Part shown: in pieces, positions 1 through 54,471 of the stretch
Position numbering within the stretch: position 1 is the first letter of the stretch
How the letters are laid out: each line of letters begins with the position of its first letter
DNA from: Prevotella sp.
Lineage (GTDB): Bacteria; Bacteroidota; Bacteroidia; Bacteroidales; Bacteroidaceae
DNA length: 54,471 nucleotides
Reading direction: 5' to 3'
Assembly (NCBI GenBank): GCA_017395215.1
Contig: JAFPVW010000003.1
Coordinates: forward strand, 1-54,471
Notes under the pieces: model-generated
What the model saw: only the letters and a program-made list of their open reading frames with translations
Told to the model about the DNA's origin: nothing
Database searches by the model: none
Position numbers and translations under genes: made by a program

Positions 1-1607
<1,607 letters not shown>

Positions 1608-1645
1608 AACTTTTATTTTCGATTTACGGATTTTCGATTTTCAAT

Positions 1646-2347
1646 TTAAGCGCAGCAGCTACCGTCGCAGAGTGAGGGAGCGCAACCGAACCAGAAGGCC
1701 AGAACGACAACGGCAAAGCCGAGCATGAGCAGCGTGACGTAGATGAGTCCGATGCAATGCCAGCGCTTCTGCCAGATCTTACCGTTGATGCCTAATGTCT
1801 GCATGGCAGACCAGAAGCCGTGAGCCAGATGGAACCAGATAGCAACAAACCAAATCAGGTAGAGGATAGAGAGCACGGGGTTCGAGAACGTGTCCTTGAT
1901 GTAGGCAAAGCCGTCAGCAGGACTGTGGGTACCGATGACGCCGAAAATTTCGGCAAACATCATGTTGTACCAGAAGTTAGCCAGGTGCAGCAACAGGCCG
2001 ACGAGGATGATGAGTCCCAGTACGAGCATGTTCTTGGAGTACCACTCCACCTTGCCTGCATTGACCGTTGTTGAAACAGCGTAGCGGTTGTCACCACGAG
2101 CCGTACGGTTCTGTGCTGTCAAGATGAAAGCAAATACGATGTGAATCACTGCCAGGGCAGCCAAGCCAAGTGTTGCCACAATAGCATACCAGTTGGCGCC
2201 CAGGAATTCGCAAATCATGTTGTAACCCTCTTCCGAGAAGAGCGCGACCAAGTTCATGCAGCAGTGGAACGTCAGGAACAAGATCAGCGCAATGCCCGTC
2301 ACAGACATTACAACTTTTCTACCAATTGATGAATTGATTAACCACAT
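1646..2347 (-). CDS. frdC: Succinate dehydrogenase/fumarate reductase cytochrome b subunit
   Basis: Membrane anchor of the fumarate reductase complex (b558 type, single fused subunit), 233 aa, about five hydrophobic segments. Conserved histidines that can ligate two haems are visible in the helices (LTFHCCMNL, AVIHIVF, LLLHLANFW, IWFHLAHGFW, RWHCIGL). It transfers electrons between menaquinol and the flavoprotein/FeS subunits. First gene of the operon, with its own promoter at 2421-2428 and a leader of about 70 nt. The C-terminus is unusually Cys-rich (CAPSLCDGSCCA). Confidence 0.93.
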   Translation of the reverse strand: MWLINSSIGRKVVMSVTGIALILFLTFHCCMNLVALFSEEGYNMICEFLGANWYAIVATLGLAALAVIHIVFAFILTAQNRTARGDNRYAVSTTVNAGKVEWYSKNMLVLGLIILVGLLLHLANFWYNMMFAEIFGVIGTHSPADGFAYIKDTFSNPVLSILYLIWFVAIWFHLAHGFWSAMQTLGINGKIWQKRWHCIGLIYVTLLMLGFAVVVLAFWFGCAPSLCDGSCCA

Positions 2348-2420
2348 AAGTTGTTGAATTTAAATTATTTAAGTGTTATTGAATAATCAGTATTAGGTAC
2401 GTGCGCACACGTTCACGGGA

Positions 2421-2459
2421 CAAAATTAACAAAAAATAATGATAATTGCAAACGTTTGC
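2421..2459 (-). promoter_or_regulatory. Bacteroidetes promoter of the fumarate reductase operon, overlapping a palindrome
   Basis: On the minus strand TAATTTTG (2421-2428) fits the Bacteroidetes -7 box TAnnTTTG, and TTTG lies exactly 20 bp upstream inside the perfect 12-bp palindrome GCAAACGTTTGC (2448-2459). The palindrome sits over the -33 element, where a dimeric regulator could act. Regulator unknown. Confidence 0.6.
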
Positions 2460-2500
2460 GAAGAAAAATTTAATATTAATACAAACAGTCCATAAAACAG

Positions 2501-2540
2501 CCCTGCTGCCGACCGTCTACAAATACAGTCGGCAGCAGGG
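2501..2540 (-). terminator. Intrinsic terminator after rseP
   Basis: Perfect 13-bp inverted repeat: CCCTGCTGCCGAC at 2501-2513 pairs with GTCGGCAGCAGGG at 2528-2540 across a 14-nt loop. On the minus strand the stem is followed by CTGTTTTAT. It lies 22 bp past the rseP stop codon and separates dxr-rseP from the divergent-promoter side of the frd operon. Confidence 0.8.
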
Positions 2541-2561
2541 AGAAAAGCGGGAAAAGGGCGC

Positions 2562-4004
2562 TTACATATAGCCGAGCCAGCGCAGGATGTCGTTGAGGTT
2601 GGCCACGACCATCAAGAGGATGAGAATGCCGAAGCCGACATACTCAGCACGTATCATGAACTGCTCCGAGGGCTTGCGGCGCGTGATGGCCTCGTACATC
2701 AGGAACAGCACGTGACCGCCGTCCAAAGCCGGAATGGGCAGGATGTTCATGAAGGCAAGGATAATCGAGAGGAAGGCCGTCATCTTCCAGAACAGATACC
2801 AGTCCCAGACGGGCGGGAACAGGCTACCGATGGCCCCGAAGCCACCGAGCGACTTGGCGCCGTCGGCCGTGAAGACGTACTTCATGTCGTCGACATAGCC
2901 GGCAAGCACGTTCCAGCCATACTTGATGCCGGCAGGGATGCTCTCGAAGAAGCCGTACTCGCGGGTGTAGGGTTTGTAGACGCCGGCCAGCGTCTTCACG
3001 AAGAATCCCACGGTCAGCTCAGGCGAGAGCACAACCTCGGCCGTGTCCGTCGTCTCGCCACGGGTAAAGGCGATGGTGGCGCGGCGCACCTTCATGCTGT
3101 CCTCGCTGGTCTTGGCCACAGCCATGACATCGCTCAGACGGCCTATCTGGTCGGTAAATTCATTGTAGGAATCAACGGGCGAGCCGTTGATGGCAACGAT
3201 GCGGTCGCCCTTCTGCAGACCGATGCTGGCGGCGGGCGTGTCGGCCATCACGCTGTCGATGACGGCAGGAATGAGCGGACGTACGAACGACGGTTCGGCC
3301 TTCAGCATGCCGAGCAGGTTGAGCTCGCCGGGCAGCGTGAGGCTCATCGGCTTGCCATCGCGGACAATGTCGACGCGCTTAGCCTCAGAGATATCGCGGT
3401 AAAGGTCGGCCGAGAAGTCCTTGAACTCGCCCTTCTCCGTGCCTACTAATATATCGCCGTCCTTGAAGCCGAGTGCCTTGGCCTCGCTGTTGAACTTCAT
3501 ACCCATCGTCATGTCCTTCACGGGGATGTAGGTGTCGCCCCAGTGGAACAGAATCATCGAGTAGATAAACAGCGCCAGCAGGAAGTTGACCAGCACGCCG
3601 CCAATCATGATGAGCAGGCGCTGCCACACAGGCTTCGTGCGGAACTCCCAGGGCTGGGCCTTCTCGCTGAGCTTCTGGTTGGTCTCGTCGATCATGCCGT
3701 CGATGGCGCAGTAGCCGCCGAGCGGCAGCCAGCCCAGGCCATACTCCGTGCCAACGTACTCCTTCTTCTCGTTGCCCTCCTCGTCCTTCTTCGTGGGCAC
3801 CACCTCAGGCTTCAGCTTCAGCAGTCGGCGCAGCCAGGTGTCGTAGGTGCTGAGGATGTGGAACTTGGGATTGAAGAACAGGTAGAACCTCGACACGCGC
3901 ACTTTGAAGAGCTTGGCGAAGGTGAAGTGCCCCAGTTCGTGGAGCAGCACGAGCAGGCTGATAGCCAGCATGAACTGTAACAGTCTTATCAGAAATACTT
4001 CCAT
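2562..4004 (-). CDS. rseP: RseP-type site-2 zinc metalloprotease
   Basis: Intramembrane M50 protease, 480 aa, that cuts transmembrane segments such as anti-sigma factors or leftover signal peptides in the inner membrane. The zinc motif HELGH is at residues 22-26 in the first membrane helix; the third-ligand region NILPIPALDGGH is near the C-terminus. Between them lie PDZ-like regions (IGLQKGDRIVAINGSPV, KALGFKDGDILVG). Length fits the Bacteroidetes family. The gene is 25 bp downstream of dxr, a pairing conserved in many bacteria. The sequence YDTWLRRLLKLKPEVVPTKK lies in a charged loop typical of the Bacteroidetes form. Confidence 0.95.
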   Translation of the reverse strand: MEVFLIRLLQFMLAISLLVLLHELGHFTFAKLFKVRVSRFYLFFNPKFHILSTYDTWLRRLLKLKPEVVPTKKDEEGNEKKEYVGTEYGLGWLPLGGYCAIDGMIDETNQKLSEKAQPWEFRTKPVWQRLLIMIGGVLVNFLLALFIYSMILFHWGDTYIPVKDMTMGMKFNSEAKALGFKDGDILVGTEKGEFKDFSADLYRDISEAKRVDIVRDGKPMSLTLPGELNLLGMLKAEPSFVRPLIPAVIDSVMADTPAASIGLQKGDRIVAINGSPVDSYNEFTDQIGRLSDVMAVAKTSEDSMKVRRATIAFTRGETTDTAEVVLSPELTVGFFVKTLAGVYKPYTREYGFFESIPAGIKYGWNVLAGYVDDMKYVFTADGAKSLGGFGAIGSLFPPVWDWYLFWKMTAFLSIILAFMNILPIPALDGGHVLFLMYEAITRRKPSEQFMIRAEYVGFGILILLMVVANLNDILRWLGYM

Positions 4005-4029
4005 TATTTACGATTTACTTATTTTCGAG

Positions 4030-5196
<1,167 letters not shown>

Positions 5197-5220
5197 AATG
5201 CTTTTTCGTTAATTCGGGCG

Positions 5221-5228
5221 CAAAAGTA
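5221..5228 (-). promoter_or_regulatory. Bacteroidetes -7 promoter box for dxr-rseP
   Basis: Minus-strand TACTTTTG fits TAnnTTTG and lies 24 bp upstream of the dxr ATG. No clear -33 TTTG box was found. Confidence 0.45.
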
Positions 5229-5295
5229 CTAAAAAATATCGACATTGCGCCCATCGGCACCTATAAAAGATTATAATTCAGGTTAAACTAACCGT

Positions 5296-5997
5296 TTACG
5301 ACTTGGCAAAGCCGAGCGACAAAAGGCTCAGCCTGACATTGCCGGCAGTGAGCAGTTCGCGGGCGCAGGCCGTCATCGTGGCACCGGTGGTCACCACATC
5401 GTCGACCAGCAGGACATGCTTGCCGCTGACCGCCGCGGCATCGGTCAGGCGGAACACATCGGCCACGTTCTCCTGCCGCTCCCAGCGGCCCATCTGCGTC
5501 TGGCTCTTCTTGAACGTGGTGCGGCGCACGGCACGCTTGCTGAGGGGCAAGCCTGTGACGTCAGCAATGCCCTTGGCTATGCACTGGCTCTGGTTGTAGC
5601 CTCTGTGGCGCTGACGGCTGCGGGCCAGCGGCACGGGCACTATCAGGTCGATGCCGTCGAAGAACCCCGACTCGGCAAACTCGCGGGCAATCATCTGCCC
5701 CATCTCCTCGCCTATCTCGGGGTGGTCGTGGTACTTCAGGTCGTAGATGATGTTACTGTCCTTCGAACTGGCTTCGTAATAGAACAGCGCCGTCGCGCGC
5801 TCCACGGGAATGATGCCCCAGAAGAGCCGCGCCATCATGTTGTCGCTGGCATTCAGCTGGAAGCCCGTCCGCGGCAGGTGCATGTTGCACGACGCACACA
5901 ACACCCGCTCCGACAGCGACAGCCGCCGGCCGCAGACCGTGCAGAGGCGCGGGGCCAGGAGGTCGAGCAGGCGCTGCCACAAGCTAATCTTCTTCAT
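5296..5997 (-). CDS. comF: ComF family phosphoribosyltransferase-like protein
   Basis: 233-aa double-zinc-ribbon/phosphoribosyltransferase protein related to ComF, which helps single-stranded DNA uptake in naturally competent bacteria; exact role in Bacteroidales is not established. N-terminal cysteines LCTVCG and LCASCN form a zinc ribbon; the PRPP-binding motif VLLVDDVVTTGATM is near the C-terminus. I chose ATG at 5997 (MKKISLWQRLLD); a longer frame to 6066 would run through recX coding sequence and has a low-complexity Ala/Ser/Thr start. The start overlaps the recX 3' end by 14 bp. Last gene of the rpoN-containing operon. Confidence 0.9.
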   Translation of the reverse strand: MKKISLWQRLLDLLAPRLCTVCGRRLSLSERVLCASCNMHLPRTGFQLNASDNMMARLFWGIIPVERATALFYYEASSKDSNIIYDLKYHDHPEIGEEMGQMIAREFAESGFFDGIDLIVPVPLARSRQRHRGYNQSQCIAKGIADVTGLPLSKRAVRRTTFKKSQTQMGRWERQENVADVFRLTDAAAVSGKHVLLVDDVVTTGATMTACARELLTAGNVRLSLLSLGFAKS

Positions 5998-6466
5998 CCA
6001 CGTCGTCGATGTCGCCGCTGATGCACTGGCGGATGATGTCGTAAGTAAAGCCGCGGCTGAGGGCAAACTTCACCAGTTTCTGGTTCAGCTCGTAGTCGCT
6101 GTCAGCCATGACGCTGCGCCGCTTCTGCTGCAGCAGGGGGCGCAGTACGCTGAGGTACTCGTCGTCGCCGACCTCGCCGAGCACGCGCTCACGAATGTCG
6201 TCGTCGATATGCTTCGCCCAAAGTCCCTGCTCCACCTTGCGGCGGCCCCACTTGTTATACCTTATTTTATCGCGCACAAACGCGCGGGCATAGCGCTCGT
6301 CGTCGACATAGCGCTCGCCGACGAGCCGCGCCATCACGCGGGCCTGCGCCTCGTCGCTCATGCCCCACCGCCGCATCTTCTCCGTCAGCTCGTGCTGGCA
6401 GTGCTCGCTGCGTGCGCAGAGCTGGGCCAGTTGCAGGTAGGCTCCCTGCTCGGTTACTTCCTTCAT
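5984..6466 (-). CDS. recX: Regulatory protein RecX
   Basis: Small helical modulator that binds RecA filaments and limits recombinase activity. 160 aa, with the three-helix repeats typical of the family: CQHELTEKMRRWGM, YVDDERYARAFVRDKIRYNKWG and ALSRGFTYDIIRQC. Start ATG overlaps the prmC stop by 4 bp (ATGA), showing translational coupling. The acidic tail (DIDDVDEED) is encoded where comF translation starts. recA is not adjacent here. Confidence 0.92.
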   Translation of the reverse strand: MKEVTEQGAYLQLAQLCARSEHCQHELTEKMRRWGMSDEAQARVMARLVGERYVDDERYARAFVRDKIRYNKWGRRKVEQGLWAKHIDDDIRERVLGEVGDDEYLSVLRPLLQQKRRSVMADSDYELNQKLVKFALSRGFTYDIIRQCISGDIDDVDEED

Positions 6467-7278
6467 CGTTGCGCTCTTATCATTCGTTGTTTGCAGTATT
6501 GGTCTTCCTTGGTTTCGATGTTGTGATACAACATCATACTTAACAGGCGCTGCACGTCGCTGGCGTAGAGGGGATTCAGCTCGAAGTAGAGCCAGCCGCC
6601 GGGCTTCAGCGCCTCCTGTCCATAGGCGGCAATGGCGCGATAGAACAGCAGCGGGTCGTCGTCGGGCACGAACAGGGCCAAGTGTGGTTCATAGTCGAGC
6701 ACGTTGCGCTCCATCGCCGCCTTTTCGCGCTCACAGACGTAGGGCGGGTTACTCACGATGAAGTCCCACTTGTCCCCTATGCTGCGACACCGTCGCAGCA
6801 CATCAACCTGCTCAAACGACACGTGAACATTGGTACGTTTGGCGTTCTCGCGGGCTATTCCCAAGGCCACCGCGGAAACATCCCATCCCGTCACCCGCGC
6901 TTCCGGCTGTTCAGCCGCCAGCGTGCAGGCGATGCAACCGCTGCCCGTGCCGATGTCGAGCACCTCGCAAGGCCCCGTGAGGGATATCCACTGACATAGC
7001 TCATAGGTCTCAGGTCTCGGTATCAGCACGCCCGGCCTGACCGCAAACCGCCGTCCGCCAAACTCTGTCCTGCCCAAGACATACTGCACGGGCTCACCCG
7101 TCAGCAGCCGCTGCTGAATGCTGGCCAGCTCTGCTTCGTCGGGCATGCGCCCCATCAGCACGTCGGCCATCGTCAGACCGAAGCGCTCTTCGAGTACCAG
7201 CCTCGCCACTGCCTGCGCCTCCCGCTCGTCGTAAACCGCCGTCAGCGGCCGCCATAGTTCAGTATAAGTCATCGCCAT
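6463..7278 (-). CDS. prmC: Peptide chain release factor N5-glutamine methyltransferase
   Basis: SAM-dependent enzyme that methylates the Gln of the GGQ motif in release factors RF1/RF2. 271 aa. SAM-binding motif VLDIGTGSGCIACTLA and the catalytic NPPYV (in IVSNPPYVCEREKAAM) are intact, and YVLGRTEFGGRRFAVRPGVLIPRPET is the usual PrmC entry (only its core, VLGRTEFGG, is quoted as signature). Sits 6 bp after ispG and overlaps recX by 4 bp. Confidence 0.95.
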   Translation of the reverse strand: MAMTYTELWRPLTAVYDEREAQAVARLVLEERFGLTMADVLMGRMPDEAELASIQQRLLTGEPVQYVLGRTEFGGRRFAVRPGVLIPRPETYELCQWISLTGPCEVLDIGTGSGCIACTLAAEQPEARVTGWDVSAVALGIARENAKRTNVHVSFEQVDVLRRCRSIGDKWDFIVSNPPYVCEREKAAMERNVLDYEPHLALFVPDDDPLLFYRAIAAYGQEALKPGGWLYFELNPLYASDVQRLLSMMLYHNIETKEDQYCKQRMIRAQR

Positions 7279-7284
7279 CTGGCG

Positions 7285-8670
7285 CTAAACACGCGAATCA
7301 GACTCTGCTATGAGTTGAAGCAGGCGGTCGACCGCCTCTTCTTCGGGGATATTCTTCTCAACACACTCCTTGCGCCGATAAAGAGAAATGCGCCCCCGAC
7401 TGGCTCCGACGTAACCATAGTCAGCATCGGCCATCTCGCCCGGTCCGTTGACGATGCAGCCCATGATGCCGATTTTCAGTCCGACAAGGTGGCTGGTAGC
7501 AGCCTTGATGCGGGCAATGGTGTCCTGCAAGTTATAGAGAGTACGTCCGCAGCCTGGACAGGAGATGTACTCCGTCTTGGTAAACTTGATGCGTGCAGCC
7601 TGGAGGATCGCGTCGGCGAGCTCTTCGAGGAGAGCTTCAGAGAACAGGGACTGCGCGGAACAAAGCTGGAGCTTGGTGGCACGGCGGTCGATAAAGAGCG
7701 CACCGGTAGCCATGGCAGCCTTCAACTGGAAGGTTTCCCAGTCGGGCTCATCAATGGTCAGGGTGACGGTGTCGTCTTGGATGCTGGCCTCTGCACGGGC
7801 GCGCAGGTCGCTACATTCTTCGATGGAATCGACGATTTCACGTGCTACGGGTATCTCGTTCTCCGGTTCTTCACTCAGTGAGACGCGGATGGTATCGCCA
7901 ATACCTTCTGTCAACAACGCACCTATGCCGACGGCCGACTTAATACGGCCGTCCTCGCCCTCACCAGCCTCTGTGACACCGAGGTGCAGGGGGTAGTGCA
8001 TGTCCTCCTGGTCCATTGTCCTTACCAGCAGTCGGACGGTCTGAACCATTACCACCGTATTCGATGCCTTAATGCTGATGACGACATCGTCGAACCGTTC
8101 GCGGCGGAAGATGCGCAGGAACTCCATGCAACTCTCGACGATACCTTCGGGCGTGTCGCCGTAACGCGACATGATGCGGTCGGAGAGCGAACCATGATTG
8201 ACGCCAATACGTACGGCAGTCTTATGTTCCTTGCAGATATTGATAAAAGGCACGAGTTTACGCTCGATCTTCAGCAGCTCCTCAGCATACTCCTCATCAG
8301 TGTACTCCAGATGCTTGAACGTGCGGCCCGGGTCGACGTAGTTGCCGGGGTTGATGCGCACTTTCTCGCAGTACTGGGCGGCCACATCAGCGGTATGAGC
8401 CGTAAAGTGGACGTCAGCCACAAGTGGCTGCGTATAGCCATCGGCCTTCAGCCGGTCCGATATATTCTTCATGTTCTCGGCCTCGCGTGTACCCTGCGTA
8501 GTGAAGCGTACCAGCTCGCCGCCAGCATCGATAATGCGCTTGGCCTGTGCCACCGAACCATCAGTGTCGTTGGTGTCGGTGGTGGCCATCGACTGAATGC
8601 GGATGGGATTCGTGCCGCCGATGGCAATGTTGCCAACACGGCAGACGCTGCTAATTCGTCTTGTACTCAT
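7285..8670 (-). CDS. ispG: 4-hydroxy-3-methylbut-2-enyl diphosphate synthase, with a shortened central domain
   Basis: MEP-pathway iron-sulfur enzyme converting MEcPP to HMBPP. 461 aa. The N-terminal TIM barrel spans about residues 1-285 (IRIQSM, RINPGN, VRIGVNHGSL, GVTEAGEGEDGRIKSA). The C-terminal domain carries the [4Fe-4S] ligands C371, C374 (SCPGCGRT) and C405 with E412 (GCIVNGPGE). Bacterial short forms are about 370 aa; Bacteroidetes and plant forms are about 600 or more because of a central A* domain. Here only about 75 residues (286-362) lie between the two domains, so this is an intermediate form. Its start overlaps the purE 3' end by 20 bp. Confidence 0.93.
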   Translation of the reverse strand: MSTRRISSVCRVGNIAIGGTNPIRIQSMATTDTNDTDGSVAQAKRIIDAGGELVRFTTQGTREAENMKNISDRLKADGYTQPLVADVHFTAHTADVAAQYCEKVRINPGNYVDPGRTFKHLEYTDEEYAEELLKIERKLVPFINICKEHKTAVRIGVNHGSLSDRIMSRYGDTPEGIVESCMEFLRIFRRERFDDVVISIKASNTVVMVQTVRLLVRTMDQEDMHYPLHLGVTEAGEGEDGRIKSAVGIGALLTEGIGDTIRVSLSEEPENEIPVAREIVDSIEECSDLRARAEASIQDDTVTLTIDEPDWETFQLKAAMATGALFIDRRATKLQLCSAQSLFSEALLEELADAILQAARIKFTKTEYISCPGCGRTLYNLQDTIARIKAATSHLVGLKIGIMGCIVNGPGEMADADYGYVGASRGRISLYRRKECVEKNIPEEEAVDRLLQLIAESDSRV

Positions 8671-9157
8671 ACTTCACCTCTGCGAGTTCCTTGTTTGCCT
8701 TCTCAATTTTGGCCTTCAGGCCAGCCTTATAGTCACCGAGCCGCTGAGCGATGGCATCGTCGCCAAGTGCCAGCATCTCGACAGCAAGGATGGCAGCGTT
8801 CTGGGCGGCATTCACACCGACCGTAGCCACGGGAATGCCCGGTGGCATCTGGACAATGCTGAGCAGGGCATCGAGTCCGTCGAGCATTCCCTTGACAGGA
8901 ACACCGATGACGGGCAGGGTAGTCTGGGCAGCGATGACGCCGGGCAGGGCTGCCGCCATGCCGGCGGCGGCAATGATGACTTTCAGTCCGCGCCCCTTGG
9001 CTTCGTGGGCAAACTGCTCAACGGCTTCGGGTGTACGGTGAGCAGAGAGTGCGTTTACTTCGAAGGGCACCTGCAACTCATCCAGTTGTCGGCAGGCTTT
9101 CTCCATGACGGGCAGGTCGCTGGTGCTGCCCATGATAATGCTTACTAATGGTTTCAT
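8651..9157 (-). CDS. purE: N5-carboxyaminoimidazole ribonucleotide mutase
   Basis: Class I PurE of purine biosynthesis: moves the carboxylate of N5-CAIR to C4 to give CAIR. 168 aa. Phosphate-binding IMGSTSDLPVM, the catalytic-His stretch SAHRTPE, and AAAGMAAALPGVIA are all present. The 3' end overlaps ispG by 20 bp in another frame. Lies 12 bp downstream of the PAP2-like gene. Confidence 0.96.
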   Translation of the reverse strand: MKPLVSIIMGSTSDLPVMEKACRQLDELQVPFEVNALSAHRTPEAVEQFAHEAKGRGLKVIIAAAGMAAALPGVIAAQTTLPVIGVPVKGMLDGLDALLSIVQMPPGIPVATVGVNAAQNAAILAVEMLALGDDAIAQRLGDYKAGLKAKIEKANKELAEVKYEYKTN

Positions 9158-9169
9158 ATTATAGTGTTG

Positions 9170-9799
9170 TTATAGTTTCAGTATGGCCAGTATGGCGCAG
9201 GCAAAGCCGGTAAAGAAACCCACGAGCACCTGCGGCAGGGTGTGCTGACGGAGCAGCATGCGACTGGTGCCGAGGATGCCGGCGATGATAATGACAAAGC
9301 ACATCCACCAGGTGGGGTTGAATCGGAATATGTCGGAAAAGACCAGCAGTGCTCCAGCCACACCGCCAATGCCGGCGGTATGTGTCGAGATTTTCCACCA
9401 GCTATTGACGATGGCGCAGACAATCTGTATAATCAGCGCACTGGCCACGATGCTGCGCATAAAGAATGGAATGTGCATAAGCCCCATCATGTAGAAGCAG
9501 ACAAAGTAGCTGAGGATAGAGATGAGGTACGGCACGATGCGCCGCTCACGACTTCCCAGTTCTATGGGCGTCCACCCCTGATAGTTACGATAGAGGTGGA
9601 TGAGGAATGTCGGCAGCAGAATGGTGAAGAAGTAGACAACCGCCAGCACGTTGAACTTGTAGCGGAACGGATATTGGCTGAGATATGACAGGAAGAAGAG
9701 TGCCACCAGCCCCAGGATGGGCAGGTAGAACGGGGTGAACAGCATGCTGGCCACCCTCGCTGCAATGATAATCTGTCGTTCTCGGGTTATCTTTCTCAT
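9170..9799 (-). CDS. PAP2-like membrane phosphatase family protein
   Basis: 209-aa integral membrane protein with about six hydrophobic helices. The C-terminal half has weak type-2 phosphatidic acid phosphatase signatures: KISTHTAGIGG in place of the PSGH motif and SRMLLRQHTLPQVLVGFFTG (SR...H...) as the last motif, with Gln where Asp is usual. The family acts on lipid phosphates at the periplasmic face (for example undecaprenyl pyrophosphate recycling or lipid A dephosphorylation); the substrate here is unknown. Start overlaps the rpoN stop by 4 bp. Confidence 0.65.
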   Translation of the reverse strand: MRKITRERQIIIAARVASMLFTPFYLPILGLVALFFLSYLSQYPFRYKFNVLAVVYFFTILLPTFLIHLYRNYQGWTPIELGSRERRIVPYLISILSYFVCFYMMGLMHIPFFMRSIVASALIIQIVCAIVNSWWKISTHTAGIGGVAGALLVFSDIFRFNPTWWMCFVIIIAGILGTSRMLLRQHTLPQVLVGFFTGFACAILAILKL

Positions 9800-11298
9800 T
9801 TTCTCAGTCTGGCAACGGGTATTCCTAACTGTTCACGATACTTGGCCACGGTGCGTCGGGCAATGGTATAGCCCTGCTCGGCCATGCGCTTTGTCAGCGC
9901 TTCGTCGCTCAGCGGCTTGCGTTTGTCCTCGCTGTCGACGATGTCACGCAGTGCCGCCTTGATTCGCCGGGTAGACAGTTCTTCACCCTGTTCGGTTACG
10001 TAGCTGTCGCTGAAGAAGTGGCGCAGGGGGAACGTGCCCCAGCGCGTCTGTGCATACTTGGAATTGCTGACGCGCGAAACGGTGGACAGGTCGAGGCCTG
10101 TACGTTCGGCCACGTCTTTCAGTATCATGGGCCGCAACGACGCCTCGTCTCCGTCGAGGAAGAACTGCCGCTGCAGCTGTATGATGGCCTGCATGGTGGC
10201 GGTCAGCGTCTGGCGGCGCATGCGGATGGCATCGATAAAGCCCTGTGCGGCATCCACCTTTTTCTTTATATAGAGCAGGGCCTCCTTGGCTTGCCTGCTC
10301 ATGTGGTCGTGGTTCTGCTGATATTCCTTCATAGAGTCGGCAAACGACTGCGACACCTTCAGCTCAGGCAGGTCGCCTTGGTTCAGCGTGAAGGTGATGG
10401 TGCCGTCGTCCTGCGTGTCGACGATGAAGTCAGGGGTTATCTGCTGCAGCGACCGTCCGATGCTCTCGCCCATCGAAGCCCCGGGCTTGGGGTTCAGTTT
10501 GCGCAGTTCGCCGAAGAGCGTCTTTGCCTGCAAGTCGTTCAGCTTCAATGCCGACTGTATGCGGTGCCAGTGCTTCTTGGTGAAGGCGTCGAAGTAGTCG
10601 GTGACGACCTGTTCCATCAGCGTCTTCAGCCGCGAGTCGTCGCGCCGTTCAATCTGTAGCAGCAGACATTCCTGTAGCGAGCGGGCACCGATGCCCGCAG
10701 GGTCGAACTGCTGCAGTTGCAACAGCACGCGTTCTATCTCCTCTGTCGTGCTTTCAATGTTTTGATAGACGGCCAGTTCTTCGCAGATGGCGTCAAGCTG
10801 CTTGCGGAGCAAGCCGTCGTCGTCGAGCGAGCCAATGAGGTACTCCATTATGTCGCGCTCATGCTCTGTCAGGTTCGAGAGGGCCATCTGCTCCTTCAGC
10901 TGGTCATAGAAGGAGACCGTCTGGCCATAGACCAGTTCCTCCCGCTCTTCATCGACACTGCCGCCACCGTGGTAGACGGGCAGTTCCTCGTCGTCACGCC
11001 CGATGCTCTCCAGTGCGGCATCAAGAGCCGACTGGCGCTCCTCGCGCTCGCGCTGGCTGTCGAAGTCGTCGGGAGCATCCGGTGAATCCGGGCTGTCCGG
11101 ATAGTCAGGGTTGTCTGGGAAATCCAGGCTGTCGGTACCAATCTCCAGAGCCGGGTTATCGTCCATTTCTGTGTTGATGCGCTCCTGCAACTGGGTGACG
11201 GGCAGTTCTATCAACTGCGCCTGCAGTAGCTGTTGCACGGAGATGTTCTGTACCTGTTTCTGCTCCTGCTTCTGTTCTTGAACTTGGTTCTGAGTCAT
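9796..11298 (-). CDS. rpoN: RNA polymerase sigma-54 factor
   Basis: Alternative sigma factor that needs AAA+ enhancer-binding activators. 500 aa. The Gln-rich region I at the N-terminus (QNISVQQLLQAQLIELP) contacts activator and core; residues 60-80 form an acidic linker of PDx tripeptides (NPDYPDSPDSPDAPDD); the core-binding domain follows; the C-terminal RpoN box is ARRTVAKYRE near residue 480, recognising the -24 element. Coupled by ATGA overlaps on both sides. Placement together with isoprenoid, purine and release-factor genes suggests constitutive expression from the promoter at 11961. Confidence 0.96.
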   Translation of the reverse strand: MTQNQVQEQKQEQKQVQNISVQQLLQAQLIELPVTQLQERINTEMDDNPALEIGTDSLDFPDNPDYPDSPDSPDAPDDFDSQREREERQSALDAALESIGRDDEELPVYHGGGSVDEEREELVYGQTVSFYDQLKEQMALSNLTEHERDIMEYLIGSLDDDGLLRKQLDAICEELAVYQNIESTTEEIERVLLQLQQFDPAGIGARSLQECLLLQIERRDDSRLKTLMEQVVTDYFDAFTKKHWHRIQSALKLNDLQAKTLFGELRKLNPKPGASMGESIGRSLQQITPDFIVDTQDDGTITFTLNQGDLPELKVSQSFADSMKEYQQNHDHMSRQAKEALLYIKKKVDAAQGFIDAIRMRRQTLTATMQAIIQLQRQFFLDGDEASLRPMILKDVAERTGLDLSTVSRVSNSKYAQTRWGTFPLRHFFSDSYVTEQGEELSTRRIKAALRDIVDSEDKRKPLSDEALTKRMAEQGYTIARRTVAKYREQLGIPVARLRK

Positions 11299-11942
11299 TT
11301 GAAGTAATCTGTCAACTGTCCGGCCAAGGCGACCAGAGCCTCTGTGTCGTTATTGCCATAGCGCTGCCAGACGGCCTGGCAGGGCAACAGCAGCGGACTG
11401 AATGTCACGTCGCGGCGGTTCAGGTAGGGATCGCAGTGCTGGAACACATCCAGCAGCTCCACCACGTCATCCGCACCAATCCCCAACAGCTTTGCCAGTT
11501 CTTTCACCTCTGGCGTCTCGCCGACCATGGTGGCTGGCGTCAGGCGGAAGTAGAGGTCGAGCACCATGATGAGCATCACCGGCATCAGCCGCTCATTCTC
11601 GGGAAGCGGCTGCCAGTCTTTCTCCCACGTCTCGTTAAGGTCGACCCCCTCATAGAATTCGTCGGCGCGCCCGAAGCCTTTCATCTCGCGCAGCAGTCGG
11701 GCCGCGCGGGCCAGCTTGGTCGCATTGCCGCTATAGGTTTTCCAGATACGCTCTACACGCGGTGTCTCCAGCGTTGCTATCTCCTGCATCTTTGTCAAAA
11801 GAGCCTGTGGGTGGATATGCAGCTCCAGTCCCAGCTGAACCATTTCACGACTGTAGAGAGGCTTGACACCGACGGGTCGGCGCAGGTAAGCCTGCATCAG
11901 CAGCAGCCAGTAGTCGTCTTGCCATTGGGTTTTTCTTGCCAT
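11295..11942 (-). CDS. Conserved hypothetical protein upstream of rpoN
   Basis: 215 aa, soluble, no signal peptide, mostly helical; contains RKTQWQDDYWLLLMQAYL at the start and an acidic/aromatic middle. I do not recognise a characterised domain. ATG at 11942 is chosen because it follows the promoter and the sequence upstream is an intergenic AT-rich stretch; a longer frame to 12155 would run back through the divergent phosphatase gene. First gene of the eight-gene operon and coupled to rpoN by an ATGA overlap, so a role tied to sigma-54 is possible but unproven. Confidence 0.8.
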   Translation of the reverse strand: MARKTQWQDDYWLLLMQAYLRRPVGVKPLYSREMVQLGLELHIHPQALLTKMQEIATLETPRVERIWKTYSGNATKLARAARLLREMKGFGRADEFYEGVDLNETWEKDWQPLPENERLMPVMLIMVLDLYFRLTPATMVGETPEVKELAKLLGIGADDVVELLDVFQHCDPYLNRRDVTFSPLLLPCQAVWQRYGNNDTEALVALAGQLTDYFK

Positions 11943-11960
11943 AACTGAACAATTTGTGTG

Positions 11961-11968
11961 CAAAGATA
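11961..11968 (-). promoter_or_regulatory. Promoter of the rpoN-ispG-comF operon
   Basis: Minus-strand TATCTTTG (TAnnTTTG) 18 bp upstream of the first ATG at 11942. It is the only clear promoter before eight genes that are separated by no more than 12 bp. Confidence 0.6.
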
Positions 11969-12013
11969 GGAAATAATTACGAATTACGCGTAATGAAATA
12001 TGAATTATTTTCG

Positions 12014-12021
12014 TACCTTTG
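12014..12021 (+). promoter_or_regulatory. Promoter of the histidine-phosphatase gene
   Basis: TACCTTTG fits the Bacteroidetes -7 box, 21 bp before the ATG at 12043. It is divergent from the promoter at 11961, with about 45 bp between the two boxes. Confidence 0.6.
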
Positions 12022-12042
12022 CACGCAAAATGGAAAATAGTT

Positions 12043-13329
12043 ATGAGAAAGGTGCTGTTTTTTCTTTCTTTGGTGGCACTCCTGCCAACTGTCACTGCCC
12101 AGACGGCCAAGGTGGAGATTGCTAAAAACGTGCGAATCACGGCTAACCGAAACATGGCCTACATGATTCCGAAGAAGCAGCAGACGCCAGCTCCTCCCGG
12201 TATGAAGCCTTTCTACGTCAGTCACTTCGGGCGTTGCGGTTCCCACTATCTTGACGAAGCCACAGACTATGACTATCCGTACAACACACTGCTCCGCGCC
12301 GCGTCGCTCGGGAAGCTGACGCCTATGGGGAGAACTGCCCTACAGCGCATACAGAGAATCAGGGACGACGCCCGGGAACGCCTTGGCGAACTGACACCGC
12401 TGGGTCATGAACAGCAGAAGCAGATTGCCCGTCGCATGTATGAGCGTTTCCCCGAGGTTTTTGCCGGCGACGCCCACATCGATGCCAGGAGCACACTATC
12501 GGTACGCAGCATCCTGTCGATGGAGAGCATGCTCCAGCAACTGCTCATGCTGAACCCCAAGTTGCAGGTCAGCCATGATGCCACGCGCCGCGACCAGTAC
12601 TACATGTCACCCACCGACACTCTGTTCACTCTCCATGCCACGGAGCCGTCGGTGACAGAACCTTACCAGGAATTCTGCAAGCGCCACGACACTTCCGACA
12701 AACTGATGAAGCTTTTATTCAGCGATGCCGACTACGTGAGAAGCGAGGTCGACGCTTCGCGCTTCAACGTCTCTTTCTTCAAGCTGGCGTCGCATCTGCA
12801 GAACACCGACCTGAGCAATCGCCTGACACTGTACGACACGTTCTCCGACGACGACCTCTATGAGAACTGGCTGTGCGACAATGCCCTCTCGTACGTTACC
12901 TACGCCTCATCACCGCTGAACGGCGGGCGTCAGCCCTTCGTGCAGCGTGAACTGCTGCGGCAGATCATCTACGAGGCCGACAGTTGCGTCAGCAACGGGA
13001 AACCCTGTGCCACGCTGCGATTCGGCCACGACTCGGCAGTGCTCTCCCTGGCCTGCCTGCTCGACCTGAACGACTGCGGTCAGCAGATTGCCGACCTCGA
13101 CCAGCTGGACCGTAAAGGGTGGCATGACTACAAACTGAACCCCATGGCAGCCAACATCCAGTTTGTCTTCTACCATCGCATGCAGAACGACGACGACGTT
13201 TACTTCAAGGTGTTGCTCAACGAGGAAGAGGCCACACTGCCCCTCAAGTCAACCAAGGGGGCCTACTACCGTTGGAACGAATTCAGGGAACGCTATCTGA
13301 AACTCCTCAACAGTTACCAGGAGCCGTAG
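12043..13329 (+). CDS. Secreted histidine-phosphatase (HAP/MINPP clade) homologue with altered catalytic motif
   Basis: 428 aa with signal peptide (MRKVLFFLSLVALLPTVTAQ). The fold is that of Bacteroidales histidine-type phosphatases related to MINPP phytases, which release phosphate from inositol phosphates or other phosphoesters in the periplasm. Expected catalytic motif is RHGxR; here residues 64-68 read RCGSH (in VSHFGRCGSHYL), so the phospho-accepting His is Cys65 and the second Arg is His68. The C-terminal proton-donor motif GHD is intact at 328-330 (RFGHDSAV). Later HAP-like text LTPMG and LTPLGHEQQ is preserved. ATG at 12043 gives the signal peptide; an upstream in-frame ATG at 12019 overlaps the promoter. 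Could be a pseudoenzyme or an enzyme with changed chemistry. Confidence 0.85.
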   Translation: MRKVLFFLSLVALLPTVTAQTAKVEIAKNVRITANRNMAYMIPKKQQTPAPPGMKPFYVSHFGRCGSHYLDEATDYDYPYNTLLRAASLGKLTPMGRTALQRIQRIRDDARERLGELTPLGHEQQKQIARRMYERFPEVFAGDAHIDARSTLSVRSILSMESMLQQLLMLNPKLQVSHDATRRDQYYMSPTDTLFTLHATEPSVTEPYQEFCKRHDTSDKLMKLLFSDADYVRSEVDASRFNVSFFKLASHLQNTDLSNRLTLYDTFSDDDLYENWLCDNALSYVTYASSPLNGGRQPFVQRELLRQIIYEADSCVSNGKPCATLRFGHDSAVLSLACLLDLNDCGQQIADLDQLDRKGWHDYKLNPMAANIQFVFYHRMQNDDDVYFKVLLNEEEATLPLKSTKGAYYRWNEFRERYLKLLNSYQEP

Positions 13330-13344
13330 CTCATCCACATATAA

Positions 13345-14055
13345 CTATGCCAGCGTGTGCTGGTCGAGGAATCTCGACACGTCGTCCTTATAGTTCTCCG
13401 AGATGGGGACGGCATCCTTGCCGTACATGATGCGCTGGCGGTCTACCGTACTGATATTGGTCATGTGCGCAATATAGGAGCGGTGTGTGCGCAGAAACTC
13501 AGGTCGCGGCAGCAGTTCCTCAAGTCGCTTCATGTTGATGAGCGACATGATGCGCTCGCCGTCTTTCAGGCAGATGCGTACATAGTCCTTCACGCCTTCA
13601 ATGTAAAGAATGTCATCGAACATGATGCGCACCAGGCGGTAGTCGCTCTTGACAAATATGAAACGGTCTTCACGCGTGACCACCCGCTGACTCTGCGTAG
13701 AGAACCACTCCAGCGCATTATTGACGGTTGCAGCAAAGGTCTCGAAGCTAATGGGCTTCAGCAGGTAGTCGAAGGCAGACACTTTGTAGCCGTCGATGGC
13801 ATACTGCTTAAAGGCAGTGGTAAAGACGATGCGCGTCTGCTTGGGTATGAGCCTTGCGAACTCCATGCCCGACAGTTCAGGCATCTGGATGTCCAGGAAC
13901 AGCAGGTCGACGGGCGCGCTGCGCAGTCCGGCCATGGCGGTCAGCGCACTGTTGTAGATTCCCGTCAGTTTCAAGCTCGGCATTTCCTTAACGTAACTCT
14001 CCAGAAGCTGGGCGGCCAGTGGCTCGTCGTCGATGATTGCACAAGTCAGTGTCAT
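13345..14055 (-). CDS. LytTR-family response regulator
   Basis: 236 aa. Receiver domain (residues 1-120) has acidic pocket IIDDEP, phosphoacceptor Asp55 in LFLDIQMP, and the conserved Lys in LLKPIS. The C-terminal LytTR DNA-binding domain (about 135-236) includes YIEGVKDYVRI and FLRTHRSYI. Coupled to the sensor kinase 7 bp upstream, forming a LytS/LytT-type system. Target genes unknown; the OPT transporter directly upstream in the same direction is a candidate. Confidence 0.93.
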   Translation of the reverse strand: MTLTCAIIDDEPLAAQLLESYVKEMPSLKLTGIYNSALTAMAGLRSAPVDLLFLDIQMPELSGMEFARLIPKQTRIVFTTAFKQYAIDGYKVSAFDYLLKPISFETFAATVNNALEWFSTQSQRVVTREDRFIFVKSDYRLVRIMFDDILYIEGVKDYVRICLKDGERIMSLINMKRLEELLPRPEFLRTHRSYIAHMTNISTVDRQRIMYGKDAVPISENYKDDVSRFLDQHTLA

Positions 14056-14062
14056 AGTCGTA

Positions 14063-15028
14063 TTAGTCTGTTTTTTGTTTTTGTGTGATTATCAAGTGTG
14101 AGTAATAGACCGCCCGGTCGGCTGACAGTCCATAGTCCCAACGGTAATGGTCAGGATAGGTCAGTTGCAGGCGTTTCTGCACCTGTGTCAGCCCGATGCC
14201 GTGACCACTTTCGTCATTTGCTCTCTTCGGGTGGTTCGAGTTCTCGATGCAGAAGTCGATTTGTTCTTTGTCTGCCTTTAGGCTGATGTTGATAAAGCTC
14301 TCGAGGGTGGGACTGATGCCGTGCTTGAAAGCGTTCTCCACCAACGGTATCAGAATGAGCGGAGCTATCTTTACGTCATTCCGTGCCTGACTGGCATCGA
14401 AGTTTACCTTTACCGACTCCGGCAGCCGGATCTTCATCAGCTTGATATAGCTCTCAATAAACTTCACCTCGTCCTCCATCTGTACCTCCTCCTCCATGTT
14501 GTCGTAGAGCATGTGGCGCAGCATGGCCGACAACTGCTGGATGGCCTCTTGGGCGCGCCGTGTGTCGAAAGCCGTCAGGGCATAGATGTTGTTCAGCGTG
14601 TTCAGCAGGAAGTGGGGGTTCATCTCGTAGCGTAGGTTGCTCAATTCGGCACCGGCGCGCGCGGCGTTGGCCTCCAAGCGTGCCTCCACGGACGCCTGCC
14701 ACAGCGATCCCAACTTCATCGAGACGGCTATCATCACGGCCACTGCCAGATTGAACACATAGCCCCTGCCCACGCCCAACCAATAGTGCATCAGGGCAGC
14801 AAGCCCTGTCACCAATATGCAGTTAACCACCCAGACCAGCGTCTTGCGCCCCTGCATATAGTAGCGAGGCGTCAGCCACAGGAAGTTCAGATAGAAGACG
14901 GCAATGACTGCTGTTGTCGGAATGAGCGACAACGGATAATCCACTTGCCGGAATGTCATTGGCAACAGGAACAGCACTCCCCACGTGGCCAGATGCGACA
15001 GAAAGGTGATGAGGTGGCTCTTCGTCAT
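14063..15028 (-). CDS. LytS-like sensor histidine kinase (His_kinase family)
   Basis: 321 aa. Four hydrophobic segments in residues 1-110 form a membrane sensor region with no large periplasmic domain. A coiled coil leads to the phosphoacceptor His139 in EMNPHFLLNTLNNIYAL, followed by the ATPase domain (LILIPLVENAFKHGI N box, GHGIGLTQVQKRL G box). Starts 3 bp after the OPT transporter stop, suggesting one operon: transporter, kinase, regulator. Confidence 0.93.
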   Translation of the reverse strand: MTKSHLITFLSHLATWGVLFLLPMTFRQVDYPLSLIPTTAVIAVFYLNFLWLTPRYYMQGRKTLVWVVNCILVTGLAALMHYWLGVGRGYVFNLAVAVMIAVSMKLGSLWQASVEARLEANAARAGAELSNLRYEMNPHFLLNTLNNIYALTAFDTRRAQEAIQQLSAMLRHMLYDNMEEEVQMEDEVKFIESYIKLMKIRLPESVKVNFDASQARNDVKIAPLILIPLVENAFKHGISPTLESFINISLKADKEQIDFCIENSNHPKRANDESGHGIGLTQVQKRLQLTYPDHYRWDYGLSADRAVYYSHLIITQKQKTD

Positions 15029-15031
15029 TCG

Positions 15032-17029
15032 TCAGCGGCTCTGCTTAGGCTTAGTGGCCAGGATAAAGTAGATAATCAGCAGGACGTAGGCTATCAGTGA
15101 GCAGACCTCGCTCAGCGGGTTCGCCAGCCACGACTCGCTGACAGGGTTGAAGCCGCCGAAGCGCAGCAGCGCACTCACCACACCCATCAGGGCGCCGCCG
15201 GCAATGAAGCCGCTGGCCAGGAGCGTGCCCTTCTCGCCACGAGCCTCGTTCACCGCCTTATCCTTCGACCGCGTAGTAACATACCAGTTGATGGCACCGC
15301 CGACGACCAACGGCACGTTCAGCTCCATCGGGATGAACATACCCAGTGCGAAGGCCAGAGCCGGCACCTTGCAGAGCGTCAGCACCACGGCCAGCAGGGC
15401 ACCGATGGCATAGAGCAGCCACGGGGCGCCGACGCCGTTCATCAGCGGGTCGATGACCGCCGCCATCGCGTTGGCCTGCGGGGCGGCCAGCTGCCCGGAG
15501 GCGAAGCCGTAGGTCTCGTTCAGCAGCATCATCACGCCGCCGACGGTAGCCGCTGAGACCAGCGTACCCAGAAACTTCCACGTCTCCTGCTTCCTCGGCG
15601 TCGTGCCGAGCCAGTAGCCTATCTTCAGGTCGGTGATGAACGCCCCGGCCATGGCCAGTGCCGTACACACTACGCCGCCCATAATCAGGGCAGCCACCAT
15701 GCCGCTGGTGCCGTTCAGACCCACGCCCACCATGACCACCGAGGCCAGGATGAGCGTCATCAGCGTCATGCCGCTGACGGGGTTCGACCCCACGATGGCG
15801 ATGGCGTTAGCCGCTACCGTCGTAAAGAGGAACGCGATGACCGCCACCAGCACAATGGCCACCAGTGCCTGCAGCATGTTGCCGTCCATCACGCCGAACC
15901 AGAAGAACAGGAACGTCAGCACGATGGTCACTATCGACGCAATGGCAATGAACCGGAACGGCAGGTCCTTGCTCGTTCGCTGCGACTTCGTCGCAGCCTC
16001 CCCGCCACCTTTCATCTCCTTGGCCGCCAGGCCCACCGCACTCTTGATGATGCCCCACGACTTGATAATACCGATGATGCCGGCCATGGCGATGCCGCCG
16101 ATGCCGATAGACTTGCCGTAGGCCTTGAATATCTCCTCAGGCGACATGTCGCCAACGGCTGTCGTGATGCTCGGGTCCCACTGGTTAAGCACGTCGCCGC
16201 CGAAGAGCAGCGCCATGCCGGGCACGATGAGCCACCACACGCTGAGCGATCCCAGCGTGATAATCAGCGCGTATTTGAAGCCGACGATATAGCCCAAGCC
16301 CAAGACGGCCGCGCCGGTGTTGATCTTGAACACCAGCTTGGCCTGGTCGGCCAGTTGCTCGCCCCAGCCGACGACGCGGCTCGTGAAGTTCTCGTTCCAC
16401 CAGCCGAAGGTGGCCACGATGAAGTCGTACAGACCGCCTGCCAGGCCGGCCATGAGCAGAGGCTTGGCCTGGTCGCCGCCCTTGGCGCCGCTGACCAGCA
16501 CCTGCGTCGTCGCCGTAGCCTCGGGGAAGGGGTACTTGCCGTGCATGTCGCTCACAAAATACTTGCGGAACGGTATGAGGAACAGAATGCCGATGATGCC
16601 GCCAAGCAGCGAGGCAATGAATATCTTCAGGAACGACGCCGACATCTCGGGATACTTTGCCTGCAGGATGTAGATGGCAGGCAGCGTGAAGATGGCACCG
16701 GCCACCACGGCACCCGAGCAGGCGCCTATCGACTGGATGATGACGTTCTCGCCCAAGGCTTTCGACCGCTTGGCCGCCGTCGACACACCCACGGCGATGA
16801 TGGCTATCGGGATGGCGGCCTCGAACACCTGCCCCACCTTCAGTCCCAGGTAGGCAGCAGCTGCCGAGAAGAGCATGGCCATCAGCACACCCCACGTCAC
16901 CGACCACGCGTTCACCTCGGGATACTGGCCGCGCGGCGACATCAGCGGCTCGTAAGTCTCACCCTCCTTCAGTTCGCGAAAGGCATTCTCCGCCAACTGT
17001 GTCTTGATTTCGTATTCTTTTTCTTCCAT
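15032..17029 (-). CDS. OPT-family oligopeptide transporter
   Basis: 665-aa polytopic inner-membrane proton-coupled transporter, roughly 15 hydrophobic segments. Family signatures include the N-terminal LGLKVGQVFEAAIPIAI and KYPFPEATATTQVLVSG, and NPVSGMTLMTLI in the middle. Substrates in bacteria are thought to be short peptides or metal chelates; not determinable here. Same strand and 3 bp from the kinase gene. A 17-bp gap separates it from the EnvC-like gene upstream. Confidence 0.93.
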   Translation of the reverse strand: MEEKEYEIKTQLAENAFRELKEGETYEPLMSPRGQYPEVNAWSVTWGVLMAMLFSAAAAYLGLKVGQVFEAAIPIAIIAVGVSTAAKRSKALGENVIIQSIGACSGAVVAGAIFTLPAIYILQAKYPEMSASFLKIFIASLLGGIIGILFLIPFRKYFVSDMHGKYPFPEATATTQVLVSGAKGGDQAKPLLMAGLAGGLYDFIVATFGWWNENFTSRVVGWGEQLADQAKLVFKINTGAAVLGLGYIVGFKYALIITLGSLSVWWLIVPGMALLFGGDVLNQWDPSITTAVGDMSPEEIFKAYGKSIGIGGIAMAGIIGIIKSWGIIKSAVGLAAKEMKGGGEAATKSQRTSKDLPFRFIAIASIVTIVLTFLFFWFGVMDGNMLQALVAIVLVAVIAFLFTTVAANAIAIVGSNPVSGMTLMTLILASVVMVGVGLNGTSGMVAALIMGGVVCTALAMAGAFITDLKIGYWLGTTPRKQETWKFLGTLVSAATVGGVMMLLNETYGFASGQLAAPQANAMAAVIDPLMNGVGAPWLLYAIGALLAVVLTLCKVPALAFALGMFIPMELNVPLVVGGAINWYVTTRSKDKAVNEARGEKGTLLASGFIAGGALMGVVSALLRFGGFNPVSESWLANPLSEVCSLIAYVLLIIYFILATKPKQSR

Positions 17030-17046
17030 AACCTTATTAATATAGA

Positions 17047-18726
17047 TTACCGTGACAGCCAGCGCGTGGGATTCTGAGGCGTCGTTCCGTTGCGCAACTG
17101 GAACTGCAGGATGCCCTCAGAGCCAACCGTACCCAGGGTCTGGCGCGTGCTGACGTGCTGACCGCGACGGACGCTCACCGACGAGAGGTTGGTGTAGACG
17201 GAAATGTAGCGGCCATGACGGACCATGACTCCCATCGCACCGCCGATGCTGAAGACGGCACACACCTCGCCGTCGAAGATGCTGCGCGCCTGAGCGCCCG
17301 ACTGACCTTTGATATTGATGCCTTTGTTGTCGAACTGAACGCCCTTCAGCCCTTCCACATTGTGCTGGCCGAAACCGCTGACAATGCGATAGCCTCCGGT
17401 GATGGGCATCGGCAGGCGCCCACGGTTGCTCTCGAAGTTGCCGCTCAGACGACGGTCCTCTGTCGAGACGGTGAACGACTCACGCTCCTCGCGCTCCCTT
17501 TTCTTGACCTCAGCCACCTCACGCTCATGAGCCTTGGCCTCTTCGGCGGCCTTGCGCTCAGCAGCCTTGCGGGCAGCCTCAGCCTCACGGGCAGCACGCT
17601 CGGCGGCGCGTTTCTCCTCGGCACTCTTGCGCTCGGCGGCCAGTGCCTGCTGCTTGGCACGCTCCTCGCGGGCCTTGGCCTCGGCTATGCGGCGCGCGTT
17701 TTCGCGCGCGGCAGCCTCGGCAGCGGCCTTCTTGCGGGCCAGCTCCTCGGCGCGCTTCTTGGCAGCAGCCTCAGCGGCTTTCCTGCGGGCTTCGGCCTTG
17801 GCTTCGGCCTCGGCGCGCGCCTTGGCACGTGCCACCTCCTCGGCTATGAGCTTCTCAATCTGTGCGTTGAGGGCGGCATCCTTCTTGCGCTGCTCGCTGA
17901 TAATGTTCTGTATGGTCTTCTGCTCCTTCTGCAGCGAGTTCACCACCTGCTGCTGCTCGGCCTGCTTGCCTTCCAGGTTCTTCCGTTCCTGTTCGCCGCG
18001 GTCGAGCAAGGTGTGCTTCTGCTGTTTGGTCGAGGCCATTTCGCCCTGCACTTCCTCTATCTGCTCCTTCAGCAGCATGACGGCCTCGCCCTGTGCCCGC
18101 TGGTATTGGGCATACTCGCGCGAGAAGCGCAGCCGGCGGTACATCTGTGTGAAGTTCTGGGCACTGAAGATGAACATCAGCTGGTTTTGCAGCGAGCGGT
18201 TGCGGTGCATGTAGCGCATCGACTTCAGGTAGTTCTGCTTCCGTTCGTCGAGTTTCTTTTCCAGGCTGCCCAGCTGTATGTCGAGCGTGGCAATGTTGCC
18301 GTCGATGACGTTCAGGTCGCGGCGGATGGTGTCGATGGTACGGAGTTTGTCGGCTATCTCGGTCGTGATGGCCTGCAGGTTCTCCAAGCGCTGCTTCACG
18401 TTCTTGCGATTGGCCTGCAGCTTCTGCTCCTGTTCCTTGATCTGCTTCTGCAATTGCTGACGCTGGTTCTGCAAGCCCTTGATGTTGGGCGTCTGGGGCG
18501 TCGGGGTGGCTGTCTTGCCCTTCTGTGTCGTTGTCCTTTTCTTGACGGTTGTCTTCTTGGCGGCAGTCTTCTTGACGGTTGTCTTCTTGACGGTTGTCTT
18601 CTTGGCGGCTGGCTTCCGGGCGACCGATGTTTTGACGGTCTTCCGCTGCTGCACAGTCTTCTTTGTCTGTGCAGCAGAACCCATGGCCAGGGTCAGCGCC
18701 AATAATATGATTGTCAGTCTGTTCAT
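17047..18726 (-). CDS. EnvC-like murein hydrolase activator with degenerate LytM (M23) domain
   Basis: 559 aa, secreted (signal peptide to about residue 20). Next comes a Lys/Thr tract of repeated KKTTV pentapeptides (about 37-70), a long coiled coil (about 75-300), an Ala/Glu/Arg-rich helix, and a LytM domain (about 425-559). Canonical M23 ligands are replaced: HKGID is NKGIN, the YxHLS His is Asn (VYTNLSS) and the final HxH His is Gln (LQFQLRNG). E. coli EnvC has the same type of inactive LytM domain and activates amidases allosterically; that role is the best inference here. It closes the conserved dut-TPR-DUF4292-M23 block. Confidence 0.9.
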   Translation of the reverse strand: MNRLTIILLALTLAMGSAAQTKKTVQQRKTVKTSVARKPAAKKTTVKKTTVKKTAAKKTTVKKRTTTQKGKTATPTPQTPNIKGLQNQRQQLQKQIKEQEQKLQANRKNVKQRLENLQAITTEIADKLRTIDTIRRDLNVIDGNIATLDIQLGSLEKKLDERKQNYLKSMRYMHRNRSLQNQLMFIFSAQNFTQMYRRLRFSREYAQYQRAQGEAVMLLKEQIEEVQGEMASTKQQKHTLLDRGEQERKNLEGKQAEQQQVVNSLQKEQKTIQNIISEQRKKDAALNAQIEKLIAEEVARAKARAEAEAKAEARRKAAEAAAKKRAEELARKKAAAEAAARENARRIAEAKAREERAKQQALAAERKSAEEKRAAERAAREAEAARKAAERKAAEEAKAHEREVAEVKKREREERESFTVSTEDRRLSGNFESNRGRLPMPITGGYRIVSGFGQHNVEGLKGVQFDNKGINIKGQSGAQARSIFDGEVCAVFSIGGAMGVMVRHGRYISVYTNLSSVSVRRGQHVSTRQTLGTVGSEGILQFQLRNGTTPQNPTRWLSR

Positions 18727-18738
18727 TCTCTTTTATCC

Positions 18739-19614
18739 TTAAAGCGACATAACGCGCTGAAGAATCTCCTCGACTGTCACCTCACGGTATTTGCCCGACA
18801 CTTCGGTGTAAGGCTCCCAGTCGGTCTCATGGGTGATGCTGTTCAGCTTCAGGTCCAGCTCCACTTCCTTCTTGGTGGTCTTCAGGACGATGTTCATGTC
18901 GCTGGGAAACTGGCGCTTGCCCTCTTTCAGCGGGTTGAAGCCGTCGTAGTTCCACGTCAGGCCCGTCTTGCTGCTGTTCTGGTCCTTGAACACCACCTTG
19001 GCCTGCTTGATGAGGCCGGTCGACTGACTAGCTATCCAGCTGTAGCCGAACAAGTCGGCGTCAAACCTGATGACGGCGTCGCCGTCATTGTTGGCGCTGG
19101 CGTCAAACCTGGCCATGTCGTCTTGGCTCAGGGTGGTGCGGTTGGGCTGGAACAACTCGTTCCAGAACAGGGCCTGCAGCGTGTAGAAGCTCAGTCCGTT
19201 GCGATGCAGGAAATCCACGTCGGCGTAGGGGGCCTTGATATACTGCTTGTTGATGCGGTCCATGATGAGCACATAGTCCTTGGTGAACTCCAGACGGGCG
19301 GCCTCCACCAGTCCGAACGCCATCAGCTGCAGGCGGATGACGTCGTCGCGCTTCATCTTCAGGTTGCCTGTCAGCGAGATGTCCTTGCCGCCGGAAGCGG
19401 CCACGAACTTCACCTTCGACGTGATGAACTTCGGGGGCTGGGCGGCGTTGTTGGTCCAGACCTTCTCTAAGTCAACCGACCGCGTGACGGTGGCGACGGG
19501 CGCGGTCTGGGGCGTAGTCTCCTCTGCCAGTTTCTTCTTCGAACCGCACGCTGCCAGCAGCGTCAGTAGCGTCAGGGCCAGTGTAGCCAGCTTTAGTTTG
19601 TGTGATGTCTTCAT
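18739..19614 (-). CDS. DUF4292 domain lipoprotein
   Basis: 291-aa outer-membrane-type lipoprotein: signal MKTSHKLKLATLALTLLTLL with lipobox LAAC (Cys about 23). The rest resembles the LolB/LolA-like beta fold of Bacteroidetes DUF4292 proteins; function unknown, thought to be envelope-related. I chose ATG at 19614 because it gives the lipoprotein signal and overlaps the preceding TPR stop as ATGA; a longer frame from 19695 lies inside the TPR gene. Confidence 0.88.
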   Translation of the reverse strand: MKTSHKLKLATLALTLLTLLAACGSKKKLAEETTPQTAPVATVTRSVDLEKVWTNNAAQPPKFITSKVKFVAASGGKDISLTGNLKMKRDDVIRLQLMAFGLVEAARLEFTKDYVLIMDRINKQYIKAPYADVDFLHRNGLSFYTLQALFWNELFQPNRTTLSQDDMARFDASANNDGDAVIRFDADLFGYSWIASQSTGLIKQAKVVFKDQNSSKTGLTWNYDGFNPLKEGKRQFPSDMNIVLKTTKKEVELDLKLNSITHETDWEPYTEVSGKYREVTVEEILQRVMSL

Positions 19615-21311
19615 TTCTTCTTGATATATTTGCGTTGTCTGATTTTTCTTGCCAGTAGCTTGTTCTGCGGGTCTTTCTTGAGTGCCTGCTGCCACAGCTC
19701 TACGGCGCGTTCGGGCTCGTGGTTCTGGATGTAGATGTCGCCGGCGTGCTCGGTAATGACGGCACTGCTGTCGGAGTCGTTCTGCAGGGCCTGGTCGATG
19801 TAGATCTTTGCCTCGCTGTAGCGCTGCTGCATGAAGAGGATCCAGGCGTAGGTGTCGAGGTAGGTTGCACTCTTGGGCTCGGCCTTGATGGTCTTGTAGC
19901 TCATCTGCTCGGCCTTGTCGAGCTGCTCGTTCATCTCACTGAGAAAGTAGGCGTAGTTGTTCAGGCACATCACGTTGTCGTCCTTCCACTGCAGGCAGGA
20001 GTCGTAGGCCTCGAAGGCCTCGCGCGTCATGCCCTTCTGGTGGAGCAGGTCGCCCATGACGGCATAGAAGTCGCTGACGATGGCTGGGTTGCTGTCCTCG
20101 TTGATGACGCCGATGCCGTTCTGGAAAGCTTCCAGAGCCATGTCGTGGTTGTCGTCCTGATAGTAGGCCATGCCCTGGTAGTAGTAGAAGGCCATCTCCT
20201 CGGGGTTATACTGGCGGGCCTCCTGACAGAGGCTGATGACCTCGTCGTGGTCCTTGCGGTCCCAGGCATAGCTGACCAGCTGCAGCCGGGCGGCTGCATT
20301 GTCGGGGGCTATGCGCAGCACCGTCTGAAGCATGGCCTTCACCGAGTCCTGCGGCATTTTCTTCAGGTCCATGTAGGCAGCGCAGAGCGTGGCAATGTCG
20401 TCGTTCTGCTGGGGCTGGGCCAGCATCTTATGGAACAGGGCGAGCACCTGGGTGCTGTCGCCGCCGGTCCGCTCGCTGTCGGCCACCACCTGCCGCATCA
20501 GGTAGATGCGCTGCTCGGTGGTCGTGTTCTTGTTCAGCAGAATCTGCTCGGTGATGGAGTCCACCTTCTCGGTCTCGCCCTGCACGCGGTAGTAGCTGCG
20601 CAGCGACCCCAGTGCGCGCGTGTTGTCAGGTTCTTCAGCCAATATCTCATGATAGAGTTTCAGGGCTTGCTCCTCCTCGTCGTTACGCAGCAGCATGTCG
20701 GCATACAGCCCACGGTAGTTCAGGTCGTAGGGATACTGGTCGGCCAGCGTCTTCATCTCGGCAATGGCTGCAGCCTTGTTGCCCATCCTGGTGTAAATCT
20801 CGCTCTTGGCAAACGAGAGCCGTTCGCTCTTGCCCTCGTTGGCCTCGATGCGGTTCAGCGTTTCGACGGCCTTGTCGTTGTCGCCGGTCTCCTGGTACAG
20901 GTCAAAGAGTCTTTCCAGCAGTTCGTCGCGGCTCTTGTCCTGGTCGTAGAGCTGCTCCACCACGGTAATGGCCTTGGGGTAATCCTGCTGGCGGATGTAC
21001 ATTTGGGCCACCGACTCGAGGAAGGTGGGGTTGTTGGGTTCCAGCTCCACGGCCTTCAGCAGGCATTGCTGGGCCAGGCTGTCGTTACGGAGCATCTGGT
21101 AGTACTGAGCCAGGAAGTAGTGGGCCTCCGAGGCTTGCGGGTTCAGCTTGACGCAGTGCTGCAGCAGGTCGAAGGCAGCATCGTGGTTTTCCTTCTGCCG
21201 CTGCACCATCGCCTCAAGGAAGAAGGCGTCGTACCTCGTACTGACCGAATCGCCGGCCAGCACACTGATGCTGACAAGCAGCAGCACAACAGACAGTCTT
21301 ATTCTTCTCAT
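19611..21311 (-). CDS. TPR-repeat protein with signal peptide
   Basis: 566 aa. N-terminal signal RLSVVLLLVSISVLAG, then about a dozen tetratricopeptide repeats (for example AHYFLAQYYQMLRNDSLAQQ and YYQGMAYYQDDNHDMAL). TPR solenoids serve as protein-binding scaffolds; position between dut and DUF4292/EnvC-like genes suggests an envelope assembly role. Starts 3 bp after dut; 3' end overlaps the DUF4292 start by 4 bp. Confidence 0.92.
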   Translation of the reverse strand: MRRIRLSVVLLLVSISVLAGDSVSTRYDAFFLEAMVQRQKENHDAAFDLLQHCVKLNPQASEAHYFLAQYYQMLRNDSLAQQCLLKAVELEPNNPTFLESVAQMYIRQQDYPKAITVVEQLYDQDKSRDELLERLFDLYQETGDNDKAVETLNRIEANEGKSERLSFAKSEIYTRMGNKAAAIAEMKTLADQYPYDLNYRGLYADMLLRNDEEEQALKLYHEILAEEPDNTRALGSLRSYYRVQGETEKVDSITEQILLNKNTTTEQRIYLMRQVVADSERTGGDSTQVLALFHKMLAQPQQNDDIATLCAAYMDLKKMPQDSVKAMLQTVLRIAPDNAAARLQLVSYAWDRKDHDEVISLCQEARQYNPEEMAFYYYQGMAYYQDDNHDMALEAFQNGIGVINEDSNPAIVSDFYAVMGDLLHQKGMTREAFEAYDSCLQWKDDNVMCLNNYAYFLSEMNEQLDKAEQMSYKTIKAEPKSATYLDTYAWILFMQQRYSEAKIYIDQALQNDSDSSAVITEHAGDIYIQNHEPERAVELWQQALKKDPQNKLLARKIRQRKYIKKK

Positions 21312-21314
21312 ATC

Positions 21315-21749
21315 TTATTTCACTCCTGTATGTCCGTAACCTCCGGCACCGCGTTCCGTCTCGTCGAGGGCGTCGACCTCGACAAACTCGCCCTGCTCGT
21401 GGCGGGCGATGACCATCTGGGCGATGCGCTCACCGTCGTTGACGACGAACGGCTCCTGCGAAAGGTTCACCAGCAGCACGCCCACCTCGCCGCGGTAGTC
21501 GGCATCGATGGTTCCCGGCGCATTCAGCACCGTGATGCCGTGCTTCAGGGCCAGTCCGCTGCGCGGCCGCACCTGAGCCTCATAGCCGGGAGGCAGTGCG
21601 ATGTAAAGTCCCGTGGGAATGAGCCGGTGCTCCAGGGGCTGAAGCGTGACGGGTTCGTCTAAGTTGGCCCTCAGATCCATGCCCGCACTCTGCGGCGTGG
21701 CATATTGCGGCAGGGGCTGGCGCCCCTTATTTACTACTTTCACTTTCAT
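21315..21749 (-). CDS. dut: Deoxyuridine 5'-triphosphate nucleotidohydrolase
   Basis: Hydrolyses dUTP to dUMP and PPi, keeping uracil out of DNA and feeding dTMP synthesis. 144 aa, trimeric family length. Motifs: SAGMDLRA (1), [10 protein letters not shown] (2), [18 protein letters not shown] (3), [10 protein letters not shown] (4), and the C-terminal arm [11 protein letters not shown] (5). First gene of the dut-TPR-DUF4292-EnvC operon, with a promoter box at 21770. Confidence 0.97.
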
Positions 21750-21769
21750 GTCACTCGTTTTTTAACGTG

Positions 21770-21777
21770 CAAATTTA
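21770..21777 (-). promoter_or_regulatory. Promoter box for the dut operon
   Basis: Minus-strand TAAATTTG fits TAnnTTTG, 21 bp before the dut ATG. No clear -33 TTTG at the standard spacing. Confidence 0.45.
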
Positions 21778-21897
21778 CGGATTATTCCTGAAACCGCCAT
21801 ACTTTCCCTTCTTATTTTATATATTTTTGCAGAAAGGGCGTCAGGGTTTACCACAATTATCCAATTTAGGATAATCCTATTTAGGATAATTTGTCAC

Positions 21898-22100
21898 GTA
21901 TAGTTGTTATTCACAGGAAACATCCTACACTTCCGACACTCCCTACACCCGTTGAACTTTTTTAGGTGTAGGGAGTGCAGGAAGTGTAGGATATAAAGTG
22001 CGAATGACAACTATAATAGCAAAAATGGCCGGCTGAATCGATAAAAACACGCTCTCTGCAAACTATCGGAGACTGGAACCAACACCTGAACCGACACCCC
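21898..22100 (-). repeat. Dispersed hairpin element, copy A
   Basis: Read on the minus strand it starts with two GGTGTCGGTT-like repeats, passes TTTTTGCTATTATAGTTG, then a long hairpin: arms 21922-21949 and 21965-21992, 28 bp with 26 matches. Each arm is three 9-mers of the type GTGTAGGGA/GTGCAGGAA/GTGTAGGAT. The same arrangement occurs in inverted orientation at 50789-51000. Not an IS: no transposase. Confidence 0.85.
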
Positions 22101-22109
22101 AGCGTAAAC

Positions 22110-22270
22110 CGCCGGGTTTTGGGCAAAAGGCGGCGGGTTTTGGACAAAAGGCGCCGGGTTTTGGGCAAAAGGCGGCGGGTTTTGGACAAAAGGCGCCGGG
22201 TTTTGGACAAAAGGCGCCGGGTTTTGGGCAAAAGGCGCCGGGTTTTGGACAAAAGGCGCCGGGTTTTGGG
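22110..22270. repeat. 21-bp minisatellite, eight units
   Basis: GGGTTTTGG recurs exactly every 21 bp at 22114, 22135, 22156, 22177, 22198, 22219, 22240 and 22261. Units follow GGCGCCGGGTTTTGG plus RCAAAA, with two variable positions (GGCGCC/GGCGGC and GGA/GGG). GGCGCC is itself a palindrome. Related degenerate units occur at 51061-51160 beside the second hairpin element. Confidence 0.95.
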
Positions 22271-22435
22271 AACACAAAGACACAAACTTTTCGCAAACTC
22301 TGGGCTTCACTTTCGTGTCTTCGTGTTCCATTCACGTAACTGTTAGTTATTGCTTCTATATAACTAAGATAAGACAGTGCCCCTCCGCCTTATTCCGTAC
22401 CAAAATGAATACTGTCCAAAAAAGCGGGCGAATTG

Positions 22436-22467
22436 TTTGGTGGTTTGTCCGTTTCTTCGTAACTTTG
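22436..22467 (+). promoter_or_regulatory. Promoter of the AAA-ATPase gene
   Basis: TTTG at 22436-22439, 20-bp spacer, then TAACTTTG at 22460-22467: an ideal Bacteroidetes promoter 22 bp before the ATG. Confidence 0.7.
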
Positions 22468-22489
22468 CAGGCAACAAATAATATTAGGC

Positions 22490-23770
22490 ATGCAACAAAA
22501 GAACGAGACATACGGATACGCCGTCGGCGTGCAGGAGTTCGACTGGATACGAGAGCGCCAGGCACCCTATATCGACAAGACGAAGTATGTATGGCAGATG
22601 GCAACGACGAAGGCCAAGTACTTCTTCCTCAGTCGTCCGCGCCGCTTCGGTAAGTCGCTACTGGTTGACACGCTGCGCTGCTACTTTGAGGGCCGCAAGG
22701 AGCTGTTCGAGGGGTTGTATATATACGATAAGGAGACCGAATGGAAGAAGTATCCTGTCATCCGCCTCGACCTGTCGAACGGCAAGTACTATGATAAGGA
22801 GCGGGTGCATCCTACCATTAACGTCATACTGGAGCAGCAGGAAAGAAAGTTCGGCATCACCAACCCGGCAGACCCAACGAACTATGACGCCCGGTTGACT
22901 CGACTGATAGAGACCGCCTACGAGCAGACGGGCGAGCAAGTGGTCGTTCTCATCGACGAGTACGACGCGCCGATGCTCGACAGCATCAACGACTGGGCCC
23001 TGCAAGACTATATCCGTGACCGCATACGCAACCTGTTCTCGCCGCTGAAGGCCCAGGCGCAGTACCTGCGCTTCGTCTTTCTGACAGGCATCTCGAAGTT
23101 CTCGCAGCTGTCGGTGTTCAGCGAATTGAACAACCTGCAGCAGCTGACCTTCGACCAGAACTATGAAGCCGTCTGCGGCATCAGCGAGGAGGAACTGCTG
23201 ACACAGTGGAAACCCGACATCGAGCTGCTGACGGAAAAGATGAACAAGACCTACAGCCGCTGGGGGCTGCACTATAGCTACGACGACGTGGTAGCCAAGC
23301 TGAAGGAGACCTACGACGGGTATCATTTCAGCAACAACTTCACCGACATCTATTGCCCCTGGAGCCTGGTCAACGCCTTCACCATGGGCGACATACGGAA
23401 CTACTGGTTCTCCACGGGTACGCCGACGATGCTGGTCAACGTCATGCGGCAGCACAACATCAGTCTGCAGCAGATAGAGCATCTGCATGCCAGACTCGAC
23501 CGCTTCGACGCCCCAACAGAGCGCATCAGCGACCCTATCCCCGTACTGTTCCAAAGCGGCTACCTGACGCTGAAGAGCTACAACCCGATAGAGCGGAAAT
23601 ATGAACTGGGATTCCCCAATGGCGAGGTGCGTGAGGGCTTTGCTACTTCGCTCTACAAATATTATATGGTAGACTATGTGGGTAGCCAGGACACACTGGT
23701 CAACGCCTTCAACGACCTGCGTTTCAACCGCCGCACTATTGAGGACTATAGAATAGTGCAAGTGAAGTAA
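22490..23770 (+). CDS. AAA-ATPase-like (DUF1703-type) protein missing most of its PD-(D/E)XK domain
   Basis: 426 aa. N-terminal AAA-ATPase_like domain: YIDKTKYVW, Walker A-like SRPRRFGKSLLVDTL (GKS at 54-56), Walker B VVLIDEYDAP, then FLTGISKFSQLSVFS and the CGISEEEL block. Family members are usually about 510-530 aa with a C-terminal PD-(D/E)XK nuclease-like domain. Here the chain stops soon after the inter-domain segment (EGFATSLYKYYM) and ends FNRRTIEDYRIVQVK, which resembles the extreme C-terminal strand of full-length members. An internal deletion removing the nuclease core is likely. These genes are multi-copy in Bacteroidales; function unknown, possibly defence-related or mobile. Four bases upstream of dgt. 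Confidence 0.85.
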   Translation: MQQKNETYGYAVGVQEFDWIRERQAPYIDKTKYVWQMATTKAKYFFLSRPRRFGKSLLVDTLRCYFEGRKELFEGLYIYDKETEWKKYPVIRLDLSNGKYYDKERVHPTINVILEQQERKFGITNPADPTNYDARLTRLIETAYEQTGEQVVVLIDEYDAPMLDSINDWALQDYIRDRIRNLFSPLKAQAQYLRFVFLTGISKFSQLSVFSELNNLQQLTFDQNYEAVCGISEEELLTQWKPDIELLTEKMNKTYSRWGLHYSYDDVVAKLKETYDGYHFSNNFTDIYCPWSLVNAFTMGDIRNYWFSTGTPTMLVNVMRQHNISLQQIEHLHARLDRFDAPTERISDPIPVLFQSGYLTLKSYNPIERKYELGFPNGEVREGFATSLYKYYMVDYVGSQDTLVNAFNDLRFNRRTIEDYRIVQVK

Positions 23771-23774
23771 TAAT

Positions 23775-25115
23775 ATGATGAACTGGCAACAACTGATAAG
23801 CAACAAGCGGCTGGGACAGGAGCACCGCCACCCGGAACGGCACGACGACCGAACTGAGTTCAAACGTGACTACGACCGGCTGATCTTCTCGGCGCCCTTC
23901 CGCCGACTGCAGAACAAGACGCAAGTGTTCCCGCTGCCGGGCAGCGTGTTTGTGCATAACCGCCTGACGCACTCCTTAGAGGTGGCGTCGGTGGGCATGT
24001 CGTTGGGCAACGACGTGGCGCGGCTACTGACGCAGCGGCATCAGGAACTGAAGGACACTTTGTTCGATGAAATCGGCCAAATTGTAGCGACGGCCTGTCT
24101 GGCTCACGACATGGGCAACCCGCCGTTCGGGCACTCTGGCGAGAAGGCCATCCAGACCTTCTTCACCGAAGGGCCCGGCAGCGACCTGCAGCGGCTCGTC
24201 GGCCATGAGTTCTGGGACGACATCACCCACTTCGAGGGCAACGCCAACGCCTTCCGACTGCTTACCCACCAGTTTGAGGGCCGCCGCGTGGGCGGCATCG
24301 TGATGACCTACTCAACGCTGGGCAGCATCGTGAAATACCCCTTCTCGTCGTCGGCGGCATCGAAGAAGGGGAAGTTCGGCTTCTTCTACTCAGAGAAGGA
24401 GATGTATCAGCGGATAGCCGATGAGATGGGCATTTTCTGCATTTCGCAGCCCGGCGAACCCCTGCGCTACGTGCGCCACCCGCTGGTCTACTTGGTGGAG
24501 GCCGCCGACGACATCTGCTACGAGATTATGGACCTGGAGGATGCCCACAAGCTGAAGCTGCTGAGCTACGACGAGATAGCCGGACTGCTGCTCGGCTTCT
24601 TCGATGAAACCGCAAGAAATCATATCCTGCAGCGCATCGGCGACGAAGGGCTCACCGACGACAACGAGAAGGTGGTCTACCTGCGAGCCTGCGTCATTGG
24701 CAAACTTGAGAACGAGTGTGTGAAGGTGTTCGTAGAACACGAGCAGGAAATACTTGCCGGCATGTTCACGGGCAGCCTGATAGACCACATTGCGCCGCTT
24801 CAGGCCGAGGCTTACCAGCGGTGTGCCAAGCTCTCGAAGCAGCGCATCTACCGCAGCAAGGTGGTGCTCGACGTCGAGCTGTCGGGTTACAAAATCATGG
24901 AGACGCTGATGCTGCAGATGGTAGAGGCCATCATGCACCCCGAGCGCTACTACTCGCAGCAGCTGATAGGCCGCGTCAGCAGCCAGTATGCCATCAACAG
25001 CCCTGACCTGGAGACGCGGCTCATGGCTGTCATCGACTATATCTCGGGCATGACCGATGTCTATGCCCTCGACGTCTATCAGAAAATTAACGGTATTTCG
25101 CTGCCCATCGTCTGA
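23775..25115 (+). CDS. dgt: dGTP triphosphohydrolase
   Basis: HD-domain enzyme hydrolysing dGTP (or other dNTPs) to the nucleoside and triphosphate, controlling nucleotide pools. 446 aa. HD metal ligands are visible in HNRLTHSLEVA, ACLAHDMGNPPFGHSGE and a later LVEAADDICYEIMD. N-terminal RTEFKRDYDRLIFSAPFRRL is typical. Two adjacent ATG codons (23775, 23778) are possible starts. Convergent with rimM, 5 bp apart. Confidence 0.95.
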   Translation: MMNWQQLISNKRLGQEHRHPERHDDRTEFKRDYDRLIFSAPFRRLQNKTQVFPLPGSVFVHNRLTHSLEVASVGMSLGNDVARLLTQRHQELKDTLFDEIGQIVATACLAHDMGNPPFGHSGEKAIQTFFTEGPGSDLQRLVGHEFWDDITHFEGNANAFRLLTHQFEGRRVGGIVMTYSTLGSIVKYPFSSSAASKKGKFGFFYSEKEMYQRIADEMGIFCISQPGEPLRYVRHPLVYLVEAADDICYEIMDLEDAHKLKLLSYDEIAGLLLGFFDETARNHILQRIGDEGLTDDNEKVVYLRACVIGKLENECVKVFVEHEQEILAGMFTGSLIDHIAPLQAEAYQRCAKLSKQRIYRSKVVLDVELSGYKIMETLMLQMVEAIMHPERYYSQQLIGRVSSQYAINSPDLETRLMAVIDYISGMTDVYALDVYQKINGISLPIV

Positions 25116-25120
25116 ACGGC

Positions 25121-25627
25121 TCAGAGGTCGAGCAGACCTTCGGGCAGGCGCATGGTGATGGTTCGCTGCTTCAGGTCGATGTTGTCGACAAGGTCGTCGG
25201 AGGCAGGGATGAGGCGGCCGTCCTCAAGCTCGAACAGCGTGTTGGCGGTCGTGTCGTCGATTGCCGCAATACGCCCAACCACCCTTCCCTCGTTGGCTTC
25301 GACTAAGTCGAAGCCCACTAACAAGGCCAGGGCTGGGGCGTCGTCCTCGTCGGCTAAGGCGCGGGGGAAGTAGACGTCGCAGCCCGTCAGCTCGGCGGCG
25401 CGCTGCTGGGTGTCGACATCCTCGAACTTCACCAGCGCCACCGTGTCGGAACGGAAGCGGTACTCCTCGATGAAAAACGGCACAAGGATGCCGTCGACGT
25501 CGAGCACGAGATAGTCGCAGTCAGCACGGTCGAAGATGTCGTCGTCGAACTGCAGCGACACCTCGCCCTTCACGCCGTGGGCCTTGCCCAGCCGGCCTAT
25601 GCGGTAGACTTCTTCCGGTTTTATCAT
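25121..25627 (-). CDS. rimM: Ribosome maturation factor RimM
   Basis: 168 aa, binds ribosomal protein S19 and assists 30S head maturation. N-terminal RimM domain (YRIGRLGKAHGVKGEVSLQF) followed by the PRC-barrel (GFDLVEANEGRVVGRIAAIDD and LIPASDDLVDNIDL). Last gene of tsaB-DUF4290-murA-rimM. In many Bacteroidales this block continues into an M23 peptidase, dxr and rseP; here dxr-rseP lie about 20 kb away, a local rearrangement. Confidence 0.96.
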   Translation of the reverse strand: MIKPEEVYRIGRLGKAHGVKGEVSLQFDDDIFDRADCDYLVLDVDGILVPFFIEEYRFRSDTVALVKFEDVDTQQRAAELTGCDVYFPRALADEDDAPALALLVGFDLVEANEGRVVGRIAAIDDTTANTLFELEDGRLIPASDDLVDNIDLKQRTITMRLPEGLLDL

Positions 25628-25633
25628 CTTGTG

Positions 25634-26938
25634 TTAACTGATTCTCTCAATGCGGGCGCCGAGCGCATTGAGGCGGTTCTCGATATTCTGGTAGCCGCGG
25701 TCAATCTGCTCGATGTTGCTGATGGTGCTCACGCCGCTGGCACTCATGGCGGCAATGAGCAGGGCGATGCCGGCGCGAATGTCGGGACTCGACATGCGCT
25801 GTGCACGGAGCGTCAGCTTGCGGTCGTGACCGACGACGACGGCGCGGTGGGGGTCGCAGAGGATAATCTGCGCACCCATGTCGATGAGCTTATCGACGAA
25901 GAAGAGGCGGCTCTCGAACATCTTCTGGTGGAACAGCACCGACCCGCGAGCCTGGGTGGCCACGACGATGAGCACCGACAGCAGGTCGGGCGTCAGGCCC
26001 GGCCAGGGGGCGTCGGCCAGCGTCATGATGGTGCCGTCGATGAACGAGTCGACCACGTAGTGCTTCTGGCGCGGGATGAAGAGGTCATCGCCCACGGTCT
26101 CGACCTTCACGCCAAGGCGGCGGAAGGCGTCGGGGATGATGCCTAAGTCCTTGAGCGAGACGTCTTTGATGCGCACGCCGTCGCCGCACATGGCAGCCAT
26201 ACCGATGAACGAACCCACCTCAATCATGTCGGGCAGCAGGCGGTGCTCGGTGCCGTGGAGCGCACTGACGCCGACGATGGTCAGCAGGTTCGACCCGATG
26301 CCGCTGATGTTGGCACCCATGCGGTTGAGCATGTGGCAGAGCTGCTGGATGTAAGGCTCGCAGGCAGCGTTATAGATGGTGGTGGTGCCTTCGGCCAGGA
26401 CGGCGGCCATGATGATGTTGGCCGTGCCGGTGACCGATGCCTCGTCGAGGAGCATGTACGTTCCCTTCAGCCGTCGGGAGCCAATCTCATAGACATTGCG
26501 CTCCTCGAGATGGCGGAACCTGGCACCCAGCATCTTGAAGCCCAGGAAGTGGGTGTCCAGCCGGCGACGCCCTATCTTGTCGCCGCCAGGCTTGGCGATG
26601 ATGGCCTTACCCATGCGGGCCAGAAGCGGCCCGATCATCAGCACGCTGCCGCGCAGCTGGGAGCACTTGTGTACGAACTCATCGCTCTGAAGATACTCAA
26701 GGTTCAGGTCGGAGGCTTGGAACGCGAAACCGTCAGCCACTTTCGACACCTTCACGCCAATGTCGCGCAGCAGCTGAATGAGGTTGTTGACGTCGCGGAT
26801 GTCGGGAATGTTGCGGATGACAACCTCCTCGCTGGTCAACAGCGAGGCACAGACAACCTGCAGGGCCTCGTTCTTGGCTCCCTGGGGCACGATGGTGCCG
26901 CTCAGCAGGTGGCCGCCTTCTATCTTGAATGATGCCAT
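25634..26938 (-). CDS. murA: UDP-N-acetylglucosamine 1-carboxyvinyltransferase with Asp at the catalytic Cys position
   Basis: First committed step of peptidoglycan synthesis: transfers enolpyruvyl from PEP to UDP-GlcNAc. 434 aa, normal length. N-terminal GTIVPQGAKNEALQ (with the catalytic-site Lys-Asn) is present. The active-site loop reads AKPGGDKIGRR, so residue 120 is Asp where E. coli has Cys115 (PGGCTIGAR). The Asp form is known from Mycobacterium tuberculosis and Chlamydia MurA and is insensitive to fosfomycin. 6 bp upstream of rimM. Confidence 0.96.
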   Translation of the reverse strand: MASFKIEGGHLLSGTIVPQGAKNEALQVVCASLLTSEEVVIRNIPDIRDVNNLIQLLRDIGVKVSKVADGFAFQASDLNLEYLQSDEFVHKCSQLRGSVLMIGPLLARMGKAIIAKPGGDKIGRRRLDTHFLGFKMLGARFRHLEERNVYEIGSRRLKGTYMLLDEASVTGTANIIMAAVLAEGTTTIYNAACEPYIQQLCHMLNRMGANISGIGSNLLTIVGVSALHGTEHRLLPDMIEVGSFIGMAAMCGDGVRIKDVSLKDLGIIPDAFRRLGVKVETVGDDLFIPRQKHYVVDSFIDGTIMTLADAPWPGLTPDLLSVLIVVATQARGSVLFHQKMFESRLFFVDKLIDMGAQIILCDPHRAVVVGHDRKLTLRAQRMSSPDIRAGIALLIAAMSASGVSTISNIEQIDRGYQNIENRLNALGARIERIS

Positions 26939-26951
26939 AGGCAGGGTACTA

Positions 26952-27554
26952 TTACTTCTTGCGGCGGCCTTTCCTTCCTTCGTCGACGGGAAGAGCAGTC
27001 ACATTCTCAAACCTAAACGTGCCGAGGTCGATCTGGATGACGCCGTCAGTCAGACGGGCAATATCGTCGGCCACCTTCTCGTCATCGGCTGAGCCGTGGC
27101 CCCACTGCAGCAGGTCGCGCTTCATCTGATTGGCGGTCTGGCGAGCCAGCTCGTCGCGCTCACTGCCCTCGGGCATGGTCTTCAGCTTCTCTAACAGCTC
27201 CTCGACCAGCTTGCCGTAGTGGCGCAGCCTGATGCGATTCTGCGGCAGGGGGATGGGAGTGGGCTTGGAGTGAATCTTCTCAGCACCGCTGACGTCGTAG
27301 GGCCAGTCGATGTCGAGCTGTCCGGACGACATCAGGTAGAGATGGTCCCAAAGCGTCTGCTCGTAACCGGCGTTAGAGCGAATCTGGGGAACCTTTGTCA
27401 GCATCATCTTGATGATGGTCTTGGCACACTTCAGCCGCTCTTCCTTGGAAGGCAGGCCGACGGCGTGGTCAACCATCTTCTGAATCTCGCGTCCGTACTC
27501 TGACATCAGCAGCTTCTCGCGCTGGGTGTTGTAGTCTAATCCTTGTATATTCAT
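26952..27554 (-). CDS. DUF4290 domain protein
   Basis: 200-aa soluble protein found next to murA across Bacteroidetes; function unknown. N-terminus MNIQGLDYNTQREKLLMSEY with helical text, the signature LWDHLYLMS and a basic tail (GRKGRRKK). Between tsaB (4 bp) and murA (13 bp), clearly in the same operon. Confidence 0.9.
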   Translation of the reverse strand: MNIQGLDYNTQREKLLMSEYGREIQKMVDHAVGLPSKEERLKCAKTIIKMMLTKVPQIRSNAGYEQTLWDHLYLMSSGQLDIDWPYDVSGAEKIHSKPTPIPLPQNRIRLRHYGKLVEELLEKLKTMPEGSERDELARQTANQMKRDLLQWGHGSADDEKVADDIARLTDGVIQIDLGTFRFENVTALPVDEGRKGRRKK

Positions 27555-27557
27555 ATA

Positions 27558-28247
27558 TTAAAGTAGTTTCTTGGGCATCTTTGCTACGAAATCCTTCAGG
27601 TAGAAGGGCACGTAGTAGGCAACGTCCTCCGTCTGACCATTCATCAGCCGGCGCTCGGCTAAGGGCTGCATCCACTTGGCCAGAGGCTCGATGCCGTCGA
27701 TGTATCGGGCATTGGGATGGTTGATGGTCTCCATACACTTCTTGGCACCGCCGCCGAAGAAGTAGACGGGCTGCTCGTCGAGCCACGGCTTGTAGGTCTC
27801 GGCGCTGACAACGTCGGCACTTACCGGGCGCACCGGCTTCAGCCCACGGTCGTACAGACCGGCGTAGACCTCCATGCGGCGGGCATCGATCATCGGGCAT
27901 AGCAGGGCTCCCTCTTCTACTAGCTCGCGCAACAGCACCGGCACGCACAGCAGCTCCAGCGTCGGCACGCTGATGAGCTTCAGGTTGCGGGCGTAGCAGA
28001 TGCCCTTGGCCATCGAGACGCCGATGCGCAGACCAGTATAGGAGCCTGGACCGCCACTGACGGCCACGGCATCGAACGGAATGGCATGGGAGTCGGTGAA
28101 CGACAGGGCCTCGTCGACGAACGTCCCTAACCGTTCGGCGTGGTTCTGCCCCGAGTGCTCTTCCTGCTGGAAGATGACGTGCGAGTCTTCGCTGACGGCG
28201 ACTGAGCAGACGTTGGTGCTGGTGTCAATATGCAGTATGCAGGACAT
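27558..28247 (-). CDS. tsaB: tRNA threonylcarbamoyladenosine biosynthesis protein TsaB
   Basis: 229 aa, ASKHA-fold partner of TsaD in t6A37 modification of ANN-decoding tRNAs. N-terminal ILHIDTSTNVCSVAVS and the family hallmark SGGPGSYTGLRIGVSMAKG are present. First gene of the operon with DUF4290, murA and rimM. Confidence 0.95.
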   Translation of the reverse strand: MSCILHIDTSTNVCSVAVSEDSHVIFQQEEHSGQNHAERLGTFVDEALSFTDSHAIPFDAVAVSGGPGSYTGLRIGVSMAKGICYARNLKLISVPTLELLCVPVLLRELVEEGALLCPMIDARRMEVYAGLYDRGLKPVRPVSADVVSAETYKPWLDEQPVYFFGGGAKKCMETINHPNARYIDGIEPLAKWMQPLAERRLMNGQTEDVAYYVPFYLKDFVAKMPKKLL

Positions 28248-28283
28248 AATCCTTGTTATATATTATATAATAAGGTATAAGAA

Positions 28284-28332
28284 TACGCTTAAGGGAGGAT
28301 GCCCCACTTCTGGCACACCCTTCCCCTTAAAG
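28284..28332. terminator. Possible hairpin between tsaB and the upstream lipoprotein gene
   Basis: TTAAGGG at the left and CCCTTAA at the right flank a GC-rich imperfect stem (about 28288-28329). The U-tract is poor on both strands, so terminator function is uncertain. Confidence 0.3.
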
Positions 28333-28355
28333 CATCATTTCTTCCAGAAAGTGTA

Positions 28356-29477
28356 TTAGCGTCCGCCGCCGCCGGAGTGGCCACCCTGAGGCTGGTCGAA
28401 CTCGACGTGAGCAGGAGAGTAGACACGGGCCGTGAACTTGGCAGAACCTGACTTGTAAGAGCAGTCTTCGTAGGGCTGGATTACCCGGTAGGTAACGGTG
28501 CCGTCTGCGCTAGCCTCATAATTTTCCGTCTTGGTTGACACGACGTATTTTCCGACTTTGGTCTTCAGATAGTTGGTCACCACAGTGCTCTTTGTTCCGC
28601 CAGTCCATACGGCACCTTGCTTCGACTGGTATTTTACGGTGATAGTTTCACCTGCTTTGACGGAGATTGTGAAGGTGCTGATTTCCTCGCCTGGTGTACC
28701 CCTGGTAACAGCTTTTTCCTCAGTGGCTCTCATAACTGTAATCCAGTCAGAGAAGTGCGACAGTTTCACCTCTCGCTTGTTGCCACCAACCTCAGCCAAG
28801 GGGAGCACCTCCTTGCCGTCTTCACTCATGCAGTACAGGTCGAGACCGTCTGACTCAGGGATGTCGAGCGTCACGGTTACAGGCTCGCTGAACTTGGCAC
28901 CATCGGCGGCGCAGCGCATAACGAGCACGTTGGCGTCACCATCGTTGCCGTCAGCACGGGTAATGCGCTGGTCGCCATCGACGGGAACAAACGTCACGAT
29001 GGAGAAAGGTGAGGAGGCATTGCCGGTAATGGTCGTCTGGGCAGGAACGGCAATACTGGCCGTGACACCCGTCAGCGCCTGGTTCTCGGCATCGTTGCTA
29101 ACCACCCGACCGTTCTTCATGTCCTCCTGCGAGACCTCGATAGACGATCTCTTGGCAATCTGCACGTCCAGGGCGACAATCTTCTTGTCAGTGAAATCAA
29201 CGTCAATGGCGTTCTGCTCGAAATAGTCAGCCGATGCAGGCGTGACCGTCAGAGTACCCTTTTCGGGGGCGTTCTCGAAAATAGCTGAGGTAGCGTTGGA
29301 AACTGTCTGTCCTCCGAACGTGAAGTCGGCGAGGGCGTTTGACGTAACCATCAGCGTACGTGTCATTTCAGACGTCCCAACCTTCGTCAACTTGACGGTC
29401 TGGTCGGCGTCGCTGGTGCATGAACTCATCGTGCCTAATAGGGCTGCGGCACAAAGCAAGAATGCAATCTTCTTCAT
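28356..29477 (-). CDS. Hypothetical lipoprotein, 373 aa
   Basis: Signal MKKIAFLLCAAALLGTMSSC with lipobox SSC (Cys20), followed by TSDAD. The middle carries beta-rich text that reads like Ig-like/adhesin-type domains (EPVTVTLDIPESDGLDLY, FTISVKAGETITVKY). The C-terminus ends in Gly/His-rich GGHSGGGGR, unusual for a folded domain. I do not recognise a family. Same strand as the YjbH-like pair upstream, 58 bp away, possibly co-transcribed. Confidence 0.8.
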   Translation of the reverse strand: MKKIAFLLCAAALLGTMSSCTSDADQTVKLTKVGTSEMTRTLMVTSNALADFTFGGQTVSNATSAIFENAPEKGTLTVTPASADYFEQNAIDVDFTDKKIVALDVQIAKRSSIEVSQEDMKNGRVVSNDAENQALTGVTASIAVPAQTTITGNASSPFSIVTFVPVDGDQRITRADGNDGDANVLVMRCAADGAKFSEPVTVTLDIPESDGLDLYCMSEDGKEVLPLAEVGGNKREVKLSHFSDWITVMRATEEKAVTRGTPGEEISTFTISVKAGETITVKYQSKQGAVWTGGTKSTVVTNYLKTKVGKYVVSTKTENYEASADGTVTYRVIQPYEDCSYKSGSAKFTARVYSPAHVEFDQPQGGHSGGGGR

Positions 29478-29535
29478 AATTCTGTTATTTGATTATTACT
29501 ATATATATTTTATCGCTCGTTTATATTGACTGCTA

Positions 29536-30735
29536 TCATCGGAGCTTACCCTGCAGGAACTCCGTTAAATACTGCTCCACATAGGCAGCCTGCCAGTAGT
29601 GGGCCGAGTGGTTGACGTCGGGACGGGTCTCGTTGATACGTCCCATGCGTTCGCGGGCATACTTATCGTACGACACCATGTCGTACTCCCAGTCGAAGTA
29701 CTCAGGCAGCATCAGCCTGAAAAAGCCCTTCCGAGTCTGGCGCTTGCCTCCCACGGGGATGGCAAAATGGAAGCCAGCATTGTGCTCGCCACCCGTCAGG
29801 ATGCCATAGACGCCGATGGCATATTCGCCAAAGTGGCGCGTAACGTCGAGGCGCGCACCATAGTCGCCGTAGATGAAGCGCCCGCCGGTGAGTCCAGCTT
29901 CGAGGCGTGTGGGGGCGTGGTAGTAGCTGGCAGAACCTAAGACGGTAACCTGGTCGAGCTTGTCGAAGTCGTAGCCATTGGTTTCGGGATATGCGTTGCC
30001 GAGCAGTCCTGCCTGTAGTCCGAGGGTAAGACTCTTACCGGCGCGGTATGCAAGCTTGGCGTCGAAGCCAAAGAGGTTGTCCATGAACATGCCGCCCGAT
30101 ACGGTTGACTTCAGGTTGTTGCTAATGTTGAACTCCTGACTGACAGAGGCCACGCCAATGCGGATGTAGGCATTGGGCTTCTCGTGCCAGATATTCGTCA
30201 CGATGGGAAACACCGGCTGCAGCGTGATGCGATTGCCCTGCCACAAGGTCAGCTCCAAGGCGGGTGCAATACTCACGATATATTCGTAGAGGATGTCAAA
30301 CCGGTGATTATCGAGCGACACCATGGGATGAAGCCTCAGATCGACACGACCAGTGGAAGTGTTCGCTGCCTTGGTGCCGCCAAGAGCTGAGGCGATGACA
30401 TCTGTCGTATAGTCGACGCCGACTGTCCAGCTGCTGCCGTCGCGACGGGCATGGACGGCAACCTGAGGCGACTGGTACTCCGTGATGTTCAGCTCGATGG
30501 CACCTGCCTCCGGGAAAAGCCGGCCCAGTTCCTCGATAGCGACGCCCGCGCCACGGAAAGTGCCGCGATAGGCGGTCGGCTCGACGCTGGCATACAGCGT
30601 ATTACCGTTCAGGGCGATGCGAATATCCTCGAATCCAAGGCGCACAAGTGCTGCCACCGCATCACTGACTTCCGTCGCTGTTGCGGCTGCTGCCATCAAG
30701 GCGAAGCATGCGAAAACGATTACTCTCTTCATCAT
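29536..30735 (-). CDS. YjbH-like protein, C-terminal half
   Basis: 399 aa, signal peptide (RVIVFACFALMAAAATATE). The text matches the C-terminal half of the exopolysaccharide-associated outer-membrane protein YjbH: LVRLGFEDIRIALNG early, then beta-barrel stretches and the motif FIYGDYGARLDVTRHFGEYAIGV (only FIYGDYGARLDV is diagnostic). E. coli YjbH is about 700 aa in one chain; here the matching N-terminal half is the separate upstream gene, 2 bp away. Both have their own signal peptides, so two exported polypeptides likely form one barrel or complex. Substrate unknown. Confidence 0.7.
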   Translation of the reverse strand: MMKRVIVFACFALMAAAATATEVSDAVAALVRLGFEDIRIALNGNTLYASVEPTAYRGTFRGAGVAIEELGRLFPEAGAIELNITEYQSPQVAVHARRDGSSWTVGVDYTTDVIASALGGTKAANTSTGRVDLRLHPMVSLDNHRFDILYEYIVSIAPALELTLWQGNRITLQPVFPIVTNIWHEKPNAYIRIGVASVSQEFNISNNLKSTVSGGMFMDNLFGFDAKLAYRAGKSLTLGLQAGLLGNAYPETNGYDFDKLDQVTVLGSASYYHAPTRLEAGLTGGRFIYGDYGARLDVTRHFGEYAIGVYGILTGGEHNAGFHFAIPVGGKRQTRKGFFRLMLPEYFDWEYDMVSYDKYARERMGRINETRPDVNHSAHYWQAAYVEQYLTEFLQGKLR

Positions 30736-30737
30736 CC

Positions 30738-31457
30738 TTAATAGGGTATTGTATATTGATAGCTCGCCGTGGCACAGATGCCCTTGAACTCACGTGTAAA
30801 ACACGTCAGATTCAGGTGACGGAACAACTGCGCGCCAAGACCGATGTTGACACCTTGTGTATCGTACTCACCCATCACTCGCACCATCTGTGCAAATGCC
30901 GGTGAGAAACTGACACCACCGAACACGCCGTCGTAGACGATACCCTCGCGGATGGGGCGGGAATAGCCTACAGAGGCCGACAACTTTCCCACGCCCTCGA
31001 ATGGAAGGGTCTTGGTCACCACGCCATAGACGCAGGCGTAATAGCTGCCGCCCTGGTCGGAATAAAAGTCGTTGGCGCCGACAAGCACCGACGGCCACCA
31101 GCGCCCATCGCGCTCCTTGACGGGAAGGAGGCGCACCGACAGCGAGCGGTCCTGCTGGCAGAAATGCGGCTCCGGGTCAGAGGACGACGGGTATTTGAGC
31201 AGCGTTTCACGCAGGGTGACATCGACGAACGAGAAGGGAGCGAAGTTGACGTAATAGACCCACGTATTGTAGTCCATCTGCTTCGGCAGAAGTTCACGCT
31301 GCACCAAGCTGACGCCACCATCAAAGGTACCGCCCTCCCGTATTTCCGCTGTCGAAATGTTCATCAGCCCTGGCGTTCCTATCACGGTCTGAGCCTTGAC
31401 AGGAATGAATACCATCAGAAATACAGCAATGAATAAATATAACCGAAACGACTTCAT
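30738..31457 (-). CDS. YjbH-like protein, N-terminal half
   Basis: 239 aa with signal peptide (SFRLYLFIAVFLMVFIPVKAQ). Begins, like YjbH, with a PG-motif (IGTPGLMNISTAEIREGG), then amphipathic beta strands and the DVTLRETLLKY, SVRLLPVKER and VLVGANDFYS stretches. I use ATG at 31457; the in-frame ATG at 31475 would put a promoter-proximal extension of six residues before the signal peptide. First gene of the pair, promoter at 31488. Confidence 0.7.
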   Translation of the reverse strand: MKSFRLYLFIAVFLMVFIPVKAQTVIGTPGLMNISTAEIREGGTFDGGVSLVQRELLPKQMDYNTWVYYVNFAPFSFVDVTLRETLLKYPSSSDPEPHFCQQDRSLSVRLLPVKERDGRWWPSVLVGANDFYSDQGGSYYACVYGVVTKTLPFEGVGKLSASVGYSRPIREGIVYDGVFGGVSFSPAFAQMVRVMGEYDTQGVNIGLGAQLFRHLNLTCFTREFKGICATASYQYTIPY

Positions 31458-31487
31458 CGTTGTCCCTTCCGACATTTAAAACGCGTG

Positions 31488-31495
31488 CAAAGTTA
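31488..31495 (-). promoter_or_regulatory. Promoter of the YjbH-like pair
   Basis: Minus-strand TAACTTTG, 30 bp before the ATG at 31457. Divergent from the M16 peptidase promoter about 100 bp away. Confidence 0.55.
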
Positions 31496-31574
31496 CTAAT
31501 AAAATTACAAACGCGCGCACAATATCTATAAAAAAATAAAAAAGAGTCAAAAAAAGGTGCTTTTCAGTATAAAA

Positions 31575-31606
31575 TTTGGCTGTTTGGCAGCCTTTTCGTA
31601 ACTTTG
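31575..31606 (+). promoter_or_regulatory. Promoter of the M16 peptidase gene
   Basis: TTTG at 31575-31578, 20-bp spacer, TAACTTTG at 31599-31606. The ATG follows 7 bp later, so the mRNA leader must be very short or absent. Confidence 0.65.
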
Positions 31607-31613
31607 CCGCACA

Positions 31614-32846
31614 ATGAAATACAATACTGCCATTCTGCAAAATGGCCTTCGGGTCATCCATTTGCCGTCTGCTTCGGCAGTCGTCTATTGCGGTTATCAG
31701 ATTGCTGCCGGTACACGCGACGAACAGCCCGGCGAGGAGGGACTGGCGCATTTCTGCGAGCACGTCACCTTCAAGGGTACCAGCCGGCGCAATGCCCTGC
31801 AAATCATCAACTGCCTTGAGCAGGTGGGCGGCGACCTGAATGCCTTCACAAACAAGGAGGACACAACCTTCTATGCCGCCATCCATCGCGACCACTTCCG
31901 CAAGGCCGTTGACCTGCTGACCGATATCGTGTTCGACAGCCAGTATCCCCAGCAGGAGATCGACAAAGAGATAGAGGTCGTCTGCGACGAGATAGAGAGT
32001 TACAACGACTCACCGGCTGAACTGATCTACGACGAGTTTGAGAGCATCTTATTCCAAAACCATCCCTTGGGGCACAACATCCTTGGCAGCGCTGAACAGC
32101 TACGTACCTACACGACGGCTGACGCCCTGCGGTTCACACGTCGTCACTACCGGCCCGACAATGCCATATTCTTCGTCTATGGCGACGTCGACTTTAAGCA
32201 GACAATGCGATGTATCGAACTGAAAACAAAGGGCTTGACATCTGAATCAGCTGAGCCTGTCGTCAGAGCAGAAAACGTGAAGCCCGTTGCCTGCCCTCCT
32301 AACCTTATCACTCGCCACAGAGACACGCACCAGGCACACGTGATGATGGGTTGCCGTGCTTACGACATCAACCATCCTCACCGCATAGCCCTCTATCTGC
32401 TGAACAACCTGCTTGGCGGACCGGGCATGAACTCCCGACTGAACCTGTCGCTTCGTGAGCGGCATGGCTTGGTATATGCTGTAGAGAGTTCCATGGTAAG
32501 CTATAGCGACGCAGGGCTTTGGGCCGTCTATTTCGGCTGCGATGCGGATGATGTCACCAAATGCCGCCAACTGGTGCGCCGCCAGTTAGACCGCCTGATG
32601 GAGAAGGCACTCTCTGCCTCGCAGCTCAGTTCGGCCAAGCAACAGTTGAAGGGACAGATTGCCATTGCCTGCGACAATCGCGAGAACTTCGCCCTTGATT
32701 TCGGGAAGAGCTACCTGCACCACGGCAAAGAGAAAGACTTGGACCAGCTGTTTGCAAGCATTGACGCCGTATCGGCCACCGAACTGCAGCAGGTGGCTTG
32801 CGAACTTTTCGATCCGGAAAAAGTCACGACGCTCGTTTACCTGTAG
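31614..32846 (+). CDS. M16 family zinc peptidase
   Basis: 410 aa, no obvious signal peptide, so probably cytoplasmic. Zinc motif HFCEH (HxxEH, H46-E49-H50) and distal Glu in EIEVVCDEIESYNDSPAE are intact in the N-terminal domain; the second domain begins about residue 215 and carries the RLNLSLRERHGLVYAVES substrate-binding text. Resembles the short processing-peptidase-like M16B proteins. Convergent with the rSAM gene (stop codons adjacent: 32846/32847). Confidence 0.93.
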   Translation: MKYNTAILQNGLRVIHLPSASAVVYCGYQIAAGTRDEQPGEEGLAHFCEHVTFKGTSRRNALQIINCLEQVGGDLNAFTNKEDTTFYAAIHRDHFRKAVDLLTDIVFDSQYPQQEIDKEIEVVCDEIESYNDSPAELIYDEFESILFQNHPLGHNILGSAEQLRTYTTADALRFTRRHYRPDNAIFFVYGDVDFKQTMRCIELKTKGLTSESAEPVVRAENVKPVACPPNLITRHRDTHQAHVMMGCRAYDINHPHRIALYLLNNLLGGPGMNSRLNLSLRERHGLVYAVESSMVSYSDAGLWAVYFGCDADDVTKCRQLVRRQLDRLMEKALSASQLSSAKQQLKGQIAIACDNRENFALDFGKSYLHHGKEKDLDQLFASIDAVSATELQQVACELFDPEKVTTLVYL

Positions 32847-33926
32847 CTATACCTGTAGCCGCTTCAGGTGACAGAGAAGCAGTTGCCCGTCATCGTCGCG
32901 CAGGTGCATACCATTACCCTGACAGTATCGCCAGTAGCTGCAACTGGCACAGTCACCGGTGCGCATCCACTCGCGGTTGCGGTAGACGGCGTAGCGGTTT
33001 TCCCAGACGTCCATGAAATCGTCGCCCTGGTAGATATTGCCCTGGTGGTAGTTGGCCCGCAGACTGGTGCAGGCGCTGATGGAGCCATCGCAGAGTACAG
33101 AACCGACGGTCACGCCGGCCTGACAGGAGAACAGCCGGTTGCGCACCTCACCTTCGTAGTTGCCAAGAAACCCCTCGCAGCCGTAGTCGGCACGGATGCG
33201 GCCTTCTTTGCGGGTGCGTTTGATGAAATCGAACACACCGCGGAACTGTTCGTCGGTGAGCCGCATCATTGGGTCGTAAGCGGCGCGACCTACGGGAAAA
33301 ACAGTGAAGAGGCGCCAGCGGCCGACACCCTTCGAAATGAGAAAATCGCCGATTTCATCGAGTTTTTCGTAGTTCTTCTGCGTGACACAGGTGACGATAT
33401 CGAACGTAAAGCCTGTTGTGGCCACGAGCAGGTCAATGGCCTGGTTCACCATCTGAAAACTCTGCGGATTGCCGCGCATCCAGTTGTGGTCTTCTTCCAG
33501 TCCGTCGAGACTGATGGTCATCGAGTGCATTCCCGCCCGAAGCAGTCCCCTATAGCGCTCTGGAGTCAGATGAAGGGCGTTGGTCACCATGCCCCAAGGG
33601 AAGCCCCGCTCGTAGATGGCTCGACCGCAAGCCTCTAAGTCACGGCGCATCAGCGGTTCACCGCCGCTGACAACCACAAACACCTTATGAGGGTCGCAGC
33701 GGCGGGCAACACTGTCGAGCACGCCAAGGAAGTCTTGTAAAGGCATGTCTGTCTGTTCGGAAAGCGTCTTACAGTCGGAGCCACAGTGGCGGCACTTCAG
33801 GTCGCAGCGCAGCGTACACTCCCAGAACAACTGCCGTAACGGGTGCTCAGCAAGAGTGGCTCGTTCGTGCTGACGCCATAGTTCCAGCGCGATTTTCTTG
33901 CGCAGGGTCAACGGGGTGGGCTTCAT
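32847..33926 (-). CDS. Radical SAM/SPASM enzyme of the rSAM/lipoprotein system
   Basis: 359 aa. Radical SAM motif CDLKCRHC (C41, C45, C48) then VVVSGGEPLMRRDLEA. The C-terminal SPASM-type region has SCQAGVTVGSVLC, SISACTSL and GDCASCSYWRYC, enough cysteines for auxiliary [4Fe-4S] clusters. SPASM proteins install radical-dependent changes on peptides or small molecules. Sequence and pairing match the Bacteroidetes rSAM enzyme family always found with a small lipoprotein (TIGR04133/TIGR04134 type). The start overlaps the lipoprotein stop by 4 bp, so the two are made together. The modification product is unknown. Confidence 0.88.
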   Translation of the reverse strand: MKPTPLTLRKKIALELWRQHERATLAEHPLRQLFWECTLRCDLKCRHCGSDCKTLSEQTDMPLQDFLGVLDSVARRCDPHKVFVVVSGGEPLMRRDLEACGRAIYERGFPWGMVTNALHLTPERYRGLLRAGMHSMTISLDGLEEDHNWMRGNPQSFQMVNQAIDLLVATTGFTFDIVTCVTQKNYEKLDEIGDFLISKGVGRWRLFTVFPVGRAAYDPMMRLTDEQFRGVFDFIKRTRKEGRIRADYGCEGFLGNYEGEVRNRLFSCQAGVTVGSVLCDGSISACTSLRANYHQGNIYQGDDFMDVWENRYAVYRNREWMRTGDCASCSYWRYCQGNGMHLRDDDGQLLLCHLKRLQV

Positions 33927-34399
33927 GGTTTCTTCTTCATTTTGACATTGGCATTCAGTTCAAACGTCCCCGACGACCAGTGCTGGCCAGGCTCTTTCTG
34001 CTGCTTGGGCAGGTCTTCCAAGGCCAGTGTGTCGCTCAGAAACTCGCCGCCACCCGCAGAACCGTCGGTATCCTCCATAATCAGCTTTATGTTTGGGCGG
34101 CTGATGAAGGCTCTGGCCTTCATCAGGAACTTTCCTTGCTCGTCGGTTACAGTGGAATCCAGACCGTAGGCGTACGGTGCAAATCCGGGATATTCCTCAA
34201 TAGCTTTAATTGAGGCCTTGATACCCGTCAGCGGGTTGCCCGCCTCGTCGGTCACACTGCCCTTGACGATATAGTCTGAGTAGGGCGTGCCATATTCGAC
34301 GGGGGCGTCCTCGCCGTCGTTTGTACAGGCACCGAAGCCCAACATCGTGAGAAGAGCCGACAGTACGGCGTTGTACCAATGATAAAACTTTACTTTCAT
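33923..34399 (-). CDS. Partner lipoprotein of the rSAM/lipoprotein system
   Basis: 158 aa. Lipoprotein signal ending GFGAC (Cys25), acidic start (TNDGEDAPVEYG), then YIVKGSVTDEAGNPLTGIK, typical of a carboxypeptidase-regulatory-like/Ig-fold beta sandwich, and a Lys-rich end MKKKP. It belongs to the family that co-occurs with the adjacent radical SAM enzyme; whether it is the substrate or a partner is not known. Lies 59 bp downstream of the MATE transporter gene in the same direction. Confidence 0.85.
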   Translation of the reverse strand: MKVKFYHWYNAVLSALLTMLGFGACTNDGEDAPVEYGTPYSDYIVKGSVTDEAGNPLTGIKASIKAIEEYPGFAPYAYGLDSTVTDEQGKFLMKARAFISRPNIKLIMEDTDGSAGGGEFLSDTLALEDLPKQQKEPGQHWSSGTFELNANVKMKKKP

Positions 34400-34458
34400 A
34401 ACCTACATCTTTGTTTCTTCTTTTTTCCTTTAAACTGACGAATAGGGAAAACCTTGCA

Positions 34459-35757
34459 TCATCTTCCGTTAATTATTCTTAATCTGTACCAAACGGTCTG
34501 AAGGATGCCGCGCATAGCGAGATAAACCACCTGTGCCAGCCACAGGCCATCATTCCCCAAACTGTCACGCGTCAACAGGTAGACCGCCCCGAAGGAGAGT
34601 GTCGCCACAATCGTCGACACCAACATACCACGGGTAGCGGTGATACCGACGAAGATACCGTCCCAGATAAAGGCGGCCGCTCCGGCGGCCGGAACGAGCC
34701 ATATCCACCAGATGTAGTCGCGGGCAACGTCGCGTACCTGTGGCTCGTCGGTCAGCAACCGCACGATGTCCATACTGGATACAATATATAACAAGGTGAA
34801 AACCGTTGTCACCAACAGCGCCCATCCGAAGAGCCGCCGGACGGTTTCATGGAAGGCAGAGTCGTTGCGGGCGCCAAAGAAACGTCCGCCCAAAGCCTCG
34901 CCAGCGTAGGCAAAACCGTCCATAAAGTACGAGAAAAACAAGAAAAGCTGCAGCATGACTGTGTTCACCGACAGGACCACCGCCCCCTGACGAGCCCCTG
35001 CCGACGTAAAATACAGGTTGACGGCCACCAGACAGACTGTCCGCAGGAAGATGTCGCGGTTGACGCTGAAGAAGGCACGAATACCCCTGAAGTTCCATAC
35101 ATTATGGTGATTACGGAATATCCTGCTATAACCCCTCAACAACATCCCTACCGCCATCAGCAGTCCTGCATATTGCGCAATAACCGTGCCGATTGCCACG
35201 CCCTCAATTTTCATTCCTATGCCGTAGACCAGTGTCAGCGAGGCCACAATGTTCACCACATTCTGCAGAATGCTGACCAACATCGGGATGCGGGTGTTCT
35301 GCATCCCGATAAACCAGCCCGTCAGGCTGAAGAGCGCCAGCGAGGCGGGAGCACCCCAAATGACGATACGGAAGTAAGTGGCGGCAAGGGGTGCCACGTC
35401 TTCCGTCGGTTCGATAAGCCAGAACATCAGCCACAGCAACGGCACCTGAAGGACGATGAGCACGGTGGCGATGCCTGCTGCCACCATCGCCGAACGCACC
35501 AGTATTCTTGCGATTTCCGTCAGATCGCGCCGTCCCAAGGCCTGTGCCGTCAGTCCGCTGGTGCCCATCCGCAGAAATCCGAAAAGCCAGTACGTGAGAC
35601 TGAAAATCATCGACCCTACGGCTACCGCCCCGATATACACGGCACTGCCCATGTGTCCGACAATGGCCACATCAATCAATCCCAACAGCGGAACGGTGAC
35701 GTTCGACACTATCGAGGGCACGGCAATTTGCAGTATCTGACGGTCTCTTGCGTTCAT
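34459..35757 (-). CDS. MATE family efflux transporter
   Basis: 432 aa, about 12 hydrophobic helices in two repeated halves, cation-coupled multidrug exporter family. N-terminal IAVPSIVSNVTVPLLGLIDVAIVGHMG is diagnostic (core VPLLGLIDVAIVGHMG). Promoter box CAAAGTTA (minus TAACTTTG) at 35766-35773, only 9 bp before the ATG. Possibly co-transcribed with the rSAM/lipoprotein pair. Confidence 0.93.
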   Translation of the reverse strand: MNARDRQILQIAVPSIVSNVTVPLLGLIDVAIVGHMGSAVYIGAVAVGSMIFSLTYWLFGFLRMGTSGLTAQALGRRDLTEIARILVRSAMVAAGIATVLIVLQVPLLWLMFWLIEPTEDVAPLAATYFRIVIWGAPASLALFSLTGWFIGMQNTRIPMLVSILQNVVNIVASLTLVYGIGMKIEGVAIGTVIAQYAGLLMAVGMLLRGYSRIFRNHHNVWNFRGIRAFFSVNRDIFLRTVCLVAVNLYFTSAGARQGAVVLSVNTVMLQLFLFFSYFMDGFAYAGEALGGRFFGARNDSAFHETVRRLFGWALLVTTVFTLLYIVSSMDIVRLLTDEPQVRDVARDYIWWIWLVPAAGAAAFIWDGIFVGITATRGMLVSTIVATLSFGAVYLLTRDSLGNDGLWLAQVVYLAMRGILQTVWYRLRIINGR

Positions 35758-35765
35758 TTTCGCTG

Positions 35766-35773
35766 CAAAGTTA
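35766..35773 (-). promoter_or_regulatory. Promoter box for the MATE gene
   Basis: Minus-strand TAACTTTG 8 bp before the ATG, implying a near-leaderless transcript. Divergent from the argS promoter 22 bp away. Confidence 0.5.
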
Positions 35774-35794
35774 CGCTTTTTATTTTATTTTTTG

Positions 35795-35802
35795 TACCTT
35801 TG
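35795..35802 (+). promoter_or_regulatory. Promoter box for argS
   Basis: TACCTTTG 20 bp before the argS ATG at 35822. It also rules out the longer ORF start at 35792, which lies inside the promoter. Confidence 0.6.
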
Positions 35803-35821
35803 CACCCAAAATCAGAACGTT

Positions 35822-37669
35822 ATGAATATAGAAGCATTGATTAGCAAGGCAGCCGGCGAGGCCGTGAAGGCGCTCTACGGCATGGATGCAACCGACAAGA
35901 CGACGGATAGCACCAGTCGTCTGTTGCAGTTGCAGAAGACGCGCAGCGAGTTTGAGGGCAACCTGACCCTCGTGGTGTTCCCCTTTGTAAAGGCTGCAAA
36001 GAAAAGCCCTGAACAGACGGCGCAGGAGATAGGCCAGTACATGGTTGACAACTGTCCCGCTGTCGAGAAGTTCAACGTCGTGAAGGGCTTCCTCAACCTG
36101 AGCATCGGCGACGGTGCCTGGCTGGAGCTGCTGAAGGCCATCGACCAAGATGACCACTTCGGCACCAAGACCGCCAGCGAGGACTCTCCTCTCGTCATGA
36201 TCGAGTACTCCTCGCCCAACACCAACAAGCCGCTGCACCTCGGCCACGTCCGCAACAACCTGCTCGGCTGGTCGCTGGCACAGATTATGGAGGCCAACGG
36301 CAACCGTGTGGTCAAGACCAACATCGTCAACGACCGCGGCATACACATCTGCAAGTCGATGCTCGCCTGGCTGAAATACGGCAACGGCGAAACGCCCGAG
36401 TCGAGCGGCAAGAAGGGCGACCACCTCATCGGCGACTACTACGTGGCTTTCGATAAGCACTACCGCGAGCAGGTCAAGCAGCTCGTGGCCCAGGGCATGG
36501 ACGAGGAGAAGGCCAAGCAGGAGGCTCCGCTCATCAAGGAGGCCCACGAGATGCTGGTCAAGTGGGAGCAGGGCGACCCCGAAGTGCGCGCCCTCTGGGA
36601 GAAGATGAACTCGTGGGTGTATGCCGGCTTCGACGAGACCTATAAGAAAATGGGCGTCTCGTTCGACAAGATATACTACGAGTCGCAGACCTACCTCAAG
36701 GGCAAGGCCAAGGTGGAGGAGGGACTCGCCAAGGGCCTCTTCGAGCGTCACGACGACGGCAGCGTCTGGGCCGACCTCACCGACGAGGGCCTCGACCAGA
36801 AGCTGCTGCTGCGCAGCGACGGCACCTCTGTCTACATGACGCAGGACATCGGCACCGCCGAGATGCGCTTCCAGGACTACCCCATCGACAAGATGATCTA
36901 CGTCGTGGGCAACGAGCAGAACTACCACTTCCAGGTGCTCAGCATCCTGCTCGACCGTCTCGGCTTCAAGTGGGGCAAGGAGCTGACGCACTTCTCCTAT
37001 GGTATGGTGGAACTGCCCAACGGTAAGATGAAGAGCCGCGAGGGCACCGTCGTCGATGCCGACGACCTGATGGCCCTGATGGTCGAGGATGCCTACAAAA
37101 CCTCGATGGAATTGGGGAAATTTGACGATATGACCGAGAAGGAGCGCCGCGAGATTGCCCGCATCGTCGGCATGGGTGCCCTGAAGTATTTCATCCTGAA
37201 GGTCGACGCCCGAAAGAATATGCTCTTCAACCCTGAGGAGTCCATCGACTTCAACGGCAACACGGGTCCCTTCATCCAGTACACCTACGCCCGCATCCGC
37301 TCGATACTCAGGAAAGCCCCCCTGTCGTCCCCCGAGGGGGACACATTACCCTGCAAACAGACAAATGAAGCCCCCTCGGGGGCAGTAGGGGGGGCTTCTC
37401 TTTCCGACAAGGAGATTGAGCTTATCCAAAAGATGAACGAGTACGGCGCAGCCGTTGAGCAGGCCGGCAAGGACTACAGTCCCAGCGGCATCGCCAACTA
37501 CTGCTACGAGCTGACGAAGGTCTTCAACCAGTTCTACCACGACTACTCCATCCTCAACGAGCCCGACGCCGACAAGCGCGCCGTCCGCCTCATGCTGGCC
37601 CGCAACGTGGCCAAGATCATCAAGAGCGGCATGTCGCTCCTCGGTATCGAGGTGCCCGAGCGTATGTAA
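35822..37669 (+). CDS. argS: Arginyl-tRNA synthetase with an in-frame repeat insert
   Basis: Class I aminoacyl-tRNA synthetase charging tRNA-Arg; 615 aa. HIGH-type motif PLHLGH and the downstream GKMKSREG are present, as is the C-terminal DALR anticodon-binding domain (NYCYELTKVFNQFYHDYSIL). Residues about 497-526, between RIRSIL and SDKEIELIQ, are encoded by a palindromic repeat and read KAPLSSPEGDTLP... GAVGGASL, unlike normal ArgS linker text. The insertion lies in a variable loop, so the enzyme is probably functional. Confidence 0.96.
   Translation: MNIEALISKAAGEAVKALYGMDATDKTTDSTSRLLQLQKTRSEFEGNLTLVVFPFVKAAKKSPEQTAQEIGQYMVDNCPAVEKFNVVKGFLNLSIGDGAWLELLKAIDQDDHFGTKTASEDSPLVMIEYSSPNTNKPLHLGHVRNNLLGWSLAQIMEANGNRVVKTNIVNDRGIHICKSMLAWLKYGNGETPESSGKKGDHLIGDYYVAFDKHYREQVKQLVAQGMDEEKAKQEAPLIKEAHEMLVKWEQGDPEVRALWEKMNSWVYAGFDETYKKMGVSFDKIYYESQTYLKGKAKVEEGLAKGLFERHDDGSVWADLTDEGLDQKLLLRSDGTSVYMTQDIGTAEMRFQDYPIDKMIYVVGNEQNYHFQVLSILLDRLGFKWGKELTHFSYGMVELPNGKMKSREGTVVDADDLMALMVEDAYKTSMELGKFDDMTEKERREIARIVGMGALKYFILKVDARKNMLFNPEESIDFNGNTGPFIQYTYARIRSILRKAPLSSPEGDTLPCKQTNEAPSGAVGGASLSDKEIELIQKMNEYGAAVEQAGKDYSPSGIANYCYELTKVFNQFYHDYSILNEPDADKRAVRLMLARNVAKIIKSGMSLLGIEVPERM
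37312..37398. repeat. Palindromic repeat element inside argS
   Basis: Left arm 37312-37341 (GAAAGCCCCCCTGTCGTCC...) is an imperfect inverted repeat of right arm 37367-37398 (...GGGGGCAGTAGGGGGGGCTTC read on the plus strand). Each arm has an internal small palindrome (CCCCCGAGGGGG / CCCCCTCGGGGG). The reading frame stays open through the 87-bp unit. Confidence 0.85.
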
Positions 37670-37790
37670 ATTAATGGTTATGAAAAAGGTTCTGAAGTTT
37701 ACTGCCGTTAAATGATGAACATACTGCCACGTACCCAAACGAATGTAATAAATGCAATTTTGCAGTTCTAACCCTAAAACAACCAACATT

Positions 37791-38255
37791 ATGAAAAGAC
37801 AATTCTTAGTATTTGGCCTTGCCTTTACCATCGCAATGGGCATGGCATCGTGCAAACAGAAGAGTGAGGCACCCGCAGCCGCAGAGCAAGCGGAGACCGA
37901 ACAGGTGGAAACCAAGCAGCCCAATGCTGAGGAAATCGTGGCCAAGGCCAAGGCCGAAGGCGCTAACTGGAGCGTAGACGAGTGGAAGGCATCGACAAAG
38001 GATATGATGATTGCCCTTTCGCCTGCGCTGAAGAAGCTTGGCGAACTTCTCCAGAAGATGGAAGCTGAACCCGACAAGGTGGCCGAAATCATGGGCGAGA
38101 TGGAAGGCTTCAAGGCAGAGTTTGAACCCTTCGAAAAGCTGATGAACGAGTTTGAAGAGGTAGCCAAAGCCACCGTGAACGGCAAGGCCGTCATGGACGA
38201 CGAAGCCTGGGGCGACGAACTGAAAAAGGAGCTGGGCCTGCCCGACGACATGTAA
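37791..38255 (+). CDS. Small acidic/helical lipoprotein
   Basis: 154 aa. Signal ends GMASC (Cys21); then Glu/Ala-rich KQKSEAPAAAEQAETEQVE linker and a helical domain containing WSVDEWKASTKDMMIALSP and repeated EPDKVAEIMGEMEGF text. Probably an outer-membrane or surface lipoprotein; no known function recognised. The ATG at 37791 gives the signal peptide; a frame from 37752 adds a non-hydrophobic extension. Confidence 0.8.
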   Translation: MKRQFLVFGLAFTIAMGMASCKQKSEAPAAAEQAETEQVETKQPNAEEIVAKAKAEGANWSVDEWKASTKDMMIALSPALKKLGELLQKMEAEPDKVAEIMGEMEGFKAEFEPFEKLMNEFEEVAKATVNGKAVMDDEAWGDELKKELGLPDDM

Positions 38256-38410
38256 GCCCCCGCCACACCCACAGCAAGAAATCAATATGCTTTATTCGAA
38301 GCGTGGCGATTTCCTGTTAATTCCATTTTAAAGTTTTTAATTGCATACACTGCTTACACTTAAAGGCAAGTTCCAGTTGCACAGACTGTTGTGAAGTGTA
38401 GGCAAACCTG

Positions 38411-38438
38411 TTTGGTGTAGGCAACTGCCTACACCAAA
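38411..38438. repeat. Perfect short inverted repeat in 243-bp intergenic region
   Basis: TTTGGTGTAGGCA (38411-38423) pairs with TGCCTACACCAAA (38426-38438), 13-bp arms and a 2-nt centre. GTGTAGG recalls the hairpin elements at 21.9 and 50.9 kb. It could be a bidirectional terminator between the convergent genes, but neither side has a good U-tract. Confidence 0.6.
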
Positions 38439-38498
38439 TGGATTTGTATACATCCTAATCTGCACAATGCGTTTGAAGAAATCTATTGGTGATAATAC

Positions 38499-39122
38499 TT
38501 AATCATCTTCATCATACCAGTATCCTTCGGGCAAAGAAGCCTTCAAGTCTGCGATAGGACCTTCCCACTCAAAGTTGCCGACAACAGTACGGACACCAGG
38601 CTTGTTGCCGTTGTACCAGACACCATGGCCATCCTCCTGTACCATATAAACCTGGTCTTTTGCAACAATGCGATAACGCATGTTCCCTGTCTTGGTAATG
38701 GTGACTGTTGTCTTTTCCAGGGCGGGGGCTACCATTCCACTGATATAACCCATAATAAATTCGTCGTCATCATCTTTGGCTGCATAAGGTGAGTATTCTA
38801 TTCCAACTCCAGAAATGGTTCCTTCTGCGAAGGAGCCACTTGAAAAGCCCTCATTCCCTTCTTCATCAAGATATAAACTGACAACGGCATAATCTTTGTT
38901 GGGATTGCTCATCATCTCCTGGAAAGACGCTTCAAAAAACCAGATTATATACTCGTTGTCATACGAATAGTAGGCATACTTGAATGTGCTTTTATGCCCA
39001 TCCATTTCGGCATAGCCATAGCCGCTGCCGCCGTCATCGTCGTCATCGTCACCACATGCGCATACTGCGCCCATTGTAAATGCGGCCATTAGAAGCATGG
39101 CCCAAAGTTTCATTTTCTTCAT
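38499..39122 (-). CDS. Poly-Asp lipoprotein 1
   Basis: 207 aa. Signal MKKMKLWAMLLMAAFTMG, lipobox AVCAC (Cys23), then GDDDDDD. The Asp run right after the lipid-anchored Cys resembles the Bacteroidetes lipoprotein export signal that sends proteins to the cell surface. The rest is beta-rich; no family recognised. First of three neighbours (38.5-40.4 kb) with near-identical signal peptides. Confidence 0.8.
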   Translation of the reverse strand: MKKMKLWAMLLMAAFTMGAVCACGDDDDDDGGSGYGYAEMDGHKSTFKYAYYSYDNEYIIWFFEASFQEMMSNPNKDYAVVSLYLDEEGNEGFSSGSFAEGTISGVGIEYSPYAAKDDDDEFIMGYISGMVAPALEKTTVTITKTGNMRYRIVAKDQVYMVQEDGHGVWYNGNKPGVRTVVGNFEWEGPIADLKASLPEGYWYDEDD

Positions 39123-39145
39123 ACTTGATTTGATTTGTTGTTATG

Positions 39146-39958
39146 CTATTTTACCTTTTTGTATCTATATGTGCCATCTATCAATTCACCATTTGAATAG
39201 GTGTAACGCTTGTAGTTGCCTACATAGACGTCGTTGCCCTTCATAGTGTAGCTGAACACATCGCCAGCTGGATCACTCAGATAGAAGGAGAGCGGATAGC
39301 TTTTGCCCTTCACTGTAAAGGTCTCGGACGCGATGCTGCCACCTCCGCTGGAATGCTTGGCAGTCACATAATAATTCTGCATAAGCACATTGTCGATGAC
39401 ACGAATGGCGGCGGGAGAGTCCTCCAAAGTGGCAGAGCCGATAGTCTGGTCCTGGGCTGCCGCCATCGACGACATGGTGCTGTATGCCTGAGTCACCTCC
39501 TTGCAGAAATAGTAGCCGGGCGTTATACCCTCCTGTGATGCGTCTGTCGTGCTTTTCCCACTTGATTTCTCCTCGTAGCCTTCCAGCCCGCCATTGACAA
39601 TCCTGATGTTGTACGTCTCGTAGTAACCGTCGCTCTTGACAACATTGATGGTCACGGTATTGCCACTTATTGTATATGGGCAGAGGATGTCGCCCCAGTC
39701 ATAAGTGTAACGTCCATCTTCGTCATAGCCGAAGCCTGAAACCCTTACCATACAATTTTCCTTGCTAATAAACTCTATATGGATGGTTTTCGTCTCCAGT
39801 CCACCATTGTTAGTTCTCTCAAATGTCCGACCTAAGAGCGAAACATTGTCGCTTTGGCCGCTATAGCCTTCGTCGTCATCGTCATCACCGCAGGCACATA
39901 CTGCGCTAATTGTAAAAAGAGCCGTCATCAGTATGGCCCAAAACATAGTCTTCTTCAT
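39146..39958 (-). CDS. Poly-Asp lipoprotein 2
   Basis: 270 aa. Signal MKKTMFWAILMTALFTISA, lipobox SAVCAC, then GDDDDDEG. Body contains beta-rich text (TVTINVVKSDGYYETYNIR, SYTMKGNDVYVGNYKRY) that looks like a lipocalin- or Spi/beta-sandwich-type fold; function unknown. Paralogue of the neighbouring lipoproteins in its signal region only. Confidence 0.8.
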   Translation of the reverse strand: MKKTMFWAILMTALFTISAVCACGDDDDDEGYSGQSDNVSLLGRTFERTNNGGLETKTIHIEFISKENCMVRVSGFGYDEDGRYTYDWGDILCPYTISGNTVTINVVKSDGYYETYNIRIVNGGLEGYEEKSSGKSTTDASQEGITPGYYFCKEVTQAYSTMSSMAAAQDQTIGSATLEDSPAAIRVIDNVLMQNYYVTAKHSSGGGSIASETFTVKGKSYPLSFYLSDPAGDVFSYTMKGNDVYVGNYKRYTYSNGELIDGTYRYKKVK

Positions 39959-40009
39959 TGTTAGTTTGTGATTTAGTAAAACTGAAGAGTCGTCTTATGC
40001 CTGCCGACT

Positions 40010-40420
40010 CTATTTAGCATTAAAGTTTGTGCCTTCAACATTGATTGACTCAGTTTCACCCTCCGTGTTGCTATAGCCAATCTCCCAATTAATGGTCTTA
40101 CCCCTATAGTCACCAGACGTGTAAGTGACATTGATAAGAAACCACGTCTTGCTTTCACCAGTCTCTATCTCATACGGGGCGCCATAATCGAAGGAGCCAT
40201 TGGGGTATTTAGTTTCATTGAAACTATTGGTGACAAGGCCTGTTCCATTGCTGGAGAAGCTGATCATCATACCTCCATTTAGCCAGTTGCCCAGGATGTG
40301 GCTAGTTACGGCATTACTACCACCGCCTTTGTCATCATCGTCGTCACTACTGCAGGCGCATACGGCACCCAATGTCAACACGGCCATAAATAGGATGGCC
40401 CATACTTTTGCTTTTTTCAT
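40010..40420 (-). CDS. Poly-Asp lipoprotein 3
   Basis: 136 aa. Signal MKKAKVWAILFMAVLTLGA, lipobox AVCAC, then SSDDDDDKGG. Body is short (NWLNGGMMISFSSNGTGLVTN, NWEIGYSNTEGETES), resembling the beta-barrel lipocalin-like domains of many Bacteroidales small lipoproteins. The three paralogues differ in length and body, suggesting diversification around a shared export signal. Confidence 0.8.
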   Translation of the reverse strand: MKKAKVWAILFMAVLTLGAVCACSSDDDDDKGGGSNAVTSHILGNWLNGGMMISFSSNGTGLVTNSFNETKYPNGSFDYGAPYEIETGESKTWFLINVTYTSGDYRGKTINWEIGYSNTEGETESINVEGTNFNAK

Positions 40421-40790
40421 TGTTTTTTGTGTTTAGTTATACATTTGTTGATTTCTTTTCAAATTAATAAGAGAATCCTCCCTTTCCATTGCATCCCACA
40501 CAGGCAACTTTGCCGTGGCAAACACCACAGCGGTCACCCTTGTCGTGTGTGTTGACACCTGTGCCGCCACAGTATTTGCAGCGTCCATTTCCTCCGCATG
40601 AATGACAATTATGCCACTTCTTCGCTGTCGTGGTCGTTGTTGCATTATATAGCGAACTATAGATGGATGCAGCAGATGACATAGTCGTGGATGTTGCAGA
40701 ATAAGAGTTACTCGTAGTAGTTGTTCCGTACATAGACCCAGCTCCTTCAGTCATTCCTTGCATGACGGCTAACATTGTGTCGTATGAGGA
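40421..40790 (-). repeat. Tandem-duplicated block (copy 1)
   Basis: The 3' half of the zinc-ribbon gene, its stop region and the following about 45-bp intergenic run (ending GTGTTTAGTTATACATTTG) recur almost unchanged at 41519-41900. Duplication therefore covered coding and non-coding DNA. Confidence 0.8.
40464..40775 (-). CDS. CxxCxGxG zinc-ribbon protein; N-terminal signal region apparently without a start codon
   Basis: The 103-aa frame from MLAVMQGM has a Ser/Thr-rich middle and four CxxCxGxG-like motifs at the C-terminus: CHSCGGNG, CKYCGGTG, CGVCHGKV and CVGCNGKG, as in the DnaJ zinc domain. Its paralogue at 41563-41943 has a lipoprotein signal before the same point. Upstream of this ATG the frame reads YIWIALLLGCLLSSYDT, clearly the homologous signal region, but it has no ATG: the only start candidates are ATA or ATT, and a TAA precedes. 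An ATG exists one base out of frame. The third motif is KV instead of KG. Either a non-standard start is used, or the gene is decaying. Confidence 0.6.
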   Translation of the reverse strand: MLAVMQGMTEGAGSMYGTTTTSNSYSATSTTMSSAASIYSSLYNATTTTTAKKWHNCHSCGGNGRCKYCGGTGVNTHDKGDRCGVCHGKVACVGCNGKGGFSY

Positions 40791-40840
40791 TAATAAGCAC
40801 CCCAGAAGAAGGGCAATCCATATATATTATAATCTCCTGC

Positions 40841-41518
40841 TTAATAACGTATAACAATGAAACCGACCCCACCACATCTAAGGCAAAACTTTTTCCCACC
40901 AACAGGGAAGTACCCACTCCCATCACATTGCGGACATGGTGCTATACCGCCTTCACCCTTGTCTTCTTGATATGTACCAGCACCGCCAGATCCATAGAAA
41001 GGATGGCTGGGAGTGCCGCTACCAAGAGTCTTGGCATACCAGTTTTCACCTTTATAACGTGGCTCGGAAACTTCTATTGAGGTTTCCAGCTGATTTTCAT
41101 AGTACTGCTGGTCATAGTATTTACCGTCTTTATACAAAGAGCCTGACCCATGTTTTGTTCCATGAGAAAATTCTCCTTTGTACCAAGAACGCTCGGCAGG
41201 ATAGGTTACCTCCACGGTTCCATTCCAACGTCCATTCTCGTCAAAACCACCCAAACTCTCAATGCCATTGGGCTCAATCAACCTGCCTGTCACTCTTCTG
41301 CCGTCAATGGTAGAACCATAGAATCTACCACCGTCATTGTAACGGATAATCTGATTGTCCTTAATTGTACTGCCTGTTCTGATTGTGCTGAGAAATGTTC
41401 CTGACGAGGGACGGGCGGTACGAGTTCCTGGATTGATTCTGTCAATAAATCTTTGTGCATTAGCACTTAACGAGACCATCAAAATGAACATGGCCAAAAA
41501 TACGCTTCCTTTTTTCAT
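40841..41518 (-). CDS. Secreted MORN-like repeat protein with C-terminal CxxCxGxG motifs
   Basis: 225 aa with signal peptide MKKGSVFLAMFILMVSLSANAQ. MORN-like text lies around residues 60-145 (YNDGGRFYGSTIDG, WYKGEFSHGTKHGSGSLYKDGKY). The C-terminus has CPQCDGSGYF and CLRCGGVGF, a half zinc-ribbon like that of DnaJ. It lies between the two paralogous CxxCxGxG genes. The stop overlaps a Shine-Dalgarno-like AGGAG just before the next gene region. Confidence 0.8.
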   Translation of the reverse strand: MKKGSVFLAMFILMVSLSANAQRFIDRINPGTRTARPSSGTFLSTIRTGSTIKDNQIIRYNDGGRFYGSTIDGRRVTGRLIEPNGIESLGGFDENGRWNGTVEVTYPAERSWYKGEFSHGTKHGSGSLYKDGKYYDQQYYENQLETSIEVSEPRYKGENWYAKTLGSGTPSHPFYGSGGAGTYQEDKGEGGIAPCPQCDGSGYFPVGGKKFCLRCGGVGFIVIRY

Positions 41519-41900
41519 TGTTATTGGTGTTTAGTTATACATTTGTTGTTTCCTTTTCTAATTTAATAAGAGAATCCTCCCTTTCCGTTGCATCCCACAC
41601 AGGCGCCTTTGCCGTGGCATACACCACAGCGGTCACCTTTGTCGTGTGTGTTGACACCTGTGCCGCCACAGTATTTACAACGTCCATTCCCTCCGCATGA
41701 ATGACAATTTTGCCACTTCTTCGCTGTCGTGGTTTTGGTTGAATTGTCCGTTTCACTGTATACGGTGGAACTGGATGAAGCAGATGTCGTAGGTGTCGAG
41801 GAATAAGAGTTGTAAGTGGTGCCAGTTCCATATGCAGACCCCACACCGTTTGCCATACCTTGCATTAATGCCAACATTGTGTCGCAAGAAGTAAATGCAC
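41519..41900 (-). repeat. Tandem-duplicated block (copy 2)
   Basis: Partner of the block at 40421-40790; the copies flank the MORN-like gene, which may have been carried or inserted between them. Length of the intergenic part is conserved. Confidence 0.8.
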
Positions 41901-41943
41901 ATAACATGAAGGCAATTGCCATCCAATTATATGTTTTTTTCAT
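41563..41943 (-). CDS. CxxCxGxG zinc-ribbon lipoprotein
   Basis: 126 aa. ATG at 41943 gives a lipoprotein signal MKKTYNWMAIAFMLCAFTSC (Cys20). A Ser/Thr/Tyr-rich spacer leads to four CxxCxGxG motifs (CHSCGGNG, CKYCGGTG, CGVCHGKG, CVGCNGKG) ending GGFSY. Such motifs bind two zincs in DnaJ and related thiol chaperones, but no J domain is present. It is nearly identical in the C-terminal half to the gene at 40464. The upstream ATG at 41982 would overlap the next gene and is rejected. Confidence 0.8.
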   Translation of the reverse strand: MKKTYNWMAIAFMLCAFTSCDTMLALMQGMANGVGSAYGTGTTYNSYSSTPTTSASSSSTVYSETDNSTKTTTAKKWQNCHSCGGNGRCKYCGGTGVNTHDKGDRCGVCHGKGACVGCNGKGGFSY

Positions 41944-41978
41944 ATATAGTAAGAATCTTCCGAGAATGACATTTATCA

Positions 41979-42572
41979 TCAATATGCAATGCCTATGCCA
42001 ATATTGAATCCACCTGTGGCACCGTTGTCCTTACTAAATTTAAACTTTGGGGCCCAATAGAAATATCCACCGGTAATGTATATTTTGCCAAATTTAACTG
42101 TTAGTCGGGGATTAACAACGGCATCAATGAAAAACTTGTCACTATTATATTCAATATTTCCTCTTTTGTCAAATCCTGATATTTCATCTTGCGTCCTTAA
42201 AGATGGACCAGCAGCCAAAGTAAGCAGCAACTGATTTGAATCTTGCTTCCACAATCCAAACGAATAGTTAAAGAGTAAATCAAAATTGAAATTCCCATGG
42301 TCTTTAAACTGGGCACGCACTCCAAAATCCAATCCTACTCCATTGGGATTAGTATAATTCGAATTGAGTCCATAGTTTTCGAAACCATCAAAGCTATAAT
42401 ACATAAGTCCCAAGCCACCAAAAGATTCGTCTTCTTCCGTACTGTTAGTATTGACACTTTGTCCATCTGCACTGGTGATGGGCGAATCGTAATTGTTCGT
42501 GATGACATCTTGTGCATTTGTACTGACAAATGCAATCAAAGCAATAAATGCCGAAAAGATAATCTTTTTCAT
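41979..42572 (-). CDS. Small outer-membrane beta-barrel protein
   Basis: 197 aa. Signal KKIIFSAFIALIAFVSTNAQ; then alternating beta-strand text (GLMYYSFDGFENYGLNSNY, LTVKFGKIYITGGYFYWAP) and C-terminal aromatic GFNIGIGIAY. Looks like a small porin-like or OmpA/OmpW-type barrel; substrate unknown. Upstream of the zinc-ribbon lipoprotein by 35 bp, likely one transcript from the TapB-like gene down. Confidence 0.75.
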   Translation of the reverse strand: MKKIIFSAFIALIAFVSTNAQDVITNNYDSPITSADGQSVNTNSTEEDESFGGLGLMYYSFDGFENYGLNSNYTNPNGVGLDFGVRAQFKDHGNFNFDLLFNYSFGLWKQDSNQLLLTLAAGPSLRTQDEISGFDKRGNIEYNSDKFFIDAVVNPRLTVKFGKIYITGGYFYWAPKFKFSKDNGATGGFNIGIGIAY

Positions 42573-42608
42573 AATAAATGCTTATTAAGTTATTAGTTGT
42601 ACGAAGTA

Positions 42609-43994
42609 TTATTTTATGTCTATTGCGTTCAGGTAAATAATAAAGGGTGTCTTGTCTTTGTCGCTTTCCAAGATTCTTTCGTACCTTACTATTCCTATGC
42701 CTCTGGCCATCCAACAAGTAATGCTCTGTCCGTAAAACTTGCCTTTGTCGTATCTTTGTGAAATCTTTCCAGTGAGTTTCATACAGTTGAATGTGCCGGC
42801 GGGAGTCTGTATCTGCTCTTCACCTTCCACTTGCCAGTTAGAGTAAACAGTTTCTCTTTTTAAGGTTCCCAAAGCACTTTTTGAGACATCATAAAGAGTG
42901 CTGCTTTGAAGTTGTTTGCCAGGTTGAATGTTTCCCGGAACAAGCAGACAATAGCCCTGACGTTTATCCAATTTAAAAAGGTCTTCTGCCACATTGTGTG
43001 TAAGATGAAAAGTCCCAGACGGATCTATTTCCGTCGGAAGCAACATTTCCTTGAATGAGGCTGGTATTCCTTTAGATGGCTCATGCTTCTTGTTGTACGC
43101 TTCTTGTCGAATGTAGGCTACAAGTTGGCCGTTGACAACTTTCTCATCTTCAACAATTTGTCGCAAGTAGGTTGGAACGCCATATAAACTATTCGTGATT
43201 TGTTTTCCTTTCTGTTCGTAGCAATATTCAGCCATAGAGCCTTTCCGATAAAGTAGATAAGGGTTCACGGCATTTACTGCCATTTCCAAATCCGTTGGCG
43301 ACATTTCGGGAGCGGGCGTGAACTTTGTGTTGTCCATATTTGCCGTGACAAGTTGCTGCCCAGCAGCTGCTACAGTCGACGATGCTGCTGTCGATGGCGT
43401 CGCGGATGCCAGCAGAGGCGTTGAAGTCGCCGGTGTTGTTACAGCTGTGGGGGCTGTCGGAGTGGGGGCAGGCTGTTGTTGCAACTGTTGTTGCTGTTGC
43501 TTCTTCTGCTTTTGCTTTTCCTGATAGGCGTCGTTGTACAAGGTTGTCGTGCCATCGGAATTGCGAATCATAAAAACTTCACTCTTCTTAATGGTTTCCC
43601 ATGGAGCCTTTTTCTTGTCTTTCAATTGGAACTTTACTTCGTCTTTCCCAACCGAAACATTGTAGACGACGAATAATTCCCCTCGGTTCAGAAACATCAC
43701 ATTGTCTTTCTTCTCAAATTTAACGACTGGCGATGTTGTCTGGTTACCTTCCTCGTCGAAAAAAATGTTGCTTCCTTTCTCCTTCATAATCATATATACG
43801 AAGTCCGTGGGTGCTTTTAGGCGACCGCGTTTCTTATGCTTCAAGTCGACAAATGTTACTTGGGAACTGCTTATCTGTTCTATTTTGACTGGTGTCATAG
43901 AACCGTCGCGGGTTATCATCACATCGCCATCTGCCAATACTGGCACAACCCCTAACAGGGATAGCAGTACAATTAATAGTTTTTTCACTTTCAT
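42609..43994 (-). CDS. Secreted protein with TapB-like (DUF3108-type) C-terminal domain
   Basis: 461 aa, signal peptide to about 21 (KKLLIVLLSLLGVVPVLADG). N-terminal domain (22-150) has repeated ITRDGSMTPVKIEQIS/KVEVFMIRN-like text; residues about 160-230 are a Gln- then Pro/Thr/Ala-rich linker (QKQKKQQQQQLQQQPAPTP). The C-terminal domain (about 245-461) with FNCMKLTGKISQRYDKGK and SITCWMARGIGIVRYE fits the TapB/DUF3108 beta-barrel type. Function unknown. First gene of the cluster down to 38.5 kb; no clear own promoter found, so it may be reached by read-through of the RNA upstream. Confidence 0.75.
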   Translation of the reverse strand: MKVKKLLIVLLSLLGVVPVLADGDVMITRDGSMTPVKIEQISSSQVTFVDLKHKKRGRLKAPTDFVYMIMKEKGSNIFFDEEGNQTTSPVVKFEKKDNVMFLNRGELFVVYNVSVGKDEVKFQLKDKKKAPWETIKKSEVFMIRNSDGTTTLYNDAYQEKQKQKKQQQQQLQQQPAPTPTAPTAVTTPATSTPLLASATPSTAASSTVAAAGQQLVTANMDNTKFTPAPEMSPTDLEMAVNAVNPYLLYRKGSMAEYCYEQKGKQITNSLYGVPTYLRQIVEDEKVVNGQLVAYIRQEAYNKKHEPSKGIPASFKEMLLPTEIDPSGTFHLTHNVAEDLFKLDKRQGYCLLVPGNIQPGKQLQSSTLYDVSKSALGTLKRETVYSNWQVEGEEQIQTPAGTFNCMKLTGKISQRYDKGKFYGQSITCWMARGIGIVRYERILESDKDKTPFIIYLNAIDIK

Positions 43995-44076
43995 ACTTTG
44001 CGGTTTTAGTTATTACAAGTCTGCCTCCTGAACTCCCGAATTCAGCGTTAATAATCGTACGAAAGATAATGGAAAC

Positions 44077-44110
44077 AAAAAAGGCATGGGAGTTCTCTAC
44101 TCTCGCCCAT
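44077..44110 (-). terminator. Intrinsic terminator of the candidate RNA
   Basis: On the minus strand ATGGG...CCCAT with inner pairs, followed by GCCTTTTTTG. It lies 83 bp before the TapB-like gene, so it would end or attenuate transcription from the promoter at 44418. Confidence 0.6.
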
Positions 44111-44411
44111 CCCTGTGTTCAGGCCTTCGCATTGCCTCCAGTCAAGGATAAGCAACGCAGTGAGCCCACGCCAAGCACATATACGTAATACATACCACTA
44201 TACCCAAATGCATAGCAATATGCAAGCATATAAATCTGCCCACGTAGGTGTTCCGTTGCATTATCTCTGTGACTGAATTCAAGTTTGCGAAGTTTGAACA
44301 CACAGAACGATAACGTTCGTAAACGCCTTTTCGAGACCAGCCCTACAAACGGCTTTGTGGTCTCATTCCATCGATGTCTTGACCCGCTTCAGCCCCTTCG
44401 GACTGGCTAAG
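44077..44411 (-). ncRNA. Candidate structured RNA (about 335 nt)
   Basis: The 514-bp gap 43995-44508 holds no credible gene, yet has a complete minus-strand promoter (44418-44449), a hairpin-rich body and a terminator. Hairpins on the minus strand: GAGACCACAAAGCC with a closing GGGCTGGTCTC (about 44333-44364), GAACG-ATAA-CGTTC, and AGCC...GGCT near the 5' end. It could be a stand-alone RNA (6S-like or lineage-specific) or an attenuated leader of the TapB-like gene. It does not show the RNase P or tmRNA signatures. The 60-codon frame at 44119-44301 inside it is likely fortuitous. Confidence 0.5.
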
Positions 44412-44417
44412 TCGGGG

Positions 44418-44449
44418 CAAAGGTACAAACTATTTTTGAAACATCCAAA
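44418..44449 (-). promoter_or_regulatory. Bacteroidetes promoter of the candidate RNA
   Basis: Minus-strand TTTG at 44446-44449, 20-bp spacer, TACCTTTG at 44418-44425: the best consensus match on the minus strand in this region. No protein start follows for 420 bp. Confidence 0.7.
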
Positions 44450-44508
44450 TTTCCGTGAAAGAAAATTTTCGCCAATCTCTCTTTTGTACCAAGGAAAAGA
44501 GGTTTCGC

Positions 44509-47007
44509 TTACTTCACCGACCACTCGAAGAGTCCGGCGGAGTCGTCATCGGGCAGCGTCACCTCCAAGCGGACGGCTTTGGTGCGCACGGGGGTGAAGT
44601 TGACAGTGCTGGCGGTGCCGGGGTAGGTGGGGTAGCTGTCGGCACCCTCGACGGGCAACCACTGACCGTCGGCGCTCTGATAGAGGATGCGCCACGACTT
44701 CGGCACGTCGCAGCCGCCCCACGGCTTGTCGCAGAACCAGTAGACGGTGGACGTGCTCACCTCGGCCTCCTGCGGGAACTCGTAGGCTATCCACTCCGTC
44801 GAGGCCTTCTTGGGCCACCAGTGGGTGTAGGGCACCGAACGGTCGTTCTCGCCCTTCGGTACGAGGCGGTCGTTGACGGCCGAGATGGCAGGCATCCGTG
44901 GCGTCGATGTCGTCACCTTGCTCTCCGAGGCCAGTGTGGCGGGCTGTGCGGGTGTGGTGGCGCTGAGGTCCTGCGGCAGCCAGACGCGCATCTTCCCTGA
45001 GCCGCGATGGCACCAGGCGTAGTATGGAATAAGCGTCAGCGTCTGGTCCTTCACCGTGAGCTTTCCCTGTTTGTCGAAGTCGAGCGTCTGGGCATCGGTA
45101 GAGAGAGTCATGATGGGATAGGTCTCTCCACTTTTCACTTTTAACTCATCACTTTTCACTTCAAACGTCGGCTCCTGATTGACCAAGGCCGAGAAAATGT
45201 CGAACTGGTTGTCGGGGTGCTCGGCACAGTAGACAATCGGGCCGCGCTCCACAGCTATCATCCCCCGGTCGGCTTCCACCTTATTATTCGCGCGAACGGT
45301 GCGCGGCTCCATATCGAAGCAGATGACCACCTTGTCGCCCTTCTTCCAGCGGCGCTCAATGTCCACGTAGCCGTCGTCGCCGACGAGCAGGGGCACGGTA
45401 ACGCCGTTTACGATGAAGCTATAGCCCAGCCGCTTGTTGTCGGTGTACTGGTAGAGGTCGCCGGGCACGGGCTTGTTGCGAAGCCAGCCGGGGACGCGGA
45501 TCTTCAAGTTGAACTCGCCCACACTGTTCTTGTCGATGGTCAGCTCGGTCTCGCCGTCCCACGGGTAGTCGGTCTTCTGGGTCAGCGTCAGCTTCTTGCC
45601 CCCGACGCTGAGTGTCGAGGTGTTCGAGAGGAACAGGTTCACGTAGACATTCTTCTCTTTCACGGCATAGACGTAGCCGGGCAGCGAGGGGATGAAGCGG
45701 CAGATGTTCGACGGACAGCAGGCGCAGCCGAACCATGCCTGACGCTGGTGCTGGCCCATCGACTCCAATGGGTTGGGATAGAAGAAGCCGTCGCCCTGCA
45801 GCGAGACACCTGAAATCAGGCCGTTGTAGAGCGTGCGCTCCAGCACGTCGTAGTACTTCGACTCGCCGTGGAGCAGGAACAACCGGTAGTTGACGTAGAC
45901 ATTGCCGATGGCGGCACACGTCTCGCAGTAGGCACTCATGTTGGGCAGTTCGTAGTTCTTGCCGAACGCCTCGCCGCTTGAGGTGGCGCCGATGCCACCG
46001 GTGATATACAGTTTCTTCGTGACGATGTTGTCCCAGATGCGGTCGATGGCCTTGATGTAGCCCTCGTCGCCCGTCAGGGCAGCCACGTCGGCCATGCCTG
46101 CATACATATAGGCGGCGCGGACAGCGTGGCCCACGGCCTCGTCCTGCTCAATGACGGGCTTGTGGCTCTGCGAGTACTCCTGCTTGATGGAGGTCTTGCC
46201 GCGATAGTCGAGCAGGAACTTGGCGAAGTCGAGATAGCGCTTCTGACCGGTGGCCAGGTAGAGGCGCGCCATGGCCATCTCGGCTATCTGGTGACCGGGC
46301 ACGACACACATCTGTCCGGGATTGGGGCCCACCTCCTTGCAGGCCACGTCGGCATAGCGGCAGGCGATGTCGAGGAACTTGCGCTTGCCGGTAGCCTGCC
46401 AGTAGGCCACCGCTCCCTCCACCATGTGGCCGAGGTTGTACAGTTCGTGCGAGAGGTCCTCCTCCTTCACCCAGCGGCGGTCGCCGGCCCAGTGGTGTGG
46501 GTCGGTGGGGTTCTGCGTGCGGGCGGTGTAGAGGTAGCCGTCGGGCTCCTGCGCACGGCCGATGATGTCGATGACGGAGTCGCAGTAGTGTTCAAGGAGT
46601 TGAGGAGTAAGGAGCCGAGGAGTAAGTAGATTTGTTTGTGCATTTCTACTCAACTCCTTACTCCACAACTCCTTACTACTCAAAAGATAAGCAGCCCCTT
46701 CCAGCGTCTTATAGGGGTCGGTATCGTCGAACGAGTAGCCCACGCCGTTCACCTTGAACGTCTTCGACGGGTCCTTCAGGTGCGCGGCAGCATTGTCGAA
46801 GTTCTTGTAGCGGCCCTCACTCTCGCACTTCGAGAAGGCGAGGGGTACGGTGGTGTTGCGACTGGCCTGCAGGCGTTGTCCCCAGAACGTGCCGGGAGCG
46901 ACCTTCACGGCGGTGAAGGGTACGGGGGTGATGGGGTAGCCCTTCTGTGCTACGCCGACAAGGAGCGAAAAGTGAAAGGTGACGAGTGTTAATAGTAGCT
47001 TTTTCAT
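44509..47007 (-). CDS. GH127 beta-L-arabinofuranosidase with discoidin-like C-terminal domain and in-frame repeats
   Basis: 832 aa, secreted (signal MKKLLLTLVTFHFSLLVGVAQ). Cleaves terminal beta-L-arabinofuranose as found on hydroxyproline-rich plant glycoproteins. Catalytic set by analogy with bifidobacterial HypBA1 (E338, C340, C417, C418): E362 and C364 in YCETCAAIG, C430 and C431 in GCACCPSN, a zinc-bound Cys nucleophile. The C-terminal about 130 residues look like an F5/8 type C (CBM32-like) module (HWWPKKASTEWIAYEFP, FEWSV). Residues about 109-138 are encoded by an inverted repeat, and DELKVKSGE near residue 620 by a simple repeat. Read-through pair with GH146, 12 bp apart. Confidence 0.92.
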   Translation of the reverse strand: MKKLLLTLVTFHFSLLVGVAQKGYPITPVPFTAVKVAPGTFWGQRLQASRNTTVPLAFSKCESEGRYKNFDNAAAHLKDPSKTFKVNGVGYSFDDTDPYKTLEGAAYLLSSKELWSKELSRNAQTNLLTPRLLTPQLLEHYCDSVIDIIGRAQEPDGYLYTARTQNPTDPHHWAGDRRWVKEEDLSHELYNLGHMVEGAVAYWQATGKRKFLDIACRYADVACKEVGPNPGQMCVVPGHQIAEMAMARLYLATGQKRYLDFAKFLLDYRGKTSIKQEYSQSHKPVIEQDEAVGHAVRAAYMYAGMADVAALTGDEGYIKAIDRIWDNIVTKKLYITGGIGATSSGEAFGKNYELPNMSAYCETCAAIGNVYVNYRLFLLHGESKYYDVLERTLYNGLISGVSLQGDGFFYPNPLESMGQHQRQAWFGCACCPSNICRFIPSLPGYVYAVKEKNVYVNLFLSNTSTLSVGGKKLTLTQKTDYPWDGETELTIDKNSVGEFNLKIRVPGWLRNKPVPGDLYQYTDNKRLGYSFIVNGVTVPLLVGDDGYVDIERRWKKGDKVVICFDMEPRTVRANNKVEADRGMIAVERGPIVYCAEHPDNQFDIFSALVNQEPTFEVKSDELKVKSGETYPIMTLSTDAQTLDFDKQGKLTVKDQTLTLIPYYAWCHRGSGKMRVWLPQDLSATTPAQPATLASESKVTTSTPRMPAISAVNDRLVPKGENDRSVPYTHWWPKKASTEWIAYEFPQEAEVSTSTVYWFCDKPWGGCDVPKSWRILYQSADGQWLPVEGADSYPTYPGTASTVNFTPVRTKAVRLEVTLPDDDSAGLFEWSVK
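45130..45162. repeat. Simple repeat in GH127 coding sequence
   Basis: On the minus strand AAGTGAAAAGTG, then ATGAGTTA, then AAAGTGAAAAGTGG. It encodes VKSDELKVKSGE in a surface region. Similar TTTCACTTTTC text occurs in this gene's signal peptide (about 46976) and GAAATGAAAAG near 53337. Confidence 0.7.
46594..46680. repeat. Inverted repeat in GH127 coding sequence
   Basis: AAGGAGTTGAGGAGTAAGGAG at the left pairs with CTCCTTACTCCACAACTCCTT at the right (read in full each arm is about 30 bp, imperfect) across a short loop containing TTTGTTTGTGCATTT. The frame stays open. Confidence 0.8.
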
Positions 47008-47019
47008 TGTATTTCGTTT

Positions 47020-49821
47020 TTAGTTTCCGTTTTCGTTAATAACTTCCTTCAGCTGTTTGGTGGCACGCTCAATCATGTCCATCGTACCACTGCCGTCGCT
47101 GACGTAGCGGATAACCATGTTGGCGTAGCTGATGGCACGGTTGGCCTTTTCGTCGTCCTCGGGCAGCTGGCGGGCTTTCCCGAGCAGCTGCTGCAGTTCG
47201 GCCAGGTCCTCAAGTTCGGGCAGGTTGCCCGGTCGCATGGCGTTGATGACGGCACCGAGGGCTGCTGCTGCGGCGTCAATCTCCTCCTGCGTATGGCGGT
47301 CGTCGGGGGCGTCGAGCAGGGGCTGTGCCTTGGTCTGCTGTTCCGTCATGCGGGTGAAGCCGTGGACGGCCCAGGGGGCGTACTCCGGCACTTTCACCGT
47401 CAGGGCGTTCCAGGCCTGCTGCTCGTCGAGGCGGCTCTTGGCAATGAGCAGAAGCTCGCGGAGCTGGGACTTGTCGACGGCGGGGCTGCTGTCGTACAGC
47501 AGCAGACGGGACGAGGGGACGGCGGGCAGGCTGATGCGGAAGTAGTGGGTCAGGTGGCGGTCGCCGTCGTAGTCGGGGATGAAGGTGCTCAGGTCGTGGT
47601 TCACGTCGGCGGTGGCCTCCTCCCAGGTCTTGATGCCGGTGGCGGCCATCACGAGCGGACCGTTCATAAAGGCGCCAAGCCAGTGGCCGTCCACCTTGTC
47701 GGGGCCGAAGTCGATGTGGCGGGTGAAGGGCATCACCACCTCCACCACGTCCTTCTCCGTCCAGCGGCGGGCGGGAATCTCCACGTAGCTCGACGGCCGG
47801 TACTGCTTAGCTATGCTCTTGCCGTTGAGCCTGACGTCGAAGCCCTCGGTAGCCCAGTAGGGCACGCGCAGCTTCATGGCAAACCGGGCTTTGCCCTCGA
47901 CAATGCGGATGGTACTGCGCTCGGCAGGCCACCCACACTCCTGCTTAATCGTGACACCTTGTTGTTTCCAATGTGCGGTGGAGGGCAGATAGAGGGCTAT
48001 CCATAAGCAGTTGTCGCCCACGAAGTAGGCTGCCTCCTGATACTTCACATGGTTCTCTGCGCCCGTGCCGCCGCAACAGGTAGACTGCGGCGTCTCGTTG
48101 CCCCACGGCTTCGAAGCGTCGAGGCCGACGGCATACTGGTACGTCGTCTGGTAGTGACGGGGATTCACCGAGCCGACAATCTGGTTGTAGAGCACGCGCT
48201 CATAGTAGTCCATGTAGCGGGCGTCGTCGGGATTGTAGCAGTTCAGGTCCTTCGTCAGCTTAGCCAGGTTATAGGCGCAGCAGGTCTCGTTGAGGGTGGG
48301 CTCGGCGCGCAGTTCGCGGCCGCCCCAGTTTGCCACGTTGCCGCACATCGCGGTCATCTGCGAGTAGGGCTGGCGGAACATCTCGCCATTGCCGACGCCG
48401 CCCATCGCATAGCGGTAGCGGCCCTGAATCATCGTCCAGAAGTTCTCGGCCAGGTTATAGTAATAGGGATTGCCGTTACCACGGAACGAGCGCAGCGCAC
48501 CCGTCACCATCGGGATGTGCTGGTTGGCATGGCGCGTGCGGATGGCGTCGATGTTCTTCGATAACGGGTCGAAGAACGCCGGACTGTCGAAGCAGTTGGC
48601 GGCTTCCATCAACCGGGCCTTTTCCTCGGCTGTGCCCGTCATCTCGGCCAGGCGGGCCAGCGACTCGGCCATGCCGCCCACCTCGCCGGCGATATACATG
48701 TTCCACATCTCGTAGCGGTTGCCGGGACGGGCCCGGCGCTCGTCCTGCCGGCCGTCGCTCTTGACGTAGGTGCGGTAGTGCAGGCGGTTCCACACCCACA
48801 GTCCCATGTCCTTGGCCGTGAGCAGGGCCTTGGCAGCCACGGCGCGGTCGTCGATGTAGGTGGCAATGTCGATGAGTCCCGCCAACTGCTTGTGCACGGA
48901 GTAATAAGGTGCCCACACCCAGCTGTCGTTGTTGTAGGCACGGTACATCTCAATCAGCACACAGTGCTGCGCGGGGATGGCGTTCAGGTAGCCGTAGCCG
49001 TACTTGCCGGGCTCCTGCTTGTAGCGGTCGAAGTCGGCCCAAGTGCCCTTCATCTGGCGCAGTTCCTCCTCGGGGGCAAAGTCGCGGGCCTCCCAGTAGC
49101 GGCCCAGCTGCTCGTTCCAGACGAACGTCCGCTCCTGGCACTCGCGCAGGCCGTTCACCATCTCGGTGATGTTCCGGCGCAGGATGTCCTTCTTCGACTT
49201 GTCCTGACAACTGGCAAAGGCGAAGGCCAGCGCCGACATATAGTGGCCGGAGCCGTGGCCCTTCAGCTTCGTCGTCGGCGAGTCCCAGCCGTCAGACTCG
49301 GGGTAGCCCTCCGTCGGCAGTCCGTAGGTGTCGCGGTAGTTATAGAGCTGCTGCCTGACGGGCAGGCTCAGCAGGTGGTCGATGTCGAGGTCGCGGTTCC
49401 CCGTCAGCCGGTTCTGGCCGTCGAGGCTCACGCAGTCGAGCGGCAGCGGCTCGGCCACGATCTTGGCAGTCAATTGTGCATCCACCACCTTCACCTCAGC
49501 CGTCACGGGGTAGCCGTTGGGCGTGGTGTTGTCGCCGAGTATATATCCGCGTACCTTATATATACTGCCCACGGGATTGGTGTCGGGGTTAGCCTCAGCC
49601 CGCTCCGTGGCCTCGCCGGCGTTCTGCCACCTCACCTGGCGGTACTCGCCCTTCCCGTCGCTGTATTCCACCCAAAGCTGGTAAGGCAGCCGAGGGGCGT
49701 TGCCCACGGGAACCTCCACACTGACGCTCTCTGCGCTGACGATGGTAAGGCTTTCAGTATGTGCATTGGCAACTCCGGTCAGGACCTGCATAAGGCATAG
49801 TATAGTAAGTAGTTTCTTCAT
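47020..49821 (-). CDS. GH146-like beta-L-arabinofuranosidase
   Basis: 933 aa with signal MKKLLTILCLMQVLTGVANA. Catalytic pattern of the GH127/GH146 clan: E512 and C514 in NETCCAYN, C582 and C583 in STCCGGTGAENH, arranged as in Bacteroides GH146 enzymes that act on arabinan side chains. The chain opens with a beta-sandwich (VEYSDGKGEYRQVRW) and ends in a helical, FIVAR-like tail (about 840-933: AAAAALGAVINAMRPGNL, ELQQLLGKARQLPED). I use ATG at 49821; an upstream frame to 49896 runs through a promoter and the 5' leader. Paired with GH127 without SusC/SusD genes in the window. Confidence 0.9.
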   Translation of the reverse strand: MKKLLTILCLMQVLTGVANAHTESLTIVSAESVSVEVPVGNAPRLPYQLWVEYSDGKGEYRQVRWQNAGEATERAEANPDTNPVGSIYKVRGYILGDNTTPNGYPVTAEVKVVDAQLTAKIVAEPLPLDCVSLDGQNRLTGNRDLDIDHLLSLPVRQQLYNYRDTYGLPTEGYPESDGWDSPTTKLKGHGSGHYMSALAFAFASCQDKSKKDILRRNITEMVNGLRECQERTFVWNEQLGRYWEARDFAPEEELRQMKGTWADFDRYKQEPGKYGYGYLNAIPAQHCVLIEMYRAYNNDSWVWAPYYSVHKQLAGLIDIATYIDDRAVAAKALLTAKDMGLWVWNRLHYRTYVKSDGRQDERRARPGNRYEMWNMYIAGEVGGMAESLARLAEMTGTAEEKARLMEAANCFDSPAFFDPLSKNIDAIRTRHANQHIPMVTGALRSFRGNGNPYYYNLAENFWTMIQGRYRYAMGGVGNGEMFRQPYSQMTAMCGNVANWGGRELRAEPTLNETCCAYNLAKLTKDLNCYNPDDARYMDYYERVLYNQIVGSVNPRHYQTTYQYAVGLDASKPWGNETPQSTCCGGTGAENHVKYQEAAYFVGDNCLWIALYLPSTAHWKQQGVTIKQECGWPAERSTIRIVEGKARFAMKLRVPYWATEGFDVRLNGKSIAKQYRPSSYVEIPARRWTEKDVVEVVMPFTRHIDFGPDKVDGHWLGAFMNGPLVMAATGIKTWEEATADVNHDLSTFIPDYDGDRHLTHYFRISLPAVPSSRLLLYDSSPAVDKSQLRELLLIAKSRLDEQQAWNALTVKVPEYAPWAVHGFTRMTEQQTKAQPLLDAPDDRHTQEEIDAAAAALGAVINAMRPGNLPELEDLAELQQLLGKARQLPEDDEKANRAISYANMVIRYVSDGSGTMDMIERATKQLKEVINENGN

Positions 49822-49893
49822 AGTGGGACATTTTTGAACTGCAAAATAATCATTTTCCATATTATCAGCTCCACATGCTGATGTACTTGAGGG

Positions 49894-49901
49894 CAAAGGT
49901 A
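49894..49901 (-). promoter_or_regulatory. Promoter box for the GH146-GH127 operon
   Basis: Minus-strand TACCTTTG, about 72 bp before the ATG at 49821. Divergent from the VapB-like promoter. Confidence 0.5.
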
Positions 49902-49951
49902 AGAAGAAATTTGGAATTACGCAAGCATTTACCCATTTTATCTCGTTTTTG

Positions 49952-49982
49952 TTTGATTATTCAGAAAAAAGTCTTAACTTTG
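49952..49982 (+). promoter_or_regulatory. Promoter of the VapBC-like pair
   Basis: TTTG at 49952-49955, 19-bp spacer, TAACTTTG at 49975-49982, 26 bp before the ATG. Confidence 0.65.
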
Positions 49983-50008
49983 CAGCAAATAATCAAAATG
50001 TTTGGAGT

Positions 50009-50302
50009 ATGACCGCAGTAGCAAGAAAAATACAGGAAACCCCTATGGCACCATATACAAGTTTGCTACAGGGAATGAGTCGCGAAGAAAAGAAAATCGT
50101 CATCATGTTTTTGACCGAGTCTCTGGCAGAAAGCAAAGAAGAGGTCAAAGAGCCCGGACTGTCCAAAGAAGAGCGTAAACGTGGGCTGATGTCGCTTGCT
50201 GGTTGTTGGAAAAATGACCCAGAGGATGCAGCCCGCATGGAAGCCGCTATCAAGGACGGACGAAAGAATGAGTTTGTGCGTGAAATCAACCTCGATGACT
50301 GA
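50009..50302 (+). CDS. Putative antitoxin partner of the VapC toxin
   Basis: 97 aa with ATG at 50009 (MTAVARKIQ). Helical, charged, with GMSREEKKIVIMFLTESL and a C-terminal KNEFVREINLDD. No AbrB, RHH or Phd fold is recognised; assignment rests on the overlapping toxin gene (TGATG). The longer frame from 49949 covers the promoter, so it is rejected. An acidic C-terminal tail could neutralise the toxin. Confidence 0.7.
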   Translation: MTAVARKIQETPMAPYTSLLQGMSREEKKIVIMFLTESLAESKEEVKEPGLSKEERKRGLMSLAGCWKNDPEDAARMEAAIKDGRKNEFVREINLDD

Positions 50303-50718
50303 TGGAGAAGTACATTCTTGATACCTGTACGTGGATTGAGTTCTTTCACGAACGTAATGGCGTGAAGGAACATGTGGACGGAATAGACCCAGACCAAATT
50401 TTTGCATCCGAAATAACGCTTGCAGAGTTGACGTACGGAGCTATTAATAGTAGTGATTATGAAAGGCATATCAAAGAGCCCCAATGGTTGAGACAATACA
50501 TAACTGTTTTCCCTATTAGTGATGTGTTTGAGGAATATGGTCAGATTCGTTGCGCCTTAAAGAAAATCAAGAAAGACATTGTCCAAAAGATTGGACAGTT
50601 CGACATTCTGATAGGAGCCACTGCCCTTCATTACGGCCTGACTGTCGTTACTGACAACGTGAAAGACTTCAGCCTGATGCCTGGCGTGAAGTGCGTGAAC
50701 TGGGTGGAAAGGACATAA
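50302..50718 (+). CDS. vapC: PIN-domain VapC-like toxin
   Basis: 138 aa. PIN nuclease acidic residues: D7 in ILDTCTWIEFF, E42 in TLAELTYG, D101 in FDILIGATAL and D118 in VTDNVKDF, a complete set for Mg2+/Mn2+-dependent RNA cleavage (VapC toxins usually cut tRNA or rRNA). ATG overlaps the antitoxin stop by one base (TGATG), so translation is coupled. Located between CAZymes and a repeat-rich region, typical of accessory DNA. Confidence 0.9.
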   Translation: MEKYILDTCTWIEFFHERNGVKEHVDGIDPDQIFASEITLAELTYGAINSSDYERHIKEPQWLRQYITVFPISDVFEEYGQIRCALKKIKKDIVQKIGQFDILIGATALHYGLTVVTDNVKDFSLMPGVKCVNWVERT

Positions 50719-50788
50719 TCTGCTCATAGCCCTGTAGTCTTTTGTCCTGAGGAAATCCGCAACTATTTTATGTTGATGCCTTTCGGCT

Positions 50789-51000
50789 CGGTGTCGGTTT
50801 AGGTGTCGGTTCAGGTGTCGGTTCTCAGCTCTGAAGCACCGATTGTGAGCTTTCTGCCGATCAATCCGGGTATTTTTGCTATTATAGTTGTTAATCGCAC
50901 TTTATATCCAACACTCCCTACACTTCCTGCACCTAAAATAGTTCAACAGGTGCAGGAAGTGTAGGAAGTGCAGGATGTTTCCTGCGAATGGCAATTATAT
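50789..51000 (+). repeat. Dispersed hairpin element, copy B
   Basis: Three GGTGTCGGTT repeats (50789-50822), TTTTTGCTATTATAGTTG, then the hairpin with arms 50906-50933 and 50949-50976 (28 bp, 25 matches) built of GTGCAGGAA/GTGTAGGAA 9-mers. It is the inverted counterpart of the element at 21898-22100. Confidence 0.85.
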
Positions 51001-51060
51001 AGTGATTGAGGGTTTTTGCGGTGAAGTCCTCATTGACCTCACCGGGCGACAGGCTATGGG

Positions 51061-51160
51061 AAAGGCGGCGGGTTTCATCCAAAAGGCGGGGGTTTATGAG
51101 AAAAAGGCGGGGGTTTATGAGAAAAAGGCGGCGGGTTTTGGGCAAAACCCGGCGCCTTTT
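51061..51160. repeat. Degenerate GGCGGCGGGTTT minisatellite with terminal hairpin
   Basis: About four units with variable interiors (GGGTTTCATCC, GGGTTTATGAG, GGGTTTTGGGC), related to the array at 22110. The last unit plus an inverted unit form an 18-bp hairpin: AAAAGGCGGCGGGTTTTG (51123-51140) and CAAAACCCGGCGCCTTTT (51143-51160), one mismatch. It could act as a terminator. Confidence 0.8.
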
Positions 51161-51212
51161 GTTTGTCCCGCGGTCTACTTTCTCCAGGCGAAGCAAGAAA
51201 ATCAAAAAAAAC

Positions 51213-51243
51213 TTTGACACGTCAGCATTATTGTGTAACTTTG
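51213..51243 (+). promoter_or_regulatory. Promoter of the metalloprotease-FAH-porU operon
   Basis: TTTG at 51213-51216, 19-bp spacer, TAACTTTG at 51236-51243, 32 bp before the ATG at 51276. Confidence 0.65.
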
Positions 51244-51275
51244 CAGGCGAAAAAAGAATGATAACTAATAACGAG

Positions 51276-53447
51276 ATGAAAAGGATTTTGACTGTTGGCT
51301 TCTGGCTGCTTGCCGTCTGCGCAATGGCGCAGAAGACGGTGTACATCCCCGACGAGTGGCGCCACCCGTGGCCGTCGGACTCGCTGCTCTATGCCGAGAG
51401 CGATCCCGACTGCAAGTACACGTGGTCGAAGACGCGGAGCGTGGAGTCCGACAACGTCATCGTGTTCTGGGACAAGGGCTACGGCTCCGTGCTGCCCTCG
51501 AAGTCGCCGACGGCCTACCGCATCGACGAGCAGGACCTGCTCAAGAAGTGCGAGGCCTTCTACGACCTGGAAATCAACAAGCTGGGCTTTGTGGACCCCG
51601 CGAAGACCAACCTCAGGCGCTATAAGGTGATGGTGCTGCTGAACCACACGACGGAGTGGGTGTGCTACGGCGGCGGCTACGACTACGAGGTGAGCGCCCT
51701 CTGGCTCGGTCCGTCGGCCTGCAAGCCCGTCGGCCACTCGGTGGCCCACGAGGTGGGACATTCGTTCCACTATATGTGCTACGCCGACGCATCGGGCAAC
51801 AACCACAACTCGTCGTCGACCATCAACACCGGCTTCCACCTGCAGTGCGGCAACGGCCAGACCATCTGGGAGCAGACGGCCCAGTGGCAGGCCAACCAGT
51901 CGTACCCGGAGCTGATGTTCGACCAGAGCATCGGCGTGTTCCGCAAGAGCCATAACTACGCTTACAGTCACGAGTGGCACCGCTACCAGTCGTACTGGCT
52001 GCACTACTATCTGTGCCAGTATTACGACGACATCACCACGGTGGCCCAGGTATGGCGGCAGCCCATGACGGGCCAGAGCCAGGGCAACGCCACCGACTTC
52101 AACCAGGCGCTGATGAAGCTGAAGAAGCTCGACGCCACGGGGCTCTTCCGTCTCTACTACGACTACGCCGCCCGTCTGGCCACATGGGACCTGGACGCCT
52201 GCAAGCCCTACCGCGATGCGCACATCGGCGACTTCGACTACCGCTGCGTGCTGCTCTCCTCCCTTGGGGAGGGGCCGGGGGTGGGCTCTTATCAGGTGGC
52301 GTTGGCTTCGGCGCCGCAGTCCAGCGGCTTCAACATCATCCCGCTGAAAGTGCCTGAGGCTGGCACCGACGTCACCACCCGCTTTACCGCCCTCAACACC
52401 TTAAACTGCAAACTGGCCGCTGGCGACCCCGCCGAGATGCTGAACGGCGAGACGCAGTGGAGCAAGACCAACCGCACCACCTACGTCAATAATACCAACC
52501 GCGCCAACCGAGGCTTCCGCCTTGGCTACGTCGCACTGATGAAGGACGGCACGCGCCGCTACCTGAACGCCGACTCCGTCTATTGCACGGGCACCGCCGA
52601 GGCGACTGCCGACATCACGGCGACCATTCCCGAGGGCACCGACCGCCTGTGGCTCATCGTCGTGCCTGCCCCCAAGCGTTACGTACAGCACAAGTGGACC
52701 GACAAGGCCGACAACGCCGAGATGTGGCCCTACCGCTTCCAGATAGAAGGCACCGACCTCGCGTCAAGGGCCACGGTCTACGTCAGTCCCACGATTGACG
52801 GCCGCGAGGTGAGCGACGTCACGCTGACCTACGACGTCTACCTGCCCCAGCTGAACAGCTACGACGCCGTGCCCGTCACCGTCAGCGGACGGGCGTTGGC
52901 ACAGTTGGGCACCGCCTTCCAGCTGCCTACAGCCGACATTGCCGCGAAGATGGTCGCCTACGCCGCTGCCGGTCCCGCCGTCGGCAAGATGATGTTCTAC
53001 CCGCTGAACCCCAAGACGCTCGCCACGGTAAGCAGCGGCTCGACGGCCAACGGCTTCGGCCACTGGTTCGGGGCCAACGGAGCCGTGAGCAGCTACCAGA
53101 ACGGCTACATCTACAGCGAACTGGACACGTCGTCGATGACGTTCAGCATCGGCCAGTACCCCGGCAAGGTGAAGCAAGGTGCGGAATATACCGTCGGCCA
53201 GGCCCTGCGCTACAAGCAGGCCGACGGCAAGATAGCCACTGCCCGCTTCGTCTTCCGCGTACATATTACTAATGTAGACTACGGCGCCGAGCTCGCCAGC
53301 ATTGACTACGCCGACCCGACGGGCATCAGTGAAGTGAGAAATGAAAAGTCTGTAGGCGGGGGCGCCGTCTACGACCTGCAGGGGCGCCGTGTGGACAGTC
53401 CGGCCCGCCGCAGCGTCCTGATTGTAAACGGGAAAAAGACGCTATGA
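51276..53447 (+). CDS. Secreted putative metalloprotease with HEVGH motif and DUF4859-like domain
   Basis: 723 aa, signal MKRILTVGFWLLAVCAMAQ. Zinc protease motif HEVGHSF at H158-H162 (preceded by KPVGHSVA) in a DUF6055-like domain; later domains include a DUF4859-like segment (MMFYPLNPKTLATVSSGSTANGFGHWFG, only the core quoted) near 560-690. The C-terminal about 30 residues (VYDLQGRRV...VLIVNGKK) look like the short C-terminal signal of Prevotella secreted proteins that resembles a T9SS sorting domain. A palindromic repeat (52256-52290) is in frame as LLSSLGEGPGVGS. Start 51276 chosen over in-frame ATG 51258 because it gives the signal peptide. Coupled to FAH and porU by ATGA overlaps. Confidence 0.85.
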   Translation: MKRILTVGFWLLAVCAMAQKTVYIPDEWRHPWPSDSLLYAESDPDCKYTWSKTRSVESDNVIVFWDKGYGSVLPSKSPTAYRIDEQDLLKKCEAFYDLEINKLGFVDPAKTNLRRYKVMVLLNHTTEWVCYGGGYDYEVSALWLGPSACKPVGHSVAHEVGHSFHYMCYADASGNNHNSSSTINTGFHLQCGNGQTIWEQTAQWQANQSYPELMFDQSIGVFRKSHNYAYSHEWHRYQSYWLHYYLCQYYDDITTVAQVWRQPMTGQSQGNATDFNQALMKLKKLDATGLFRLYYDYAARLATWDLDACKPYRDAHIGDFDYRCVLLSSLGEGPGVGSYQVALASAPQSSGFNIIPLKVPEAGTDVTTRFTALNTLNCKLAAGDPAEMLNGETQWSKTNRTTYVNNTNRANRGFRLGYVALMKDGTRRYLNADSVYCTGTAEATADITATIPEGTDRLWLIVVPAPKRYVQHKWTDKADNAEMWPYRFQIEGTDLASRATVYVSPTIDGREVSDVTLTYDVYLPQLNSYDAVPVTVSGRALAQLGTAFQLPTADIAAKMVAYAAAGPAVGKMMFYPLNPKTLATVSSGSTANGFGHWFGANGAVSSYQNGYIYSELDTSSMTFSIGQYPGKVKQGAEYTVGQALRYKQADGKIATARFVFRVHITNVDYGAELASIDYADPTGISEVRNEKSVGGGAVYDLQGRRVDSPARRSVLIVNGKKTL
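52256..52290. repeat. GGGGAGGGGCCGGGGGTGGG repeat in coding sequence
   Basis: CTCCTCCCTTGGGGAGGGG is an imperfect palindrome and is followed by CCGGGGGTGGGCTCTT. The same unit, inverted, is found at 54434-54471 in porU. The frame stays open. Confidence 0.85.
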
Positions 53448-54061
53448 AGATTTTTGCAATAGGAATGAACTATGCGGCACACAATAAAGAGCTGCATGAT
53501 ACGTTATTAAAACCAGAGGAGCCGGTCATCTTCACCAAGGCCGACTCAGCACTGCTGAAGCCCGGCAAACCGTTCTTCGTGCCCGACGACATGGGACGGA
53601 TTGACTACGAGGCCGAGGTGGTGGTGCGCATCTGCCGGTTGGGCAAGAACATCGCCGAGCGGTTTGCCCACCGCTACTACGATGCCGTCACCGTGGGACT
53701 CGACCTCACCGCCCGCGACATGCAGCGGCGAGCCAGTCACGCCGGACAGCCGTGGACCATCTGCAAGGGGTTCGACGGCTCGGCGGTCATCGGCGAGTGG
53801 GTGGAACTGTCGCAGTTGCCCGCCGTGCAGGCCCTGCACTTCCGCTTGGAGAAGAACGGCGAGACGGTGCAGCAGGGGTGTACCGGCGACATGTTCTACA
53901 CCGTTGACCAGATCATCGCCTACATCTCGCGGTTCTTCACGCTGAAGACGGGCGACCTGCTCTACACGGGAACACCCGCCGGCGTTGGTCCGGTCAGCAT
54001 CGGCGACCGCCTGGAGGGCTGGCTCGAGGAGCAAAAGGTTTTGGAACTGAACTGTAAATGA
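53444..54061 (+). CDS. Fumarylacetoacetate hydrolase (FAH) family protein
   Basis: 205 aa. Opens KIFAIGMNYAAHNKEL and carries metal-site residues in DYEAEVVV (Glu pair) and GLDLTARDMQ, with YTGTPAGVGPVSIGD near the end. FAH-fold enzymes act as hydratases, decarboxylases or acylpyruvate hydrolases; substrate not decidable. Starts inside the stop of the metalloprotease gene (ATGA) and its stop overlaps porU, forming an unusual operon for this family. Confidence 0.93.
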   Translation: MKIFAIGMNYAAHNKELHDTLLKPEEPVIFTKADSALLKPGKPFFVPDDMGRIDYEAEVVVRICRLGKNIAERFAHRYYDAVTVGLDLTARDMQRRASHAGQPWTICKGFDGSAVIGEWVELSQLPAVQALHFRLEKNGETVQQGCTGDMFYTVDQIIAYISRFFTLKTGDLLYTGTPAGVGPVSIGDRLEGWLEEQKVLELNCK

Positions 54062-54471
54062 ACGTAAGACGACATACACTGAGTGTGCTTCTGCTGCTGA
54101 CGGGCCTGTGCGCGTCGGCTCAGGAGTTCTTCAACCTGACCGCCTCGGAGGTCAGGATCGACTCGGTGCTGCCGTTGTTCACATACACCCGTGAGTTGGG
54201 TGCCGGCTATGCCGACTCCACCTATACGGTTACGATAGAATACCCGGAATTCATCGATATGTCGGAGACCGACGTGGCGCGGTTACACAAGATTACCGAC
54301 CGCAAACTGCCCGCCATGCCCGAGATTCAGCAGTACATCGGCGTGTCGCGCAAGCGGGGCACGCTCTATGTGGCCTTCACGCCCATCGTCTTTCGAGAAG
54401 GGAAGTATCAGAAGTTAGTAAGTTTTATGATAAAGACCCACCCCCGGCCCCTCCCTGTAGGGAGGGGAGTA
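54058..54471 (+). CDS. porU: PorU-like type IX secretion protein (5' part)
   Basis: 138 codons to the window end. Signal peptide (TLSVLLLLTGLCASAQ) then TASEVRIDSVLPLFTYTREL and the PorU-like KITDRKLPAMPEIQQYIGVSRKRG and GTLYVAFTPIVFREGKYQKLVSF. PorU is the gingipain-family sortase-like protease that removes C-terminal sorting signals of T9SS cargo. An in-frame palindromic repeat begins at residue about 126 and reads THPRPLPVGRGV at the cut. Overlaps the FAH stop (ATGA). Confidence 0.85.
   Translation, partial: MNVRRHTLSVLLLLTGLCASAQEFFNLTASEVRIDSVLPLFTYTRELGAGYADSTYTVTIEYPEFIDMSETDVARLHKITDRKLPAMPEIQQYIGVSRKRGTLYVAFTPIVFREGKYQKLVSFMIKTHPRPLPVGRGV
54434..54471. repeat. CCCACCCCCGGCCCCTCCC repeat in porU coding sequence
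   Basis: AAGACCCACCCCCGGCCCC followed by CTCCCTGTAGGGAGGGG, the inverse of the unit at 52256-52290. The window ends inside it. Confidence 0.85.

Follow-up and report, generated by a model that had tools for sequence, protein, structure and literature searches.

Our analyses indicate that a family of short palindromes, here called F1, very probably represents a dispersed and most likely selfish element of rumen-type Prevotella that resides mainly within coding genes and is apparently translated there. F1 is multicopy, its length varies in steps of three nucleotides, it leaves the reading frame of its host genes open and it is absent from orthologues. One copy lies in the window, the whole 54,471-nucleotide stretch of Prevotella sp. 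DNA analysed here, inside the gene for arginyl-tRNA synthetase (argS; 35822-37669, plus strand, ATG at 35822; 615 amino acids; Pfam tRNA-synt_1d and DALR_1). This 84-nt coding palindrome (AAGCCCC...GGGGCTT; 37314-37397, plus strand) encodes APLSSPEGDTLPCKQTNEAPSGAVGGA. Its two arms of 34 nt (37314-37347 and 37364-37397) are 76% complementary, and the folding energy calculated for its RNA is -56.5 kcal/mol (z -6.8). A reading of the window made from sequence only had proposed that this repeat keeps the argS frame open, and both the inverted repeat and the uninterrupted frame from 35822 to 37669 bear it out.

The F1 core gave 63 matches, and none with a reversed control. The source metagenome-assembled genome (MAG), of Prevotella type, holds 20 exact F1 pairs; by pattern search, 30 of 150 congeners carry any such pair, with up to 46 per genome, and 120 carry none. 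A GTDB scan returned at least 113 stretches with the F1 pattern, and the 80 matches listed were all named Prevotella, Prevotellaceae, Bacteroidaceae or Bacteroidales; in the samples searched, the family turned up in a single genus. For 18 copies of the source genome, the nearest genomic copy is 83-96% identical over 62-89 nt. No Rfam match was obtained at the gathering threshold for seven sources (73,228 bases), such elements in Prevotella were not found described in titles and abstracts of the open-licence literature, and the three open-licence papers containing the core DNA strings were unrelated by title.

Including their AAG...CTT ends, F1 copies measure 66-102 bp, mostly 81-93. A typical copy comprises two inverted arms and a variable centre, readable in one frame in either orientation; the conceptual translation APxSSPEGDT...EAPSGAVGGA corresponds to a peptide rich in P, G, A, S and E that is probably disordered. 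All 101 non-redundant standard copies, taken without any ORF filter, share one length class modulo 3. The length is divisible by 3 in 20 of 20 exact pairs of the source genome, in 56 of 62 from other congeners (a hand count among the matches listed) and in 45 of 49 in the loci examined, where the remaining four (L105, L112, L122 and L124) are variants outside the standard pattern; at loci L105, L118 and L121 there is no read-through.

Most copies fall in genes: 92 of the 101 standard copies, at ~80 distinct sites, lie in frame inside ORFs scored with a codon model whose training set, 16 window ORFs, was chosen by our own judgement of what is a gene and not from annotation, in a set whose pattern omits variant copies and for which the GTDB loci were fetched by a coding-type right-arm pattern that may favour an ORF lineage. 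The other nine lie outside scored ORFs, among them L036, with an apparent frame shift at the element. For comparison, scored ORFs contained 985/1500 and 1047/1500 random points (66-70%), and a simulated F1 insertion kept the ORF open in 525/1500 and 572/1500 (35-38%). Within ORFs, 80 copies have one orientation and 12 the other. These in-frame rates come from the later set of 101 copies; of 84 full copies, a first classifier had called 64 in frame and 4 out of frame, with 8 coding on one side, 3 noncoding and 5 at an edge, and of 40 half copies it had called 25 in frame.

The genes that carry F1 include argS, dnaE, metG, cca, pyrG, ispH and glutamine synthetase III, so that the proposed presence of repeats in essential-type genes holds for this family. 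In the source genome, the proteins at all 20 loci scanned belong to known families, among them DnaE, MetRS, the CCA-adding enzyme, RsgA, GS-III, CTP synthase (two copies), a TRCF-type helicase, a Kdo transferase, DapF and IspH. ArgS was matched in 37 of 40 genomes, the source genome included; this genome also contains a second, partial argS. The insert is missing from all 17 relatives in the ArgS alignment, and a half F1 occupies the ArgS linker of a further genome (L149). In an AlphaFold2 model of ArgS (mean pLDDT 88), residues 502-521 score below 50 and sit between helices 482-498 and 529-539; the insert is thus predicted to form a disordered inter-helix loop.

The earlier expectation of placement in loops or linkers thereby stands for the one structure modelled. 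The insert is missing in relatives, as had been expected of a clean insertion, but most pairs of occupied and empty sites show a variable linker that has been overwritten. A nearly clean pair comes from a GH94 gene, in which EVEIE, 27 further residues and TIYHK stand against EVEIEGSTIYHK (94/90% identity). F1 is found at matching positions in different genomes (L059/L232, L063/L137), for some genes its insertion is common to related genomes (L063/L137, L213/L221), and some host linkers bear other repeats in other species. The inserted residues could have been a conserved part of the orthologues, or the repeats unique in the genome; instead, 17 ArgS relatives lack F1, the GH127 homologues differ from the window gene, and the repeats are multicopy.

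At least three repeat families had been recognized in the window; the number now stands at four, and they behave differently. F2, which is REP-like and lies mostly outside scored ORFs in the source genome, gave 94 matches and 1 with the reversed control; 32 of 48 copies in the source genome's loci and 10 of 22 in GTDB loci lie outside scored ORFs (a laxer earlier test, which double-counted overlapping matches, put 21 of 53 of the source genome's copies outside ORFs and rated 10 as weak). The F2 repeat proposed in a DUF6055/DUF4859 protein (ATG 51276, stop 53447; both Pfam domains matched) is indeed a copy of CCCACCCCCGGCCCCTCCC (52256-52290, plus strand). Against the two homologues used for comparison it adds ~7 residues, a homologue has ED...GG where this protein has SSLGEGPGVG, and alone the repeat is not a strong hairpin (z +0.2). 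A second F2 repeat (54434-54471, plus strand; exact over 54437-54455) stands at the contig end in an ORF starting at 54058 that the sequence-only reading named porU, its 138-aa stub being without a Pfam match. The repeat is present as claimed, but the claim of a frame open past it does not carry over: the contig ends inside the repeat, so the frame is known only upstream. In alignable relatives, this site is a variable linker.

The GH127 gene (44509-47007, minus strand; Pfam match) hosts the two further families on its own strand, both where the sequence-only reading had located them. F4, a palindrome of 15-nt units (46594-46683; inverted repeat, fold z -7.7), encodes about SSKELWSKELSRNAQTNLLTPRLLTPQLL; in 11 aligned homologues the site holds QTYPDKK (6), a related short stretch (4) or a different repeat (1). 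The heptamer-type (CACTTTT) repeat, F3 (45124-45165), encodes part of FEVKSDELKVKSGE and adds ~5 residues relative to most homologues, and a degenerate heptamer with three mismatches (46968-46988, minus strand) falls in the N-terminal signal-peptide-like stretch (VTFHFSLLV). The heptamer family gave 91 matches and 84 with the reversed control, and F4 14 and 8; since reversing such an array yields a tandem array of much the same kind, these comparisons do not demonstrate more matches than chance would give. Where examined, F3 and F4 repeats lie mostly outside scored ORFs. The likeness to Rickettsia palindromic elements that had been suggested for the repeats together therefore survives for F1, palindromic, dispersed, in frame and in essential-type genes, and not for F2, the heptamers or the GH127 repeat, which are not ORF specialists.

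To explain these observations, we propose that new F1 copies would arise elsewhere in the genome by a copying process, and that those keeping the frame and landing in linkers would survive, the surrounding linker being overwritten or cut back, either during insertion or afterwards. The copies would be translated, mobile and neutral for the protein. That each insertion was one event is something we infer, since in most pairs of occupied and empty sites the linker has been replaced. Direct repeats of 2-9 nt in the flanks were not clearly more frequent than in shuffled pairs; the strongest offset tried reached z 2.3, with 2 rows out of 102 (one of the 102 being a double count). F1 may perhaps move as a folded single strand copied without target duplication, a suggestion that we make tentatively.

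The absence of target duplication is also what RAYT (Y1 HUH transposase) chemistry predicts, and F1 could consist of REPs or REPINs moved in trans by such an enzyme, the in-gene copies being one lineage. F1 shares with them paired inverted hairpins; a GTAG stands beside one hairpin, in the right arm, but on its 3' side as aligned, and Y1_Tnp matches occur in the source genome (2) and in seven of eight F1-bearing congeners. We nevertheless consider this origin rather unlikely: neither F1 core nor arm was found within ~1.5 kb on each side of the 15 Y1 loci (two of them matches under the Pfam cut-off, some in long ORFs), where L001 has its own, different palindromes and L318 alone carries F2. Genome G023, with eight F1 copies and 56% complete, has no Y1 match, and F1 lies mostly in ORFs (92/101), not extragenically. 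A RAYT partnership for F1 was thus dropped, the Y1 loci of the source genome and eight congeners (n=15) lacking it.

F1 insertions might alternatively have been selected for a function, serving as mRNA hairpins or linkers that control the expression or folding of housekeeping genes. The very stable hairpins, the orientation bias and the insertions shared for some genes would suit this idea, but it seems improbable when F1 hosts are functionally unrelated, close relatives do without the insert, some of the linkers are also used by other repeat families and the modelled ArgS insert lacks structure. Scarcely more improbable is the expansion of linkers by replication slippage or template switching without any mobile element. 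It is plausible for heptamers and 15-nt arrays and agrees with the replacement seen in most pairs, but slippage at one locus makes no identical 80-mer elsewhere, and the close identity of F1 copies in unrelated genes, within one genus in our samples, disfavours it. An assembly or binning artefact, conceivable in a MAG with 85% completeness and 5.9% contamination, with contigs C165, C174 and C199 beginning in F1 cores and a second partial argS, is extremely improbable, as F1 occurs in many other assemblies, with open frames on both sides and with sites that are shared between separate genomes.

Our preferred reading, translated selfish palindromes, would have wider consequences. The chances seem about even that F1 is a selfish lineage living chiefly in translated DNA, evolving under the reading frame and, together with unrelated repeats, repeatedly overwriting the same essential-enzyme linkers. 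If so, housekeeping linkers in rumen-type Prevotella would be landing pads shaped by repeats and not by slow substitution. Some genomes of rumen-type bacteria hold dozens of F1 copies, including in replication and translation genes, and linker sequence in such Prevotella proteins would be partly repeat-derived, a point of concern for gene calling and structure prediction. The passage of selfish DNA into protein becomes testable with F1, through occupied/empty orthologue pairs in many species and rumen metaproteomes.

The best-known translated palindromes are those of Rickettsia, whose palindromic elements (RPEs) were reportedly described by Ogata et al. in 2000 and 2002. F1 is best read as a set of coding palindromes that appear to work like RPEs and to be specialised for ORFs, with no claim of membership. 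As portrayed in the relevant parts of PMC10969869, PMC3733652 and PMC6649704, RPEs resemble F1 as dispersed palindromes, open in frame inside unrelated coding genes and tolerated by proteins. They differ, in this comparison by description, in phylum, in size (~150 bp versus mostly 81-93 bp) and in habitat, nearly half being in ORFs in R. conorii in the account of PMC10969869 versus 92 of 101 standard copies, and the F1 linkers are partly used by unrelated repeat families too. REPs and REPINs share the paired short hairpins; GTAG/CGTC REPs, in the portion of PMC3733652 devoted to them, are mostly intergenic, but some occur inside ORFs, replication and repair genes among them. F2 resembles elements of this kind, whereas F1 is mostly intragenic, has a 3-nt-stepped length and, at the loci examined, lacks a matching RAYT. 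MITEs, as outlined in passages of PMC10969869 and PMC3733652, are likewise small, with terminal inverted repeats and no transposase gene of their own, but for F1 no clear target duplication was found, nor did a parent insertion sequence come to notice. Finally, the long perfect inverted repeats of nematomorph mitochondria, as summarized in PMC6649704, would share with F1 the translation of inverted repeats; in that organelle both arms encode conserved mitochondrial protein residues, whereas F1 adds new ones.

The repeats named in the sequence-only reading are all present in the window, which is contig C191 of a Prevotella sp. MAG of 3.6 Mb and 211 contigs (completeness 85%, contamination 5.9%). 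At least three families had been proposed; their multiplicity stands, amended to four: F1, a dispersed palindrome of CCCCCGAGGGGG type found in argS; F2, of GGAGGGGCCGGGGGTGGG type, found in the DUF4859 protein as well as in the ORF named porU; F3, made of CACTTTT heptamers; and F4, made of 15-nt units in GH127. The host names argS, GH127 and DUF6055/DUF4859 are upheld by Pfam, and porU is a stub without Pfam match. The in-frame repeat described in argS proved right in substance, and F1 is the family that we follow here.

Across 28 aligned forward copies, F1 shows GCCCCCC and, after a short spacer, CCCCCGAGGGGG; a variable centre follows and then CCCCCTCGGGGGC-N-GTAGGGGGGGC. Because the sequence before it is A-rich (69% A at -1) and that after it T-rich (67% T), it is best written AAG...CTT, counted in which way the argS copy measures 84 nt. 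Standard copies, namely complete elements whose right arm is of the standard form, collected without an ORF filter (n = 101), are 62, 68, 77, 80, 83, 86, 89, 95 or 98 nt long, all of one class modulo 3. The own genome holds 63 matches to CCCCCTCGGGGG (none to the reversed control) and 20 CCCCCGAGGGGG...CCCCCTCGGGGG pairs of 36 to 63 nt, every one divisible by three; among the pairs listed for other genomes, 56 of 62 are so by hand count. Variants beyond the standard pattern occur: among 49 exact pairs in the loci examined, 45 are multiples of three and four are not (L105, L112, L122 and L124), and loci L105, L118 and L121 show no read-through. From sequence, F1 looks made for being read as protein, its translation being predicted.

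The exact pair is present in 30 of 150 genomes of the genus, the own one counted, and absent from 120 (control 0), with up to 46 copies in one genome (G097). At the level of the order, where 393 genomes were sampled, a half-site pattern allowing one mismatch is found in the own genome alone; the 392 others include only two congeners and three further members of the family. Contigs of GTDB genomes contain at least 113 stretches with the argS-type pattern; the 80 matches listed come from records under the names Prevotella, Prevotellaceae, Bacteroidaceae or Bacteroidales, and their titles often indicate rumen or other ruminant stomach samples, so the host is probably a rumen-type Prevotella. F1 cores also stand at the starts of contigs C165, C174 and C199 of the MAG, which carries a second, partial argS, 92% identical (G000:C161:22009-22866), perhaps reflecting a strain or species mixture.

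By codon score and open-frame test, 92 of the 101 standard copies (about 80 distinct sites by crude flank clustering) lie in frame within ORFs, comprising 19/20 in the own genome, 12/14 in other genomes and 61/67 in GTDB loci. Random points fell in scored ORFs in 985/1500 (GTDB loci) and 1047/1500 (own loci) cases, and when one 81-nt element was inserted at random positions in a simulation, an ORF was kept in 525/1500 and 572/1500, respectively. The enrichment beyond random points could reflect a preference for transcribed DNA, gene-to-gene copying, faster loss outside ORFs or a bias of the collecting patterns. Nine standard copies lie outside scored ORFs, some of which, such as the one in a GuaA-like gene (L213), look in frame by alignment; in a seemingly frame-shifted case (L036, DUF58 host) the open frame begins just upstream of F1. 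Other C5-GA/TC-G5 cores (half, degenerate or reverse-tagged) lie in ORFs in 15/19 own and 50/74 GTDB cases. In gene sense, the GTAG arm of in-ORF copies is downstream in 80 and upstream in 12; the usual orientation encodes A-P-x-S-S/A-P-E-G-D/A-T...E-A-P-S-G-A-V-G-G-A, and the opposite one peptides like APPTAPEGAS...SPSGDERGA.

Host proteins were scanned stop to stop, one for each of 20 own F1 loci besides argS and a contig-end copy (L065), some being cut at locus ends, and all 20 match a known family. They include DnaE (L047), methionyl-tRNA synthetase (L050), CCA-adding enzyme (L057), RsgA (L045), glutamine synthetase III (L063), CTP synthase with two F1 copies (L082), a pyruvate-formate-lyase-like protein (L066), a TRCF-type helicase (L068), Kdo transferase (L070), DapF (L080), IspH/LytB (L042), a rhamnulokinase-like protein (L043) and several glycosidases. 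Many of these host genes are presumably essential. For the single host modelled, the ArgS of the window (AlphaFold2, 18 sequences; mean pLDDT 88, pTM 0.86), the insert is predicted to lie between helices 482-498 and 529-539, with residues 502-521 below pLDDT 50 and without secondary structure. RNA folding of four palindromic copies gave structures much more stable than those of shuffled sequences (z -6.8 to -8.8), unlike that of the two F2 copies (z +0.2 and -1.0).

The empty state, which we take as older than the occupied one, is found in ArgS, where none of 17 aligned relatives carries the F1 insert. The same linker holds TTCACTC heptamers (L246), TCAACTC heptamers (L251), ACTAGT-like repeats (L249) or, in a further genome, half an F1 (L149). 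GH127 has about 29 repeat-derived residues here versus QTYPDKK in 6 of 11 aligned homologues; four have a related short stretch and one (L279) an unrelated SPLLHSSTPSLL repeat in that position. A GcvT-like gene carries F1 in one genome and F2-like PLPVGGGREG in another, and in MetRS and an adenylation domain a simple repeat is found in the F1-free partner. The cleanest pair, in a GH94 gene (94/90% identical), opposes empty GAAGGCTCCACC to occupied GAAGGA[GCC...GGC]CACC, with about 2 nt lost; in the glutamine synthetase III pair (97/96% identical), the native linker has lost about 48 nt. These comparisons therefore suggest that, at the divergence of these pairs, replacement of the native linker is common, be it at insertion or later. 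The DUF4859 protein was compared with two homologues 55-59% identical, one having an in-frame stop.

F2 gives 94 matches at up to two mismatches versus one in the control, often as facing pairs, and lies in scored ORFs in 16/48 own and 12/22 GTDB copies; it looks like a REP family of which a part is tolerated inside genes. Arrays of both F3 and F4 are found repeatedly in the genome, the reversed control being no test for either. Sampling 32 loci (12 of 14 F4 and 20 of 91 F3 matches, several overlapping one array) allowed 24 to be relocated: three internal to a scored ORF (two being the GH127 locus), one N-terminal and 20 outside scored ORFs. In GTDB loci, 22 of 60 period-7 arrays are inside scored ORFs. 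CACTTTT heptamers also occur in hydrophobic, signal-peptide-like N-terminal stretches of two proteins (window 46968-46988, minus strand, VTFHFSLLV; L374, about 1501, SLFTFHFSLLTSTAQ) and may be a second way of reading simple repeats as protein. The window further contains 15-nt repeats in an ORF encoding Lys/Thr/Ala-rich KKTTVKKTAA (18539-18639); two related 21-nt tandem arrays about 29 kb apart (22063-22310 and 51040-51203), the second directly 5' of the DUF4859 gene; two direct copies of a 191-nt repeat, 92% identical and about 1.1 kb apart (40456-40646 and 41555-41745), adjoined by a similar 64-nt stretch; and a small ORF (about 50302-50719) with, by eye only, a PIN-domain (VapC-type) look, a similar C-terminal stretch standing close to the Y1 transposase gene of another locus (L002, 1756-2193).

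In the likeliest account, F1 is selfish DNA that spreads and would persist inside genes because it is translatable, as predicted, and disordered. No clear target duplication was seen around F1 copies, and no F1 at 15 Y1-transposase loci. One Y1 (RAYT-like) gene (L001) is flanked by GGGGACAGTCCCC / GGGGACTGTCCCC palindromes (1241, 1337 and 2294) of a family distinct from F1 and F2. The literature searched contained, by title or abstract, no description of F1 in Prevotella. Known systems comprise Rickettsia palindromic elements (RPEs), which in R. conorii measure about 150 bp and in nearly half of the cases lie inside ORFs (PMC10969869), REPs inside ORFs of several species, with flexible linkers or loops suggested as their place (PMC3733652), and translated palindromes in nematomorph mitochondria (PMC6649704). 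The likeness to RPEs advanced by the sequence-only reading is right as an analogy: without claiming membership, F1 would work like an RPE.
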